Source of the DNA: Clostridia bacterium
GTDB lineage: Bacteria > Bacillota > Clostridia > Christensenellales > Aristaeellaceae
Assembly (NCBI GenBank): GCA_009784985.1
Contig: WQXF01000002.1
Location: 1-60,769 of the forward strand
DNA: 60,769 nt
Reading direction: 5' to 3'
In this document: positions 1-60,769 of the stretch, in pieces
Layout of the letters: each line of letters starts with the position of its first letter
Numbering within the stretch: the first letter of the stretch is position 1
Program-made: the position numbers and the translations under genes
Notes under the pieces: model-generated
The model's database searches: none
What the model was told of the DNA's origin: nothing
The model's input: only the letters and a program-made list of their open reading frames with translations

Positions 1-1
1 C

Positions 2-265
2 CTGGGCCGGTACATGGTGATAGAGACCAAGGCCCCCGAAGGCTACATCGGCAGCGACATACGACGCAGCCTGGACATCAACGGGGAACGGGCCGTGCGC
101 ACCATTGTGGTGCCTAATCGCAGAAATGCGGGGACATCCTCCGACACCGACTTTGACGATGAGGAGATGCGCCGCAACTGGGGCATGCTCCTGGAGATGA
201 TCATGGATGTGGGTGTGCCCAATGCCGGCGCTGCCAGCCGCAATGTCGGCGATGCCCCGCAGTAA
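2..265 (+). CDS. C-terminal fragment of a Cna-B/SpaA-type surface protein
   Basis: The reading frame is open from base 2, so the gene begins outside the window and only the last 87 residues are seen. The fragment opens with YMVIETKAPEGY, the signature of the last strand of SpaA/Cna-B (prealbumin-like) domains. In pilin and adhesin subunits the Glu of this motif takes part in the intramolecular isopeptide bond. After the domain comes an acidic stretch (DFDDEE, about residues 49-54 of the fragment) and a short tail, VGVPNAGAASRNVGDAPQ. There is no LPXTG motif and no hydrophobic anchor. The tail resembles the ends of the two giant surface proteins at 26.6 and 41.3 kb (VPLAGGAVSNFGD and IPLAGGSISNFGD), so all three are probably exported and displayed by the same route. 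A hairpin follows at 294-321. Confidence 0.75.
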   Translation: MGRYMVIETKAPEGYIGSDIRRSLDINGERAVRTIVVPNRRNAGTSSDTDFDDEEMRRNWGMLLEMIMDVGVPNAGAASRNVGDAPQ

Positions 266-293
266 CAAACAAACATAAAACACAACATACCGC

Positions 294-321
294 GAGGGGA
301 GGAGCCAAAGCTCCTCCCCTC
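294..321 (+). terminator. Hairpin after the surface-protein gene
   Basis: Perfect 12-bp inverted repeat (left arm 294-305, right arm 310-321) with a CAAA loop, 29 bases after the stop codon. There is no U-tract, so it may be a weak terminator or an mRNA 3' end stabiliser. It separates the surface-protein gene from the MerR gene. Confidence 0.55.
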
Positions 322-336
322 GGCGCATCTTCCTAC

Positions 337-367
337 TTGACCTTGACGCAACGTAATCGTTTATACT
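337..367 (+). promoter_or_regulatory. MerR-type promoter with 19-bp spacer and operator
   Basis: A -35 TTGACC (337-342) and a -10 TATACT (362-367) are separated by 19 bp, two more than the optimum. MerR-family regulators act on promoters with 19-20-bp spacers by untwisting the DNA. Inside the spacer is a perfect inverted repeat AACGTAATCGTT (350-361). The downstream gene at 391 encodes a MerR/TipAS protein, so autoregulation is the natural reading. Confidence 0.7.
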
Positions 368-390
368 TGTTTTTGAGAGGAGGTGAGGAC

Positions 391-1146
391 ATGGAATACA
401 CGGTCAACAAGCTGGCGAAATTAGCTGGGGTCAGCACACGAACGCTGCGGTATTACGACGAATGTGGCTTGCTATCGCCTACCCGCGCTAGCTCCAACGG
501 GTACCGTATATACGGTGAAAGCGAAATCGACCATCTGCAGCAAATACTTTTTTACCGCGAACTTGGCATGCCGCTTAACGAAATAAAGAAAATCATGTCC
601 GCAAAGGATTTTGACGGTACGGCGGCGCTTCAAAGCCATCTTGCCGCACTGCTTGCCAAGCAAAAACAGCTGGATGTACTGATCACCAATGTCAAAAAAA
701 CCATAAGGGCAGCGAAAGGGGAAACCAATATGAATAACGAAGAAAAATTCAAAGGATTTATCCAAAAATTGGTTGATGATAATGAGCGGCAATACGGAGA
801 AGAAATCCGAGGAAAATACGGAGATGCTGTAGTCGAAGGTTCCAACACAAAAGTAAAAGGCATGACAAAAGAGCAATACGCCCGGGCGGAAAGGTTATCG
901 AATGAAGCAAATGAAACATTAAGAGCAGCCTTTGAACAGGGCGATCCCGCAGGTGAGCTTGCCCAAAAAGCCTGCGAATTTCATAAACAATGGCTCTGCT
1001 GTTTTTGGGATCAATACAACAAAGAAGCCCATCTCGGCGTTACGCAGATGTATGTGGACGATCCTCGCTTTACCGCATACTACGATAAGATCGTCGTTGG
1101 CTGTGCAGCGTTTTTGCGGGAAGCGGTAGCGATTTATTGCAAATAA
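391..1146 (+). CDS. MerR-family transcriptional regulator with TipAS ligand-binding domain
   Basis: A 251-residue protein. Residues 1-70 are a MerR winged helix-turn-helix (KLAKLAGVSTRTLRYYDE, then the GLLSPTR wing). A linker helix covers about residues 75-110. The C-terminal 130 residues match the TipAS/antibiotic-recognition fold, with features such as EQYARAERLSNEAN, FHKQWLCCFW and MYVDDPRFTAYYD. TipAS proteins bind bulky peptide antibiotics and activate resistance or efflux genes by distorting 19-bp-spacer promoters. The ATG at 391 was chosen because AGGAGGTGAGG lies just upstream; an in-frame TTG at 337 lies inside the -35 box and is rejected. No efflux gene is adjacent. The ligand and targets other than its own promoter are unknown. 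Confidence 0.9.
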   Translation: MEYTVNKLAKLAGVSTRTLRYYDECGLLSPTRASSNGYRIYGESEIDHLQQILFYRELGMPLNEIKKIMSAKDFDGTAALQSHLAALLAKQKQLDVLITNVKKTIRAAKGETNMNNEEKFKGFIQKLVDDNERQYGEEIRGKYGDAVVEGSNTKVKGMTKEQYARAERLSNEANETLRAAFEQGDPAGELAQKACEFHKQWLCCFWDQYNKEAHLGVTQMYVDDPRFTAYYDKIVVGCAAFLREAVAIYCK

Positions 1147-1158
1147 AATGCTCCTGGG

Positions 1159-1641
1159 TTACCTTGGGTTTTCCAGCGCCAACAATGCTTTTTTCCGCTC
1201 CAGCCCACCTGCAAAGCCGGTGAGTGCGCCCTTTGATCCTACCACACGGTGGCAGGGGATCATCAGGCTGATGGGGTTGCGGCCTACCGCGTTGCCCACG
1301 GCTCGGGGCGCACTGCCCAAACGGGCGGCCAACTCACCATAGGTTACGGTGTGGCCGCGGGGTATCTGCTGCAGCGCATCCCATACTTTTTGTTGAAAGG
1401 CAGTGCCCCGTGGAGCCAAAGCAGGCGGAGCGCCCGGATCATCACCGTTGAAGGTGGCATCCAGCCAAGTGCGTGCCGCTTCCAGTGCAGATGCATCGGC
1501 CTCATCGCCAGGCTCGGCAAGCCAAGCTTTTGCTTCCAAGGGAAAGTAACGTTGGTTCATAAACCACAGCCCCCAAAGCGCGCCATCCTCGGCGGCGGCC
1601 AGCATATCGCCCAAAGGCGTGGGCAAGATCCGCGCGGTCAT
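1159..1641 (-). CDS. ogt: Methylated-DNA--protein-cysteine S-methyltransferase
   Basis: A 160-residue suicide DNA-repair enzyme that moves the alkyl group from O6-alkylguanine (and O4-alkylthymine) to its own cysteine. The active-site signature IPCHRVVGSKGALTGFAGG is intact, with the acceptor Cys at residue 130. A helix-turn-helix-like segment precedes it (TVTYGELAARLGSAPRAVGN). The ATG at 1641 follows a GGAGGG ribosome-binding site; a longer reading would run into the neighbouring gene. It is the last gene of a four-gene minus-strand operon, 11 bases after the LD-carboxypeptidase stop, so it appears co-transcribed with peptidase genes. Its stop is only 12 bases from the convergent MerR gene, and no clear terminator hairpin lies between. 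Confidence 0.93.
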   Translation of the reverse strand: MTARILPTPLGDMLAAAEDGALWGLWFMNQRYFPLEAKAWLAEPGDEADASALEAARTWLDATFNGDDPGAPPALAPRGTAFQQKVWDALQQIPRGHTVTYGELAARLGSAPRAVGNAVGRNPISLMIPCHRVVGSKGALTGFAGGLERKKALLALENPR

Positions 1642-1652
1642 GGGCAGCCCTC

Positions 1653-2585
1653 CTATGCATATATCGATTGTAGAATGGTGAGCGTACCGGCGTACCCATC
1701 CACGCGGCAGCGCACGCCCATGGGCAGCGTGAGGGTGGGGCAGCGATGGCCGCAGGCTAGGCCGGTGATGGCAGGTTTGCCGCAGGGGATCATGATTTCG
1801 GCCAGCACCTGCGCCAGCGTAAGGCCAAAGTCGGGATATTCGGGTTCGCACCGGGTGAACCCGCCAAATACCACGGCGGAGCAGGCATCAAACACGCCGG
1901 CCAGCCGCAGATGGGTGAGCATACGATCCACGGCATAGGTGTACTCGCGTATTTCTTCGATAAACAGCACCTTGCCGGTCAGGTTGGGCAAGAAAGGGGT
2001 TCCGCACAGCGCGGTGATCAGCGAAAGGTTGCCGCCGATCAACGCACCCTCGGCCACGCCGGGGCATAAACAGGCGGGTGGCGGCTCATCTGGAGGGTGG
2101 GGGAGCGCCCCCAGCGGCTCCGGGCACAGCAGCGCACGCAGCAATTCCGTGCGGGAGAAGGGGTCCAGCAGCGCGTCGGAGGTGGCCATGGGCCCGTGGA
2201 GCGTGGGGAATCCGCAGTGGGCGTTGATGGCCAGGTGCAGGCCGGTGATGTCACTGAAGCCGATAAGGGGCTTGGGATGGGCCCGCAGCAAGGCATAGTC
2301 GATTTGATCCAGCAGCCGGGGCGTGCCGTACCCGCCGCGCACACAAAATAAGGCCCGGATGGAGTCGTCGGCAAACATACGATGCAGGTCATCCAGACGC
2401 AATGTGTCGTTTCCGGATAGATAGCCGTGTACTGCCCCTACGCTTTGGCCCAGCACCGGCTCAAAACCCAGCGCCTCCACACGGGCGGCTAGGGTCGCAC
2501 AATCCATGGCGGGATCGCGGATGACCCCCGACGGGCCAATTAGCCCGACCCTATCGCCCAGGCGCAGAGGAATGTTTTGACTCAT
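1653..2585 (-). CDS. LD-carboxypeptidase, peptidase family S66 (LdcA/MccF type)
   Basis: A 310-residue serine peptidase of the LdcA/MccF fold. Family members remove the terminal D-Ala from murein tetrapeptides during recycling, or cleave microcin C-like peptidyl-nucleotides. The catalytic triad is visible: Ser111 in GFSD, Glu210/211 in VLFIEEIREYTYAVDRML and His280 in GLACGHRCPT, close to the usual positions. There is no signal peptide, so it is cytoplasmic. The ATG at 2585 overlaps the TGA of the upstream M55 gene in an ATGA arrangement, showing translational coupling; an in-frame TTG two codons earlier is less likely. The context of D-peptide and acylated-peptide hydrolases favours peptidoglycan-peptide recycling over microcin immunity. 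Confidence 0.88.
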   Translation of the reverse strand: MSQNIPLRLGDRVGLIGPSGVIRDPAMDCATLAARVEALGFEPVLGQSVGAVHGYLSGNDTLRLDDLHRMFADDSIRALFCVRGGYGTPRLLDQIDYALLRAHPKPLIGFSDITGLHLAINAHCGFPTLHGPMATSDALLDPFSRTELLRALLCPEPLGALPHPPDEPPPACLCPGVAEGALIGGNLSLITALCGTPFLPNLTGKVLFIEEIREYTYAVDRMLTHLRLAGVFDACSAVVFGGFTRCEPEYPDFGLTLAQVLAEIMIPCGKPAITGLACGHRCPTLTLPMGVRCRVDGYAGTLTILQSIYA

Positions 2586-3403
2586 AGGCAAAAATGCATA
2601 AACCGCAACGCCTCGGCATAATCGGCGGTCTCAAACAACACCGAGCGAGGGCCAGTTTTGCGTGCGCCGGGATAATGGCCGCAACGCGCTGCGTCCGCAT
2701 GTTTGCGGTAGGTGATCTCCACATCAAACCGGTTAGGCAGTGGATACAGAAACGCCGATGGATTGGCAAAAGCGGCGGAAACGGCGGCTTGGGCGGCTTC
2801 GCGAATGCGATCCACCGCCTCATCCGGGTGAAAGAGGCTCAGTGTGGCATCCCCCATGCCCCGGTTTACGGGCACGGTGCGGATGTGGGGATTGACGGCC
2901 TGAATGCTTTGGCACAGGCCTTCATCACCGGTAACCAGCAGCACCGGCACACCCATCGTGGCGGCGGTGAGGCAGTTGATAAATAGCTCGGAGACCGCTT
3001 CCCCGTTGATGGTGACCAAAAAGGCCGCGTTTGTCATGGTGTGGGCCAGGGGATTGGCATCGGAACCGGCGCAACTATGATAACCGGTAAAAAACACGCC
3101 GTCAAAAGAAGAATCCAGCCCGGACACCATCATGTGGGGATCCCTAGCCCAGCCCCGCAACACCCGGGCGCCTCGGGGCAATCCCGACGGATCGATGTTC
3201 CGCGCATCGTGATGGGCATCCCGAACCAGCAGCTCTTGGACGCCCCCGTCGATGGCTCCTTGGCAGGCTGCCGCTACCTCCCTGGTCATTTGCCGCGCGA
3301 AGTACGCGTTGTCTGGTTTTGTGGGATCGGTCTCATCCCAATGGGAGATGCCGCAGGTGCCTTCGATATCGGCCGAGAGAAAGATTTTTTGCGGTTGTTT
3401 CAT
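2582..3403 (-). CDS. dppA: M55-family D-aminopeptidase (DppA-like)
   Basis: A 273-residue metallo-aminopeptidase resembling Bacillus subtilis DppA, which forms a decameric zinc enzyme that frees D-amino acids such as D-Ala from short peptides. The N terminus carries the metal-binding signature SADIEGTCGI (Asp12, Glu14). LLVRDAHHDARNI and FFTGYHSCAG supply the usual conserved His, Asp and Cys neighbourhood. VLLVTGDEGL is also typical. The ATG at 3403 is preceded by AAGGAGG and overlaps the TGA of the M20 gene by ATGA; longer readings would lie entirely inside that gene. Middle gene of the peptidase operon. Confidence 0.9.
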   Translation of the reverse strand: MKQPQKIFLSADIEGTCGISHWDETDPTKPDNAYFARQMTREVAAACQGAIDGGVQELLVRDAHHDARNIDPSGLPRGARVLRGWARDPHMMVSGLDSSFDGVFFTGYHSCAGSDANPLAHTMTNAAFLVTINGEAVSELFINCLTAATMGVPVLLVTGDEGLCQSIQAVNPHIRTVPVNRGMGDATLSLFHPDEAVDRIREAAQAAVSAAFANPSAFLYPLPNRFDVEITYRKHADAARCGHYPGARKTGPRSVLFETADYAEALRFMHFCL

Positions 3404-4587
3404 GCGTGATCCTCCTTTTCTTTTTTCGATAGCTCTGATAGCAGCTCCCATGCCAGCGTGGCTTGCATACGCGCCCCTATGGGAAGGCAAGCTTCATCTA
3501 TAGAAAACTCCCTTGCGTGGATCGGTGGGCCCAGTCCGCACCCTATGTTCCAAAATACGCCCCGCACCCGCTGCGCAAAAAAGCCAAAACTCTCTACGCC
3601 CAGGCTGGGGCGCTCTGAATGATGTACCCGCTCTGGCCCAAGGATTGCACGGCCTACTTCAAACAAACGGGCCGTGAGAGCTGCATCGTTGATCACCGGG
3701 CCATACCCTTCGGAGAGTATCGCCTCCCCCGTGCCGCCCAATACTTGGGCAATACCTTCGGTGATTTGAATCACGCGCCCCTTGAGCCGCTGGCGGGTCT
3801 CGGGCAGCAGGGTGCGCAGCGTGCCCCGTATAATCACCTGATTGCATAGAATGTTGGGGGCGGTTCCGCCTTCGATCATACACAGGGACAGCACAGCGCT
3901 GTCTAACGGAGAAGTTTCCCGGCTCACCAGGGTCTGCAACGCTGTGATTACGTGAGAGGCGATCATGATGGCGTCTACCCCCTGCTCGGGATAGGCGGCG
4001 TGCCCAGCCTTGCCCTGCAATGTGAGCGTAATGGCATCACTGGAGCCGTGGGCTACGCCTGGCCGGGCGCTCATGTGTCCGGTGGGCAGCGCCGGGGACA
4101 CATGCAGGCCCACGACCGCGTCCACCCTGGGATTTTCAAGGCAGCCCGCGGCGATCATATCCCGCGCGCCGCCGGTGGTTTCCTCCGCTGGCTCAAACAG
4201 CAGCTTTACGTTGCCAACCAAACGCTCCCTGTGGGCCATGAGCAACCGCGCCGCACCCAATTGGATGGCCATGTGGGCATCGTGCCCGCAGGCGTGCATC
4301 ACGCCGGGCCGCTCCGAACAAAAGGGTGCGTCTTCCGGTTCTGTTATGGGCAGGGCGTCCATGTCGGCACGCAGGGCCACCGTGGGGCCGGGTTGCCCGC
4401 CCCGGATTAGCCCCACCACGGCGTTGCCCGCATCGCAGGGCAAACGCTCAATGCCCAATGCCTCCAATTCCGCCAGCAGAAAAGCCTGGGTTTCGTGCTC
4501 CTGCCCGGAGAGTTCGGGGCGGCGGTGCAGCGCTCGGCGGCGTTCGATGATCCAGATGTCCAGCGCGGGATCGTCTTTTATCAGCAT
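3400..4587 (-). CDS. M20D-family amidohydrolase (hippurate/N-acyl-amino-acid hydrolase type)
   Basis: A 395-residue zinc-dependent amidohydrolase of the M20D group, which includes hippurate hydrolase, IAA-amino-acid hydrolase and N-acetyl-diaminopimelate deacetylase. Metal-binding residues are clear: HACGHDAHMA (Cys100, His102) and the catalytic Glu pair in FEPAEETTGGA (135-136). The lid domain shows GKAGHAAYPEQGVDAI and GTAPNILC. The late His of GLGPPIHAREFSIDE is present. It is the first gene of the peptidase operon, with an AAGGAGG site before the ATG and a consensus promoter at 4618-4646. The exact acyl substrate cannot be read from sequence. Its partners suggest N-acylated peptides or murein fragments. 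Confidence 0.88.
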   Translation of the reverse strand: MLIKDDPALDIWIIERRRALHRRPELSGQEHETQAFLLAELEALGIERLPCDAGNAVVGLIRGGQPGPTVALRADMDALPITEPEDAPFCSERPGVMHACGHDAHMAIQLGAARLLMAHRERLVGNVKLLFEPAEETTGGARDMIAAGCLENPRVDAVVGLHVSPALPTGHMSARPGVAHGSSDAITLTLQGKAGHAAYPEQGVDAIMIASHVITALQTLVSRETSPLDSAVLSLCMIEGGTAPNILCNQVIIRGTLRTLLPETRQRLKGRVIQITEGIAQVLGGTGEAILSEGYGPVINDAALTARLFEVGRAILGPERVHHSERPSLGVESFGFFAQRVRGVFWNIGCGLGPPIHAREFSIDEACLPIGARMQATLAWELLSELSKKEKEDHA

Positions 4588-4617
4588 GGCGGGGGCACCT
4601 CCTTGCCGTTTGCCTGT

Positions 4618-4646
4618 ATTCTACGTGGGCGGTTTGCGGTTGTCAA
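4618..4646 (-). promoter_or_regulatory. Sigma-A promoter of the peptidase operon
   Basis: On the minus strand, TTGACA (4641-4646), a 17-bp spacer and TAGAAT (4618-4623) lie 30 bases before the start codon of the M20 gene. It is divergent from the promoter of the plus-strand envelope operon. Confidence 0.75.
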
Positions 4647-4679
4647 TCCGGGCGTTGTTTTCTTTGCCATTACTTGCGG

Positions 4680-4709
4680 TTGCGCATCCCCTTCTGCTTA
4701 TGGTATCAT
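4680..4709 (+). promoter_or_regulatory. Probable promoter of the UPF0180-CvpA operon
   Basis: TTGCGC (4680-4685), an 18-bp spacer and TATCAT (4704-4709) lie about 80 bases before the UPF0180 start. The -35 is weak and the -10 is good. Confidence 0.45.
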
Positions 4710-4787
4710 GCTATGGGACACGCAACACCCCGCATGCTTTTGGTTTCCCTGCGCATACTGTAAGAAAAGCGATGCGGAGGGATGCGC

Positions 4788-5030
4788 ATGAAGGTTGCGT
4801 TTCAACAGGGACTGGAAGGAATGGCCGATAGCCTGGGCCAGATGGGTTTTGAGATGATCCCCTTGGGCCAGGAGCAAGAGACCGACGCCGTGCTCTATCA
4901 GCAGGGCATTGAGGTGGCGTTGCGTGCGCGGCCATCCAAGCGCGGCGCGTTGCTGCTCAACGTACACGGCCTGTCTACGGCAGAAACCGCCCAGGCGCTG
5001 CGCAGGCGCAGCAATACGCAGATTTTTTAG
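4788..5030 (+). CDS. UPF0180 (YkuS) family protein
   Basis: An 80-residue protein matching the small UPF0180/YkuS family of Firmicutes. The layout is typical: an initial strand MKVAFQQGLEGMADSLGQMG, a central DAVLYQQGIEVALRAR and a C-terminal NVHGLSTAETAQALRRR. The family has no established biochemical function. The second of two in-frame ATGs (4788) has the better spacing to CGGAGG at 4775-4780. It is the first gene of an apparent operon with the membrane genes at 5068 and 6194. Confidence 0.75.
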   Translation: MKVAFQQGLEGMADSLGQMGFEMIPLGQEQETDAVLYQQGIEVALRARPSKRGALLLNVHGLSTAETAQALRRRSNTQIF

Positions 5031-5067
5031 GGCGCCCTAGCGCCAGCAGGGCGTAAGGGAGGAAACC

Positions 5068-6174
5068 ATGCTCATAAAGCCCCCCCCCGCCAAATCGCCG
5101 TGGCGTGCACGGCTCATTCTTGTGGGCGTGGTGGCGGCGATTGTGGGCGTGTTTTTTTTGATCCGCGCCTTTAGCGCCACCGGCCAGGCCACGGTGCGCA
5201 TGCAAAACGTGCTGCCCTACCAGCACATCGAACCCATTGGCAACGACATACTGGTGTACGATGGCATATCGATCTTTCGTTTGGGAGCCAACGGATCCCG
5301 GCGCTGGCCCCAGGCGTTCCAAACCGGCCCAAATGCCGGGTATCACACCAGCAACAGGCATGTTGTGGCATGGTCGGGCAATCAACTGCACATATTGGAC
5401 GCCAATTCCGGCCGGGCATTGTTTAACGACCGCATGGAATCCACGGTGCAGTTTGCCCGCGCCGGCAACAACTACGTGGCCGTGTTTGTGGGCGAAAGGG
5501 ACGTGGGTTCGGTATACGTGCTGGACTACCAGGGCAGGCGCGTGGACACCGTGGAGATACGGCACACCGTGCTCATGGACATCGGATTTTTTTCTCAACC
5601 CCGGGAGATGATGTGGATACTGGGCCTGGAGGTAGACGGAACCGTGCCCACCGCCACGCTGCAAACCTTTGATCCGGGCTCGCTGGTGACCGGCAGCGCC
5701 ACCCTGGGCGAACAGCTGGTGTATCGTGTGTACTATCACAATGGGGATCTGCGCACGGTGGATACCCGGCGGATCAGCACGTACAACTATCGCATCAGGG
5801 AGACCGCCACGCCGGTGCTCATATACGGCTGGTACATGCAGGATGTGCGTGTGATCAACCGGGAGCTGTATCAGCTGCTGGTGCCCATGCCCAACGAAGA
5901 CGGCTCCATGAACTTCACCGACCTGCGCCTGATCCGCGGCAATGCCACCGACCGCGTGCTGCACCTGCCCGCATCCTGCGTGGGTGTGGTGCTGGGCAGC
6001 AGGGCGGTGTACGCCTTTGCCGGATCCAGGGTATACACCTGCCGCTACGGCGAAATCAGCTTTGTCCCCACCGATCTAAGCGTGCATGTAACCAGGGTGA
6101 TTGGCATCACCCAGGACGACCGCGCCATCGTAGCGGATAACAATGATGTGTATTTGATTCAATTACCGCATTAA
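5068..6174 (+). CDS. Membrane-anchored propeller-like protein (DUF5711-like)
   Basis: A 368-residue protein with a short cytoplasmic N terminus, one membrane helix (about residues 15-36, LILVGVVAAIVGVFFLI) and a large external part. The external part is rich in beta-propeller-like strands (NDILVYDGISIFRL, GNQLHILDANSGRALF, YVLDYQGRRVDTVEI, DDRAIVADNNDVYLIQL). It resembles the DUF5711 family often found beside CvpA genes; the function is unknown. AAGGGAGG precedes the ATG. Codons 5-7 form an uninterrupted run of nine C residues (CCC CCC CCC), a possible slippage site that would shift the frame right after the start. It lies 19 bases before cvpA. Confidence 0.7.
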   Translation: MLIKPPPAKSPWRARLILVGVVAAIVGVFFLIRAFSATGQATVRMQNVLPYQHIEPIGNDILVYDGISIFRLGANGSRRWPQAFQTGPNAGYHTSNRHVVAWSGNQLHILDANSGRALFNDRMESTVQFARAGNNYVAVFVGERDVGSVYVLDYQGRRVDTVEIRHTVLMDIGFFSQPREMMWILGLEVDGTVPTATLQTFDPGSLVTGSATLGEQLVYRVYYHNGDLRTVDTRRISTYNYRIRETATPVLIYGWYMQDVRVINRELYQLLVPMPNEDGSMNFTDLRLIRGNATDRVLHLPASCVGVVLGSRAVYAFAGSRVYTCRYGEISFVPTDLSVHVTRVIGITQDDRAIVADNNDVYLIQLPH

Positions 6175-6193
6175 CTACAACGGAGGAACGCTG

Positions 6194-6904
6194 ATGAACA
6201 TAGTTGACCTACTCATTCTGGGCGTAATCGGCGTCGGCGTGCTCTTTGGGCTGTACAAGGGTTTTGTGAATTCGGTGTTTGGGCTGTTTGGTGTGTTTTT
6301 TGCCTTGATCATCGCCTACACGGCCTATCCGCAGCTGGTAAAATCTTTGCAGGACAATGAGAGCCTGATACGCAACCTGATCCACTATTCCGACGCGTCC
6401 TCCCGCATACAGGATTTGGAGCTGTCGCAAACGCCGGTGGCCGGTATCTCCGGGCAGGCGCTGGGCGAGATCATGAACCGGGCCAACCTGCCCCAGCCTT
6501 TTGACGATTTTGTGCGCGCCAACATCCTCGATCAGGTATTTGCGCCGTTGGGCAGCTTGTATGTATCCGATTATTTAAATCAAACCCTGGTAGCGGTAAC
6601 GCTCAACATATTGTGTTTTTTGGTTTGTTTTGGGTTGGCCTATGCAGCCGTGATGCTGCTGGTGCACCTGCTGGGCTATGTGTTCCGTATGCCGGTGCTT
6701 AAGCATTTTGATTTGTTGCTGGGCGGGTTGTTTGGCGGGGTGCGGGGCGTATTATTGGTATTTGTATTTTTTGCGATTGTGCCGGTGTTGCTTACGGTGT
6801 CGCCCATTGAGCAGGTGTCGGTTGCGATTGATGAATCGCGGTTGGCGTCTACGTTTTATCAAACGAATTTGATTCAGTCGATTATGCAGGGGACGTTGTT
6901 TTAG
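6194..6904 (+). CDS. cvpA: CvpA family membrane protein
   Basis: A 236-residue protein with the CvpA/colicin V production topology. The first helix is NIVDLLILGVIGVGVLFGLYKGF, followed by LFGVFFALIIAYTAYP. A soluble insert covers about residues 50-130. Helices near residues 135-165 and 180-205 follow, the latter with FDLLLGGLFGGVRGVLLV, which holds the conserved G-x-x-x-G-x-x-x-G/R pattern of the family. GGAGG lies upstream of the ATG. CvpA-type proteins affect envelope homeostasis; the mechanism is not settled. The gene sits between a DUF5711-like anchored protein and a secreted unknown. Confidence 0.88.
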   Translation: MNIVDLLILGVIGVGVLFGLYKGFVNSVFGLFGVFFALIIAYTAYPQLVKSLQDNESLIRNLIHYSDASSRIQDLELSQTPVAGISGQALGEIMNRANLPQPFDDFVRANILDQVFAPLGSLYVSDYLNQTLVAVTLNILCFLVCFGLAYAAVMLLVHLLGYVFRMPVLKHFDLLLGGLFGGVRGVLLVFVFFAIVPVLLTVSPIEQVSVAIDESRLASTFYQTNLIQSIMQGTLF

Positions 6905-6942
6905 CGGGGGTGATAGACATACAAACGGCGGGAGGGCAACCC

Positions 6943-7776
6943 ATGAAAAAAATCGGTGCGATATCACTTTGTTTGCTTTTGTGCATGGTTTATTTGCCAC
7001 AGCCCCGCGCTAGGGCATGCATTTTTCCTGAGCCGGTGATGCGTGTTTCCGCATCAAGTGGCGGCAACGAAAAGGCGGTGAAGATTCGATCCGGGAAACC
7101 GGCTAGGGACTGGACTGAATATGCCATTACGCAAACTGCCATGCCCTTTGTAAAAGTTTTGCCCGATGGCAAGGCCAGCGTTCCGTTAACCGTTGGCATT
7201 AAATTCTATAGCGAGCACAAGCATGACGGGAAAGTAACGAGAGACCGAGAGCGCATTAATGGATTCAAAGAAGCTGCTGTTGCCGATCCTGCCGTTTCCA
7301 CCCAAAACGAGGTTCTTTATATTGCCTTGGATCTTAGCCGAACGCGGAATTTGGAATATTCCGTGCATAAACTCGTGTACGTGGGGGGAGTGGTCGAATA
7401 CGGAAACATTCGCTTTAACCACAATTGGAACGGCTACAGCATCCAAAATGATTTGACCCTTACATTGCCCGAAACACCCGGTATTACCATCGATCCCGCA
7501 TCTACGCCGGAGCATCTGATCCTCCGTTTGGCTACCGGTACGCCGCTGCCCGCTGTGACGGCTTTTAAAGCCGAACTCGCCGGCAAAAACGTACGTGTCC
7601 AAAATAGGTTAGGATTTTTTGCCCAAGGAAGGTCAAAAACATTTTTGCCGGTCAGCGACGAGGAAATCCTCGTTCAGTATCCGGAGTTGGCGGATACTTG
7701 CCTTCTTACCTTTATGGTTTTTAACAAGCGGGAGAAGACCACCCATTACGCAATAGTGGAAGGACGATGGGATTAG
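6943..7776 (+). CDS. Secreted protein of unknown function
   Basis: A 277-residue protein not recognised as any family. It begins with a standard signal peptide (MKKIGAISLCLLLCMVYLP, with cleavage probably after RARA before CIFPEP). The mature part is mostly beta-rich: VLYIALDLSRTRNLEYSVH, IRFNHNWNGYSI and NDLTLTLPE could be strands of one or two sandwich domains. No catalytic motif, anchor or repeat is visible. The ATG at 6943 has a GGGAGG site and starts the signal peptide; the in-frame ATG at 6910 would add a polar extension and is rejected. It lies 38 bases after cvpA and is probably the last gene of that operon. Its stop is 17 bases from the convergent tRNA. Confidence 0.65.
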   Translation: MKKIGAISLCLLLCMVYLPQPRARACIFPEPVMRVSASSGGNEKAVKIRSGKPARDWTEYAITQTAMPFVKVLPDGKASVPLTVGIKFYSEHKHDGKVTRDRERINGFKEAAVADPAVSTQNEVLYIALDLSRTRNLEYSVHKLVYVGGVVEYGNIRFNHNWNGYSIQNDLTLTLPETPGITIDPASTPEHLILRLATGTPLPAVTAFKAELAGKNVRVQNRLGFFAQGRSKTFLPVSDEEILVQYPELADTCLLTFMVFNKREKTTHYAIVEGRWD

Positions 7777-7793
7777 GTTTGGGACTATCCGAA

Positions 7794-7881
7794 TAGAGAA
7801 GGCGGGACTCGAACCCGCGCATGCCTTGTTAGGGCCTACGGCTTATAAGGCCGTGGCTCTCACCAACTGAGCTACTTCTCC
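7794..7881 (-). tRNA. tRNA with UAU anticodon and a long variable arm (tRNA-Ile2-like)
   Basis: An 88-nt cloverleaf reads on the minus strand. The acceptor GGAGAAG pairs with CTTCTCT (first pair G-U). The D stem is GCTC/GAGC and the anticodon stem ACGGC/GCCGT with loop CTTATAA, giving anticodon UAU, which reads AUA. The T arm is GCGGG TTCGAGT CCCGC and the discriminator is A. CCA is not encoded. The variable region is 19 nt (7819-7837) and can form a GCC/GGC stem with a 7-nt loop, which makes it class II. That is normally limited to Leu, Ser and bacterial Tyr tRNAs. The D arm looks class I/Ile-like. A structure-aware scan is needed to decide whether it is charged with Ile. Confidence 0.85.
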
Positions 7882-7885
7882 AAAC

Positions 7886-7915
7886 AACAAAAAACAGCGA
7901 CCAGAAAAGCCGCTG
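7886..7915 (-). terminator. Intrinsic terminator directly 5' of the tRNA
   Basis: On the minus strand, CAGCGGC (7909-7915) pairs with GTCGCTG (7895-7901) around a 7-nt loop and is followed by TTTTTTGTT (7886-7894). It ends the short transcript carrying the 24-codon ORF (7937-8011). It lies only 4 bases before the tRNA, so tRNA transcription from the same promoter would need read-through. Confidence 0.75.
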
Positions 7916-7936
7916 CAAAAGTTCCGTGTCTATTGC

Positions 7937-8011
7937 TTATCTACATGCAAGGACACAGGCGAACACTTTGGCAACGACTTGCTTTTTAGTACGTATTATA
8001 CACGCCATCAT
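7937..8011 (-). CDS. 24-residue peptide, possible leader ORF
   Basis: A short ORF with complete expression signals: consensus promoter at 8057-8085, strong GGGGAGGTGGAC ribosome-binding site (8012-8023), ATG ATG start, 24 sense codons and TAA. The peptide begins MMACIIRTKK and ends VLACR, with three cysteines and a basic middle; it matches nothing I know. Codons 5 and 6 are both AUA, the codon matched by the UAU tRNA encoded just downstream. A second hairpin (7926-7956: GTGTC/GACAC plus TTGC/GCAA) holds the stop codon in its loop, so a ribosome finishing the ORF would melt it. It may be an attenuation leader, or a stand-alone small protein. The start could be 8011 or 8008. Confidence 0.55.
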   Translation of the reverse strand: MMACIIRTKKQVVAKVFACVLACR

Positions 8012-8056
8012 GTCCACCTCCCCATGCGTTCATCGTCTGCTTTTGCGACGTATGCT

Positions 8057-8085
8057 ATATTAGCATGGATCATTTTTGTTGTCAA
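8057..8085 (-). promoter_or_regulatory. Near-perfect sigma-A promoter for the 24-aa ORF/tRNA region
   Basis: On the minus strand, TTGACA (8080-8085), exactly 17 bp, and TAATAT (8057-8062). Transcription should begin near 8050, 40 bases before the ATG of the 24-codon ORF. It lies just downstream of the stop of the leucine-rich-repeat gene. Confidence 0.8.
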
Positions 8086-8095
8086 TCAAAATCCC

Positions 8096-10060
8096 TCAAA
8101 AAACCGAAATCCCAACCCCCCGCCCCACAATCCTATCCGCCTTCGCCACCACAACCTCTGCAGCCGTAACCTCCACATCAATCGCACAGTCCGGCAGAAT
8201 CTCCGCCAGCGCCGCACGCTGATCCGGGGTCACATCAAACCCAGTAAGCCGCAGCTCCGTCAGCCCGCTCAACGAACGCAACGGGGTGCAATCGGGCAGC
8301 GCGCCCTCGCCCACAATCTCCAGCTTGGCCAGGTTGGAAAGCCTGGACAGCGGCCCCAGGTCGGAGCCAGACACAAGATCACCAGTGGGCAGGTTAAAAC
8401 GCAACTCGGTAAGGTTCGAAAGGGGGGCCACCTGGTAGGGCAATACCCCCGTGGAGGTAAAGAAGTCCAGCTTTTGCAGCCGCCCCAGCATGGTTAGCGG
8501 GCGCGGGCTTTGTTCGTTTTCGGTGTCCACCCGCAGCACGCGCAGATTGGGCAGCGCCATCAGCACCTGCAAATCCCGTGGCGCGCCGGACAGGCTTAGC
8601 GAGGCCAACTGGGGTAGCGACGCCAGTGGATCAAGATCGGCTAGGGGGTTGCCGGTGATGTCCAGCTTGGTGAGGGTAGACAGGGTGGACAGCGGGGCCA
8701 AGTTGGACACCTGGTTGTTGGATAGATCCAAGTGCATCACGCCGGTCAAGGCGCGCAGGGGCGATAAATCGTCGATTTCCCGGCCGGGCAGCATCACCAC
8801 CAGGTCGTGGGGTTTTAGCTTCTCCTGGGCGATTAGGATGTCGGAAGGCGGTGCGGGCTCCTCTTCTATTTCCTCTTCGGCGTCTTCTTCGGCGCCTAGC
8901 ACTGTCCGCTGGGACAGCAGCGCGCGTTGGCTGGCGGGCAGCAACGCGCAGTCATAGGCGGTGAGCAGGTTCAGCACGGGCAGGTCCAGCACCGGCGTAA
9001 GATCGGTGATGGGATTGCGGTCCACATGCAGACTTTCCAGTGCTGTGAGCGCGGCCAGAGGCTCTAAATTTTCCACCTGATTGCCCGCGATGGACAGGTG
9101 GGTGAGCCGCCTGTTTTTGGCCAGCGCCGATACGTCGGTGATGTCATTGTCTTGCAGGTACGCTCGTACTAGGCGGGGGTGATTGTCAAGAGCCCGCAGG
9201 CTGCTGATCTCGTTGTTTTCCAAATGTACGGTGCGCAGGTACATCAGCGGGCGCAGGGGGCCGATGTCGGTGATGCCGCAGCCCTGGGCGTCTAGCCTTT
9301 CCAGCCGCTTGATATCGCTAAGGGGTTTGAGGCCGCGCACCGGATTGCCGGAAATCGAAAGCTCGCTTAACTTGGTGAGCTTTCCGATGGGGCCCAGATC
9401 GCGTATCTCGTTGCCGGATACGTCCAGCCGGGTTAGCTTGGTGAGGCGGCGAAGGGCGGCGACATCGGTGAGCCCGGCATTGGCCAGCGTCAGCGCCCGC
9501 AATGAGCCCAGAAAGGACAGGGACGATAGATCATCCAGCTCCACATCCGCGATCATCAACGTTTCCAGCCGCTTTAGATTGGCCAAGGGTTTGATGCTTT
9601 GGATGGGGTTGCCGCCCAGCGCCAGCTGCGTTAGCCTGGTGAGGCCTCCCAGCGTGCTGATATCGTTTACCTGGTTGCCCCGTAGGTTGAGTATTTTCAG
9701 TTGAGAAAGACCGGCCAGGGGTTTGATATCCGTGATTTGATTGTTACTAAGATTCAGGCTTTGCAGGTTGTACATCGAGGCCAGCGGCGAGAGGTCTTTG
9801 ATCTTATTGCCGCTTAAATTTAGGTGCAGCACCACGGGCAATTTTTTCAGCTCGGAGATATCCGTTAAGCCCTGGTTCGATAGATCCAGGGTGGTGATGC
9901 CTGTGGTTACTGTTTGGCCGTATATCTCTACTTCCGTGACTTTTGGGGTGGTATTGGATGAGGCCTGGGCGCTTGATATCGGTAAAACGATAAACAAAAC
10001 ACACAAGCACAACACGGCAAAACCACGCCATCTGCGCGGGGATCGTTTGGTAAACGGCAT
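8096..10060 (-). CDS. Secreted leucine-rich-repeat (internalin-like) protein
   Basis: A 654-residue exported protein. It opens with a basic region and a hydrophobic signal (RRWRGFAVLCLCVLFIVLP, cleavage near AQA-SSN). After that it is almost wholly internalin-type leucine-rich repeats of 21-22 residues with the pattern LxxLxxLxLxxNxIxDIxPL (for example LKILNLRGNQVNDISTLGG). About 15 repeats form the first block. A very acidic spacer (GAEEDAEEEIEEEPAPP, near residue 390) interrupts, and a second, more degenerate block follows. There is no LPXTG motif, membrane anchor or wall-binding domain, so it is probably released or loosely bound. Such domains bind proteins; the partner is unknown. The ATG at 10060 begins the signal peptide after a GGGAAGGG site. 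Confidence 0.88.
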   Translation of the reverse strand: MPFTKRSPRRWRGFAVLCLCVLFIVLPISSAQASSNTTPKVTEVEIYGQTVTTGITTLDLSNQGLTDISELKKLPVVLHLNLSGNKIKDLSPLASMYNLQSLNLSNNQITDIKPLAGLSQLKILNLRGNQVNDISTLGGLTRLTQLALGGNPIQSIKPLANLKRLETLMIADVELDDLSSLSFLGSLRALTLANAGLTDVAALRRLTKLTRLDVSGNEIRDLGPIGKLTKLSELSISGNPVRGLKPLSDIKRLERLDAQGCGITDIGPLRPLMYLRTVHLENNEISSLRALDNHPRLVRAYLQDNDITDVSALAKNRRLTHLSIAGNQVENLEPLAALTALESLHVDRNPITDLTPVLDLPVLNLLTAYDCALLPASQRALLSQRTVLGAEEDAEEEIEEEPAPPSDILIAQEKLKPHDLVVMLPGREIDDLSPLRALTGVMHLDLSNNQVSNLAPLSTLSTLTKLDITGNPLADLDPLASLPQLASLSLSGAPRDLQVLMALPNLRVLRVDTENEQSPRPLTMLGRLQKLDFFTSTGVLPYQVAPLSNLTELRFNLPTGDLVSGSDLGPLSRLSNLAKLEIVGEGALPDCTPLRSLSGLTELRLTGFDVTPDQRAALAEILPDCAIDVEVTAAEVVVAKADRIVGRGVGISVF

Positions 10061-10096
10061 CAAAACCAGCCCTTCCCACTTGCAAAAGATGGGCCT

Positions 10097-10102
10097 ATTA
10101 TA
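10097..10102 (-). promoter_or_regulatory. Candidate -10 element of the LRR gene
   Basis: A perfect TATAAT on the minus strand, 36 bases before the LRR start codon. No good -35 is seen at 16-18 bp, so the assignment is tentative. Confidence 0.35.
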
Positions 10103-10164
10103 GCACAAGGGGAAAGCAAATATGTAACTATAAAGTGTTTTTTAAGGAAAGGCCAGTAAAAGCA

Positions 10165-11916
10165 TCAATAAAAGAACACCGCGCCCTCCCGTGGCGGCAG
10201 GCGCAAAAGCACTGCGCCCCCTTGGGTGGCATGGGCAACGCCGCTTAGGGCATCTGTGGCGTAGGCCTGGTTTGCCAGCCCAACCGGTAAAGGCAGCATC
10301 GCCTCTACCGCCACATCGGCGGTGTTGAGGATTACCAGGGCGTTTTGCCCGGTATCCTCCCGCAGGTAGGCGTACACGCCGTTTGATCCCACATGCCAGG
10401 TGCGATAGGTTCCGTAGCGTAACGCCGGGCTGCCGTTGCGTAGAGCGATCAGTTTTTTAAACCAGGCGCGTACGGGGTTTCCTTCTATTTGTTCCCAGCA
10501 CATGCTGCCTCGGCAGAAGGGGTCGTTTTCCCCCTCCATGCCCAGTTCATCGCCGTAGTACACGATGGGCGCGCCGGGCGCCGTCATTTGAAATAGAGCC
10601 GCTTGCCGCAACCGGCGTAACTCACCCCCGGCCCTGGTTAAGAAACGTTTGGTATCGTGGGTGCCCAAAAAATTCCACAACACCTCCTGGGTAGCATGGG
10701 GGTACAGCGCCATGGTGCGGTTGACACGGGCATCAAACGTACGTAAATCCAGCGTGTCCTCGGCAAAAAAGCCCCATATGGCGCGGGAGAGCACGTAGTG
10801 CATAGTGCTGTCAAACATATCGCCCACGGAGAGCCATTCACGGGAGTCGTCCCAACACTCGGCCACCAAGATAGCTTCCGGGTTCTCGGCCAGTACCGCC
10901 TTGCGGAACTGCCGCCAAAAGTCGGGCCACACCTCGGGCGATACGTCCAGCCGCCAGCCGTCTACGCCGCAGGTGCGCAGCCAATACCGGCCCACCTCCA
11001 GAAAGTATTCGGCAGCCTGTGGATCGGCCAGGTTCAGCTTGGGCATGTAGGCTTCATTACCGAAAGTGGCGTAGCCGCAATCATAACGAGGATCAAAAAA
11101 GAACCAATTGGCGTAGGTTGAGGCCGCTCCCTTGGCTTTTGCGTCCGCAAAGGGAGCAAACTTGGTGCCGCAATGGTTAAACACCCCGTCTAACACAATA
11201 CGAATGCCCGCCTGGTGCAGGGCATCGGTGAGCCGCTTCAAATCCTGGGTGGTGCCCATCAGCGGGTCAATCGTAAAATAATCGAAGGTATTATAACGGT
11301 GAGAGGTATCCGATACAAACAGGGGCGTCATGTACACCAGGCCCACACCTAAGTCTTTAAGATAAGGCACTGCTTCGAACATACCCGCCAGATTGCCGCC
11401 AAAGCGATACTTGTTTTCTACCCTCTTCGAGCCCCAGGGCTCTACATCGGCCTGGGCCGGGCCACTGCGCCGAAAGCGATCCGGAAAGATTTGATACCCG
11501 GCCACGCCACGGGCCCAATCAGGTTTTTGATCGGGTGTCCAGGCGTGGGCATAGGGGAACCATACCGGGAACCTGTCCGCCATCTGGGCAGGGGTGTGCC
11601 AGCCGTCTTGATCCAAATACAGCTCGCACCCGTCGCTGCAAAACAAAAACAGATAATGCAAACGCCGGTCTTCGGGCATAAAGGCCACTTCGTACCACTG
11701 GTGGAGTTCGTCTTGCCACATGGGGCGCATCGTTATACCACCCTCACACGACGTGATTCCGTGGGTGGGGGAGTACATGCGCTTGTGACACAGTTGCACC
11801 TGATCCCATTCGCCCACTGCCGTGCGGATGCGGATGCAAACCCGTCCATCGGGTTGGGTGTGCCGGTATTCGAGCCAGGGCTGGTGTTGTACGGCGGACA
11901 GTGTGATATTGCGCAT
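10165..11916 (-). CDS. GH13 alpha-glycosidase (cyclomaltodextrinase/neopullulanase type)
   Basis: A 583-residue cytoplasmic enzyme (no signal peptide) for maltodextrins, cyclodextrins or pullulan fragments. Residues 1-120 form the N-terminal CBM34-like beta domain that marks this GH13 subgroup. The catalytic barrel has the four GH13 regions: DGVFNHCG (243-250), GWRLDVSPE with nucleophile Asp324, LVAECWDD with acid/base Glu353, and FLGTHDTKRF with Asp421. The last has Thr instead of the usual Asn before His. A C-terminal beta domain follows. An AAAAGGGGG site precedes the ATG, and the promoter at 11966-11994 has a LacI-like operator. It fits the importer at 20-24 kb as the intracellular hydrolase, though the genes are not linked. 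Confidence 0.9.
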   Translation of the reverse strand: MRNITLSAVQHQPWLEYRHTQPDGRVCIRIRTAVGEWDQVQLCHKRMYSPTHGITSCEGGITMRPMWQDELHQWYEVAFMPEDRRLHYLFLFCSDGCELYLDQDGWHTPAQMADRFPVWFPYAHAWTPDQKPDWARGVAGYQIFPDRFRRSGPAQADVEPWGSKRVENKYRFGGNLAGMFEAVPYLKDLGVGLVYMTPLFVSDTSHRYNTFDYFTIDPLMGTTQDLKRLTDALHQAGIRIVLDGVFNHCGTKFAPFADAKAKGAASTYANWFFFDPRYDCGYATFGNEAYMPKLNLADPQAAEYFLEVGRYWLRTCGVDGWRLDVSPEVWPDFWRQFRKAVLAENPEAILVAECWDDSREWLSVGDMFDSTMHYVLSRAIWGFFAEDTLDLRTFDARVNRTMALYPHATQEVLWNFLGTHDTKRFLTRAGGELRRLRQAALFQMTAPGAPIVYYGDELGMEGENDPFCRGSMCWEQIEGNPVRAWFKKLIALRNGSPALRYGTYRTWHVGSNGVYAYLREDTGQNALVILNTADVAVEAMLPLPVGLANQAYATDALSGVAHATQGGAVLLRLPPREGAVFFY

Positions 11917-11948
11917 GGAAGGCCCCCTTTTGAATTAAGCAATCGCTG

Positions 11949-11994
11949 TGCAATCGTTTGTACACAGTATGTGGGATTGTGTGATGGATGTCAA
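11949..11994 (-). promoter_or_regulatory. Promoter and LacI/CcpA-like operator of the GH13 gene
   Basis: On the minus strand, TTGACA (11989-11994), 17 bp, and CATACT (11966-11971). Between the -10 and the gene is TGCAATCGTTTGTA (11949-11962, plus-strand reading), close to the CG-centred palindromes bound by LacI/GalR-family proteins and CcpA. GCAATCG is repeated at 11939-11945. Sugar-dependent repression is likely. Confidence 0.6.
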
Positions 11995-12074
11995 GGAGGG
12001 GTGAGGGGGTGCAGGGCAAAAAACATGCAGTTACAGCAAAGCGATGCTTGATCAGGCATTCTTAACAAGCAATA

Positions 12075-12160
12075 TGTAGGGGCGAAATCCATTTTCGCCC
12101 GCCCCGAATGCGCCTGCGCTGAATACCACGTTTCGGGCGGATATGGAATCCGCCCCTACA
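12075..12160. repeat. Double-hairpin dispersed repeat, copy 1
   Basis: An 86-bp intergenic element with perfect 10-bp terminal inverted repeats TGTAGGGGCG / CGCCCCTACA. Each half also folds on itself: GGGCGAAA with TTTTCGCCC, and GGGCGGAT with ATCCGCCC. Copy 2 at 22050-22137 has the same ends and plan but a different interior, as in MITE- or REP-like families. It carries no coding sequence. Confidence 0.75.
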
Positions 12161-12177
12161 GGAACGGTGGGTTTGCC

Positions 12178-12204
12178 GAATGTAGGGCGTCGCGCCCTAC
12201 ATTC
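12178..12204. terminator. Perfect palindrome overlapping the end of the YyaL-like gene
   Basis: A 12-bp perfect inverted repeat (GAATGTAGGGCG / CGCCCTACATTC, loop TCG) that includes two bases of the TGA stop at 12203-12205. The core TGTAGGGCG resembles the ends of the neighbouring double-hairpin repeat, so it may be a reduced copy. There is no U-tract, but it could act as a terminator or 3' stabiliser. Confidence 0.5.
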
Positions 12205-14065
12205 ATTCCCCCATCGTCGCCGCCCCCAGCAGCGCCGCCGCCGAAATAAGCTGCCCCTCCGCCTCGGGCAACGAGGCCGCAAGCAAGCGGTCATAATCGT
12301 CCCTGTACTGGGCATCTCCGGTAAGCCTGTGCAAAGCCAGCAGGTTTTCGGCGGTCATGGCCGCACCCGAGGGTGTGGCCCCGTCTTCTACGGCGGACTG
12401 ATCCGCGGGCAGCTCGCCACGCAAGTCGTTGCCGCTCAGGGCAAGGCCACCATCGGGCCTGGTGAACAGTGTGCGCTGAGCCGCCTGCCACCGCTCGGCC
12501 ATGTGCAGCCACTCGTTTTGTTTGGGTGAGGCCGCGTGCAAGCAAAGCAGGCCCCCGATCCAGGCTGCGTATCCGTCCACCGTGGCGGGGGCAACTGCTT
12601 GTCCGCCGCTCCAACTGCCCATGAGGCGGCCATCCCGCACCATTTGCTCGCTCACGAACCGCGCCGCGCCCTCAGCGGCCTGTAAATAAGCGGGTTCGCC
12701 CAGTTCCCGTGCCGCAGTAGCCAGCGCGGAGATTGCCAATCCGTTGCCTAGAATAGGGCAGAGAAAAATCACCCTGGGCGCGGGCCGCTGATCCCGGGCC
12801 CGGGCCAACAGGGGCCGACAAGCATCCAAAAAGGCGCGGTCGGGTTCGGTGAGGGGTGTGGCCCGGAAGGGGAGCCAGCCTTCAACATCTTCATGATCAT
12901 CATGTATGCATCCCATCTTTGGATCGCAGCGGGCTGTCCGGTTGGGTTTGGTCTCCAGCGTGCCCCCGTCCACACCGATGCCCAGCAGCGTACACAGGCG
13001 CACCCCGTCGTCCGCGCCCAGCACGTTCTGAATCTCCTCGGGCATCCAGCGGTAGTACGCGCCCTCGCCCCCCGGATCATCGGCGTCTTGTGAAGAGTAG
13101 AACCCCCTATGCTCCCCGGCCAGTTTGCCGGTGATGTAGGCCAGCGTATCCCCCGCCACCCCCATAAAGTCAGCATCGGCATAATGGATGGCATCGGGGT
13201 GCCGGGCGGCTTCCAGATAGGTGAGGGCCAGCAGCGCGTTGTCTTGCAGCATCTTTTCGTAATGGGGGGTGCGCCACGCCCTGTCTACCGCATAACGGAA
13301 AAAGCCGTGGCCGATGTGATCCCGGATGCCGCCTCGGGCCATGGCCTCCAACGTCCGCGCTGCCATACGATACGTATCTCTTTTGCCCCGTTGCAACAAA
13401 AACCGCAATGCAGGCACGTTGGGGAATTTGGGCGCGCCGCCGATGCCGCCGTGGCGTTCGTCTTGGGCGCGGAGCAGCCCGTCTTCCAACTGATGGGCCA
13501 GGGCGTGGGCGTCCGGGGGCGTTGCCTGTGCTGACTGGGGCTTTAAAGCCAGGGATTCGGTAAGGTGATCGGCCCACTCTTCCAGCTTTACACGGTCAAA
13601 CTCCCATAGATTGGTGATCCGGGAGAGCAGCCCGCACAGCCCCATCTGACCATGCCGATTGCCCGCGGGCAGATAACTCACCGCGTAGAAGGGGCGGCGG
13701 TCGGGCATTAAAAAGGCGTTGAGGGGCCATCCGCCGTGGCCTTGGAGTCCCACACAGGCTTGCATGTAAAAAGAGTCCACATCCGGCCATTGCTCCCGGT
13801 CCACCTTGATGGGCACAAAGTGGGCGTTGATCAGCTCGGCGATCAGCGGATCCTCAAAACTCTCCTCGGCCATCACATGGCACCAATGGCAGCTGGCGTA
13901 GCCGATGGACAAAAACACCGGCTTGTCTTCAGCCCTGGCTTCGGCAAAGGCCTCGTTGCCCCAAGGCCGCCAGTCTACGGGATTGTAGGCGTGTTCAAGC
14001 AGGTAGGGCGACTTGTCGTGGATCAACCGGTTGGGCGTGTGGAGCGAATCCGTCACAGGCAACAC
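12203..14065 (-). CDS. YyaL/SSP411-type thioredoxin-domain protein (DUF255)
   Basis: A 620-residue protein. Residues 10-165 form the DUF255 thioredoxin-like domain: [21 protein letters not shown], then the redox-type motif SCHWCHVM (Cys59, Cys62), [10 protein letters not shown] and GGWPLNAFL. The rest is an (alpha/alpha)6-barrel like N-acylglucosamine epimerases ([26 protein letters not shown]). The family is widespread in bacteria and eukaryotes (spermatogenesis-associated protein 20) without a settled activity. Length is slightly below the usual 650-700. The start is uncertain: GTG at 14065 has only a weak upstream site. It is transcribed alone and is divergent from the V4R gene. Confidence 0.85.
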
Positions 14066-14141
14066 CGCTTTCGTTTTTTGGTATTTTGCTTAGCATTTCC
14101 AGCGCCCGCAAACATTATGAGGCCCATTCTTATAACTTCAT

Positions 14142-14170
14142 TTGACTTTGATGTTCCGGCGTGATATTTT
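14142..14170 (+). promoter_or_regulatory. Promoter of the V4R/histidine-kinase operon
   Basis: TTGACT (14142-14147), 17 bp, TATTTT (14165-14170), 40 bases before the V4R start codon. Confidence 0.65.
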
Positions 14171-14210
14171 GAGTGTGACCCTAAAAAATAATTGAAAGGG
14201 CGAAGCACAT

Positions 14211-14744
14211 ATGTTCAAGTTTTTATCCGATGCCGCAAACAACAGCTTCAAATGGGAATCCCTAGGAGATGTGGGCCAAGGCCGAAGGAATCTGGGCGGT
14301 GAAATGCCTGTGCTGGTGTACCGGCTGTTTCAATTTACCATGCGCGATGTGCTCAACAAAAGATATGGAAGCGACGAGGCCGTTGAAATCTTTCGCAGGG
14401 CAGGGGAGTTGGCCGGTGAGGAGTTTGCCGCCAACATGCTGGACGTGTCGTTGCCCTTTGATCAGTTTGTGGCCCAGCTTCAGCAGAGGCTTAAGGATGT
14501 AAAGGTAGGCATCCTGCGGCTGGAAGAGGTAAGCGCCGATGCTAGCAAAATGGTGCTGTCGGTGGCGGAAGACCTGGATTGCTCCGGATTGCCCATCACC
14601 AGCGAGGTGGTATGCAATTACGACGAGGGTTTTATTGCCGGGATACTTAAAACATACACCGGCAAGTCCTACGAGGTGCGGGAAGTGGACTGCTGGTCCA
14701 AAGGGGACAGGGTTTGCCGGTTTACCGCTAAGGCGGAGAAGTAG
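14211..14744 (+). CDS. V4R (4-vinyl-reductase) domain sensor protein
   Basis: A 177-residue cytoplasmic protein. The C-terminal half is a V4R domain, a small-molecule-binding fold found in XylR/DmpR-type activators and bacteriochlorophyll biosynthesis proteins. It shows SEVVCNYDEGFIAGIL and YEVREVDCWSKGDRVCRF, with conserved cysteines that may bind metal. The N-terminal half (DVLNKRYGSDEAVEIFRRAG) is the usual helical lead-in. It has no DNA-binding or output domain and lies 33 bases before a hybrid histidine kinase, so it probably detects a ligand and passes the state to the kinase. The ligand is unknown. Confidence 0.8.
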   Translation: MFKFLSDAANNSFKWESLGDVGQGRRNLGGEMPVLVYRLFQFTMRDVLNKRYGSDEAVEIFRRAGELAGEEFAANMLDVSLPFDQFVAQLQQRLKDVKVGILRLEEVSADASKMVLSVAEDLDCSGLPITSEVVCNYDEGFIAGILKTYTGKSYEVREVDCWSKGDRVCRFTAKAEK

Positions 14745-14777
14745 GGATTAGGGGGTAGGGGTTAAGGGAGGAACCGT

Positions 14778-17000
14778 ATGATCCATCACACAGAGCTGGA
14801 AAAAATCTTTGAAAGCCTAAAGGCAATCGCGCTGAACCAAAAGAGCGTGGAATTGGACGCTAAGGAGTTCGGGCCCGAGTTTCATCCGATCATCGAGGCG
14901 ATCAACCATATCATTCTATCGCTCCGGGAAATCAGCGCTCTTGCTCAGGATTTGTCCGAGGGCCAGCTGGATACGACGGTTTTTTCCCGAACCAACTATC
15001 TTTCTTCCGTATTCAAAGAGTTGCGCGCCAAACTCAAGCATCTTTCCTGGCAGGCAAAACAAGTGCAACATGGGGACTACAGCCAGCGGCTCGAGTATTT
15101 TGGCGAACTCTCGGACTCAGTCAACAGCATGATCGAAGAGCTGGACGCACGGGAACAAAAGCTGATCCAACAAAAAGAAAACTACCGCCAGCTTTCCGAA
15201 ACCATGCAACTGGCCCTCAACAACATTACCGAACGCGTATTCATCACCGATGCGCAACTGAGCGAGATCCTGTATATGAACGAGGCGTCCCTGGCCTATA
15301 TCCAAGGCACTTCGCACTTGGATGTGGCCGTTGAGTTGCGCCGCCGTTTACAGAACGTAAAACAAGGCGCAGACGCCGCCGAATATTATTGCAAAAAAAG
15401 CCGGGCTTGGTACCAAGTAACGGCCAGCCCCTTTTTGTGGATCGACGAGCAACCCGCTTTGCTCCTGATCGAAAGGGATATCACCTCCGACAAAGAAAAA
15501 GAAAGCCTGCAATTGTACAACAGGCTGCTTTTGGAGCACTGCCCGGACATTATCCTGCTGCTGGACAATCAGCTGAATCTGCTGCTTGCCACCGATTCCA
15601 TCTATAAACTGATCGGACATGATGCACTGGTTGGGCAGGGAGATCACGCTTCGCCTCCCTTCCTCTCCCTGGCGGAAAAGCACTTCCCCCCCCAAGTATG
15701 CCAGCGCTTGGCCAATTCCCTAAGCGAGATCGTTTCTCCCGGCGCGGACGCTCGCGAAAAGGAGTTGTCCCTCTCCATTGGTGGCCGCGAATACCAAGTG
15801 TACATTTTGCGCTTTGTAAACGAGGCATCGGACTTTTCCGGCGTCCTGATCCTGATGAACGATGCCACCGACCTGATCGACGCCAAAAACATAGCCGAAA
15901 GCGCCAACCGCGCCAAGTCCGACTTCCTGGCCAACATGTCCCACGAGATCCGCACGCCCATGAACGCCATCATCAACCTGCTCAACCTTGTATCCGGCGA
16001 TTCACTGAGCCAGCGGCAAAGCGATTACATTGCCACCATCAAACAATCGTCACAGATGCTGCTGTCCATCATCAACGATATATTGGACTTTTCCAAGATC
16101 GAGACGGGCGCCCTGTCTCTAACGCCATCAACCTTTGAGCTGGCGCCCATGCTACAAAACATCGCGGGTTTGGGCCTGATCACCGCCGAAACCAAGAACC
16201 TGGCGTTCCGATATGAGTTTGGCGATACGTTGCCCCAGCGGGTGTATATGGACGAGAACCGCCTGCGCCAGGCCATCATGAACCTGGTGGTAAACGCGGT
16301 AAAATACACAGACGCCGGCCAAGTGCTGTTCTGCGCTCATGCGGAAGAGGACAACCTGGTGTTTGCTGTAACCGATACCGGCATCGGCATCCGGGAAGAG
16401 GTGTTACCCAACTTGTTTTTGCCCTTTGAGCAGTTGGATTCCGGGCGGAACCGAAAAACGAACGGCGCGGGCCTGGGCCTGGCCATCACAAAGCATCTGT
16501 GCACTGCCATGGGCGGCGACGTATCCGCACAAAGCGAATTGGGCAGCGGTTCCACGTTTACCATCCGCTTGCCGCTGCCACAGAATATACCGGCGAACGA
16601 ACCCCAAAGCGGCTTCTCCGCCCCCAATGCCAAGGTGCTGGTGGTGGACGATATTGAAATCAACCTGATGGTAGCCGAAGCTGTGTTGGAGAGTTTTTCG
16701 ATCCAGCCCGATTTGGCCGGCTCGGGCGAGGAGGCGCTGGAGCGCATCCGCCAAACCGATTACGACCTGATCTTTATGGATCTGATGATGCCAGGCATGG
16801 ATGGCATGCAGACCACCGCCTGCATCCGGGCCCACAACGATTACTATCGCAATGTTCCGGTGATCGCCCTTACCGCCAATGTTTTTGCCGGTGATGAGGC
16901 CAAGGATAACTTTAACGGCCACCTCACCAAACCCCTTGAACCTGACTTAATGGAGCAGTGCTTGCGGGAGTGGCTGACTCATGACCCGGTAGACCGGTAG
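14778..17000 (+). CDS. Hybrid sensor histidine kinase / response regulator
   Basis: A 740-residue soluble hybrid kinase with no membrane helix. The N terminus (about 1-130) contains HAMP-like helical segments (ISALAQDLSEGQLDT, DSVNSMIEELDAREQKL). Two PAS-like domains follow (about 140-250 and 255-365). The HisKA dimerisation domain has His389 in SHEIRTPMNAIINL. The ATPase domain has the N box NLVVNAVKY, G1 DTGIGI and G2 GAGLGLAI. The receiver has Asp668 in FMDLMMPGMDGMQT and the later ALTANV. There is no output domain and no separate regulator nearby, so the phosphate must pass to an unlinked protein. GGGAGG precedes the ATG. It overlaps the end of the convergent permease gene by 22 bases. 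Confidence 0.92.
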   Translation: MIHHTELEKIFESLKAIALNQKSVELDAKEFGPEFHPIIEAINHIILSLREISALAQDLSEGQLDTTVFSRTNYLSSVFKELRAKLKHLSWQAKQVQHGDYSQRLEYFGELSDSVNSMIEELDAREQKLIQQKENYRQLSETMQLALNNITERVFITDAQLSEILYMNEASLAYIQGTSHLDVAVELRRRLQNVKQGADAAEYYCKKSRAWYQVTASPFLWIDEQPALLLIERDITSDKEKESLQLYNRLLLEHCPDIILLLDNQLNLLLATDSIYKLIGHDALVGQGDHASPPFLSLAEKHFPPQVCQRLANSLSEIVSPGADAREKELSLSIGGREYQVYILRFVNEASDFSGVLILMNDATDLIDAKNIAESANRAKSDFLANMSHEIRTPMNAIINLLNLVSGDSLSQRQSDYIATIKQSSQMLLSIINDILDFSKIETGALSLTPSTFELAPMLQNIAGLGLITAETKNLAFRYEFGDTLPQRVYMDENRLRQAIMNLVVNAVKYTDAGQVLFCAHAEEDNLVFAVTDTGIGIREEVLPNLFLPFEQLDSGRNRKTNGAGLGLAITKHLCTAMGGDVSAQSELGSGSTFTIRLPLPQNIPANEPQSGFSAPNAKVLVVDDIEINLMVAEAVLESFSIQPDLAGSGEEALERIRQTDYDLIFMDLMMPGMDGMQTTACIRAHNDYYRNVPVIALTANVFAGDEAKDNFNGHLTKPLEPDLMEQCLREWLTHDPVDR

Positions 17001-17761
17001 CGGCGGATGCCCAGCCGCCATAAAGACGCCGCGGGCAACCAAAAGAGCTGGGCGGCCAGGGGTGTCAGCGCCCAGGCCGGGTTTGGCGTACGATCCAGTA
17101 TGTAACACAATGGATAATACTGCACGCAGGCCAGGGGCACGATAAAAGTAAAAAAGCGCAGCGCCCACTTGCCGTAAATGCTAAACGGATAACGCCCAAA
17201 CTCCCGGCCCCCGAACGTAAATATGTTAAAAAACTCAATGCCCTCGGTGGTAAAAAAGCAGATAGCCCCGTAGGTAAGAAACAGCGCGGCAAATATCGAA
17301 GCGCCGCCCAGCACCATGCCGCCCAGCACGGCGCAGCGTTCGGGCGTCCAGTGCACGCCGCTGGCCGGAAGCGCGTAGGCCAGCATGATGATACCCTGCA
17401 GCAAACTGGCCAGGCGGTAGATCTCCACGGTGGAGCACAGCACCTGATACAGCGCGCCCCTAGGGCGGCACAGCACACGGTCGAACTCGGCGCGGCGCAG
17501 CAGGGCGGGGAAGGAATCCAGCCCGTAAAAGAAGCACTCGGCTATGGAAAAGCCCATCAGGATCACGGCAAAGCAGAGTATGACCTCCGGGAAGGCAAAA
17601 CCTTCGATCTCGCCAAATTGCAGGTACAAAAAGTACACCCCGGCAGCGGCACCCATGGTCATCACAAACTGGGATACCAGCAGCATCACAAAGGAGCTTT
17701 TGTACTGCATCTGCGCCCGCAGGTGCATGGATAGAAAACGGAGGTATAGCATAGCAATCAC
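16979..17761 (-). CDS. ABC-2 family exporter permease (second subunit)
   Basis: A 260-residue protein with about six membrane helices (for example FVMLLVSQFVMTMGAAAGVYF and IILCFAVILMGFSIAECF-like segments). It matches the uncharacterised ABC-2 permease group (COG3694) that pairs with an ATPase of the COG4586 type and a second permease. The PRGALYQVLCSTVEIYRL loop is typical. The start is a GTG at 17761, or an ATG at 17752; neither has a strong ribosome-binding site. It is the last gene of the exporter set, separated from the first permease by 128 bases that carry a plus-strand small-RNA-like unit. Substrate unknown. Confidence 0.8.
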   Translation of the reverse strand: MIAMLYLRFLSMHLRAQMQYKSSFVMLLVSQFVMTMGAAAGVYFLYLQFGEIEGFAFPEVILCFAVILMGFSIAECFFYGLDSFPALLRRAEFDRVLCRPRGALYQVLCSTVEIYRLASLLQGIIMLAYALPASGVHWTPERCAVLGGMVLGGASIFAALFLTYGAICFFTTEGIEFFNIFTFGGREFGRYPFSIYGKWALRFFTFIVPLACVQYYPLCYILDRTPNPAWALTPLAAQLFWLPAASLWRLGIRRYRSTGS

Positions 17762-17774
17762 CCAAAAACTCGAG

Positions 17775-17804
17775 TTGACATCTTTCAGGAATGTGCGGTA
17801 TACT
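17775..17804 (+). promoter_or_regulatory. Strong orphan sigma-A promoter between two permease genes
   Basis: TTGACA (17775-17780), 18 bp, TATACT (17799-17804) on the plus strand, opposite to both flanking genes. The only thing downstream is a short unit ending at the hairpin 17854-17883. Confidence 0.65.
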
Positions 17805-17810
17805 AAAGAA

Positions 17811-17890
17811 GGTTCGACGGAGGGGCTTTAGTGCTTTAGGCTTTCTCCTAGGTGCGGTTACGGTGGTAGGATACCGTGACCGCTTTTGTT
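17811..17890 (+). ncRNA. Candidate small RNA, about 80 nt
   Basis: Starting about 7 bases after the orphan -10, the predicted RNA runs to an 11-bp hairpin (GCGGTTACGGT 17854-17864 with ACCGTGACCGC 17873-17883, one mismatch) followed by TTTTGTTT, an intrinsic terminator. The 5' half carries GGAGGGG and a CTTTAG-rich segment with a possible GGAG/CTCC pairing. No ORF longer than two codons follows the GGAGGGG. It lies in the exporter operon on the opposite strand and could act on that mRNA or elsewhere. Expression is not proven. Confidence 0.45.
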
Positions 17891-18690
17891 TATCCTCCCT
17901 GTAACTGCACGCGCCGCAACACCCGGCCCAATAATAAATGCCCCAGCAACACCAGCGCCACCAACCAAAACACCTGTAAAGCGATGCCCGTAAGCGCTTC
18001 TGTTCCGGCGATATTGCCGCTGTATACACGCAGCGGCATATTTGCGCCTGCCCCAAAGGGCAGGTAGATCAGCACATTACGCATCACCGGCGGAAAAAAC
18101 GGGATCGGTATCATCTCGCCGGAAAAAAAGCTGACGACCGAGGTGGCGATCCGCCGCACGCCGCGAGGGGACAGGGTGTGGCAGCAGATCACGTATACCA
18201 GCATGCAGTTGGCCACCCCCACCAGCCAGCTCAGCGCCAACGAAAGCACAAAGGCGGCAAAAGCGGCAAGGCTGGGCGGCAGCATCAGGCCGTAAGGTGC
18301 GGGCAGCAACGCCGCCACGATCAGTATGGGCCCACAGCGCAGCACGGCATTGCTGAGCCGCCCCGCCGCCGTACGGGAGAACCACAGGGCGTACAGATCG
18401 GCGGGCCTGCACAGCTCGTAGGCCAGCCCGCCTTGCTCAATAGACGCAAAGATGTCGGCATCAAAGAAAAGCGAAAAAAGTAACGCCAAAAACGCCTGCC
18501 GCAACCAGGTATAGCTGGTAAGCTGGGCAAAGGTTATGGATTGAGGCGCGCCGTTTTGGTAGAGGGCGGCGTACAGCAAAATTTCGAACCCGCCCCAAAA
18601 GAACTGGGTTACCAACCCACCCAGCGCCGCCGCCCGGTACTGCATGCCGGCTGCAAATCGTATACGCAGCATGCCCGTGTAGGTTTTCAT
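17890..18690 (-). CDS. ABC-2 family exporter permease (first subunit)
   Basis: A 266-residue membrane protein with six predicted helices. It opens MKTYTGMLRIRFAAGMQYR, then a helix around GLVTQFFWGGFEILLYAAL. It matches the COG4587-type permease that partners COG4586 ATPases. Conserved elements include the YTWLRQAFLAL and YELCRPADLYALWFSR loops and the C-terminal PFGAGANMPLRVYSG. The ATG at 18690 overlaps the ATPase stop by ATGA, which settles the start. Together with 16979-17761 and the ATPase it forms a complete exporter. Substrate unknown. Confidence 0.83.
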   Translation of the reverse strand: MKTYTGMLRIRFAAGMQYRAAALGGLVTQFFWGGFEILLYAALYQNGAPQSITFAQLTSYTWLRQAFLALLFSLFFDADIFASIEQGGLAYELCRPADLYALWFSRTAAGRLSNAVLRCGPILIVAALLPAPYGLMLPPSLAAFAAFVLSLALSWLVGVANCMLVYVICCHTLSPRGVRRIATSVVSFFSGEMIPIPFFPPVMRNVLIYLPFGAGANMPLRVYSGNIAGTEALTGIALQVFWLVALVLLGHLLLGRVLRRVQLQGG

Positions 18691-19664
18691 ATTTCGTACT
18701 CCCTGTACATGGCCGCTACCATCTGTTCGACTGGCGGATCGGCCACGGCCAAGTCGGTGACCTCGGCCCGTTCGCACAGCCAGGCAATGGCCGCGGGCAG
18801 AGTGAGCGCCACCGTATCCACCGCAATCACCGCCCGGCCGGTTAGGCTGTCGGGCAGCAGCGCCATGCCCTGGGAAAGTTCCGGCGTGGGCCCGGCGTAA
18901 GTGACGGTAAGGGTTTTTTGCGCCCCGTACCGGCGCTTAAGGCCAGCCAGATCGCTATCGAGCAAGATGCGCCCGTTGCCGATCAGCAATATACGCTGGG
19001 AAAGGGCCTCGATGTCCTGCATGTCGTGGGTGGTGAGCAGTACAGTCGTGCCCTGCTCTCGATTTAGGGTATGGACAAAGGAGCGCACCGCAATTTTGCT
19101 CACCGCATCCAGGCCGATGGTGGGTTCGTCTAAAAACAAAATGCGTGGGCTGTGGAGCAGGGAGGCCGCGATTTCGCAACGCATGCGCTGGCCTAGGCTC
19201 AGCTGGCGTGCCGGTGTGCGCAGCAGCGCGCCCAAGTCCAGCAGTTCGGTAAGGGTGGCCAGTACGCGTTTGTAATCGGCATCGGCCACACGGTACATAT
19301 CCCGCAATAGGGCAAAGGAATCCCCCACGGGCACATCCCACCAAAGCTGGCTGCGCTGGCCAAACACCACGCCGATGTCCTGCACGTGCTGTTTGCGCTC
19401 CTTCCAGGGCGTGCGGCCCAGTATCACGCACTCGCCGCTGTCCGGCGTCAGCACGCCGCTCATTACCTTGATGGTGCTGCTTTTGCCCGCGCCGTTGGGC
19501 CCAATATACCCCACCATCTCCCCGGCGGCCACGGAAAAGCTTAGGCCGTCCAAGGCGCGTATGGTATCGTATTGGCGCGAAAACAGCGCCCGAGCCGCCG
19601 CCCCCAGGCCAGCCTCCCGCCTAGCGACCCTATATTTTTTATGGATATGCGATAATTCAATCAT
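18687..19664 (-). CDS. ABC exporter ATPase (COG4586 type)
   Basis: A 325-residue nucleotide-binding subunit. It has Walker A GPNGAGKSS, the Q-loop region VVFGQRSQLWWDVPV, the signature LSLGQRMR, Walker B ILFLDEPTIGLD and the switch His in LLTTHDMQDIE. The FGQRSQLWWDVP segment is characteristic of the ATPases that serve paired COG4587/COG3694 permeases. A C-terminal extension of about 90 residues (TVTYAGPTPELSQG onward) is typical. ATG 19664 starts MIELSHIHKKY, the family start; an ATG at 19682 is the alternative, and neither has a clear ribosome-binding site. It is the first gene of the exporter operon and is divergent from the binding-protein gene at 19799. Confidence 0.88.
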   Translation of the reverse strand: MIELSHIHKKYRVARREAGLGAAARALFSRQYDTIRALDGLSFSVAAGEMVGYIGPNGAGKSSTIKVMSGVLTPDSGECVILGRTPWKERKQHVQDIGVVFGQRSQLWWDVPVGDSFALLRDMYRVADADYKRVLATLTELLDLGALLRTPARQLSLGQRMRCEIAASLLHSPRILFLDEPTIGLDAVSKIAVRSFVHTLNREQGTTVLLTTHDMQDIEALSQRILLIGNGRILLDSDLAGLKRRYGAQKTLTVTYAGPTPELSQGMALLPDSLTGRAVIAVDTVALTLPAAIAWLCERAEVTDLAVADPPVEQMVAAMYREYEI

Positions 19665-19737
19665 AGCAATGTAATGTAACATGGGGGGCAGGCCGGGCGC
19701 AACTTAAATTTTACATAATAGTCTAATCTTTACACCC

Positions 19738-19766
19738 TTGCGAGTATCGTATAGATCAGGTATGCT
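19738..19766 (+). promoter_or_regulatory. Promoter of the solute-binding-protein gene
   Basis: TTGCGA (19738-19743), 17 bp, TATGCT (19761-19766), 32 bases before the start codon at 19799. Confidence 0.5.
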
Positions 19767-19798
19767 ATATGTGGCAGTTTATATCGAGGAGGAACAAC

Positions 19799-22033
19799 AT
19801 GAACCGGATCAAAACTTGGTGCTCGATTTTGTTGTGTGTGCTGCTCATTTGTTGCGCCGCACCTACAGTAGCCTTATCTGCAGCAGCCGAATCAGGAAAT
19901 GCCGATCTGTTCACCCGGGAGGTGGACGGTTCCAGCAGCGAATACGTAAACTCCGTTGTGGCGGTACAAGATACGCTGTATATGCTGGGCAACGCCCTGT
20001 TCAGCTATCGCCCGGGGAATGCCGAACCCCAACAGCTGCTCACTAGCGAGCAGATTTGGGATTCCGAAACCATCTACCAACCCCAGCTATTGATTGGCGG
20101 CGAGGACACTCTTTTTGCCCTGGATACCACCCATGGCATGCTGGGCATGTGGGATGGACGGCGCTTCGATTGGATTCAGCAACTGGATTGGGCCAACATG
20201 ACCCGGGAAGTGGATGAGTGGACCGAAAGCCGCAGCGTACAATCCCCCATCATGGCAGACGGCTGGCTCTATATGCTGGTGATGAGGAATTTTGATGCCT
20301 GGGACGATTTTGCCCTGCATCGCTACGATATCGCAACCGGCGAATTCACCATCTTGTCCACCCAAGACGTATTGTCCATCGCATCCTGCGCGCCGGGCAA
20401 ACTGGTGGCCTTGCGCAGGGACCGGGTGGAGTGGAAACCCTCCATCGTGGTGGTGGACGGCGTAACGGGCGCGGTGGAGCGCACACTGTTTGAGGCTGAT
20501 GGCTACTATGGTATGTTGGGCGGCCTGGCCTGCGACATCGAAACGGGCGCCGTGTACGTTGCCAAGGGTAACATGGTGGTAACGGCAGAAAATGGCGCCC
20601 TGGGTGAGCCCGTGGCCTACATCAACGCCGACGCCAGCGAACGTTATCCGGGCGTCCTGCTGTCTACCGGGCATTACGCTGTGTATACCTACAATGGTTT
20701 GTTTGTTCGCAGCCTGGATCCCCAGCACAGGCCCTCCACGGTGTTGCGGCTGGCCGGCGGATATATGGACGACGCCACCAGCGCCTTCGCCCGGGCCAAC
20801 CCCGATGTTGCCTTGCAAACCACCGACGACTTTATGTTTACCAGCCAGCAGGTGATCGAAGCCCTGCTCTCTCAAGAAGACAATGTGGATGTGTTCCGGG
20901 TCTTTTCCATTGCAGGGTTTAAGGGCCTGCGGGACAAGGGATACCTGGCCGATCTTTCGGCTTCACCCGCCCTGGTGGCCGCCGTGGAGGCCATGTATCC
21001 CGCCGTGGGCGACGCGGTGCTGGTAGATGGAAAACTATACGGCCTCCCGTCTGATCTTTCGCTGGATCTGTGGCAGGTGGAGGTTGACGCTCTGGAACAG
21101 CTCGGGTTGGGCGGCATGCCCGCCACCATGTTGGACTTCCTGGATGTGATTGAGCGGTGGTTCGACGAGGACATGGCCGACGATCATCCGGAGTGGACGC
21201 TGTTTGACCAGTGGGTCAACAAGGAGCAGATATTGTACCAATTGGTGATGTCCTACATCGGTCGATACGAGCAACCGCACGAGCCGCTGCAATTTGACAC
21301 CCCCCAGCTGCGCGCGGTATTGGAGCGCTGGGAGCAATTGCCGGACTTCGGGCAAAGCTTCGACGGTGGGGGTACGGTGGTTCGTTCCTTCTCCTCCTCC
21401 GATGATGCAATCCCCTTGTTTAATCTAAGCGCTTACCCGTTTAACCGGTTTTATAGAGGAAACGCGGATTCGAAACCCCAAATGGCGCCGCCCCCTGCCT
21501 TTATCCAAGGGGAGGCGCCCATGGTGCTTTGCCACCTAACCGTGTACGCCCTTAACCCCAACTCCACCCAAGAGGAGGTGGCGTTGCATTACCTGGAGTA
21601 CCAGGCCGAGCACGGCGACCCGCGCTCCCGCTACATGCTGCGGCCTGACCTAAGCGAACCTGTGCCCGAATCCTACGCCATTGAAAGCAAACGGACCGCG
21701 GAACAGTATTTGGCCGAGGCCCTGGAGAAATTGGACAAAGCCGACGAAGCCGATATAAAGGACATCGAGGCGGAGATCGAGAGCTACCAGGCCTGGTTGG
21801 ATGACATCGAACGTTATTACTGGATGATCCCGGCCGAGGCCCTGGCCGAATACCGGGCGCTGGCGCCCTATTTTGTGCTGAGCATCGACTCGGTGATGCT
21901 GAATTACGACGCGGGCTCGGTGGAGGAGTTGTTTAGCGATCTGCAGCGTTATGCCCAAGGGCAAATGCGGTTGGACGAGATGCTGCGCGAGCTGGACAAG
22001 AAATCCAGGATGATCTTTTTGGAGGGGCAATAG
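19799..22033 (+). CDS. Large extracellular solute-binding protein with N-terminal propeller-like region
   Basis: A 744-residue exported protein. A signal peptide (CSILLCVLLICCAAPTVALS) lacks a proper lipobox, so SPase I cleavage near AAA-ESG is likely. Residues 35-325 contain repeated propeller-like strands (DTLYMLGNALFSYRPG, DTLFALDTTHGMLGMW, GWLYMLVMRNFDAW). From about residue 330 comes a sugar-type binding domain (DATSAFARANPDV, EALLSQEDNVDVFRV, GKLYGLPSDLSLDLW), ending with an acidic coiled segment and LSIDSVMLNYDAG. Usual family-1 binding proteins are 400-550 residues, so the front half is extra. GAGGAGG precedes the ATG. Two MalF/MalG-type permeases follow after a repeat element and their own promoter. 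Likely ligand: an oligosaccharide. Confidence 0.75.
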   Translation: MNRIKTWCSILLCVLLICCAAPTVALSAAAESGNADLFTREVDGSSSEYVNSVVAVQDTLYMLGNALFSYRPGNAEPQQLLTSEQIWDSETIYQPQLLIGGEDTLFALDTTHGMLGMWDGRRFDWIQQLDWANMTREVDEWTESRSVQSPIMADGWLYMLVMRNFDAWDDFALHRYDIATGEFTILSTQDVLSIASCAPGKLVALRRDRVEWKPSIVVVDGVTGAVERTLFEADGYYGMLGGLACDIETGAVYVAKGNMVVTAENGALGEPVAYINADASERYPGVLLSTGHYAVYTYNGLFVRSLDPQHRPSTVLRLAGGYMDDATSAFARANPDVALQTTDDFMFTSQQVIEALLSQEDNVDVFRVFSIAGFKGLRDKGYLADLSASPALVAAVEAMYPAVGDAVLVDGKLYGLPSDLSLDLWQVEVDALEQLGLGGMPATMLDFLDVIERWFDEDMADDHPEWTLFDQWVNKEQILYQLVMSYIGRYEQPHEPLQFDTPQLRAVLERWEQLPDFGQSFDGGGTVVRSFSSSDDAIPLFNLSAYPFNRFYRGNADSKPQMAPPPAFIQGEAPMVLCHLTVYALNPNSTQEEVALHYLEYQAEHGDPRSRYMLRPDLSEPVPESYAIESKRTAEQYLAEALEKLDKADEADIKDIEAEIESYQAWLDDIERYYWMIPAEALAEYRALAPYFVLSIDSVMLNYDAGSVEELFSDLQRYAQGQMRLDEMLRELDKKSRMIFLEGQ

Positions 22034-22049
22034 GGGACAGGGGTTAGGG

Positions 22050-22137
22050 TGTAGGGGCGGCCCTATGTGGCCGCCCTCACTCACGTGTTATGGGTGATTG
22101 CGCAATCTGCGGGCGACCACACAGGGTCGCCCCTACA
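22050..22137. repeat. Double-hairpin dispersed repeat, copy 2
   Basis: An 88-bp element with the same TGTAGGGGCG / CGCCCCTACA ends as copy 1 at 12075. Each half folds (GGGCGGCC with GGCCGCCC, and GGGCGACC with GGTCGCCC). It lies 16 bases after the binding-protein stop, so it may also act as a terminator or RNA stabiliser between that gene and the permeases. Confidence 0.75.
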
Positions 22138-22148
22138 GGATGCCTCCG

Positions 22149-22177
22149 TTGCTTCTGCTCCTAATTCGCGTTATACT
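22149..22177 (+). promoter_or_regulatory. Promoter of the permease operon
   Basis: TTGCTT (22149-22154), 17 bp, TATACT (22172-22177), 39 bases before the MalF-like start. It suggests that the permease genes are transcribed separately from the binding-protein gene. Confidence 0.6.
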
Positions 22178-22216
22178 GTATACGCAAGAAAAATCTCGCC
22201 GAAGGGAGGGGATGGC

Positions 22217-23068
22217 ATGTTTACACGCAAGCGTATGCTCGCGCTCTTTCTGCTTCCCGGCCTGGCGGGCCTGCTGGTGTTTTACCTCATCCCCTTTGTG
22301 TACGGCTTTTACTTTAGCGTTACAGACGGCACCCGGCTCAACGAATACGTAGGTTTTAGCAACTACCTCAAAGTCTGGCAAAACCCCATGTTTCAGCAGG
22401 GTTTACTCACCACCATGGAACTGTCGCTGCTGTGTGCGCCCATCATTTTTGTGCTGGCCTTTGCCATCGCCGGTATGTTGCGTTCCCTGGGCCAGGGCAG
22501 CACCTTTTACCGCAATGCCCTGCTACTCCCTTATCTGATGCCCTCCTCGGCCATGATCCTGATCTGGCTGCTGATATTCGACTATAGCGGTGTGTTTAAC
22601 CAAATCCTGGTGGAAGCATTGGGCTTGGGGGGCGAGCGCCTGATATGGACCAGCGGGCCCCTGCTGCGGGTGCCGGTGATCTTGCTGTATGTGTGGAAAA
22701 ATCTTGGCTTCTCAGTCGTTATATTTACATCGGCTTTGCAGGCCGTGCCCCAGGCGTACTACGAGTACGCGTCGCTGGAGGGGGCTTCCCGGGTCAAACA
22801 AGAGCTGCGCATCACCCTGCCGCTGATTTCGCCCACCGCCTTCCTGGTGTTTGTGCTGGCCTGGATCAACGCGTTTAAAATCTTTAAGGAGATCTACTTT
22901 ATCGGCGGGGCGTACTCGGATCTATACACCCTTCAGCACTTTATGAATAATCACTTTGCCCGGATCAACTACCAATACGTTACCACGGCGGCCTACTCCT
23001 TTGCCGTGATCGTTTTAATCTTGTTTGGCGCGTTATATTGGTTTGAAATGCGGCACAGAGTCGAGTAA
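22217..23068 (+). CDS. Sugar ABC importer permease, MalF type
   Basis: A 283-residue inner-membrane subunit with six helices. It starts RKRMLALFLLPGLAGLLVFY and has the LYFSVTDG-type first periplasmic loop (FYFSVTDGTRLNEYVGFSNY). The EAA cytoplasmic loop reads YYEYASLEGASRVKQELRIT-LPLISP, the contact point for the ATPase. The ATG at 22217 follows AGGGAGGGG and begins the first helix. It forms a heterodimer with the next gene. No ATPase (MsmK/MalK type) is present in the window; as in many Firmicutes, a shared ATPase elsewhere may power it. Confidence 0.9.
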   Translation: MFTRKRMLALFLLPGLAGLLVFYLIPFVYGFYFSVTDGTRLNEYVGFSNYLKVWQNPMFQQGLLTTMELSLLCAPIIFVLAFAIAGMLRSLGQGSTFYRNALLLPYLMPSSAMILIWLLIFDYSGVFNQILVEALGLGGERLIWTSGPLLRVPVILLYVWKNLGFSVVIFTSALQAVPQAYYEYASLEGASRVKQELRITLPLISPTAFLVFVLAWINAFKIFKEIYFIGGAYSDLYTLQHFMNNHFARINYQYVTTAAYSFAVIVLILFGALYWFEMRHRVE

Positions 23069-23077
23069 GGAGTGAAC

Positions 23078-23926
23078 ATGATGGCAAAAAAGCCTCGCCT
23101 CTTTATCCACGCATTGATGTGGGTTATTGTTGCGTTGCTGTTGCTGCCCATTGTGTTTACGTTTTTTTACTCGTTTTTCCCCAAATCAGAAATGGACGCC
23201 TATCTGTCGCTGAGGGGTCGTTTTTCGGAAGCGTGGCTGCCGCTGTTGGTATCGCCCAAGGTGTTTTCGCTGCGCCAGTATTACACCATCTTTATTGAGG
23301 AGCCCATGTACCTTCGGTTGTTTCTAAATTCCGTAACCTACGGGGTGGGCATTTTGCTGGGGCAGATGGTGTTTGTGCCCAGCATGGCGTATGCCCTGAG
23401 CCGCTTTCGGTTCCGGGGGCGAGAGGCCCTGTTTTTTGTGGTGATGGCGCTGATGCTCATGCCCTTTCAGGTGATCCAAGCCCCTACGGTGATCACCCTG
23501 CGCACCCTGAACCTAATGAACACGACGTGGGCGGTGCTGCTGCCCATGTGGTTTACGCCGTTTTATATCTTTTTGCTGCGCCAGTTTATGGTGGGCATCC
23601 CCGCGGAGATGTTTGAGGCTGGCATGATGGACGGCGCGGGGCCGGTGCGGGCTTATTTTCATGTGATGATGCCGGTGTGCCGCCCGGTGCTGGGTGCGGC
23701 CCTGGCCCTGTCTTTTGCCGACAGTTGGAACATGGTGGAACAACCCCTGGTGTACCTGCAAAACGAGATGGCCCGCCCCCTTTCGGTGATGTTTAATGTG
23801 CTGTCCGAAAGCAAAAAGGACATCGCCTTTGCCGGGGCGGCGCTGTACATTGTGCCCATGCTGGTGATGTATTTTTATTTCCAAGAGGATATTCTGCTGG
23901 GCGTTCAGTTGTCCGAGCTGAAATAG
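23078..23926 (+). CDS. Sugar ABC importer permease, MalG type
   Basis: A 282-residue partner of the MalF-type permease with six helices, beginning LFIHALMWVIVALLLLPIVF. MalG-type features include MAYALSRFRFRGREALFF, MPFQVIQAPTVI, FTPFYIFLLRQF and the EAA loop EMFEAGMMDGAGPVRAYFHV. The start at 23078 is 5 bases after AAGGAG; an ATG one codon later is equally possible. It lies 9 bases after the MalF-like gene and 14 bases before the HlyD-like gene. Confidence 0.9.
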   Translation: MMAKKPRLFIHALMWVIVALLLLPIVFTFFYSFFPKSEMDAYLSLRGRFSEAWLPLLVSPKVFSLRQYYTIFIEEPMYLRLFLNSVTYGVGILLGQMVFVPSMAYALSRFRFRGREALFFVVMALMLMPFQVIQAPTVITLRTLNLMNTTWAVLLPMWFTPFYIFLLRQFMVGIPAEMFEAGMMDGAGPVRAYFHVMMPVCRPVLGAALALSFADSWNMVEQPLVYLQNEMARPLSVMFNVLSESKKDIAFAGAALYIVPMLVMYFYFQEDILLGVQLSELK

Positions 23927-23940
23927 GGAGTGAATCAACG

Positions 23941-25296
23941 ATGAAAAAGATAGCGATCCGCGTGGGTGTGATTTTGGCGATTGTGGTGGCGTGCAGCATG
24001 TTTTTTGCCAACACCATCCTATCCATCACAACCCCCAAAGTAAAATTTGCCGATGTGGGCTTTAGGCGGTTTGAGGAGCAGATTAGCCGTAGCGCCGTCC
24101 TCTATTTTGCCAAAACTGAAAAGATCACCGTGGACGGCGCGCGCAAAACGCCCATCACCATCGACCGCATGTACGTGCGTGAGGGCGACCGGGTGGCCGA
24201 GGGCGAAATCATCTGCACCACCAAACTCTCCGACTCCTTTGCCGACGAAGTGGACGCCGCCAGCGACGCCCTGGTTGCCGCCCAACTGGCGTACATGAAA
24301 AACGAAACCGATAACATCGGGCTGGTCAACACCATCGACAGCGACAAAAACGAGGCCAAACGAACCATGGACGATACCAGCCGGGCCCTGGCCGACACCC
24401 AAGCCAGGCTGCTGGGCGAGGCCGCCAAGGTGGGTTTGCTGCTGGGTGAGGATACCAAGATATGGGCCGGTTTGGTGCAAGAAAGCGGCAACGCCGATCT
24501 TGCCGCCCTAATGGAAGCGGTTCTGGATGCCCAAAGCGAAGCAGATCGCGCCAACACGGCCTTTTTAGATACCTTTGCCAACAGCAAAACCAAAACCGAA
24601 GTATACGAATTTCTGCTCCGCCGGGCCGAGCTGCAGCTTGAGCTGGACAGGGCGCAAAACAAGCTGGTGGAGCTGGTGTCCGTAGGTGAGGCCATGACCA
24701 CCATCCGTGCCGAACACGAGGGGTACATTGTGGCCCTGCATATCGACGAGGGGCTGGTGTACGACGGCAGCGGTTCCGCCTACGAGATCACCGCCGTGGG
24801 CGAGGAGCCGGTGCTGCGCTGCGACATATCCGGCGTCAAACGGGAGTTTGCCGAGGGCATGCGGGCCGATATCAGAGCCGAATATGGCGACATCCGCGCC
24901 GAGGTATCCGCCGTGATCAGGGAGGGCGTGGATCGCAGGCATCTGCACATACCCCTCACCGCCGATATGATCGCGCAATTGGGCGGCGCCCGCACCCTGC
25001 TCCAAAACGGGGCTATGGTAAGGCTCACCTACCGCGCCAAGGAAGCCACCACCATATTGCCCCCGGCCGCAGTGCGCAGCCAGGGCGACGGCAGGGGCGA
25101 TTTTATCTATGTATCCGACTTTAAGTACGATATTTGGGGCACTTACATGGTGGCGCGCAAGCTGCCGGTCACCGTGCTGGAGCGCGGCGACAAAGAGGTA
25201 TCGGTTCAAGAGGATCTGCGCTACGGTTCACGTCCGGTGTTTCAAGAAAGCAAAGCATTAAAAGAAGGTGGCCGCATCGAAGAATACATCGATTAG
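23941..25296 (+). CDS. HlyD/MacA-like membrane-fusion (periplasmic adaptor type) protein
   Basis: A 451-residue protein with one N-terminal membrane helix (IAIRVGVILAIVVACSMFFAN) and an external part. The first half of a lipoyl-like domain is YVREGDRVAEGEIICTT. A long helical hairpin of about 140 residues follows, then the second half EHEGYIVALHIDEGLVYDGS and beta-barrel segments (REFAEGMRADIRAEYGDI, GGARTLLQNGAMVRLTYR). This is the adaptor layout of MacA/HlyD proteins. In Gram-positive bacteria such adaptors bind an ABC permease at the outer face. The partner is probably the next gene, which overlaps by 29 bases. It shares an operon with two importer permeases, which is an unusual mix. Confidence 0.8.
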   Translation: MKKIAIRVGVILAIVVACSMFFANTILSITTPKVKFADVGFRRFEEQISRSAVLYFAKTEKITVDGARKTPITIDRMYVREGDRVAEGEIICTTKLSDSFADEVDAASDALVAAQLAYMKNETDNIGLVNTIDSDKNEAKRTMDDTSRALADTQARLLGEAAKVGLLLGEDTKIWAGLVQESGNADLAALMEAVLDAQSEADRANTAFLDTFANSKTKTEVYEFLLRRAELQLELDRAQNKLVELVSVGEAMTTIRAEHEGYIVALHIDEGLVYDGSGSAYEITAVGEEPVLRCDISGVKREFAEGMRADIRAEYGDIRAEVSAVIREGVDRRHLHIPLTADMIAQLGGARTLLQNGAMVRLTYRAKEATTILPPAAVRSQGDGRGDFIYVSDFKYDIWGTYMVARKLPVTVLERGDKEVSVQEDLRYGSRPVFQESKALKEGGRIEEYID

Positions 25297-26461
25297 CAAA
25301 CTTGCGTTGTTTGTGATCCTATCGGGCTTATTGCTTATGGCCTATTCCCTGTGGGAGATCGAGCGCACGCCGGGGTTGCTTCAATACGTGGTGTTGGCCG
25401 ACCCGGAGATCGGCTTCGCTTCCAATGGTTCTGGTGATTCTGGGCCTGACGTGGAGCCAACCAGCTTTCTCCAACAGCGCATCGAACTGCTGGAGGAGAC
25501 CGTGCCTGCCCTGGAGCAGATGGTGAGCGCCTACACCCTTGCGGGTTCCACAACACAAGTGGCGCTGAGCACCGAGTTTACCGGCGCTCTTGCGGGGCTA
25601 AGGGCTGTGGGGCGGGATTTTTTTGTGGTGTATCCGGCATTGTTATTGCTGGGCCGCTTTCCCCACCCCGAAGAGATTACCCAGGGCGAGCGGGTGATAC
25701 TGCTGGACGAGCAATTGGCGCTGGAGCTCTTTCGTATGATTGAAGCCATCGACCGGGAGGTGGAGCTGCAAGGCGAAACTTATCGGGTGATCGGTGTATT
25801 GCGCAATCAAAGGCGGGTGGGCGACGATGCCGACCACTACGCAATCATACCCCTCACTGCCGCGGCTAAGGCGGGCATTCAGTTAGAGACCCTGGGCCTG
25901 TCCGCTGTGCCGGAGCCCCGGGGGGGCGCCAGGCTCACCTTTGCCGAAACGGCGCAGCAATGGATGTCCGGCGGCAATACCTACGATCTGCGTCGGGAGC
26001 GGGTGGGGGCCAGCATCTGGGCCCGCTTCTTTGGCTGCGGCGTGGGATTTGCCGCCCTGGGCTGGCTGATTATCAAGTACGCCCGCTCCATCGGCGCGCT
26101 CAAAGCGCATATGCGGGAAAAGCTGATAAACCAGTACATCACGCGGCTGCTTCCCTACTTGATTTTTCACATTCTGTTAAGAGCAATCGCCCTGGCCGTT
26201 TTGGCCGGGCTGGCGGCAGCGCTGGCCAACTTGCTGCTGGAGCCCATACAGGCTTTTCCTGAGTTTGTACCGGATATTTTGGTGGAACCAACGGAAATCG
26301 TCAAAACCTTCTGGAACCTGCGCCGCGCTGAATCCGACGCCGTGGTCATCCGCACACCCCAAATGATCCGCCTGCTGTACTTTGGCCAGTTGTGCAACGC
26401 CGCTGTGATACTTACGCTGGCGGGCGGATGCCTGATATTCCGGCGGCGGAAGGTGTATTAA
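25268..26461 (+). CDS. MacB/FtsX-like ABC permease
   Basis: A 397-residue membrane protein with the MacB/FtsX plan. A first helix (LALFVILSGLLLMAYSLWEI) is followed by a large extracytoplasmic domain of about 220 residues with MacB-PCD-like features (GRFPHPEEITQGERVILLDE, GETYRVIGVLRNQR). Helices follow near residues 250-270, 295-325 and 370-390. FtsX/MacB permeases couple ATP hydrolysis to work on external substrates rather than to classic transport. The start is a GTG at 25268 inside the end of the adaptor gene, with AAGAAGG immediately upstream, so translation is likely coupled. No matching MacB/LolD-type ATPase lies nearby. Confidence 0.72.
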   Translation: MAASKNTSISKLALFVILSGLLLMAYSLWEIERTPGLLQYVVLADPEIGFASNGSGDSGPDVEPTSFLQQRIELLEETVPALEQMVSAYTLAGSTTQVALSTEFTGALAGLRAVGRDFFVVYPALLLLGRFPHPEEITQGERVILLDEQLALELFRMIEAIDREVELQGETYRVIGVLRNQRRVGDDADHYAIIPLTAAAKAGIQLETLGLSAVPEPRGGARLTFAETAQQWMSGGNTYDLRRERVGASIWARFFGCGVGFAALGWLIIKYARSIGALKAHMREKLINQYITRLLPYLIFHILLRAIALAVLAGLAAALANLLLEPIQAFPEFVPDILVEPTEIVKTFWNLRRAESDAVVIRTPQMIRLLYFGQLCNAAVILTLAGGCLIFRRRKVY

Positions 26462-26535
26462 TTAATTATTTATATTTTTGTTCTTGTTCTTAAATTGCAA
26501 TTAAGTCATCCGAAATCCCTTGTATTTTGGCTCCG

Positions 26536-26563
26536 TTCACTGCTAAAATGGTTGCCATACAAT
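26536..26563 (+). promoter_or_regulatory. Probable promoter of giant surface-protein gene 1
   Basis: TTCACT (26536-26541), 16 bp, TACAAT (26558-26563), 25 bases before the start codon. Another weak pair overlaps it (TTGTAT, 18 bp, TAAAAT). The 5' end GGAGG-N10-ATGGAAAAACA matches that of giant gene 2. Confidence 0.45.
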
Positions 26564-26588
26564 AATACAATTCGGAGGCGCTATAGCA

Positions 26589-29500
26589 ATGGAAAAACAG
26601 AAAAAAGTGAAATTTTATCAGACAAAGGGATTTCGGGCGCTGATCGCCATTGCGCTGGCAGTGATATTGCTGTCCGACGGAGCGGTGCAAAATATGGCGT
26701 CTCTGTTCGCTACCGAGCAGGAAGAGCCGGTACACCAAGGGGTTGCGGTGCTGGAGCCCGCGCCGGAAACGAAGGCTCAGCCTGAACCGCAGGGCGAGCC
26801 TGAAGCCCAGGATGAACCTGAAGCCCAGGGTGAGCCTGAAACCCAAGGCGAGCTTGAAACCGAAGGCGAGCCTGAAGCCGAAAGCGAGCCTGAAGGGGAA
26901 AGCGCCTCTGAAACCGAAGGCGAACCCATCGGCGATGCCGCTGCAAAAGCCGCGGCGGGGAGTTTCCTTGCCGAGATTCTTGCCATCGACGACATGACGT
27001 ATGTGCGCGTAAGCGGCGATGTCTTTTCATCCTACAGGTTGCGGGAGCAGGATCTGCTGGGCCGGGTTTCGGGCATTGCCGTCGCCAGCGCCTACAACGA
27101 GGCTGACGACGAAGCCCAAGTCCCTGCTTCGGTGCTTGTGGCTTTTGTTACCGAAGGCGGGCTGTTAGAAAGCTACATCGCCCCCGCCAATGCCCAACTG
27201 CTGGCGTATGAACTGACCGTTGAAGAGATTGGCGAGGATGTGGCCCTTGAGTACGGCTCAGCCGCTTGGCCGCTGCCCTTGGCCAATTTTGAGCCCGCCC
27301 AAGAAATGGCGCCCATGATGGGTTTATTTGCGGAACTTGAGCTGAGCGCCGAAGCCCAGGCCGTGATCGACATGATCGAGCTGCTGCCCGATGCCGACGC
27401 GCTGCCCGATGGCCCGGTTCCCCAAGAGCTGATCGATCAAATCTTGGCCGCCTGGGAAGCGTACCAAGCGCTGACCGAGGAGCAGCAGGCCGAGGTATAT
27501 AACATCGACAAGCTGGAAGCGCTGTTGCCCTTGCTGTTCCCGCAGCCCATGATCATGGCGGCCGGTATCGACGGGCTTTTGGAGTTGACGGTAAGCGCCG
27601 TGTGGAACGACAACGATGATGAGGCCCGTGCCCGCCCCGCAAGCGTGACGGTTCGGCTGTTGGCCGACGGGGAAGAGATCGCCTTTGCCGTGCTGCAAGA
27701 CGCAAACGACTGGCAGCATACCTGGGCCGAGCTGCCCCAGTATAAGGAAGACGAAGTGACCGCGATCAACTATTCCGTTACCCAGGATGCCGTGGCCGGT
27801 TACTATACCTACATAGATTCCGACGGGGAGCCTAACATGCCGGTGGCGGTGAACATCTACATCGACGGTGAGCTGAGCATGAACCTGGCCAACGGCCACG
27901 TGTTCCGCATCCGCTTCGACGGTGCGTCCATCACGGCCATCATCACCTACCGGCCCTACCTGACCGGATTGCAGGAGAGGCTGCGCATCGTGCTGCCGCC
28001 GTTTTTCTACTTTACGGCCACGCCCAGCAGCGGCGACGGCTTCCGGGTGCAACACAGCAACGTACCTTTGCCCAAGGAATACTACACCTCGCCCATGGCC
28101 GACATTCTAAAAAACTATACCCCCAGCAGAACCAATTGCAACCAGTTGGTGATCATCTTTGATGAGGATGTGGCTTCGGAGTTTACGCTCACCCTGGGCA
28201 TGGCGTCCAACAACCTGAACTGGCTGAGCGAGCTGATGGTGCTGTACGGAACCGATCCCGACAAGATTCCCCTTAAGATACTGGCCATTGCCGAGGACAT
28301 GAACGGCAAACGCTTGGACTACGCGGAGTATGAGGGTACGTCGGCCATCACCGATGCCAGCGGCCTCAGCCCGTTTGAATCCGTAATCAACTTCCCTAAC
28401 CGCTTCAATAGCAACAACATCATCCCTTGCCCGTGGAACGGTAACGGCTACGAAGCGCAGCAAGTACAGCTCTATGCCAATGCCTCCAATTGGTACCTGG
28501 CCAGTGTGAGCACCTGGCATTATCCCTATACCGACATGGTGTTTTATGTGCCTTGCCCCGAGCCGCTGAAGGTTACCGGCTTTTTAAACGTAGCGTACAC
28601 CCCCAAGCCCGAAGATTACTTTGAGCTGAGCGGCAAGCGCTATTTGAAGATTGAGAGCGCTTCGTTTAGAAACATGATGAACATCAACAGCGCGTTCAAT
28701 TGGCCCGCCAGCGCAAACAATGCATCCAACAGGAACATGGTGACCTACCAGTTCCCCGATAACGACACGCTCCTGCCGGGAGATGCTTATTCCTTTGGCC
28801 CGGTATACATGGGGTATACCCACAAAGGCATACGGTACGACTTGGACGCAAGCGCCCAGGTTGCCGCGCCCACTGTGTGGACCATCAATGATTTTGCCGT
28901 TACCAGCTCGCGCACTTCCCCGCATACCAATGTCTCATTCTTTGACCCAAATGGCAGCTGGGGAAACTCAGAGAACTTGCGCAAGCGCCTGCAGGGCAAG
29001 GAAGGCGACAGGTATCAAGTGCATTGGACCTACGGCGGCGCCAACCGCAACAGCCTGGCCTACACCTACGAAGACGCCCGCATGAACCTCACCTTCCCTT
29101 ACGAGGTATCGCCCACTCGCATTGAATACACGGCGGGCGGTGTGATTTCTTACAACCATCAATCGTCTTTGCCCTATGTAGGCAACCAGTTTAATCCCAC
29201 GGCGGTGGATTATCGCGTGCATGGGGATCCCACCGTACACACCATACCGTTGAGCCCGACGCAACACTTCGTTAACTTCCCCGAGGAAGCGGAAAATATC
29301 GTGTGGGTGTCCTTCCATTACGATGAAATTATGCCGTCGATGCAGAACATGACGTATGTCATCACGGCAAACAACAAAACCCAAGACGCCAACGGACAGG
29401 ACTTGGGCGCTTCGTACAATGTACAAATCGGCATGTCCCTCACCACGGAGAGCGGCATGCGGGCGACCGCGGCAAAGGATCCGGCCAGGCGGATAGAGGA

Positions 29501-32500
29501 TGCGTTTTTCCTTTCCTTCGGCCAGCCTTTCCAGCTGACCCAACCCATGGATGCGCTGCGCTTCGGCACCATCCACGCTTCCGGCGGTACCGCCGGGAAC
29601 AGAACCACCACGGTACTTTCCCGCGGAAAGCTAAGCAACTCCAACGCGCCGCAGCCGGGCAGCACCTCTTCGACGTCTCCCATCACCACACCCAACACCA
29701 ATCCGTACCCCTGGTCGTTTGTGATCATGAAAACCGACGGCCAGATGCAAGACTATGAGGATGTGCGGATCACTGTCACAAACACCAATGCCGCCAGCGC
29801 CAATGTGATGGAAAAACTAAAGGGCTTTCACTTTGGCGGGCAAATCATCAGCAGCTCCAGCGGGGTTACCATCAAGTACACCACCAACCTTGGCCAGCGG
29901 GAGCAGGTTGTTACCACCAACGGCATCAATGTCGATCTGCGGCTCCTGCCGGGTGAGCATGTGCTTAGCGGCAGCCAAGTTGTGATCGAACTGGGCACCA
30001 TCAACGGCGAAAAGCTTACGCCCACCAGCCAGGCGCCCACCAGCGTAAGCAACAACAAGTGGAACTATACCTCCACCATCGGCCAGGGCAATACCATCAC
30101 CCCTTACTTTAACGGCATCCGCCAGTATTCCGACGGTTCGCCCGTGGTGCATAATTCCACCAATGAGCTCAAGGGTACGCTCACCACCAGCACCCAGGCC
30201 CGGTTTATCGACGGGGCCAACGGCCTCAGCACGCAGTTTAACGATACCTCCATCGGCTCCATCGTGCACCAAACCGGCTGGAGCTCCACGCTTACACAGA
30301 ACGATGCCAGCGCCGCCGCAGTGGGTTGGAACAACAACAGGTCTTACTACCCCAACTCTGTGGTGAACTTTACCCTGGGCCTGGGTGCGGTGTGGCCCAA
30401 CGCCTTAACCGGCGACGTTATCGATGACATGAACCAGTACAAACAGTTCGACATGGGCGGCGCCCTGCTGTACCTGGAGGTGGCCGAGGGTTTTGAGCTA
30501 ACCAGCATCACCGGGTTTGCGCTCAAGGAAATTCGCGCCATTCCCTCCAGCAGGAACAAGCTGTTTGTGTTTGAGGCGGATTCCTACATCACGTCGATCC
30601 GCTTGAACAACAATATGATGCCGTCCAGGCAGGTGCAGGGTTATGTAACGCCCACCGCCCAGCTGTCGGTAAACCAAACGCCCATGATCCTAAACGGCGC
30701 TTGGAGCTGGGACGCCTTTGCCGACCGATACATGACGCCGGCCTCCGGCCCCGATGCGTACTTTAATCAAGCCCCCTATTACACCATCACTACGCCGGAC
30801 AGGGCTTTCCCAAGCCATTGGGGCATTGTGGCGGCGCCCCGGCCCGAGGGCACGGACGACCCGTACGGCTACGTAGAGCGGCAGATGGGCATCCTGAACA
30901 TGGCCAGTGTCACCGGTGTTATCGTGCAGATGGCCAGCTTGGACCGCGTTACCCTGAAGCCCGGCATGAACGGCGCGATCTATGGCAGCGGCACCGTGGC
31001 GTTCTTTGACTGGCAGAGCACGGATTTGATGGCCAAGGCCTGGATGCAAAACGCAAGCGCCGAAGCCCACATCGAATCCTACGAAGCGGTGTTCCAGCTT
31101 GCGCGCACCGAGTTGCCCACCGTGGGTTCGGGCGCGTCCGCCAGGCAGATGTACACCAACGAATTCGATCTTTTCTTAACCGGGCCGGTGCAGTACGATC
31201 CGGCGATTGTGGATAGCATCGTGTATTACGACGGTTATGAGGGCACCGGCAACGTGGTTCCCATCACCAGCGCCTCCACCGCCGCACAGCTGCGCAGTGT
31301 GCAGAGCTTTGTGGTATTCGTGGCCAAGCTGGAGCCCGGCGGGGCCGCCGTGATCGAGATGCCGCTGGAGACCACCTACACCAAGCTTGGCACCCTCACC
31401 AGGGACATCAAGGCCTACGTGGGCGTCAAGCGCCGGTATCAAACCAGCACGCAGCTTATGCCCACCGTGTTTGCCTATTCCACGCCCGCGGAATTCTCCT
31501 ACGTAAGCCGCGTGCTGCAAATGAACATCGGTTATGACGGCTTTTTTAACGGCAGCCGCACCGGCACAGGGTCTTCACTTGCCTACCCCGTGGTGTACTA
31601 CACCGACGAGGGCGGTGTGGAAAAAGAACTGTTCAACGGGCAAAACAACTGGAACAGCCAGTATAACGTGCGGGTAAACCAAGACGTATCCCGGGTGGAA
31701 ATGTTCATCCGGCAGCCGGATCAATATGCCTTTACGGTGCAAAAGATGCCGGGCGTGATGGAGGCGCTGAATTCAGACTTCCCCCGGGTTGCGCCCGATC
31801 AGCCCTCCGTGCTGAACGTTAATTATAACGACCTGCGCGGCGTTACCAACGCCGGGCTGAAGTATGACGTGCTGGTGTACGGCCTGCTAAGGCCCAACCC
31901 CCAGGATTTGATCCTACGCACAGGGCAGACCAGGCAACTCAACTGGGGGTGGAGCGGCAGTTACATCCATGACACCAGCGGAATTTCCGTAACCTGGGAT
32001 CCGGCCTACGAAGGCCCCGACCCCAGCATCGCCACCCTGGCGCGGACAGGCGGAAACAACGCGTACCCCACCGTGATGGCCACCGCCGTGGGCCTGGGCG
32101 AAACCACATACAAGATGGTGATCGAAAACGCCTTTGTGGGCACAGAACACGAGAAACCTTGGGATACCGCCGAGAAGACCGCCAATATCTACGTGATTGA
32201 AGACTTCCGTATGGCCATGCGTATGTTTGTGGACAAAGACCACAACAACACCTTTGGCCAAGGCGACGAGATGCTGCACTTTGCAGACTTGGCGGAGTAT
32301 CACCAGATGTTCTGGCTTTCGTTTGATTGGGAAACGCCGGTGATTCCCATCGACCCGGCATACGACCCGGTGACGGGCTACTACAGCTTTAGCATAGACC
32401 TGAGTCAAAGCTGGGGTTATCTGTTTGCAAAAAACCCGTACTCCAGCGACATTTCGGCCCAGAACACCGGGCGGTTCCCTTGGGCATTGCCGCCCAATCT

Positions 32501-35500
32501 CCCGCAAGACAGTGGTTCCTTCTGGTACGAGCCGAACTACCCACATGACGCCGGTGAGGTCGCCCTCCTATACGCTGACTTTAGCGATTTACCCGTTACG
32601 GTGGTGAACGACGTGGCGTACGCGTATGTCGATTTTGTGATCGAGCGCCCCCATACCGTTACCTTTACCGCCAAAAACGGCGACATCCTCCAGGGGCAGA
32701 ATACGGACAGGATGGTGTCCGTTAACGGCAGCGTGGTACAGACCGACAACCAGGGCAAAACCTTCAGCCAAATGAAGGTGTGGAATGGCGATTCCATCTA
32801 CACCATTGGCGACTATGTGGGCGTACAGCCCAACGAAGGGTACGTATGGCCACCCGATACCCAATATCAGCTCCGCGAATGGAAGCGCATGGACGACGGC
32901 TCCAACATGCTCAGGCGGGAGGAATGGTGGTCTTGGTACATCCCGATAAGGGAAGACATGACCCTGGAAGCCCAAACATTCCGCCCGGTGTATTTGAACC
33001 TGCTGTTTTTTGACGACCTGAACGGCAACGGCGTGCGCGACCCCGGCGAACCCATCTTGAATATAGGGGAGGCGCATTGGTACTTTGATTTCATCTATGA
33101 GGCGTTCGAGCGGGTGGGCAACACCAACGTATGGAGAGGCATGGCCCCCCAGGGACCAACCACCCTCGAGTACAATGGGTACGGCCCCTTCAGCTATGAC
33201 GATACGGCCAACAACCCGCCGGTGACGCGCTGGCCGGGGGACACGTACACCGTTCGTTACGGCAACACCACCCAGACCCACAACCTTACCCGGTACTGGC
33301 GGCCTTACGATTTCAATATGCCCATGCCCATGACCACCTTTGAGTTGGACTTCTCCGATGTGCCCGTGGGCGAGGACGTCTACTTAGAGATACCCATGCG
33401 CAGGCCCTACATCGTAACCTTCAGAACCGAAAGCGGCACGGTGGTAAGGCCCACAAATACGTATTACAGCCCCAGCTCCCGTTATGTGGATCCGTGGAAC
33501 CCGTCCAAGGTAGACGCCCAGGGCAAGAGCTTCTTGCAGACCCAATACTTCCCCGGAACCCGGCTCACCATGGGCTTTACCGATACCGGATGGCATCCCG
33601 ATCCCTTTGGGCACTACGGCGTTGAGTGGGCACTGGAATATTATTACGAGCAGTACCAGCAATACGACGAGTTCAACCAGTTGGTCACCGTTCAACCCTC
33701 CATGGGCTTCTGGTGGCCCAACTCCCCCGACGAGCGCATGTGGAAGTGCCTGGAAACCAACGAGACAAAATCCGAAACCGAATGGCGGGATACCCCGGTA
33801 AACAGCAACCTAACCTTTGTGGCGCAGCCGCGGCGTATCTTCTTTGCGGTGAACTACATGCCCAACGCCCCAGGGGTAACGGGGGAGACCGACGACGGCA
33901 TGATGTACCGCCCCGGCGACACGGCCACCATCGTACCCAGCGACTTTGTTGTGCCCATGTACCCCGGCACGTCCATGCCGGCCTATGAATTTTTGACCTG
34001 GAACACCGAACCCGACGGCAGCGGCGATACCCACGCGGTGTATAGCACCACCGTGATGGGTGAGGACGACCTTACCCTGTACGCCCAATGGAAAACGCTG
34101 TACCGGGTGGAGCACTACCTGCAAAGGCCGGGTACCTCCCAGTACGATATCGTATCCGCGGACACCCAGACAATCCCTGCCGCGGTGGGTACGCCGATTA
34201 GCGCGCAGCCCAATACGTACAGCGGTTACCGGTTTGCGGAGGCAGTTTCCAACCCCACCGGTATCGTGGCCATGCCGGAGATGGTAAACAACGTGCTGAC
34301 GGCCACAACGCTTAAGTTCTACTATGAGTTGGAGCCCGACCTCAGCATCACCAAAACTGCCAACAGGGAGCTATTCCGCCCCAATACAAATGTGACATTC
34401 ACACTGGTGGTAACCAACGCCGTTGGAGGCATCGCCCGTGACGTGGTTGTTACCGATGTGCTGCCTGCGGGGCTCACCTTTGTGAGCGCTACGCCTCGGG
34501 TGAACGACAGCGGCACCGCCACCGAAGAGAACGGCACAATCACATGGGAAATCCCCAGGATTGCGTCGGGCGCTACCGCCAGGCTCACCATCGTTGCCCG
34601 TGTGGGGGCCAACATGGCCGGGAATACCATTACCAACACCGCCTACCTTGCCGAGGAATTTGGCGAGGAGTACAACCCGATGCCCAGCGACTCCGTGTCC
34701 ATAGAGGCAAAGGATCCGGCCCTCACCATCACCAAACAAGTCGACTTGGATGTGGCGCGCAAAGGCGACACCCTTACCTACACCATCACCGTAACCAACA
34801 CCGACGGGGAGCTGGTGGCCAATAACATCGTGGTGAGCGACGTGCTGCCCACCGGGCTAAGCTACGAGAGCCACACCGCGTCCCAAACCGATGTGGTGAC
34901 CCAGGATGGGAACAGCATCACCTGGCGGGTGGCGGCGCTGAACGCCGGGGCTTCGGCCCAACTCACCTTAAAGGCCAAGGTGGACGCCTTCCCGGCCGCG
35001 GGTTCGGTTACGAATACCGCAACCATCGCCCAGGAGAACGGCGCGGGCTTGCAGGATCCGCCCAGCGATTCCGTTACCACGGACGAAGACGACAACTATA
35101 CCGTGACATACGACGGCAACGGCAATACGGATGGCACAGCGCCGCAAGACAGCAATAGCCCGTACTATGTCAACACCACCGCCACGGTGTTCGACAAGGG
35201 CGATTTGGCCAAAACAGGCCATACGTTTAAGGGCTGGGCCACCAGCGCGCAAGCTGCCACAGCCGGCACGGTGGCCCATGAGCCGGGTGCGCAAATCAAC
35301 ATCGTGGCGAACGTTGCGCTGTTTGCGGTGTGGGAACTGAACAAATTCAGCATCACGTACCAATATACGACCCCTGAGGGCAGCGTAACGCCCATCCAGG
35401 CGATGACCGCCCAACTGCCAGCCGGGGTGGCCAACCCGCCCGGCGCGGCCTTTGGCACAACCCACGCGATCGAAGCCCAGCCCAGCCTCACCGGCTATAC

Positions 35501-38500
35501 GTTCCGCGGCTGGAATGCCACCGACGCAAGTGGTATCACCGTGGACGAAGGCAGCTTTACCATGCCCAACAACGCCGTGGTGTTTGAAGGCTATTGGACG
35601 GCGGATGACGGCACGGAATACAAGGTGGAGCACTACAAGGTGGACGCCGACGGTACCCCCGCCTTGGCCGATACCGACGAACTTTCCGGCATCACGGGCG
35701 CCTCTGTAAACGCATCGCAAAAGACGTACATGGGCTACACCTATAGCGAAACGCTTTCCGAAGCTACAAAGAGCGGCACCATCCTGGCGGACGGCTCCCT
35801 GGTGCTCAAGCTGTACTACACGGTGAACACCTACGCCATTACCTACGCGTTTACGACGCCCGAAGGCAGCATGACGCCCATTGAGGCCATGGCCGCCCAG
35901 TTGCCCGCAGGGGTAGCCAACCCGCCCGGCGTGGCCTTCGGTACAACCCAAGCGGTCGAAACCAAGCCAAGCTTGCAGGGCTACACCTTCCACGGCTGGA
36001 CGACAAGCGACGTGACCGTGAGCGAAAACAGTTTTGCCATGCCGGACAACAGCGTGGCCTTTACCGGCTACTGGACGGTGAACACGGACACGGCGTATAC
36101 GGTGGAGCACTACAAGATAGGCGCCGACGGCACCCCTGTCTTGGCCGATACCGAAGACCTGGCCGGCACCACGGGCGAGGCCGTAAACGCGTCGCAAAAG
36201 ACGTACGAGGGCTACACCTACAGCGACACACTCTCCGCGACCACAAAGAGCGGCACCATCCTGGCGGATGGCTCCCTGGTGCTCAAGCTGTACTATACGG
36301 TGAACAAGTACGCCATCACCTACGCGTACACCACACCCCAGGGCAGCATCACACCCATCGCGGCCATGACCGCCCAGTTGCCTGCCGGGGTGGCCAATCC
36401 GCCCGGCGTGGCCTTTGGCACAACCCAGGCGGTGGAGGCCAAGCCAAGTTTGGAGGGCTACACCTTCCACGGCTGGACAACAAGCGACGTGACGGTGAGC
36501 GGGAACAGCTTTGCCATGCCGGACAGCACCGTAGCCTTTACCGGCTATTGGACGGCCAATGCGGACACGGCGTACACGGTGGAGCACTACAAGGTGGGCG
36601 CCGACGGCGCCCCCGTCTTGGCCGATACCGAAGATCTGGCAGGTACCACGGGCGCGGCTGTAAACGCGACGCAAAAGACGTACCCAGGGCATACCTATAA
36701 CGAAACGCTCTCCGAAGATACAAAGAGCGGCACGATCCTGGCGGACGGCTCCCTGGTGCTTAAGCTGTACTACACGGTAAACAAATATGCCGTCACCTAC
36801 GCGTACACGACGCCAGAGGGCAGCATAACGCCCATCGAGGCAATGACCGTGCAGTTGCCCGCCGGGGTGGCGAACCCGCCCGGCGTGGCCTTCGGCACAA
36901 CCCAGGCAGTCGAGGCCAAGCCAATCTTTGCGGGCTACACCTTCCACGGCTGGACAACAAACGACGTGACGGTGAGCGAGAATAGCTTTGCCATGCCGGA
37001 CAACACCGTGGCCTTTACCGGCTACTGGACCGCAAACACGGACACGGCGTACACGGTGGAGCACTACAAGGTGGATGCGGACGGTATCCCCGCCTTGGCC
37101 GATACCGAAAACCTAACCGGTACCACGGGCGCGGCCGTAAGCGCAACGCAAAAGACGTACGCGGGTTATACCTACAGCGAAACGCTCTCCGAAGATACAA
37201 AGAGCGGAACGATCCTGCCCAGCGGCTCCCTGGTGCTTAAGCTGTACTACACTGTCAATCAGTACGACATCACCTACAGCTACACCAACACCCCCACGGG
37301 CGTGCCCGGCGTGCCTACCGTACAAAGCGCGGCATATGACTCGCCGCAAACGGTATGGCAGCCCGCTCCGGATGTCATCACGGGATACACCTTCAGCGGC
37401 TGGACGGCGGAGGGCATCGGAGTTTCCAGCGGTGACTTCAACATGCCCGACAATGCCGTGACCTTCACCGGCACATGGGTAGGCAAGCCCGTGGTTATCT
37501 CCTTCTTTAACAACCACGACGATACCGATACCTCACGCTATGCGCCCGCCGAGGACGCCAATGCCGACAAACGGTATGGCGAAACCCTGGGCGACTTCAC
37601 CCCCTCCACACGCCACGGCTACAACCTGGACGGCTGGTTTACCGCGCGGACCGGTGGCGCCCAGTACATCCCCGGCACCAGCGTGATTGACACCGAGGGG
37701 CCCTTGGAGCTGTACGCACAGTGGTCGCTCAAGCAGATCGAGGTGCGGTTCCATAACAACTACAATGCTACGGACAACACGCGGTACGCCATTGGCGACG
37801 CGGCCAACACAGGCAAGTTCTATGGCGACACCCTTACGGCCTTTGCCGATCCGGTGCGCCCGCGGTACGACTTTGACGGTTGGTTTACCGCGCGCACGGA
37901 GGGCACGGAGTACGTGCCCGGCACAAGCGTGATCGACACGGACGGTACCCTGAACCTGTACGCCCAGTGGACGTACACCCACGTAACAATCTCGTACGTA
38001 CCCAACAACAATGCTTGGGGCCAGACCGTGCCAATGTCCGAGACAATCCACAAAACGCAGGGCGAGGCGCAGGGCTCCATAGCCACCCCCAATCCCGGTT
38101 GCCTGTTTGTGAACTGGACAGACAGCCAAGGCCGTGTGGTGAGCACGGACAGAACCTTTGTACCGGAGAAGGTTGGGGATGAAAACGTGGCGGCCAGGTA
38201 TACCGCCAACTTTAGAGAGATGGATCATGTAGCGATCTACTATGTAGCGCGGGAGGGCGGCTCAACCTACCCAACGGTGTCCCGCGTCAATCCTGTGTTT
38301 GGTGAGCCGGCCAGGTCCATGGCTACGGCAGCTCCCGGATACGTGTTTGTAAACTGGACCGACGCCCAGGGCAATGTGGTGGGTACCGGCGTTACGTTCA
38401 GGCCCCGCAAAGCAGAGGACGAGTTGTGGCGGGACGGCACCACCTTCTATGCCAACTTTGAGCCCATCGGCGCCAACCCACAGGGAACGATGAGCATATC

Positions 38501-39038
38501 GGTCACCAAAGAATGGATCGTACCCAATGGCGTGACCAGGCTGCCCAGCATTACGGTGACTTTGCTGCGGGATGGCAGGCCGTATGACACCCTGCAGCTG
38601 CGCAACGGCAACCGGAACGGCTCCTTTACCGGTTTGCCCCGAAATGCGCCGGACGGACGCGCTTACACTTACACCGTTACCGAGAGCACGGTGCCGGGCT
38701 TCACGCTGGTTGGCATCTCCGGCTCGGCTGATACTGGCTTTACCATCACCAACTCCGCACGCACGTTGGTCGTGTCCTTTGTTGACTGGACCGGCACGGT
38801 GATCAAACGCGAGGAAGTCCCCTATGGCGGCAGCGCTACCCCGCCCGCAGATCCCACAAGGGATGGATTTACGTTTGCGGGCTGGCGTGGCAGGTACGAA
38901 AACGTTACCAGCAACCAGTACGTGTATGCGCGCTACGAGCGGATTGCGCGCACCGGGCCCGGCACCAGCTGGATATTCGACTTTGCGGTTCCGCTGGCAG
39001 GCGGCGCAGTTTCCAACTTCGGCGATAGTGTCGAATAA
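26589..39038 (+). CDS. Giant repeat-rich surface protein 1 (Cna-B, DUF11, InlB-B repeats), 4149 aa
   Basis: An exported adhesin-like protein. Residues 1-45 are a long signal region (KFYQTKGFRALIAIALAVIL). An acidic Glu/Pro repeat (EPQGEPEAQDEPEAQGEP and similar) spans about 58-117. Residues 120-240 are shared with giant 2 (YVRV.G.V.SS..LRE.DLLGRVSGIA). A Cna-B-like domain lies at about 328-411, followed by a long unrecognised region. Two short Asp-rich, calcium-loop-like motifs include DDLNGNGVRDPGEP near 2140. InlB-B/Flg_new domains ending LYAQW occur near 2417-2502, 2837-2917 and 3558-3800. Two DUF11 domains span 2582-2834, and four 159-residue repeats span about 2918-3557. A Cna-B domain with a VTKEW lysine and ITN lies at 3968-4057. 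It ends VPLAGGAVSNFGDSVE, with no LPXTG and no hydrophobic anchor. The partner gene 39109 follows. Confidence 0.85.
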   Translation: MEKQKKVKFYQTKGFRALIAIALAVILLSDGAVQNMASLFATEQEEPVHQGVAVLEPAPETKAQPEPQGEPEAQDEPEAQGEPETQGELETEGEPEAESEPEGESASETEGEPIGDAAAKAAAGSFLAEILAIDDMTYVRVSGDVFSSYRLREQDLLGRVSGIAVASAYNEADDEAQVPASVLVAFVTEGGLLESYIAPANAQLLAYELTVEEIGEDVALEYGSAAWPLPLANFEPAQEMAPMMGLFAELELSAEAQAVIDMIELLPDADALPDGPVPQELIDQILAAWEAYQALTEEQQAEVYNIDKLEALLPLLFPQPMIMAAGIDGLLELTVSAVWNDNDDEARARPASVTVRLLADGEEIAFAVLQDANDWQHTWAELPQYKEDEVTAINYSVTQDAVAGYYTYIDSDGEPNMPVAVNIYIDGELSMNLANGHVFRIRFDGASITAIITYRPYLTGLQERLRIVLPPFFYFTATPSSGDGFRVQHSNVPLPKEYYTSPMADILKNYTPSRTNCNQLVIIFDEDVASEFTLTLGMASNNLNWLSELMVLYGTDPDKIPLKILAIAEDMNGKRLDYAEYEGTSAITDASGLSPFESVINFPNRFNSNNIIPCPWNGNGYEAQQVQLYANASNWYLASVSTWHYPYTDMVFYVPCPEPLKVTGFLNVAYTPKPEDYFELSGKRYLKIESASFRNMMNINSAFNWPASANNASNRNMVTYQFPDNDTLLPGDAYSFGPVYMGYTHKGIRYDLDASAQVAAPTVWTINDFAVTSSRTSPHTNVSFFDPNGSWGNSENLRKRLQGKEGDRYQVHWTYGGANRNSLAYTYEDARMNLTFPYEVSPTRIEYTAGGVISYNHQSSLPYVGNQFNPTAVDYRVHGDPTVHTIPLSPTQHFVNFPEEAENIVWVSFHYDEIMPSMQNMTYVITANNKTQDANGQDLGASYNVQIGMSLTTESGMRATAAKDPARRIEDAFFLSFGQPFQLTQPMDALRFGTIHASGGTAGNRTTTVLSRGKLSNSNAPQPGSTSSTSPITTPNTNPYPWSFVIMKTDGQMQDYEDVRITVTNTNAASANVMEKLKGFHFGGQIISSSSGVTIKYTTNLGQREQVVTTNGINVDLRLLPGEHVLSGSQVVIELGTINGEKLTPTSQAPTSVSNNKWNYTSTIGQGNTITPYFNGIRQYSDGSPVVHNSTNELKGTLTTSTQARFIDGANGLSTQFNDTSIGSIVHQTGWSSTLTQNDASAAAVGWNNNRSYYPNSVVNFTLGLGAVWPNALTGDVIDDMNQYKQFDMGGALLYLEVAEGFELTSITGFALKEIRAIPSSRNKLFVFEADSYITSIRLNNNMMPSRQVQGYVTPTAQLSVNQTPMILNGAWSWDAFADRYMTPASGPDAYFNQAPYYTITTPDRAFPSHWGIVAAPRPEGTDDPYGYVERQMGILNMASVTGVIVQMASLDRVTLKPGMNGAIYGSGTVAFFDWQSTDLMAKAWMQNASAEAHIESYEAVFQLARTELPTVGSGASARQMYTNEFDLFLTGPVQYDPAIVDSIVYYDGYEGTGNVVPITSASTAAQLRSVQSFVVFVAKLEPGGAAVIEMPLETTYTKLGTLTRDIKAYVGVKRRYQTSTQLMPTVFAYSTPAEFSYVSRVLQMNIGYDGFFNGSRTGTGSSLAYPVVYYTDEGGVEKELFNGQNNWNSQYNVRVNQDVSRVEMFIRQPDQYAFTVQKMPGVMEALNSDFPRVAPDQPSVLNVNYNDLRGVTNAGLKYDVLVYGLLRPNPQDLILRTGQTRQLNWGWSGSYIHDTSGISVTWDPAYEGPDPSIATLARTGGNNAYPTVMATAVGLGETTYKMVIENAFVGTEHEKPWDTAEKTANIYVIEDFRMAMRMFVDKDHNNTFGQGDEMLHFADLAEYHQMFWLSFDWETPVIPIDPAYDPVTGYYSFSIDLSQSWGYLFAKNPYSSDISAQNTGRFPWALPPNLPQDSGSFWYEPNYPHDAGEVALLYADFSDLPVTVVNDVAYAYVDFVIERPHTVTFTAKNGDILQGQNTDRMVSVNGSVVQTDNQGKTFSQMKVWNGDSIYTIGDYVGVQPNEGYVWPPDTQYQLREWKRMDDGSNMLRREEWWSWYIPIREDMTLEAQTFRPVYLNLLFFDDLNGNGVRDPGEPILNIGEAHWYFDFIYEAFERVGNTNVWRGMAPQGPTTLEYNGYGPFSYDDTANNPPVTRWPGDTYTVRYGNTTQTHNLTRYWRPYDFNMPMPMTTFELDFSDVPVGEDVYLEIPMRRPYIVTFRTESGTVVRPTNTYYSPSSRYVDPWNPSKVDAQGKSFLQTQYFPGTRLTMGFTDTGWHPDPFGHYGVEWALEYYYEQYQQYDEFNQLVTVQPSMGFWWPNSPDERMWKCLETNETKSETEWRDTPVNSNLTFVAQPRRIFFAVNYMPNAPGVTGETDDGMMYRPGDTATIVPSDFVVPMYPGTSMPAYEFLTWNTEPDGSGDTHAVYSTTVMGEDDLTLYAQWKTLYRVEHYLQRPGTSQYDIVSADTQTIPAAVGTPISAQPNTYSGYRFAEAVSNPTGIVAMPEMVNNVLTATTLKFYYELEPDLSITKTANRELFRPNTNVTFTLVVTNAVGGIARDVVVTDVLPAGLTFVSATPRVNDSGTATEENGTITWEIPRIASGATARLTIVARVGANMAGNTITNTAYLAEEFGEEYNPMPSDSVSIEAKDPALTITKQVDLDVARKGDTLTYTITVTNTDGELVANNIVVSDVLPTGLSYESHTASQTDVVTQDGNSITWRVAALNAGASAQLTLKAKVDAFPAAGSVTNTATIAQENGAGLQDPPSDSVTTDEDDNYTVTYDGNGNTDGTAPQDSNSPYYVNTTATVFDKGDLAKTGHTFKGWATSAQAATAGTVAHEPGAQINIVANVALFAVWELNKFSITYQYTTPEGSVTPIQAMTAQLPAGVANPPGAAFGTTHAIEAQPSLTGYTFRGWNATDASGITVDEGSFTMPNNAVVFEGYWTADDGTEYKVEHYKVDADGTPALADTDELSGITGASVNASQKTYMGYTYSETLSEATKSGTILADGSLVLKLYYTVNTYAITYAFTTPEGSMTPIEAMAAQLPAGVANPPGVAFGTTQAVETKPSLQGYTFHGWTTSDVTVSENSFAMPDNSVAFTGYWTVNTDTAYTVEHYKIGADGTPVLADTEDLAGTTGEAVNASQKTYEGYTYSDTLSATTKSGTILADGSLVLKLYYTVNKYAITYAYTTPQGSITPIAAMTAQLPAGVANPPGVAFGTTQAVEAKPSLEGYTFHGWTTSDVTVSGNSFAMPDSTVAFTGYWTANADTAYTVEHYKVGADGAPVLADTEDLAGTTGAAVNATQKTYPGHTYNETLSEDTKSGTILADGSLVLKLYYTVNKYAVTYAYTTPEGSITPIEAMTVQLPAGVANPPGVAFGTTQAVEAKPIFAGYTFHGWTTNDVTVSENSFAMPDNTVAFTGYWTANTDTAYTVEHYKVDADGIPALADTENLTGTTGAAVSATQKTYAGYTYSETLSEDTKSGTILPSGSLVLKLYYTVNQYDITYSYTNTPTGVPGVPTVQSAAYDSPQTVWQPAPDVITGYTFSGWTAEGIGVSSGDFNMPDNAVTFTGTWVGKPVVISFFNNHDDTDTSRYAPAEDANADKRYGETLGDFTPSTRHGYNLDGWFTARTGGAQYIPGTSVIDTEGPLELYAQWSLKQIEVRFHNNYNATDNTRYAIGDAANTGKFYGDTLTAFADPVRPRYDFDGWFTARTEGTEYVPGTSVIDTDGTLNLYAQWTYTHVTISYVPNNNAWGQTVPMSETIHKTQGEAQGSIATPNPGCLFVNWTDSQGRVVSTDRTFVPEKVGDENVAARYTANFREMDHVAIYYVAREGGSTYPTVSRVNPVFGEPARSMATAAPGYVFVNWTDAQGNVVGTGVTFRPRKAEDELWRDGTTFYANFEPIGANPQGTMSISVTKEWIVPNGVTRLPSITVTLLRDGRPYDTLQLRNGNRNGSFTGLPRNAPDGRAYTYTVTESTVPGFTLVGISGSADTGFTITNSARTLVVSFVDWTGTVIKREEVPYGGSATPPADPTRDGFTFAGWRGRYENVTSNQYVYARYERIARTGPGTSWIFDFAVPLAGGAVSNFGDSVE
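35340..37258 (+). repeat. Four tandem 477-486-bp coding repeats
   Basis: Four in-frame copies begin near 35340, 35826, 36304 and 36781. Each encodes about 159 residues: an InlB-B-like half (ITYAYTTPEGSITPIEAM, then GYTFHGW) and a MucBP-like half (YTVEHYKVDADG, then LVLKLYYTVN). Copies 2-4 are the most alike at the DNA level, as expected for recent duplication or homogenisation. Repeat number may vary between strains. Confidence 0.85.
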
Positions 39039-39039
39039 A

Positions 39040-39076
39040 CATGGGCGACGGGCGGCCTGGCGCCGCCCGTCCCATG
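39040..39076 (+). other. Intergenic hairpin between giant gene 1 and its binding-protein gene
   Basis: CATGGG plus ACGGGCGGC (39040-39056, with a 2-nt CG bulge) pairs with GCCGCCCGT plus CCCATG (39062-39076) around a 5-nt loop, just after the stop codon. There is no U-tract, so it is more likely a processing or stabilising element or a partial attenuator than a full terminator. The equivalent 38-bp gap in the second module has no such hairpin. Confidence 0.5.
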
Positions 39077-39108
39077 TCTGTAAAAACGCAACATGGAGGA
39101 AAGGCATC

Positions 39109-40992
39109 ATGAAACGGATTTCGGCAATCGTTGCCGCGTCGATCCTGGTATTTTCTTGTATTGTTCCGGCATGGGCGGACGAAGCCCCGGAAACCATGTC
39201 CCTCACGGTGGGCACGCCCACCAGGATAAGCGGTTGCTTTTTTTCGGGCAAGTGGGGCGTTAACTCCGCTGATGTGGACTTGCGCGAACTGATCCACGGC
39301 TACAACACGATCTCATGGGAAGCCAACGGTGATTTTGTGATAGATGAAACCGTGGTGAGGCAACTGGAAGCCTTTGAGGAAAGCGGCAACAGGCGGTATC
39401 GGATCACATTCAACGAGGGCCTAACCTACAATGACGGTTCCCCACTGGCCGCGCCGGATTACGCGTTCTCGGCCCTGCTGCTTTCCTCATCCCAGTTTGC
39501 TGCGCTGGGGGGCGCACCTACCGAGATGAGCTGGCTGTTGGGCTATGAGGCATTTTTTGAGGGCGCGCCTTTCGCGGGCGTGCGGGTGATCGACGAGCAT
39601 ACGTTGGATTTGACGATTGACGGGCGCTATTTGCCCTTTTTCTATGAAATTGTACTGCTGAACATCACGCCGTATCCCATTACCGTGCTTGCGCCGGGCT
39701 GTGAGATAAAGGACGATGGGCAGGGCGCATACATCGAGGGGCCCCTCACCGAGGAGCTGCTTCGCGCAACGGTACTGGACGAGGCCACCGGCTATCTGCG
39801 CAACCCGGCCGTTACTGCAGGCCCGTACGTACTGCAATCCTTCGATGAGGAAGAGCAGATTGCCCAGTTGACAAAAAATCTGTATTACGCGGGCAATTTT
39901 GAGGGGATTGTGCCCCAGATCGACGAGCTTACCGTTGTACATACAAACCCACAAACCGCGCTGGATGATGTCGAGAGCGGACGGATTGACCTGATCAACA
40001 AGATATCCGATGGCGCTGTGATTGAAGACGGCATGGACCGGGTGTGGGAAGACCTGGTGCGCGCACAAAGCTATCTGCGTTCCGGCAAGACCTTCCTTTC
40101 CTTTGCGTGTGAGCTTGGGCCTACACAATCCGTGGGCGTACGCAATGCCGTGACCCGTTGTGTCAACCAGAATGAAGTGATTGCGGAGTTTACGTTGGGG
40201 CACGGCATTCCGGTATACGCATATTACGGCCCCGGTCAGTGGATGGCCCAGGAAGCCCACGAAGAACTCATCAAGTACGAAACCGTACTTGACCTAACCG
40301 AGGCGGCGTGGTTGCTCGTGGAAGACGGTTGGGTGCTCAATGAAAACGGCGACGCCTACGACAAGGATGCCGGAGGCCCGCGCTACCGCGAGGCTGAGGA
40401 TGGCGCCCTGGAAAAGCTGGCCCTCAAGTGGGCGCAGCCCCAGGAAACAGCGCTGTCCGGCGTACTGGAGCAGGCGATGCTGGCACACATGGAGTCTATC
40501 GGCATCGAAGTGGAGATCACAACGCTTCCCTTTGACGAACTGCTCTTGCATTATTATCGGCAGGTTGACCGCACATACAATATGTTCACCATGTCCACCA
40601 ACTTCAACCTGGCCTTTGACCCATATCCTGCGTTTCACACCGGCGATGCGTTTCAGGGCGAATCCAACCGCACCGGCCTGCTGGATGAGGAGTTAATGAA
40701 ACTGGCGTTGGCCATGCGCCAAACAGAGGTGCAAAACAACGAAGCGTACATGGAGCACTGGTTTAATTTCCAGGATAGATTCCATGAGTTGATGCCGGTG
40801 GCGCCGCTATTTTCCAGCGCTTATTACGATTTCCACCGCAATGACTTGCAGGCGTATCACTCCAATGCCTATTTTAGCTGGGCCACGGCCATCGTATATG
40901 CTTACATCGGCGATCCGCCGGCAGAGGAGTGGGGTGAAATTGAGGATGTGCCCCTGCAGATGGATGAGACGTTCGGTGATGATGACTGGTAG
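39109..40992 (+). CDS. Secreted family-5 solute-binding-like protein A
   Basis: A 627-residue exported protein with a signal peptide (MKRISAIVAASILVF, SPase I site near AWA-DEA). It lacks a good lipobox. The body matches peptide/nickel-type binding proteins (SBP family 5): DVDLRELIHGYNTISWE, YRITFNEGLTYNDGSPLAAP, TAGPYVLQSFDEEEQIAQL, the LTKNLYYAG/FEGIVPQIDEL pattern and FDPYPAFHTGD. It is a clear paralogue of 50156-52021. Family members usually feed Opp/Dpp permeases, but none is nearby and the protein seems not to be lipid-anchored. Its constant partner is the giant surface protein upstream. GGAGGAAAG precedes the ATG. A terminator follows at 41029. Confidence 0.82.
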   Translation: MKRISAIVAASILVFSCIVPAWADEAPETMSLTVGTPTRISGCFFSGKWGVNSADVDLRELIHGYNTISWEANGDFVIDETVVRQLEAFEESGNRRYRITFNEGLTYNDGSPLAAPDYAFSALLLSSSQFAALGGAPTEMSWLLGYEAFFEGAPFAGVRVIDEHTLDLTIDGRYLPFFYEIVLLNITPYPITVLAPGCEIKDDGQGAYIEGPLTEELLRATVLDEATGYLRNPAVTAGPYVLQSFDEEEQIAQLTKNLYYAGNFEGIVPQIDELTVVHTNPQTALDDVESGRIDLINKISDGAVIEDGMDRVWEDLVRAQSYLRSGKTFLSFACELGPTQSVGVRNAVTRCVNQNEVIAEFTLGHGIPVYAYYGPGQWMAQEAHEELIKYETVLDLTEAAWLLVEDGWVLNENGDAYDKDAGGPRYREAEDGALEKLALKWAQPQETALSGVLEQAMLAHMESIGIEVEITTLPFDELLLHYYRQVDRTYNMFTMSTNFNLAFDPYPAFHTGDAFQGESNRTGLLDEELMKLALAMRQTEVQNNEAYMEHWFNFQDRFHELMPVAPLFSSAYYDFHRNDLQAYHSNAYFSWATAIVYAYIGDPPAEEWGEIEDVPLQMDETFGDDDW

Positions 40993-41028
40993 GCGGATGA
41001 AAGAGTATCAAAGAAAATAAGAAAAACG

Positions 41029-41064
41029 GCTCTGCTGACACCCAAATCAGCAGAGCTGTTTTTT
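41029..41064 (+). terminator. Intrinsic terminator of module 1
   Basis: A 10-bp stem GCTCTGCTGA (41029-41038) / TCAGCAGAGC (41047-41056) with a U-run 41059-41064, 37 bases after the stop codon. Confidence 0.85.
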
Positions 41065-41241
41065 GCGAAGGATTTTGTGTTTTCGCTAAGCCGAGTGGGG
41101 TTCATGCGCTACGCTATAGCTTAAGTTTAAAAAGCAGTATTTTCATAAGTTTTTGGGCGAACTGTATGTTTTGAAACCATAAATATGGTTGTTATTGCCT
41201 AACGAGAGAAGTTCTATAGGAAATCTAAACAAAAAGATAAT

Positions 41242-41271
41242 TTGACAGAAAGTTGCTTTTCATTTTACAGT
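41242..41271 (+). promoter_or_regulatory. Promoter of giant surface-protein gene 2
   Basis: TTGACA (41242-41247), 18 bp, TACAGT (41266-41271), 56 bases before the start codon. The rest of the 335-base gap (41065-41241) is AT-rich with no gene seen. Confidence 0.55.
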
Positions 41272-41327
41272 AGACAAGCAATGAAACGAAGTAAATAAAC
41301 CAACATATACATGGAGGTATCACAGCA

Positions 41328-44300
41328 ATGGAAAAACAAGAGAATACGAAGAAAAAGCTGCGGTTCTACCACACTAAAAAATTTCGGAGCTTGATGGGTG
41401 TCGCGCTGGCGCTTATACTGGTGGGCAACGAGATGATCGTTAGGATTCCAGCGTTGTTTGCCGGTGATGGGTCACAGGATGCCCCTGACCCCGGTATGGA
41501 AATCGCCATGCTGGAGCAGACATCCAAGCCGGAAGCTCAGCTCGAAACACAGCTTGGGTTGGAGGGTATGGCTGCTGAAGCAACCGAGGAGGAAGCGGAG
41601 CTTCTTACTGAAGGCGGATCTGCCGAAGAAGGGGCTGCTGAAGACGGATCTGCCGAAGAAGGGGCTGCCGCAGAAAAACCTGCCGTTGAAAGCCCCGCCG
41701 GGGATCTCCTTGCCAAAGCCATCGCCGCCGACGGCATGGCGTATGTTCGCGTAAACGGCGAGGTGTACTCCTCTGCCAATCTGCGGGAGAAGGATCTTCT
41801 AGGCCGTGTATCGGGCATCGCCATTGCGATCACCTACAACGAAGCCAACGAAGATACCCGCGCCACGGTTGAGGTGGTATTTGCCACAGACAAAGCGTTG
41901 GGAAAAGGCTTTATGGATGCCGGTGACGCCATGTTGCAAGGATACGACGAAACCGTCGAGGAGATTGGCGAGGATGGCGTGCGTGAATACCAATCGGCAG
42001 CGTGGCCGCTGAGCCTTGCCAGCTTTGAAGCTGCGAAGGTTGGCCAGGCAGTTTCGCCCATGTCCGGAAGCGGCAGCTTCGAAGTGCTTGGAGCGGATGT
42101 GATGCCCATCGCCTCCTTCTACAACTGGGACGATGAGACGCTGCTATACGAAACCCCCGTAGAAGTGGGCGATTATGCCGTTTATGAGGGCGAAACGCCG
42201 CAGCGGGACGGGTTCGAGTTCGCGGGCTGGGATCCGGATCCGGCGGATACGCCGATCCTTTCCGACACATGGTTTACTGCGCAGTTTTTTATGCCGGTGG
42301 CCACACTTGGCGGAGAACTTCTTAGCGGAGATCTTGGCGGGGGCGATACCTATCACAGCGTGAAATTTGTGGGCCACGACGGCGAGCAAATCGCGGCGCA
42401 ATCCGTGCTTCATGGCGCGGCTGCCGTGGTGCCGCAGAATCCCACCCGGCCAGACAGTGGAGGCGTGGGCTACCGCTTCACCGGCTGGCAGAGCGCCCCT
42501 GTGGGCATAACGACCGGCAACATCACCGCCGACGTTGTGTTCACGGCGGCGTACGAGACGCTGCAGCGGGTTACGTTCACCATCAACTACCAGTTTGCCG
42601 GCGGTGTGAGCGATCCCGACATCACGCTACCCCCGGCGCTGATATTCCAGCACCTGATGAACGATGTGATCGACATATCGGAAGACTCCCCGGCGCTGGC
42701 CGGTTATAGGGCGGATATCGCCACCGTGACCTATGAGGGCACGATTACTATGAACATCTCCCGCACGGTTACCTATACCAAGGTGACCGATTTGGTGCCC
42801 TATACCATTCGGTATTACCTAGAAAGGGCGGGCATTACCGGCGAGCCGGACATAGCAAACGCCGCGCACTTTGACCTGCAGGCAGCGCCGATCCACACCG
42901 GCAGCGTACCCTACGGCGAGGTGTTCATACCCGCGGACCATTCATTCCCGGGTTATGTACGCATGGACCGCCCCTATTCTCCGCTCACCGAGGCGACGAC
43001 GATCAGCGAATATTACAAGCGCGACGAGTTTACCGTTATGTTCGATACCGGCGGCGACGGGGCTTCCTTCCATGAGCCTGTTACCGCCAAATTCGGAGCC
43101 CCCGTGGCTTTGCCCACGCCTGCGCGCACGGGCTACACGTTCACAGGCTGGACTTCCGCCGAAACTGGCTCTATTCCTGCGGGCACGGCGCAAATCAACA
43201 TGCCACCGGCAAACATAACGCTGAAGGCGGTTTGGGATGCGAACCTGGTCAACGTGCAGGTGGTCTATTGGTTTGAGACGGCCAACGTGCTGCCCTTTAA
43301 CCAGACGCCCGTGATCACCAACCAGAATCATTTCTCAGTGGTCGACATCGGCTCAAGCGCGGGCAGCAGCGTCCAAATTCCTGGCGCCACGGCAACCATC
43401 CAGCGCCTTGCTGGCAGCGACCCGGTGACTGGATATACAGCGCCGCAAGATGTTGTGACGACCCAGGCGCCGGGGGAAGCCGATTATCAGGTTAAAGTTG
43501 GCGAACATATGGGCCAGTGGGCGACCACCGCAACAGTCGCGGGCGATGGATCCACGATTTTGAACGTGTACTACAAACGGATCGTGTTTACCTACATTTT
43601 TGATAGGGTTAACGTTTTTAGCGGCATGAGCTACATGCCCGACTTCCATTATCCATGGATTGAGCCCGGCAATGCCGCCACCGGCATGGTGCCAGGCGAC
43701 ACGGGCACCTACAATCCGCGTTATAGTTTCCAATTCAAATTCGAGGAGTTCATTGGTGGCAAGTGGCCGTCCTGGGGCAGCACCTATTGGCCCGAGACAC
43801 CGCATACGACGCGGACAATCATCGAATGGTACCCGTACATGACAGCCAACACCGTGCACCCGACCAGAGCCAACCTTGGGTATTTTAGATCCAACGCTAT
43901 CACCGTAGCATCCCCGGCCTTGCTGCCCGTTGCGGGGCAAAACAATCTGAACTTAGCCGATAACGAAGCGATCTGGGGTTTCTACGCCACGTCGGGACAG
44001 CAAAATTACGGAAGCTTTGTGTCGTATTTCTTCGAGCAGCTTCCGGGTCAGAATACGGTACCCGGCCAATACACGTATATGTCCTCCGGGCCTGAGACTA
44101 TGCCTGAAACCCCACGTACGCGCGACATTACCCTTACGCACAACGGTGTTAATTACATCTTTAACGCGGGCAACCTGGGGCAAACGAGCGGGCACCCCCA
44201 CGGCGGGGACATGCCCTACTCCCATCCGTATTCAGCCGACGGACCAAGCTTTGCGGCGGACCTTGTCCCTCTGGAAGGCATGGATATGGACCCTACAAAA

Positions 44301-47300
44301 ACGCTGGTATATACTGCTGGCTCGATACCTGACAATAACTCCCAATTCCGGCGAGAAGTATTCCTCTACCACCGCATGCGCTACCAGCTGACCTTCGACA
44401 CCCGCGTGGGAGCCGGGCAAACCGTTCTGCCCGCGCCGGCAAAGACCGTCATGTTCGGCGAGAGCTTGATCAACAGCGTCAACGACCATCGACCGGCGGG
44501 ATGGGTGAAGGACGTTTACTCCTACACCCACAGCGTATCGGGCATCTCCTACACGTTTAAGGGCTGGTTCTGGGATCCCCAATACTTGCGCGAATTTGAT
44601 TTCCAGACCGAAACAATGCCTGCCAACAGCGTTACGCTGTTCGCCAAATGGGAGGCGCAAAAATTCTCGGTGCGCTTTGAGTTGCCGGGCGGCACGGTCT
44701 ACCACAATATCCCGCAGTGGGAAGCCGGCACCACGCTGGGCGCCGATTTCCCCGCCGCCCCGGATGTCACCGGCATGCAGTTCTTTGGCTGGCGCGTCGG
44801 TACGTCGGCGTTCACCAGCGATACGCCGATCATCGCAAACACCGTGGCCGTCGCGCAGCTCCGGCCGCTTCAAACGCCTTACAAGGTACGCTACGTACTA
44901 AACGACGGGTCGGACAAAGATCTCTGGCCCAGCAAGACGGTTCACGGCAAACGCTTTGGCGATGTGATCACCGTGCCCGCCGATGAAAACTACGTGAACA
45001 TTCCCGGCTTTGCGTATGTCAGTGTGTCCGCGTCGTCGCTGACGCTGAGCCAGATCAGCGCGCAAAACGAGTTGATTTTCTACTACGAAAAGCTGGCCGA
45101 GTACCAATATCAGGTGCGCTGGTACCTGGAAGGCACAACTACCCCGGTGCCGGGTTTCCCCGCGCCCACAACCCAGGGAACGCCCGTGTTCCAACCGTTG
45201 GTCTGGGCCCGGCACGATACAAATAACCGATATTTCCCGACGCAGACATACCAAATGCAGACGCTTGACGCGAACGAGATAACGTATATCGACTTCTACT
45301 ACAAAGCGTTTGACTTCCACACGTTTACCGAGAACATATACCTGGTAGGCAGTGCCGGCAACGGCACGATCATACACACCCGCTCCGGCGAAGCGCGGGT
45401 CGGCGATACCGTCACGGTCGAATACCCAAATACCGTGCACACCTCCGGCAGCAACAAATACATCTACAACCCTGACGATTCGGGCACCATCAACTCCCAG
45501 GTGGTCACCTCCGGAAGCGGCGCCATAGAAGTCCGGCGGTATTTCTACCAAGTCTACGACGTGACTTTTGTGCCGAACAATCCGGCATACGGTTCGCTGA
45601 GTGGGGAAACGGTTTTGAGCGACGTATTCCACGGCACGGAGGTGGCTAGCCTCACGCGGCCCACGCCGGTACCCGCGTCGAATTACTACTTTAACCAATG
45701 GACCGGCCCCACGGCAACAACCGTTGCCGCGCCGATGACGTTCACCGCCGAGTTCCTTGAAAAAAAAGACTTGGTGATCAAGGCGGTTAGCAATACCTTA
45801 ACCTACAACGGCGCGTCGCAGTCGCTGGCTGCCGAGTTTACCTTCACCGTAGACGGCTTGGCGGCCCCGGGTCTGACCCTTTCCGGATTCACCGTTTCCG
45901 GCGCTGCGGGCACAAACGCCGGAACATACCCAAACACCTTTGCAAACAAAGAGGCCCTGAAGGTTACAAACGCTGCGCTCGAGGATGTTACGCATATGTA
46001 TCGTGCGCAATTTGACGACGGCAGCTTAGTGATCGGCAAGAAGGCATTGGAAGTAAAGCCCAAGAACGCATCGGTTCTTTACACCGGGCTGCCGCAAACA
46101 TCCACGGCGCTGGATGCGCCCGGCCTGATCACGGGGCATGTTGCGCAGGCCTCGGTTCAGGGCGGCGGAACGATTCCCGGCGGCTATACGCTGACCATTA
46201 ACAGCGAGATCAAGGTATTTGCAGGCGAAACCGATGTAACGGCTAACTACGAGATTACCCAGGGCACGGGCACGCTAACCATCAAACCCTTAACGGGCGG
46301 CCCGGAAGACCCGAAGATCGCGCTGGTGATCACGCCCGACGACTACGAGGCGGAGTACACGGGTTCGGAGATCAGTATCCCCGCAGCCCACACGGGCAAG
46401 GTGACCCACGGCGGACAGCCCCTCGCCAACTTCCCCGGGGTGACGGTAACCTACACGATGGCGGGCAAAGGCTTGGTGCCGGGCAACTACGATATCACGG
46501 TGAACGCTTCGAGCGTGCAGGTGACAGTTGGCGGCGTGGACGTAAAGGCCAACTACGAGATCACCCTCAATACCGGCGATTTCACCATCAAACAGCCGGG
46601 CGGAACGGGCGACAAGATCGCGCTGGTGATCACACCCCACGACTATGAAGCGCTGTACACGGGCGGGGAGATCAATATCCCCGCAACCCACGGGGCGACG
46701 ATAACCCACGGCGGCCAGCCCCTGGCGGACTTCCCCGGAGTGACAGTAACCTACACGATGTCGGGCAAGGGCGTGGTGCCCGGTACCTACGATATCACGG
46801 TGGACGCTGCCAGCGTGCAGGTGACGGCGGGCGGCGTGGACGTGAAGTCCATCTACGATATCACCCTCAACACCGGCGATCTGACCATCAAACCCTTGAC
46901 GGGAGGCCCGGAAGACCCGAAGATTGCGCTGGTGATCACGCCCGGCGACTATGAGGCGCTATACACAGGTGCGGAGATCAGTATCCCCGCAACCCACACG
47001 GCGACGGTGACCCACGGCGGCCATCCCCTGGCGAACTTCCCCGCGGTGACGGTAACCTACACGATGGCGGGCAAAGGCGTGGCGCCGGGCGCCTACGATA
47101 TCACGGTGGACGCCTCGAGCGTGCAGGTGACAGTTGGCGGCGTGGACATGAAGGCCAACTACACGATCACCCTCAACACCGGTGATCTGACCATTAAACC
47201 CTTAACGGGCGGCCCGGAAGACCCGAAGATCGCGCTGGTGATCACGCCCGACGACTACGAGGCGCTGTACACAGGTGCGGAGATCAGTATCCCCGCAGCC

Positions 47301-50117
47301 CACACGGGCAAGGTGACCCACGGTGGCCAACCCATTGCGAATTTCCCCGCAGTAACGGTAATCTACACGATGGCGGGCAAGGGCATGGTGCCAGGCACCT
47401 ACGATATCACGGTGAACGCCTCGAGCGTGCAGGTGACGGTTGGCGGCGTGGACGTAAAGGCCAACTACGAGATCACCCTGAACACCGGCGATTTGGTGAT
47501 CAAACAGCCAGACGGAACGGGCGACAAGATCCCGCTGGTGATCACGGCCAACGATTATGAGGCGCTGTACACAGGTGCGGAGATCAATATCCCCGCAACT
47601 CACACGGCGACAGTGACCCACGGCGGCCAGCCCCTGGCGGACTTCCCCGGAGTGACGGTAACCTACACGATGTCGGGCAAGGGCGTCGTACCGGGTACCT
47701 ACGATATCACGGTGGATGCCGCGAGCGTGCAGGTGACGGCGGGCGGCGTGGACGTGAAGTCCATCTACGATATCACCCTCAACACCGGCGATCTGACCAT
47801 CAAACCCTTGACGGGCGGCCCGGAAGATCCGAAGATCGCACTGGTGATCACACCCGGCGACTACGAGGCGCTGTACACGGGTGCGGAGATCAGTATCCCC
47901 GCAACCCACACAGCGATGGTGACCCACGGCGGTCAGCCCATCACCAACTTCCCCGCAGTGACGGTAACCTACACGATGGCGGGCAAGGGTACTGCGCCGG
48001 GCACCTACGCGATTACGGTGAACGCCACGAGCGTGCAGGTGACGGTTGGCGGCGTGGACATGAAGGCCAACTACACGATCACCCTCAACACCGGCACGCT
48101 GCTGATCGACGGCGCGGACTACAACGTAGAACACTATCACGTGGATCCCTCAGGTACGGCAGCGGCGGCCCCATTCGCTACCGACACCCTGACAGGCGCA
48201 ACCGGCGCGACAGTCAGCGGGACGCCCAAAACCAACATCGTGGGCTACACCTACGACGCGGCGCATCCGGGCACGGTAACGAGCGGCACAGTCGCGAAGG
48301 ACGGTTCGCTGACGCTCAAGCTGTATTATCCGGTCAATCGGCACAACCTTACCTACCTCTACGCCAATACCCCGGCAGGCGCGCCCTCGTTGCCCACCGT
48401 ACAAAGCACGGCCTACAATACATCGCAAACGGTGTGGCAACCCTCGCCCGACGTTATCACGGGATATACCTTCGGCGGCTGGACGGCGGAAGGCATCGGA
48501 GTCACCAGCGGTAACTTCAACATGCCGGACAACCCGGTGACCTTCACCGGCACATGGACGGGCAAACCCGTGGTCATTTCCTTCTTTAACAACCACGACG
48601 ATACCGATACCTCACGCTACGCCCCCGCCGACAGCGCCAACACCAGCAAGCGGTATGGCGAAACCCTGGGCAGCTTCATCGCTCCCACACGCCACGGCTA
48701 CAATCTGGACGGCTGGTACACTGCCAGAAGCGGCGGCACGCAGTACATCCCCGGCACCAGCGTGATTGATACCGAAGGGCCCCTGGAGCTGTACGCGCGG
48801 TGGTCGCTCAAGCAAATCGAGGTGCGGTTCTTCCTCAATTTCAGCGCCACGGATACCGCGCGGTACGCGGTGGGCGAAACGGCCAACACAGGCAAGTTCT
48901 ATAGCGACACGCTGTCCACGTTCGCTGATCCGGTGCGCGAAAAGTACACCTTCGCCGGTTGGTTTTCGGCCCGCACGGGCGGCACAGAGTATGTGCCCGG
49001 AACCAGCGTGATCGATACGGACGGTCCCCTGAACCTGTACGCACAGTGGATATACGACTATGCGATCATCAGGTACGCCACTAATAATTGGGATTGGGGT
49101 ACGGCTTCTCCCGGAAGCGAAGAGGTTCACAAAATCTTGGGCGACGCCCAGGGCTCCACGGCAAGCGCAAATCCCGGCTACATCTTCGTGAACTGGACGG
49201 ACAGCCAGGGCCAAATCGTGAGCACCAACAGGACGTTTGTGCCGGGCAGGGTGGGCGGAGTGAACGTAGACGCCACCTTCACCGCCAACTTTAGAGAAAT
49301 GGATCATGTAACGGTCCGCTATGTGGCGCGGGCAGGCGGCGTGGTGTATCCGACGCTGTGGCAGGGTAACCCGCAACTAGGCGATCCGGTACGGTCGACG
49401 GCAACACCCAACGCGGGGTTCGAGTTTGTCAACTGGACGGATGCCAGCGGCAATGTGGTAGGCACCGGTATCAGCTACCGGCCCAGAAAAGAAGCCAACC
49501 AGCTGTGGGCGAACGGCACCACGTTCTACGCGAACTTTGCGCCCACCGGGGTTCTGGGCGTGGGAGACTTGATTGACATTCCCGTGAACAAGGTGTGGAG
49601 CGGAATAACCGGCACGCCAAGCCTACCCAGCATAACGGTGACGCTGCGCCGGAACGGGGCCGTGTACCGCACGTTGCGTTTAGGCAATGGAAACTGGTCC
49701 GGCGTGTTTGCCAATGTGCCTGCGAACGGGCCGAACGGCCAGCCGTACACGTATTCGGTAACCGAAGGTGCGGTGCCGGGATTCACACTGGTAGGGATCA
49801 GTGGAGCGGCGCAAGAGGGCTTTACGATCACCAACGCGCCGTCGGGGATGCTGAATGTATACTTCTTAGACTGGAATGGGAAGCTGCTGAAACATCAACA
49901 GGTGGCGTACGGCGCAAGCGCGACTCCACCGGAAGACCCAGTTCGGGCGAACTATCAGTTCACAGGCTGGGGCGGCGATTACACGAGCATTACGCGCACC
50001 ACCTACATCCGCGCGCAGTACGGACTGTCCGACGGCTTGGATTTCATGGAGATTGCCGATCTAGCGATCCCGCTCGCCGGGGGCTCGATCTCGAACTTCG
50101 GAGATATGATTGAGTAA
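41328..50117 (+). CDS. Giant repeat-rich surface protein 2 (InlB-B, MBG-like, Cna-B repeats), 2929 aa
   Basis: A paralogue of giant protein 1. The N terminus has the same export region (LRFYHTKKFRSLMGVALALIL), then an acidic Glu/Ala repeat (about 68-122, for example EEGAAEDGSAEEGAA) and the shared domain (YVRVNGEVYSSANLREKDLL). Several InlB-B/Flg_new domains follow (YTFTGWTSAETG, YTFKGWF). MBG-like domains begin near residue 1482, with six tandem 100-residue repeats at about 1661-2260. The block around 2410-2660 (KPVVISFFNNHDDTDTSRYA) is nearly identical to giant 1. A Cna-B domain lies at about 2749-2840. It ends IPLAGGSISNFGDMIE without LPXTG or anchor. GGAGG lies 10 bases before the ATG. 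Probable role: adhesion or a surface layer; no ligand can be inferred. Confidence 0.85.
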   Translation: MEKQENTKKKLRFYHTKKFRSLMGVALALILVGNEMIVRIPALFAGDGSQDAPDPGMEIAMLEQTSKPEAQLETQLGLEGMAAEATEEEAELLTEGGSAEEGAAEDGSAEEGAAAEKPAVESPAGDLLAKAIAADGMAYVRVNGEVYSSANLREKDLLGRVSGIAIAITYNEANEDTRATVEVVFATDKALGKGFMDAGDAMLQGYDETVEEIGEDGVREYQSAAWPLSLASFEAAKVGQAVSPMSGSGSFEVLGADVMPIASFYNWDDETLLYETPVEVGDYAVYEGETPQRDGFEFAGWDPDPADTPILSDTWFTAQFFMPVATLGGELLSGDLGGGDTYHSVKFVGHDGEQIAAQSVLHGAAAVVPQNPTRPDSGGVGYRFTGWQSAPVGITTGNITADVVFTAAYETLQRVTFTINYQFAGGVSDPDITLPPALIFQHLMNDVIDISEDSPALAGYRADIATVTYEGTITMNISRTVTYTKVTDLVPYTIRYYLERAGITGEPDIANAAHFDLQAAPIHTGSVPYGEVFIPADHSFPGYVRMDRPYSPLTEATTISEYYKRDEFTVMFDTGGDGASFHEPVTAKFGAPVALPTPARTGYTFTGWTSAETGSIPAGTAQINMPPANITLKAVWDANLVNVQVVYWFETANVLPFNQTPVITNQNHFSVVDIGSSAGSSVQIPGATATIQRLAGSDPVTGYTAPQDVVTTQAPGEADYQVKVGEHMGQWATTATVAGDGSTILNVYYKRIVFTYIFDRVNVFSGMSYMPDFHYPWIEPGNAATGMVPGDTGTYNPRYSFQFKFEEFIGGKWPSWGSTYWPETPHTTRTIIEWYPYMTANTVHPTRANLGYFRSNAITVASPALLPVAGQNNLNLADNEAIWGFYATSGQQNYGSFVSYFFEQLPGQNTVPGQYTYMSSGPETMPETPRTRDITLTHNGVNYIFNAGNLGQTSGHPHGGDMPYSHPYSADGPSFAADLVPLEGMDMDPTKTLVYTAGSIPDNNSQFRREVFLYHRMRYQLTFDTRVGAGQTVLPAPAKTVMFGESLINSVNDHRPAGWVKDVYSYTHSVSGISYTFKGWFWDPQYLREFDFQTETMPANSVTLFAKWEAQKFSVRFELPGGTVYHNIPQWEAGTTLGADFPAAPDVTGMQFFGWRVGTSAFTSDTPIIANTVAVAQLRPLQTPYKVRYVLNDGSDKDLWPSKTVHGKRFGDVITVPADENYVNIPGFAYVSVSASSLTLSQISAQNELIFYYEKLAEYQYQVRWYLEGTTTPVPGFPAPTTQGTPVFQPLVWARHDTNNRYFPTQTYQMQTLDANEITYIDFYYKAFDFHTFTENIYLVGSAGNGTIIHTRSGEARVGDTVTVEYPNTVHTSGSNKYIYNPDDSGTINSQVVTSGSGAIEVRRYFYQVYDVTFVPNNPAYGSLSGETVLSDVFHGTEVASLTRPTPVPASNYYFNQWTGPTATTVAAPMTFTAEFLEKKDLVIKAVSNTLTYNGASQSLAAEFTFTVDGLAAPGLTLSGFTVSGAAGTNAGTYPNTFANKEALKVTNAALEDVTHMYRAQFDDGSLVIGKKALEVKPKNASVLYTGLPQTSTALDAPGLITGHVAQASVQGGGTIPGGYTLTINSEIKVFAGETDVTANYEITQGTGTLTIKPLTGGPEDPKIALVITPDDYEAEYTGSEISIPAAHTGKVTHGGQPLANFPGVTVTYTMAGKGLVPGNYDITVNASSVQVTVGGVDVKANYEITLNTGDFTIKQPGGTGDKIALVITPHDYEALYTGGEINIPATHGATITHGGQPLADFPGVTVTYTMSGKGVVPGTYDITVDAASVQVTAGGVDVKSIYDITLNTGDLTIKPLTGGPEDPKIALVITPGDYEALYTGAEISIPATHTATVTHGGHPLANFPAVTVTYTMAGKGVAPGAYDITVDASSVQVTVGGVDMKANYTITLNTGDLTIKPLTGGPEDPKIALVITPDDYEALYTGAEISIPAAHTGKVTHGGQPIANFPAVTVIYTMAGKGMVPGTYDITVNASSVQVTVGGVDVKANYEITLNTGDLVIKQPDGTGDKIPLVITANDYEALYTGAEINIPATHTATVTHGGQPLADFPGVTVTYTMSGKGVVPGTYDITVDAASVQVTAGGVDVKSIYDITLNTGDLTIKPLTGGPEDPKIALVITPGDYEALYTGAEISIPATHTAMVTHGGQPITNFPAVTVTYTMAGKGTAPGTYAITVNATSVQVTVGGVDMKANYTITLNTGTLLIDGADYNVEHYHVDPSGTAAAAPFATDTLTGATGATVSGTPKTNIVGYTYDAAHPGTVTSGTVAKDGSLTLKLYYPVNRHNLTYLYANTPAGAPSLPTVQSTAYNTSQTVWQPSPDVITGYTFGGWTAEGIGVTSGNFNMPDNPVTFTGTWTGKPVVISFFNNHDDTDTSRYAPADSANTSKRYGETLGSFIAPTRHGYNLDGWYTARSGGTQYIPGTSVIDTEGPLELYARWSLKQIEVRFFLNFSATDTARYAVGETANTGKFYSDTLSTFADPVREKYTFAGWFSARTGGTEYVPGTSVIDTDGPLNLYAQWIYDYAIIRYATNNWDWGTASPGSEEVHKILGDAQGSTASANPGYIFVNWTDSQGQIVSTNRTFVPGRVGGVNVDATFTANFREMDHVTVRYVARAGGVVYPTLWQGNPQLGDPVRSTATPNAGFEFVNWTDASGNVVGTGISYRPRKEANQLWANGTTFYANFAPTGVLGVGDLIDIPVNKVWSGITGTPSLPSITVTLRRNGAVYRTLRLGNGNWSGVFANVPANGPNGQPYTYSVTEGAVPGFTLVGISGAAQEGFTITNAPSGMLNVYFLDWNGKLLKHQQVAYGASATPPEDPVRANYQFTGWGGDYTSITRTTYIRAQYGLSDGLDFMEIADLAIPLAGGSISNFGDMIE
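46316..48100 (+). repeat. Six tandem ~300-bp MBG-like coding repeats
   Basis: Copies begin near 46316, 46615, 46920, 47227, 47527 and 47834, each encoding about 100 residues. The pattern is IALVITPDDYEALYTGAEI, then THGGQPLANFPGVTVTYTM, then VQVTVGGVDVKANYEITLN. Linkers alternate between PLTGGPEDPK and QPGGTGDK types. DNA identity between copies is high, so copy number may vary by recombination. Confidence 0.88.
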
Positions 50118-50155
50118 AGCGGCTTCAAAAAGTAGAGAGATGGGAGCGTAATGTT

Positions 50156-52021
50156 ATGAAAATGATGCTGGCAATCGTCTTGGCGCTGGCTTTGGCAACG
50201 CCGGCCTGGGCGTCGGCCGAAAGCGGTGAGGGTCCGATGACCCTCACCGTGGGCCTGACGGCGCCGATGACCGGAAACTTCTTTACCAACAAGTGGGACA
50301 CGAACATGGCGGATGTGGACTTGCGCGAACTGATCCACGGAAACAATACGATTGCGTGGGAGCAAAATGGCCGCTTCGCCTTGAACCAAACGGTGGTCCA
50401 CTCGCTGGAAACGCAGATGGACGGCGGGGACAAAACCTACAGTTTTATGCTCAACGAGAATCTGGCGTATTGCGACGGCACGCTGATCGCGGCGCGGGAT
50501 TATGTGTTTTCCATACTGTTGCTCTCCTCGCCGGAGTTTGCCGCGCTGGGCGGCGTGCCCACGGAGTTGAGCTATCTGAAGGGATACGACGATTTTGTGG
50601 CAGGTTCGCCGTTTTCGGGCGTGCGGATAACAGGCGAGCACTCGTTTAACGTAACGATAGACGGAAGGTTTTTGCCCCATTTTTACGAGCTCATGCTGCT
50701 TAACGTCACACCGTACCCCATCGGCGTGATCGCGCCTGAATGCGCGGTAGCGGACGACGGTTCCGGCGCGTACATCGACGGTCCATTCACACAGGAGTTG
50801 CTACGCGCCACGATTCTGAACGAAGAGAGCGGGTATCTATATGCCCCGGCGGTGACGGCGGGCCCCTATCGGCTGATCAACTTCGACGAGGTGGACCAGA
50901 TCGTGCGCCTGGCAAAGAACCCGTACTACACCGGCAATTTCGAGGGAGTGATCCCGCAGGTTGACGAGCTCACCGTTGTGTACGTAAGCTCGGCCGATGG
51001 GCTCAAGCAATTGGAACAAGGCACATTGGACTTGCTATGCCGAGTGGCTGACGGAACGATGATTGAGGCAGGCATAGAACAAGCAATGATGAACCGGATG
51101 GATCGCGCGATTTACCTGCGTACCGGGCTGGCGTTCATCTCCTTTGCATGCGAGCTGGAGTTTACGGATTCGGCTAACTTGCGCAAGGCGATCACATACC
51201 TTGTGGATCAGTACGACTTAAGCACTAACTTTACGCTGGGGTTCGGAATGCCGGTGTATGGCTACTACGGCATGGGCCAGTGGATGGCGGAAGAAAATCC
51301 CGATCTCCTCGAAAAATACGAGAAGATGCTGGATCACGAGCTGGCGGTTTCATATTTGGAAGCCGACGGATGGATTTTGAACGAGGATGGCGACCGGTAT
51401 AGAATGGAAATTGACACCGTGCGCCACCGTGCGGCGGAAGATGGGTCGTTGGAGCGTTTGGCGCTCAGGTGGGCGCAGCCGGAAGAGACGGCGCTTTCCA
51501 AGATGCTGGAAGACGCGATGCGCCCCCACATGGAAGCGGTGGGAATTGAGCTGGAGGTAGAGCGGATGCCTTTTGACATGTTGCTGTCCCTCTATTACCG
51601 TCAGGAAAACCGGAATTATCATATGTTCAACCTTTCCACGGATTTCAGCCTGGTATTTGATCCGTTCTTCGCCTTCCATACGGGCGACGAGTACCAAGGC
51701 TTGGCTAACCGCACGGGGATCATGGACGAGGAACTGATGCTTCGTGCGCTGGCGATGCGGCAAACCGAGGCGCAGAACATAGAGGGTTATGTGGAGAAGT
51801 GGGCGCTGTTCCAAGACCGCTTTGACGAGCTACAGCCCATGGTGCCGCTGTTCTCCAGCGTGTACGCGGATTTTTACCGCACCGACCTGCAGATGTATTA
51901 TCCCAGTGCGTACTACAGTTGGGCGACGGCCATCGTGTATTCATATATTGGCGAACCGCCTGCGGAGGACGAAGTGGGAGAGGACGAAGCGTGGCTGGCG
52001 CTGGATGACGAGGGCTGGTAA
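50156..52021 (+). CDS. Secreted family-5 solute-binding-like protein B
   Basis: A 621-residue paralogue of the protein at 39109-40992. The signal peptide is MKMMLAIVLALALATPAWAS with no lipobox. Shared stretches are NMADVDLRELIHGNNTIAWE, VDELTVVY, FSLVFDPFFAFHTGDEYQG and the C-terminal SAYYSWATAIVYSYIGEPPA followed by an acidic end. It lies 38 bases after giant protein 2 with a GGGAG site, and a terminator follows. No permease or ATPase is linked. That both copies stay paired with giant surface proteins suggests a joint surface function, such as ligand capture or assembly, rather than ordinary transport. This is an inference. Confidence 0.82.
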   Translation: MKMMLAIVLALALATPAWASAESGEGPMTLTVGLTAPMTGNFFTNKWDTNMADVDLRELIHGNNTIAWEQNGRFALNQTVVHSLETQMDGGDKTYSFMLNENLAYCDGTLIAARDYVFSILLLSSPEFAALGGVPTELSYLKGYDDFVAGSPFSGVRITGEHSFNVTIDGRFLPHFYELMLLNVTPYPIGVIAPECAVADDGSGAYIDGPFTQELLRATILNEESGYLYAPAVTAGPYRLINFDEVDQIVRLAKNPYYTGNFEGVIPQVDELTVVYVSSADGLKQLEQGTLDLLCRVADGTMIEAGIEQAMMNRMDRAIYLRTGLAFISFACELEFTDSANLRKAITYLVDQYDLSTNFTLGFGMPVYGYYGMGQWMAEENPDLLEKYEKMLDHELAVSYLEADGWILNEDGDRYRMEIDTVRHRAAEDGSLERLALRWAQPEETALSKMLEDAMRPHMEAVGIELEVERMPFDMLLSLYYRQENRNYHMFNLSTDFSLVFDPFFAFHTGDEYQGLANRTGIMDEELMLRALAMRQTEAQNIEGYVEKWALFQDRFDELQPMVPLFSSVYADFYRTDLQMYYPSAYYSWATAIVYSYIGEPPAEDEVGEDEAWLALDDEGW

Positions 52022-52025
52022 CAAC

Positions 52026-52065
52026 AAAGAGCTAACTGACACGAAAATCAGTTAGCTCTTTTTTT
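52026..52065 (+). terminator. Intrinsic terminator of module 2
   Basis: A 12-bp stem AGAGCTAACTGA (52028-52039) / TCAGTTAGCTCT (52048-52059) followed by a U-run (52060-52065). Confidence 0.88.
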
Positions 52066-52464
52066 GTTCCACTACTCCCACTCGCTCCCCTGAAGCGCGT
52101 GCTAAGCAAATTTGTTTAGGAGATATGGCTTGTAGTATTCTGATTGTTTTGATTATCCATAACGTAGGGGCTACCCGATTTTTCGTTGCCACTTTGTTGC
52201 CGGGGCCTGTAGCATTTCAAGCCCTTAAGCGCTCGTACACATAGTCACCAACAACTCCTTCACTTCCTTTTTCATTTTACCAGCAAATTTTGTGTTTGGC
52301 AACGGATCATTTGCTCAAGATTTGGTGTAGTCTTCAAAATATCTTTTGTACACTGCAGCACTGCAGCACAACCCATGCTTCGCATCACCCACCACCGAGA
52401 CAAGTGGGCTGCACACTCGCTGCTGGTCCCCCCCCCCGGCCATATAACCAGGAACAGACATAAG
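52066..52464. other. Gene-free gap between surface locus and defence island
   Basis: About 400 bases with no supported gene on either strand. A C10 run lies at about 52428-52437, close to the 3' end of the Fic gene, and a CTGCAGCA duplication lies near 52355-52371. GC content falls here relative to the surface locus. No recombinase or clear attachment-site duplication was seen. Confidence 0.5.
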
Positions 52465-53607
52465 CTACTCCGTCCCTATCTCCAGTATTTTCATATAATC
52501 CGCGAAGATATATTTCTTTTTACGTTGGCGATCTGGCGTGTAGTCATGGAGGATTCCGAGATCAACAAAGTGATCCACAGTTGAGCCGGCCGTTGGCAAT
52601 GACGTACCAAGTAGTTCTTTTGTTTGCAACTTAGTTGTAACAGGATTATCGAACAAAGAATCAAGCAGCTTAACGCTGTTTTTGTGTCCAGCAGCATTGT
52701 TTTCCAATAGCTTTTCCATGAATTTCTCTCTCAATGTAAGTATCTCTTTTGCTGACGAAATAGCGCCATCCGAGACCTCGCTAATCCCGGTAAGAAAAAA
52801 CTTCGTCCAGCCTTCCCAATCTCCTTTTAGCCTTACCTGCATTAACCGATCATAATACTCAGAGCGGTTTATTTTGAAGAAGTAGCTTAGATAGAGCAAA
52901 GGCTCACCAAGTATTCCCTGTTGGCAAAGCCAGAACGTAATAAGCAGCCTTCCCATCCTCCCATTTCCATCCAGAAACGGGTGTATTGTCTCGAACTGTG
53001 CATGTATCAATCCGATTTTGACTAGAACCGGTATCTCATCTTCCTCATGGAGAAAAAGTTCTAGATCTCTTAGCGCTTGATGCATATCTGGAACCGCTGG
53101 AGGGACAAAAGAAGCATTTCTAAGCGTACACCCAGCATGCCCTATCCAGTTTTGAGATTGACGGAATTCACCTGGATTTCGGTGACTTCCTCTGCCGCGT
53201 GCAAGCAACACACCATGGATTTCCCTAAGCAATCTAAGGCTTAACGGGAATTCGTTTAGCCTTTCCAGACCATAATACATTGCACGCACATAATCCGTTA
53301 CTTCTACAACATGTTCGTTAGAAATATCTTCTTTCTCCGTATCTAATACGTCAATCAACGAAGCTTGCGTTCCTTCAATTTGAGAGCTTAATAGCGCCTC
53401 TTTACGCACGTACATTGCAACGAATAAGGCGGGGTTTGGAAGGATTTGAGTAACTCCATCCAAGCGACCCAATTTTCTGTCTGCGTCGGATAGCAATTTC
53501 ATCATTTCCCCATCATATTTTAGAGATGGTTCAGGTGGGAGTTTTTTGGGAATAAAGGTTTGGTGCCCCTCACTTTGCCTAACAAAAATACCTGCTCTGT
53601 TTTCCAC
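52465..53607 (-). CDS. Fic/DOC family AMP-transferase-like protein
   Basis: A 380-residue Fic protein. The catalytic motif is complete, HPFLDGNGRMGR (209-220), with the His that activates the target hydroxyl. Upstream, SSQIEG (74-79) is the class II inhibitory helix whose Glu blocks ATP; an N-terminal Fic_N-like part precedes it. A C-terminal winged-helix segment (TKLQTKELLGTSLPTAGSTV) is typical of stand-alone Fic proteins of this group. Known family members AMPylate proteins. GTG 53607 was chosen: a GAGGTG site lies 6 bases before it, a promoter (53648-53676) lies just upstream, and the longer reading would begin upstream of that promoter. No antitoxin gene is adjacent, so it is probably self-inhibited. 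Confidence 0.85.
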   Translation of the reverse strand: MENRAGIFVRQSEGHQTFIPKKLPPEPSLKYDGEMMKLLSDADRKLGRLDGVTQILPNPALFVAMYVRKEALLSSQIEGTQASLIDVLDTEKEDISNEHVVEVTDYVRAMYYGLERLNEFPLSLRLLREIHGVLLARGRGSHRNPGEFRQSQNWIGHAGCTLRNASFVPPAVPDMHQALRDLELFLHEEDEIPVLVKIGLIHAQFETIHPFLDGNGRMGRLLITFWLCQQGILGEPLLYLSYFFKINRSEYYDRLMQVRLKGDWEGWTKFFLTGISEVSDGAISSAKEILTLREKFMEKLLENNAAGHKNSVKLLDSLFDNPVTTKLQTKELLGTSLPTAGSTVDHFVDLGILHDYTPDRQRKKKYIFADYMKILEIGTE

Positions 53608-53647
53608 AGCGCACACCTCACAATTTAAGCCGAGTTTCGCTAAACCC

Positions 53648-53676
53648 ATTCTAAAGCTGATTAAGTAAAAAAACAA
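53648..53676 (-). promoter_or_regulatory. Promoter of the Fic gene
   Basis: On the minus strand, TTGTTT (53671-53676), 17 bp, TAGAAT (53648-53653), about 40 bases before the GTG start. Confidence 0.5.
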
Positions 53677-54255
53677 GCCGTTTTTTTTAATTAATCGCAC
53701 TCCAAGCCTCATTAATGAAAAAATTCTTTCGAAAAAACTCAACAAGCTGGACCTGCCTGTGGTAGACAAAACTACTTTCCGCCCTTTCCACACTCTATCT
53801 ACGGACGGCTACATCGCCATTGACAGGCCTACTTGTTGAAAAAAGCAAACCTGTGGACAGAATGGACTAAATGGACAGAATTACATACCTGACCTTGTCA
53901 CACTTCACCGTTCGACTATGGCCTACACAACTCATTTGTAGAGAGGGATAGCTGTGGTGATAAGATACCAAGCGATGTCGAAAGAAAACCATATCAAAGA
54001 GTAGGAAAATTCTTGGAATTGGGGGTTTGAAAAGAATCTATTTTCTCTGTACTTTTTTGCTCAACACATTTTCGTAAGCCTGGTATCTTTTCCCCTAAAC
54101 CGCCGAAAATGGCTCAACTTTTTCTACATCGCGCCCCTCAGCCAGGTGGGTTTTCTTTTCTCCACGAGCAGCTTAATATACACGGGACAAAAGTCGGGAA
54201 ACCGATAAAAACAAGCAGCGCGCCGGAAACCAGTATATAGGATTTTTCGATGAGA
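53677..54255. other. AT-rich gap between Fic and RhuM genes
   Basis: About 580 bases without a supported gene. Near 53852-53883 TGGAC recurs three times (GTGGACAGAATGGACTAAAT and onward), a short direct repeat of unknown meaning. No RNA gene or mobile element was recognised. Confidence 0.45.
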
Positions 54256-54288
54256 TAACAAAAAGAACTCCCGCGCGTGGGAATTCTT
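54256..54288 (-). terminator. Intrinsic terminator of the defence-island operon
   Basis: On the minus strand, AAGAATTCCC (54279-54288) pairs with GGGAGTTCTT (54263-54272), with one G-U pair and a 6-nt loop, followed by TTTGTT. It lies 84 bases after the RhuM stop and is the likely end of the long minus-strand operon. Confidence 0.75.
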
Positions 54289-54372
54289 GAACTCTAACTT
54301 TTAACGGTGGGCGTATGTGGAGTTATCCTTTCTCCCGTTGGTATGCATATCCGTTGTTTTTGTCTGTATATT

Positions 54373-55416
54373 CTAATTCTCGTCTTTGCTATCTTTTCCA
54401 GAGCCTTTCAGATAATCGACCATCGCAACATCGAAGTTCGAAATATAGTCCCTATCCTGCTGAATGCGGAATTGCTCATAGACCTCCTTCGCCTTTTTCA
54501 GTGCGTCCTCGTGCGATATCCGGCCTTTGTCGTCAAGCACACAGCGGCGGTTGTTGGTGAGAAAATTGTCTGTCTCGTTCAGCCAGTCCTGCATACTCAT
54601 GGCCACGCCGTCGTCAGCCATCAGCTCGGCGTAGTCAATGAACATACCAACAAGGCGGTTGAGACGCGACATCTCCTTTTCGTCGAGGTAGTTCTTGGCA
54701 ATGCCGATGTCCCGTTTGAGAATCTTACCCTGCGGCGCGTCTTTCCAAGTGGTCAAGCCCATCGTGGGGTGGTCAATACTGACGCGCTCCGCGATAAGCT
54801 CCGCCGCCGTCTTGCCCGTCACGGCGAAGTGGAGCTTGTTCTGCACGAAAGCGTAGAAAGCCCTCGTCGTCTCGCTGTTCTTGTCGTAGTCGTAGCTGCA
54901 TTGCTCGAATACGTCGGCAATCTTCTGGTAGGCTCTGCGTTCGCTGGCACGGATTTCACGTATCTTTTCGAGCAGTTCGTCGAAGTAGCCGCGCCCGAAC
55001 TGCCGCCCGTTTTTCAGTAAGTCCATATTGAGAAGATAGCCTTTTTGGATGTACTCTTTCAATGTCGCCGTCGCCCATTGCCGGAACCGCGTCGCCTTCT
55101 TTGAATTTACGCGGTAACCGACCGCGATAATCATATCAAGGCTGTAAAACTCCGGCGAGCGGCTGACCTCGCGGTTTCCCTCTTTTTGAACTATAAAGAA
55201 ATTCTTTATAGTTGCATCGGCGGCCAATTCTTCATCGTCCCAAACCCGCTTGATATGTTGGCCGATATTCTGAACGCTCACATCGAAAAGCTCGGCAATG
55301 GCCTTTTGCGTCATCCAGAACGTTTCGTCCTTAAACACGACATCGACATATACGTTTGTGTCGCTGATGGCATACAGGGCGATTTTTCCCTCGCTCACGC
55401 TGATGATGTTTCTCAT
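54373..55416 (-). CDS. RhuM-family (virulence protein RhuM) protein
   Basis: A 347-residue protein matching the RhuM family: TNVYVDVVFKDETFWMTQKA, AELFDVSVQNIGQHIKRVWD, SLDMIIAVGYRVNSKKATRF and RQWATATLKEYIQKGY, then the C-terminal DELLEKIREIRASERRAYQ domain. RhuM was named from a Salmonella pathogenicity island; the family is common next to restriction-modification and other defence genes, and its function is unknown. The front part looks like a helix-turn-helix/KilA-N-type nucleic-acid-binding module. The ATG at 55416 lies 8 bases after GGAGG; the longer frame would overlap the sigma-factor gene. It is the last gene of the minus-strand operon, 25 bases after the sigma-like gene. Confidence 0.85.
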   Translation of the reverse strand: MRNIISVSEGKIALYAISDTNVYVDVVFKDETFWMTQKAIAELFDVSVQNIGQHIKRVWDDEELAADATIKNFFIVQKEGNREVSRSPEFYSLDMIIAVGYRVNSKKATRFRQWATATLKEYIQKGYLLNMDLLKNGRQFGRGYFDELLEKIREIRASERRAYQKIADVFEQCSYDYDKNSETTRAFYAFVQNKLHFAVTGKTAAELIAERVSIDHPTMGLTTWKDAPQGKILKRDIGIAKNYLDEKEMSRLNRLVGMFIDYAELMADDGVAMSMQDWLNETDNFLTNNRRCVLDDKGRISHEDALKKAKEVYEQFRIQQDRDYISNFDVAMVDYLKGSGKDSKDEN

Positions 55417-55441
55417 AAGCTGTTCCTCCATCTCCAACTCA

Positions 55442-56590
55442 TTAGTCGTAATTCCAAACGCTTTTTGTACGTTTGGGGTGTTGCTTGGAAGGGTGCCCCT
55501 TCGGGTGAGGATTACCTGCATAATCCCAGATTCTCTTTGTGCGTGCGGGATGCCGCAGTTTCTTGATACCCTTCGCTTCAATCTGCCGAATGCGTTCGCG
55601 TGTCACGGAAAGTATTCCGCCGATTTCTTCAAGCGTTCTTTCTATTCCGTCGGTCAAACCGTAGCGCAAATCGAGAATTTGTGACTCCCGTGGCTTTATC
55701 TCTTTTAGCAGCGCATCGATAATTCTTCGCAAATCGCTATGTTCTGTTCTTCTGGCAAGTTCGTCTGCAAACGCGCCTTCGTCGCTGAAAAACTCATCCT
55801 CTTCATTTTTAAGCAGTTCGTCAAGGCTGGGTATTGCCACAAAGAACCCAAGAAGCCTCTGCGCTTCTTCTGCCGAGCATTCCAGCTCGTTAACCACGCT
55901 CTTTGTCAGGGCTTGCGACGACAAGTCCCACTCTGCCGCTTCTACGTTGTCAAATATCTTGTAGAGCTTTGTCCTGACGTGTACGGGAAAATAAAGCTGC
56001 GGATTCGGCGAGAATGCCATGTTCCGGGTGATGCTCTGCATTACCCACATAGGATAATAGCTGGGGAACACCCCATGCTTGGATAAATCGTATCTGCGAA
56101 GTGATTTGAACAGTCCCTCCATGCCGTCCTCAAATGTGTCCAGCAGAGGGGCGTTGTACTTTTGGGAAAACTGATAGGCGATTTTCAGGACGGAGCGAAG
56201 GTACATCTCAAACAGCCGATTCGCGGCGTACTTATTTCCCGCTTGGTACTGCGGAATCAACGTCATCCATTCGCGGTGCTGCGGAGGCTGGATTTCCCTG
56301 ATGTCGTTGACCATCTGCTCCAATATCGGCTCGGCTGCGATTGCGTCTTCATAGAGCTTGTTGAAGTCAGTCTGGCTCCTGTCGTACTCGTCATCGTCGT
56401 CAGCATAGGAGGATTCGCCGAACAGAACCCCCTTGCCGAGGAGCGTTCCCGTGATTCGCTCAATTTCCTGCAATGAAAGATTGTAGGCACCCATCAAAGT
56501 CAGGGCTTCATCCTCTAGGATGAGGCCCTTTGACTGGTATACGGCATACAGTTCGTCTACTATCGCCTGATGGTTGCCCGAACCTCCCAT
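55442..56590 (-). CDS. RpoD-like sigma-70 family protein in a defence operon
   Basis: A 382-residue protein. Residues 1-60 resemble region 1.1. Residues 112-192 resemble region 2 (LPQYQAGNKYAAN-type start, APLLDTFEDGMEGLFKSLRR, FPSYYPMWVMQSITRNMAF), but the -10-recognition helix is diverged. Residues 200-260 fit region 3 (IPSLDELL), and 286-350 are a near-consensus region 4 (PRESQILDLRYGL, ERTLEEIGGILSVTRERIRQ, GIKKLRHPAR). After region 4 is an extra basic tail with RTKRIWDY and RTKSVWNY repeats. It begins 3 bases after the 173-aa gene and belongs to the same operon. It may redirect RNA polymerase to the island or to infection-responsive genes. This is an inference. Confidence 0.82.
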   Translation of the reverse strand: MGGSGNHQAIVDELYAVYQSKGLILEDEALTLMGAYNLSLQEIERITGTLLGKGVLFGESSYADDDDEYDRSQTDFNKLYEDAIAAEPILEQMVNDIREIQPPQHREWMTLIPQYQAGNKYAANRLFEMYLRSVLKIAYQFSQKYNAPLLDTFEDGMEGLFKSLRRYDLSKHGVFPSYYPMWVMQSITRNMAFSPNPQLYFPVHVRTKLYKIFDNVEAAEWDLSSQALTKSVVNELECSAEEAQRLLGFFVAIPSLDELLKNEEDEFFSDEGAFADELARRTEHSDLRRIIDALLKEIKPRESQILDLRYGLTDGIERTLEEIGGILSVTRERIRQIEAKGIKKLRHPARTKRIWDYAGNPHPKGHPSKQHPKRTKSVWNYD

Positions 56591-56593
56591 TCA

Positions 56594-57115
56594 TCAATTC
56601 CTCGCAAGCTGAACAAGATTCAGAATTTCTTCCGAGTTCTGCCCGTATCTTTCTTCAAACTCCTCCATGAATTCATAGAGGTTTTTCAAGTAGTCTTCTG
56701 GTGCGCTCGCAGCAGCGACGAGCTTTTCGTGAAGCAGGTCTACGCCGCCACGCACATACGATTCGTACACTTCTTCGTCAGGCTTCGCCTGTTCCTGTCC
56801 GTATTGCCTGAAAGCCTTTTCGACGCGCTGCTCGAAATCCGGCTGATTGCCGCTGTCGAGCAGCATGATGAGACGGTAGTTGAACCAAAGAGTTGTCGTC
56901 TCTTTGGACATTGCGTCGTACAAGATATTCGTTGTTTTCCCCGTTGCATCGAGGTCGGCTTTCTTCCCATACAGGAAGCCGACGATGGGCGCAAGCAGAT
57001 ATACGTCAAGGTTGCGGATGAATAGCTTGCTTCCCCTGTCATCGAAAGAGGCTGTCAGCTCTATGACTTTATCGGCGTGTGTTCCGCGAAAAGAGTAATC
57101 TCCTTTGAACAGCAT
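56594..57115 (-). CDS. Conserved-looking 173-aa protein, unknown function
   Basis: Not recognised with confidence. The protein starts MLFKGDYSFRGTHADKVIEL and contains IRNLDVYLLAPIVGFLYGKK. The central part (TTLWFNYRLIMLLDSGNQPD) and the end (DLLHEKLV, EEFEERYGQNSEEIL) are helical and acidic. It has no signal, membrane segment or known catalytic motif. It lies 5 bases after the DndD/SMC-like ATPase stop and 3 bases before the sigma-like gene, with an AAGGGG site, so it is translated with them. Position suggests an accessory or adaptor subunit of the ATPase. A DndE identity was considered, but the length and sequence do not fit. Confidence 0.65.
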   Translation of the reverse strand: MLFKGDYSFRGTHADKVIELTASFDDRGSKLFIRNLDVYLLAPIVGFLYGKKADLDATGKTTNILYDAMSKETTTLWFNYRLIMLLDSGNQPDFEQRVEKAFRQYGQEQAKPDEEVYESYVRGGVDLLHEKLVAAASAPEDYLKNLYEFMEEFEERYGQNSEEILNLVQLARN

Positions 57116-57120
57116 ATCTA

Positions 57121-59118
57121 TCAGCCCCTTTCCCGAATATAGGTTTCAAACTCATTATGCTTGTCGAATTCAGCACGGCTTCCGATTCGGTCGCTCAGAT
57201 ATTTTTCCGCAAGCTCGCCGTCGGTATCCTTGATGAAGATGATGACCTGTTCCGCGACATTGGGAAGGACATTGCACACGGTCTGGATGCGGGTTTTGTC
57301 AAATGCGGACAGCGGTGCGTCCATCACAAGCGGGTACGGCTCCGAGACGAGCATGGCGTTTTCCGGCTGCTGGCTTTCCCGTGCCATTTTGATAACGCCA
57401 GCGATGAAGGCGAATATGATGGAAATGCTCTGCGCCGTCGATGTTTCAATGTCCTCCGTGTAGCCTCCGAAGTCGCTTACCATCACCTGGACGTTATATT
57501 TCTCGTCAAGGCTTAGCGAGAGGCCGCCATTGTAAATTTCGCGGAATATCTCGCCGACCGCCATGCTCAACTCGTCACGGACGCGCCGTTCCTCTTTGTT
57601 GTACTCGATGGCGATGGTATCCCTTAGATATTGGGCGTATGCCTTAAAAATCTCAATGCACTGGTTGTTCTTGTCTTTCAGGGTCAGTTCGTGCCGCTCG
57701 GTTTCCATGCGGTCGCGGTTTGTCTCCTTACCGCCTTTTGAAACGTCGAGCTGCGAACGCTCGTCTCGGAGGTTTCGCTGTTGCCGCTCGTACTTTGTCA
57801 GTTCGGCTTGCAGCTGTCCGACATCCTTCATCCCCGTCAGGCGTTTCGTGATGTCGTCTATCTCGCTTTCGTTCGCGGCATAGTCAAAGTCGAAGGAGAG
57901 GATGTCGCGGTATTTGTCGCAGAAATCGTCGAAGAAAGACTCCGTGCCTTTCACGCTACTTTCGCAGGTCAGCCGGAACGTCTCAATGAGCTGCCCAAGG
58001 GATTTCGGCGGGATATAGTCCCTTAGCTTGTTGAGCGCGTTGAATGCGTCATTGCCGATACATACTTCCGCGCCGCAAATGCACTTCCCGTTCTTGATGA
58101 TATGATCGATTGTCCGGGCGTGGATATCAGGGAAGCCTTTGTCGAGGTTCTGCGTCTGGGTAAGCAAGCCTAAGCTGTCACCCATCATCTTTTTCGCAAA
58201 ATAGGCGGGCGCGTTCTTGTTGAAGGCTTTTAACAGGTCGACAGTCTGGGTTTTTCGGCGGTTGTTCAGCGTTTGCCTCCGCTCAACCAGCTTGACTTTG
58301 CGGCTTGCCAAGTCACGGCTTGTCTCGTTCTCCTTTATACTGTCGTTAAGCGCCTGAGTTTTTTCGGCGACCAATTCTTCCTCGCGCTCAATTTCGAGCA
58401 GCCGTTCGTCGATTTTTTCGATTTCCTCATTGAACTGCGCTATCCGTTGCGTGTAGTCGGCGATGCGCTTGTCGCTTGTGGAATCGTATTTCTCGTCGTA
58501 GCTGCGGATAACCGACCTCGAAGTACCACTACCTTTCAGATGATAAAGTGCCGCCGTGAACGCCGATAGCCCGAGAAGGCTTCTCACAGCGTCGGCAAAC
58601 TCACTGCTTTTTCCTCGCCGTAGCTCTTTGCTCATATTCCCGATGCGTTCGCCGTCGAAGAAAAAATACTTCGAAAGCTCACTTGGCAGGATTTCCTTCA
58701 TGCGTAAATCTGTCTGCAAGTCCGGCACGAATTCCTGCTGCCCGTCCTTGCCTTTGAAGGCGATGGCGAACTTCCTCTGTCCGACTGACTGAACGACTCC
58801 CGCGCTGTTCTTTTTATACCTCTGTTTGCTCGTGATTGTGTAGTCAGTGCCGCTGTGAGTGAGTTTTAGCTCTGCTTCAACCGTTTCTTCGTCACCCGGA
58901 AGCATGGCCTGCGCCGTGGCTTTGCAAAGGAGGAGAGTGTCTTCAAAGTCGGTCTTGCCATACAGACACCATGTGAAGGCTTGGGCGAGCGAAGTCTTGC
59001 CGGAGCCGTTTTCGCCTAAAATGATGGTGACGTTCTTGTCGCTGCCCGTCGCAAATTCAATCGGCTGAACGCCTTTGAACTGCCGGAAGTCTTTAAGTTT
59101 GAGGGAAGTCAATAGCAT
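57121..59118 (-). CDS. DndD/SMC-like AAA ATPase
   Basis: A 665-residue RecF/SMC-type ATPase, the usual length of DndD. It has Walker A ILGENGSGKTS (34-43), the DndD-typical YFFFDGERI (151-159) and long coiled coils (about 215-300 and 440-500). A zinc-hook-like cysteine cluster, KCICGAEVC (Cys346, 348, 353), lies at the hinge. The late ABC signature region STAQSISIIFAFIAG is followed by Walker B LVMDAPLSAFD. In Dnd systems DndD supplies ATPase energy for inserting sulfur into the DNA backbone; related RecN/SMC-like proteins serve other defence systems. ATG 59118 overlaps the 59-aa gene by 10 bases. DndB or DndC would confirm the assignment but would lie beyond the window edge. Confidence 0.78.
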   Translation of the reverse strand: MLLTSLKLKDFRQFKGVQPIEFATGSDKNVTIILGENGSGKTSLAQAFTWCLYGKTDFEDTLLLCKATAQAMLPGDEETVEAELKLTHSGTDYTITSKQRYKKNSAGVVQSVGQRKFAIAFKGKDGQQEFVPDLQTDLRMKEILPSELSKYFFFDGERIGNMSKELRRGKSSEFADAVRSLLGLSAFTAALYHLKGSGTSRSVIRSYDEKYDSTSDKRIADYTQRIAQFNEEIEKIDERLLEIEREEELVAEKTQALNDSIKENETSRDLASRKVKLVERRQTLNNRRKTQTVDLLKAFNKNAPAYFAKKMMGDSLGLLTQTQNLDKGFPDIHARTIDHIIKNGKCICGAEVCIGNDAFNALNKLRDYIPPKSLGQLIETFRLTCESSVKGTESFFDDFCDKYRDILSFDFDYAANESEIDDITKRLTGMKDVGQLQAELTKYERQQRNLRDERSQLDVSKGGKETNRDRMETERHELTLKDKNNQCIEIFKAYAQYLRDTIAIEYNKEERRVRDELSMAVGEIFREIYNGGLSLSLDEKYNVQVMVSDFGGYTEDIETSTAQSISIIFAFIAGVIKMARESQQPENAMLVSEPYPLVMDAPLSAFDKTRIQTVCNVLPNVAEQVIIFIKDTDGELAEKYLSDRIGSRAEFDKHNEFETYIRERG

Positions 59119-59288
59119 TGCACAACCTCCTCAATCTTCTTTTGAATGGCAGCCACCATCTGCTGGTCGTTTTTTGCTTTTGTCTTAACATTGTTTTTCT
59201 CGGTGAATATGAGCCACTGGAGCAGCTCTTTCGCCTTCGCTTCGTCAATCTCAATACCATTGACAGTAGTGATACTTGAATCAGCCAT
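59109..59288 (-). CDS. 59-aa protein bridging helicase and ATPase genes
   Basis: A small gene fitted between two larger ones: its start overlaps the helicase stop by 8 bases and its stop overlaps the ATPase start by 10 bases. It has an excellent GGAGGAGGA site before ATG 59288. The protein starts MADSSITTVNGIEIDEAKAK, continues with ELLQWLIFTEKNN, and ends in a helix (MVAAIQKKIEEVVQCY). It is mostly helical and mildly charged with no known motif. The overlaps and ribosome-binding site argue strongly that it is translated. It is likely a small structural or regulatory subunit of the helicase/ATPase system. Confidence 0.75.
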   Translation of the reverse strand: MADSSITTVNGIEIDEAKAKELLQWLIFTEKNNVKTKAKNDQQMVAAIQKKIEEVVQCY

Positions 59289-60769
59289 ATATATCCTCCT
59301 CCTCCTCCTTGTTGATTGCGAAATCGTCTATTGAATACGCGCTTTTCACAGATTCGATTACCCGCTCGGCTTCTGCCATGTTCATGGCGATTCGTGCGAA
59401 CTCCTCGGCTCTTTTCAACTCGTTTCGGACAAGGGTTAGCTCTCTTTTCACTTGCTCCTCGGTCAAGTGGTGTACCTCGCCAAGTGGCCTTGGCAGAGCA
59501 AGGAAGTCATATATCACGGCAAAGTCTTTCCCCCGAGACAGGCGAAGGACGCGCCCCCGCCGTTGGATATACTCCTTCGGGTTAGTGGTACTCGCCAAGA
59601 TGAAGGCGGTCTTGATGGCGGGGATGTTCACACCCTCGTCCAAGCACTTGATGGCTATCAACGCTTGGAGATTATCCCCGGCGGAAAACTCTTTCTTCAG
59701 CCGTTCGCGCTCTGTGATGTCCTCCCTTGACGTGAACTGTGAGACGCTCATGCTAAGCTGGTTCCCAAGCAAATCCGTAACAGCGTCAATCTGCCTGATG
59801 TCATCCTCAGACGTGTCGGAATAGTCTTGGTCATCGCGCAGGATGGTCGTCGAACCGCAATACACCAGAATGTGCTTGTCATCAGTGTACGGGGCGATGG
59901 CCTCTGACAGTTTGTTCAGCTTGTCCGTGATGCCTGCGACGAGCCTTGCCCGCTTCAAGGCAAGCAGCTTGCCCTTTTCGCTCAGTCGGAATTTCCCGTC
60001 CTTTCCCTTTATCAGGCATTTGCTCATCTCGTATGTCAGCTCTGAATATATTACCATCTCATCATCGGAGAGTGTGGTGATGATAGGATAGTATTTATAA
60101 CGGGTCAGCTTGCCTTCGTCAATAGCTCTGTCCAACGTGTACTCGATGCACTTCTCGCCAAAATAGCCATAGAGCTTCGACGTGCCTTCCTCGTCGTTAT
60201 GGCGGTCGATTGTGGCTGACAGGGCGAGCCTGTAATTGAATTTTTCGTCGAGGAGGCTGCTCAGCCGCACCGCGCCGAAATTATGCGCCTCGTCCACGAC
60301 AAGCAAGGCGTTTCCCCGGAGTTTCTTCAATTGAGTTTGCGTCTTGGCCGTGGCGAAAGTCGCGTTTGTGCATACGAAGCAGAAAAACTCCTGCCCTTTG
60401 ACTTTCAGTTTCTGGTTCAGTATGGCCGTTTCAAGGCGTTTGAGCCAGTCCCTTTGGGATGACGCGCTGTATCCGACGATAGGCATGATTCCGAAAAACT
60501 CAATATCCTCAACCCATTGCTCCACAAGGTGCTGGTATGGGCAGACGATGATGACGGCGAGCTTGCCGTTTACCGCTTTGTAAAGGCGCGCGACAGCCCC
60601 TAAACCCGTGAAGGTCTTTCCCGTCCCAGTTGCCATGTCGAATATGCCGCACCAGCCTTTTTCCTTCCAAGCGTCGATTGCCTCTGTCTGGTAGCCGTGT
60701 AACATCACTTTTGGCGGGATTGTGGGAACGCTGCCCTGTGCTGGGGCAAACAAGTCTACATCTTCCTCG
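59281..60769 (-). CDS. SF2 (DEAD/DEAH) helicase, defence-associated, 5'-truncated by window
   Basis: At least 495 residues are visible; the frame stays open to the window edge (EEDVDLFAPAQG precedes the first possible start, a TTG at 60753), so the N terminus is probably missing. Superfamily 2 motifs are FDMATGTGKTF (I), VVDEAHNFGAVRL (II), LALSATIDRHND (III), KCLDEGVNIPAIKTAFI (V) and QRRGRVLRLSRGKD (VI). It resembles the helicase family linked with Dnd phosphorothioation loci as a putative restriction factor, as well as other UvrB/SSL2-type defence helicases. It ends with an acidic tail (EEEEDIYG). It is the first visible gene of the island operon and overlaps the 59-aa gene. Confidence 0.83.
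   Translation of the reverse strand, partial: EEDVDLFAPAQGSVPTIPPKVMLHGYQTEAIDAWKEKGWCGIFDMATGTGKTFTGLGAVARLYKAVNGKLAVIIVCPYQHLVEQWVEDIEFFGIMPIVGYSASSQRDWLKRLETAILNQKLKVKGQEFFCFVCTNATFATAKTQTQLKKLRGNALLVVDEAHNFGAVRLSSLLDEKFNYRLALSATIDRHNDEEGTSKLYGYFGEKCIEYTLDRAIDEGKLTRYKYYPIITTLSDDEMVIYSELTYEMSKCLIKGKDGKFRLSEKGKLLALKRARLVAGITDKLNKLSEAIAPYTDDKHILVYCGSTTILRDDQDYSDTSEDDIRQIDAVTDLLGNQLSMSVSQFTSREDITERERLKKEFSAGDNLQALIAIKCLDEGVNIPAIKTAFILASTTNPKEYIQRRGRVLRLSRGKDFAVIYDFLALPRPLGEVHHLTEEQVKRELTLVRNELKRAEEFARIAMNMAEAERVIESVKSAYSIDDFAINKEEEEDIYG

What the first reader, a model, noticed from the sequence alone, without database searches (positions are those of the whole stretch)
26589..52021. Duplicated two-gene system: giant surface protein plus permease-less secreted binding protein
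The same pair occurs twice in tandem (26.6-41.0 and 41.3-52.0 kb), each with its own promoter and intrinsic terminator. The family-5 proteins have SPase I rather than lipoprotein signals and no Opp permease or ATPase, so they are unlikely to serve ordinary uptake. Giant partners share N- and C-terminal regions but have different repeat interiors. This looks like a dedicated surface module in which the binding-type protein may be a chaperone, ligand or receptor for the giant. It is the strongest candidate in the window for an undescribed system.
Basis: partly seen in the sequence, partly recalled or inferred. Interest (0 to 1): 0.72.

Follow-up and report, generated by a model that had tools for sequence, protein, structure and literature searches.

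The report
C-terminal tag with dedicated binding protein
Gut bacteria related to Christensenella carry surface proteins of very different sizes that all end in the same short tail, and the gene right after is almost always a peptide-binding protein cut off from any transporter, which suggests an undescribed way of capping or holding proteins outside the cell.

Summary
The tandem pairs are real, but relatives change what the unit is. The constant partner of the permease-less SBP_5 protein is not a "giant" but a ~22-residue C-terminal tail, consensus [DE][YF]xTPLGxG…[IML]NxG[DE]C[FLIY]E-COOH (window: AVPLAGGAVSNFGDSVE, AIPLAGGSISNFGDMIE). It sits on cargo from under 200 to over 4,000 aa: Cna_B/InlB-repeat giants, FctA pilins in sortase operons, sortase-domain proteins, MucBP proteins. 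A blind search for NxGDC[LF]E-stop in 200 genomes of the family gave 32 matches (control 0); all 32 have an SBP start 12-158 bp downstream. Of 117 sampled SBPs without Opp genes, 102 have a tailed gene just upstream (3 more by eye); 0 of 16 with OppBCDF do, and the two classes split on one tree branch. Among ~670 genomes outside the family the motif occurs three times, each judged chance. Two AlphaFold models of read-through products order only the tail's end (last ten residues pLDDT 78 in the second, flanks ~50), with a strand/bridge at the same Asp-Cys. Best reading: the SBP clamps the tag; capping/retention versus display is unsettled. Binding is predicted, not shown. No earlier description found.

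The parts
26589..39038 (+). giant surface protein A (4149 aa): N-terminal hydrophobic signal/anchor, shared N-terminal region, Cna_B, DUF11, InlB-type repeats, C-terminal tag
38970..39035 (+). C-terminal tag A, WIFDFAVPLAGGAVSNFGDSVE-COOH
   Evidence: tail profile from 102 relatives
39040..39076 (+). GC-rich hairpin without T-run between giant A and SBP A (possible expression step-down or stabiliser); MFE -33 kcal/mol for 39030-39108, z -3.3
39109..40992 (+). SBP_5 protein A, SPase I-type signal peptide (PAWA|DEA), no permease partner
41029..41056 (+). terminator stem-loop GCTCTGCTGA...TCAGCAGAGC followed by TGTTTTTT
41242..41271 (+). promoter-like TTGACA-18-TACAGT of pair B
41328..50117 (+). 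giant surface protein B (2929 aa), C-terminal tag
50049..50114 (+). C-terminal tag B, last 22 residues, ending IADLAIPLAGGSISNFGDMIE-COOH
50156..52021 (+). SBP_5 protein B, SPase I-type signal peptide (PAWA|SAE)
52026..52061 (+). terminator stem-loop followed by T-run
35377..37294 (+). 4 x 477 bp repeats in giant A
46278..48095 (+). 6 x 306 bp repeats in giant B

Best explanation
The two genes form one module: a secreted cargo protein with a C-terminal peptide tag, and a dedicated OppA-type binding protein without a transporter. After export of both by Sec, the binding protein closes on the last residues of the tag (about NxGDCxE-COOH) and stays bound. The tag stands where a sortase signal would be, since the tailed proteins sampled have no C-terminal transmembrane stretch. 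I therefore think the bound SBP works as a capping, holding or retention partner (an assembly chaperone or substitute end-anchor) for giants, pilus subunits and sortase-bearing proteins, rather than as a nutrient scavenger. Shown here: the tag, its linkage to the SBP, the lack of permease linkage, and the separation of the two SBP classes. Predicted: docking of the tag on the SBP. Inferred: the retention or chaperone role, and that the docking site is the peptide cleft. In the window the module is present twice with diverged cargo interiors.
For: Blind motif search: NxGDC[LF]E-stop, 32 matches in 200 family genomes, control 0; all 32 followed by an SBP start 12-158 bp downstream on the same strand. 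Converse: of 117 sampled SBPs without Opp genes, 102 have a tailed ORF directly upstream; of the other 15, 5 had too little upstream sequence to tell and 3 (L178, L192, and L065 with its giant 570 nt away) look tailed by eye. 0 of 16 Opp-linked SBPs have it. Baseline: 2 of 845 other ORFs match the loose tail pattern, one of them the L065 giant. TAIL (102) and OPP (15) SBPs separate on one branch, SH-aLRT 100. Cargo differs widely (FctA, sortase domain, MucBP, Cna_B) while the tail and its spacing (PL to the end, 15-16 residues) are kept; no C-terminal hydrophobic stretch in 102 tailed ORFs. Fold: closest to B. subtilis AppA with nonapeptide and closed L. lactis OppA. Read-through models: in model 1 residues 31-36 (IGDCLE) lie outside the listed pLDDT <50 segments while 1-30 and 37-43 are <50; in model 2 the last ten tail residues average 78, against 48 before and 50 after; a strand/bridge falls on the same Asp-Cys in both.
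Against: No experiment. No coordinates were returned, so that the docked site is the peptide cleft is inferred. The models fuse the tail to a linker, so a free carboxylate was not modelled, and no scrambled or Opp-class control could be run; AlphaFold may place any peptide in an OppA-like cleft, though the linker in the same chain was not ordered. Covariation between the tail's -3 residue and SBP columns was inconclusive after allowing for kinship (7 independent pairs). Some SBPs of the clade have no tailed neighbour (for example L063, L182, L217). What would hold the SBP itself at the cell is unknown. Survey SBPs were drawn from the best-scoring hits of a profile built mostly on tailed members.
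Confidence: 0.55

Rival explanations
1. Display: the tag is a docking handle that tethers the soluble SBP to the cell surface or pilus, where the SBP itself is the working part (adhesin, peptide or signal receptor).
For: Some tailed proteins carry a membrane-bound sortase domain or sit in pilus operons; BopA, a surface lipoprotein of Bifidobacterium bifidum (OppA-like as I remember it), is a reported adhesin (PMC3408352). Uses the same tag-SBP contact.
Against: If the tag fills the peptide cleft, the cleft is not free for another ligand; apart from variable acidic C-terminal extensions the SBPs show no extra domain in common.
Confidence: 0.25
2. The tag is a processing or sorting signal read by another enzyme (for example a sortase, or a Cys-dependent linkage), and the SBP is merely co-expressed or binds the released C-terminal peptide.
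For: [DE][DE]xxPLG...NxGD resembles the stretch before classical sortase signals in Clostridia (from memory); Cys at -3 in 81 of 102 tails; sortase genes near some copies.
Against: No hydrophobic segment or positive tail after the motif; Cys is replaced in 21 of 102 tails, the window's included; in many loci no sortase was matched in the stretch searched; the invariant neighbour is the SBP, not a sortase.
Confidence: 0.14
3. Ordinary peptide uptake: the SBP feeds a distant Opp permease and its position after adhesin genes is incidental.
For: SBP_5 fold intact; Opp-operon SBPs in the same family also lack lipoboxes; an Opp operon exists in the genome.
Against: Position is not incidental: 32/32 and 102/117 with tail, 0/16 tails with Opp genes; separate clade.
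Confidence: 0.06

Closest known systems
OppA/AppA oligopeptide-binding proteins (SBP_bac_5)
   Same: Same fold (AppA-nonapeptide 1xoc TMt 0.82; closed L. lactis OppA 3drf 0.81); SBP_bac_5 Pfam hit
   Different: No Opp permease/ATPase genes nearby; fixed partner gene with a C-terminal tag; separate clade from Opp-operon SBPs of the same bacterial family
Sortase-sorted surface proteins and pilins (LPXTG signal; FctA, Cna_B)
   Same: Cargo domains are the same; several loci are sortase pilus operons
   Different: Tailed proteins have no C-terminal hydrophobic helix; an LPxTG-like string occurs in the last 60 aa of only 4 of 102; the protein ends in the tag instead
SipA of Streptococcus pyogenes pili (PMC4049620)
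   Same: A peptide-binding fold that lost its usual job, co-encoded with pilus proteins, proposed to bind a component at the cell surface during assembly
   Different: SipA is a signal-peptidase fold; here it is an OppA fold and the partner bears a recognisable sequence tag
BopA adhesin of Bifidobacterium bifidum (PMC3408352)
   Same: Surface protein reported as adhesin; OppA-like nature from memory
   Different: Lipoprotein; no tagged partner gene described in the abstract read

Membership tests
SBP_bac_5 (OppA/DppA fold family) | Pfam SBP_bac_5 domain and OppA-type fold | tested here: met
   both window SBPs above cut-off; best PDB matches of a relative's model are AppA/OppA
Opp/Dpp ABC importer | permease and ATPase genes with the SBP | tested here: not met
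   0 of 102 tailed SBP loci have adjacent OppB; the genome's Opp operon is elsewhere
Opp/Dpp ABC importer | SBP delivers free peptide to the permease | not testable with these tools
   needs a binding or uptake assay
LPXTG sortase substrates | C-terminal LPXTG-like motif, hydrophobic helix, positive tail | tested here: not met
   window giants end in the tag; none of 102 tailed ORFs has a hydrophobic C-terminal stretch
Sortase-dependent pilus operons | pilin, sortase and signal-peptidase-like genes together | tested here: inconclusive
   met at some relatives (L074, L174, L188, L191, L200); no match to these query genes near the window pairs, but query set was small
SBP lipoproteins | lipobox Cys after the signal peptide | tested here: not met
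   88 of 102 tailed SBPs have no lipobox-like motif; window SBP A has VFSC but with an SPase I-type site after it; Opp-linked SBPs here also lack it

The most novel reading that the evidence does not exclude
A C-terminal sorting tag, used in place of an LPXTG signal, is read by a transporter-free oligopeptide-binding protein that clamps and retains or caps the exported protein: a non-enzymatic tag-and-receptor system for surface proteins in a bacterium without an outer membrane, with the binding protein recruited from an ABC importer.
Probability: 0.5. Interest if true: 0.85.

Novelty: categorically new. Interest (0 to 1): 0.72.

Why it matters
It gives uncharacterised gut and rumen Clostridia a testable surface-protein mechanism, suggests that a peptide importer's binding protein was turned into a dedicated partner of surface proteins, and supplies a short sequence tag that predicts its partner gene from sequence alone. 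The question 'what do permease-less SBPs do' becomes directly testable here with one peptide and one protein. If binding is confirmed, the tag-SBP pair could also serve as a compact attachment tool.

Tried and rejected
Lipobox absence as evidence against uptake: rejected, since Opp-operon SBPs of the sample lack it too. Loss of the lipoprotein pathway in the family: rejected, Lgt present in 58 of 60 genomes. Diderm cell plan as explanation for soluble SBPs: no Omp85 in the own genome. Co-evolution of tail residue -3 with SBP columns: inconclusive, strong raw associations become mostly ties among 7 independent pairs. Tag outside the family: one match in the 297-genome order sample and two in the 398-genome phylum sample, none with a related SBP nearby, judged chance. 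Literature: six searches found no description; open-access full text only.

Full report
The finding. The window is contig C2 of a 2.86 Mb, 206-contig genome. Two tandem gene pairs are present as described: giant A (4149 aa) + SBP A, and giant B (2929 aa) + SBP B, each closed by a clear intrinsic terminator. The giants share N- and C-terminal regions and have different repeat arrays inside. SBP A should start at 39109, not at the longer ORF's 38824; 39109 follows a good ribosome-binding site (ATGGAGGAAAGGCATC-ATG).

Copies in the same genome. Search of the own genome found a third pair on C42 (giant, then an SBP 55% identical to SBP B), further SBPs on C137, C38 and C157, and a typical OppABCDF operon on C76 whose SBP is only about 30% identical. 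N-terminal relatives of the giants lie on seven further contigs, several at contig ends, as expected for repeats that break assemblies.

The tag. In the first sample of relatives the proteins upstream of the SBP ended alike, for example IEEMAVPLGFGGTIMNVGDCFE-stop and IDEPGTPLGLGQVYINVGDCLE-stop. Aligned from the end in 102 tailed ORFs, Gly -5 is in 100, Asn -7 in 77, Cys -3 in 81, Glu -1 in 86, Asp/Glu -4 in 89, with PL to the end almost always 15-16 residues. The window's own tails are the variant SNFGD(S/M)(V/I)E, and the C42 giant ends SNFGDTVD.

Linkage test. A pattern for NxGDC[LF]E-stop was run over 200 genomes of the family with no reference to the SBP: 32 matches in 31 genomes and none for the backward control. 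All 32 have an SBP_5 start 12-158 bp downstream on the same strand. Conversely, 118 of 200 genomes have the SBP at E <= 1e-60. Neighbourhoods fetched for the best-scoring hits, together with earlier loci and the own genome's copies, gave 117 SBPs without Opp genes, of which 102 have a tailed ORF just upstream. The other 15 include 5 with too little upstream sequence to tell and 3 whose upstream protein looks tailed by eye (L178, L192, and L065, whose giant ends 570 nt away). 0 of 16 SBPs followed by OppB have one. In the tree the tailed and Opp groups split on one branch (SH-aLRT 100).

Distribution. In 297 genomes of the order only one match lay outside the family, with no SBP nearby; in 398 phylum genomes two matches, neither with a related SBP. 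The named records found with the SBP profile are MAGs of Clostridia, many from animal gut and rumen, such as Candidatus Onthenecus and Candidatus Pullichristensenella. One related tail+SBP pair (L079) is in another family of the order, and its SBP has a lipobox.

Cargo. Tailed ORFs range from under 200 to over 4,000 aa; some are cut by contig ends or frameshifts, so the sizes are partly those of fragments, but several whole ones of about 170-230 aa with their own signal peptides exist. Domains: FctA pilin (L174, L188, L191, L200), sortase domain + MucBP or Cna_B (L089, L235), MucBP (L231), Cna_B giants. In loci such as L174, L188, L191 and L200 the order is pilin, signal-peptidase-like gene, pilin, sortase, tailed FctA protein, SBP. 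No tailed ORF has a C-terminal hydrophobic stretch.

Structure test. In 22 loci the tailed gene's stop codon is followed in frame by the SBP without another stop, so the natural read-through (stop read as Gly) is one chain: tail, linker, signal peptide, SBP. AlphaFold2 was run with alignments holding 21 such rows plus SBP-only rows (76 in A2, 74 in A3) and modelled the SBP at pLDDT mostly above 90. For L174 the segments below 50 are listed as 1-30, 37-43 and 60-76, which leaves tail residues 31-36 (IGDCLE) at 50 or above, with a strand/bridge at Asp33-Cys34. For L150 the last ten tail residues (TIMNVGDCFE) average 78, against 48 for the preceding and 50 for the following ten, with a strand/bridge at Asp27-Cys28. 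Closest structures are peptide-bound AppA and closed L. lactis OppA.

Mechanism. I commit to: the SBP clamps the tag and stays, as a cap, holdase or end-anchor. A precedent for a peptide-binding fold reused in assembly of such pili is SipA (PMC4049620). Display of the SBP as adhesin or receptor is the main rival (BopA, PMC3408352). Uptake is unlikely. What would fix the SBP to the cell is unknown.

Membership and novelty. The SBP is a member of SBP_bac_5 by domain and fold, but fails the Opp importer's defining gene linkage; the cargo fails the LPXTG definition. I know of no described system with a C-terminal tag paired with a transporter-free SBP, and six full-text searches of open-access papers found none; hence 'categorically new' for the module, with the binding step still a prediction.

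Limits. The sampled SBPs came from the best-scoring part of a profile search seeded mostly with tailed members; the 200 genomes were drawn evenly by the tool. The tail regular expression was written after seeing tails, but the 32/32 test used a stricter pattern searched over whole genomes without reference to the SBP.

Noticed in passing
window 39040-39076: Strong GC-rich hairpin without a T-run between giant A's stop and SBP A; pair B lacks it. Could set the giant:SBP ratio.
   Followed up: partly
L011 17869-18936 (-), L071 14970-17111 (-), L067 1772-2488 (+): A further upstream gene in some loci shares the KFYxTKGFR-type N-terminus of the window giants (L011, L071) and/or ends in an (N)LxWxWRVKV-like motif, without the tag: possibly a third component.
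   Followed up: partly
L227, L231, L236: Tailed protein + SBP in an operon with a NusG-like gene (by eye) and two conserved genes of unknown type: another operon context of the module.
   Followed up: no
L220, L222, L224, L225, L228, L168, L170: Tailed protein + SBP next to a conserved membrane-type protein (the L228 406-aa family) and, in some, a signal-peptidase-like gene; a further operon type without a pilin match.
   Followed up: no
sampled loci, e.g. L087, L229, L240-L249: SBPs inside OppBCDF operons of this family mostly lack a lipobox (15 of 16) although Lgt is present (58 of 60 genomes); how they stay at the membrane is unclear.
   Followed up: partly
window 19769-26461: ABC-type cluster upstream of giant A: a 754-aa protein without Pfam hit, two BPD_transp_1 permeases, a 451-aa protein without hit and a MacB_PCD protein.
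   Followed up: no
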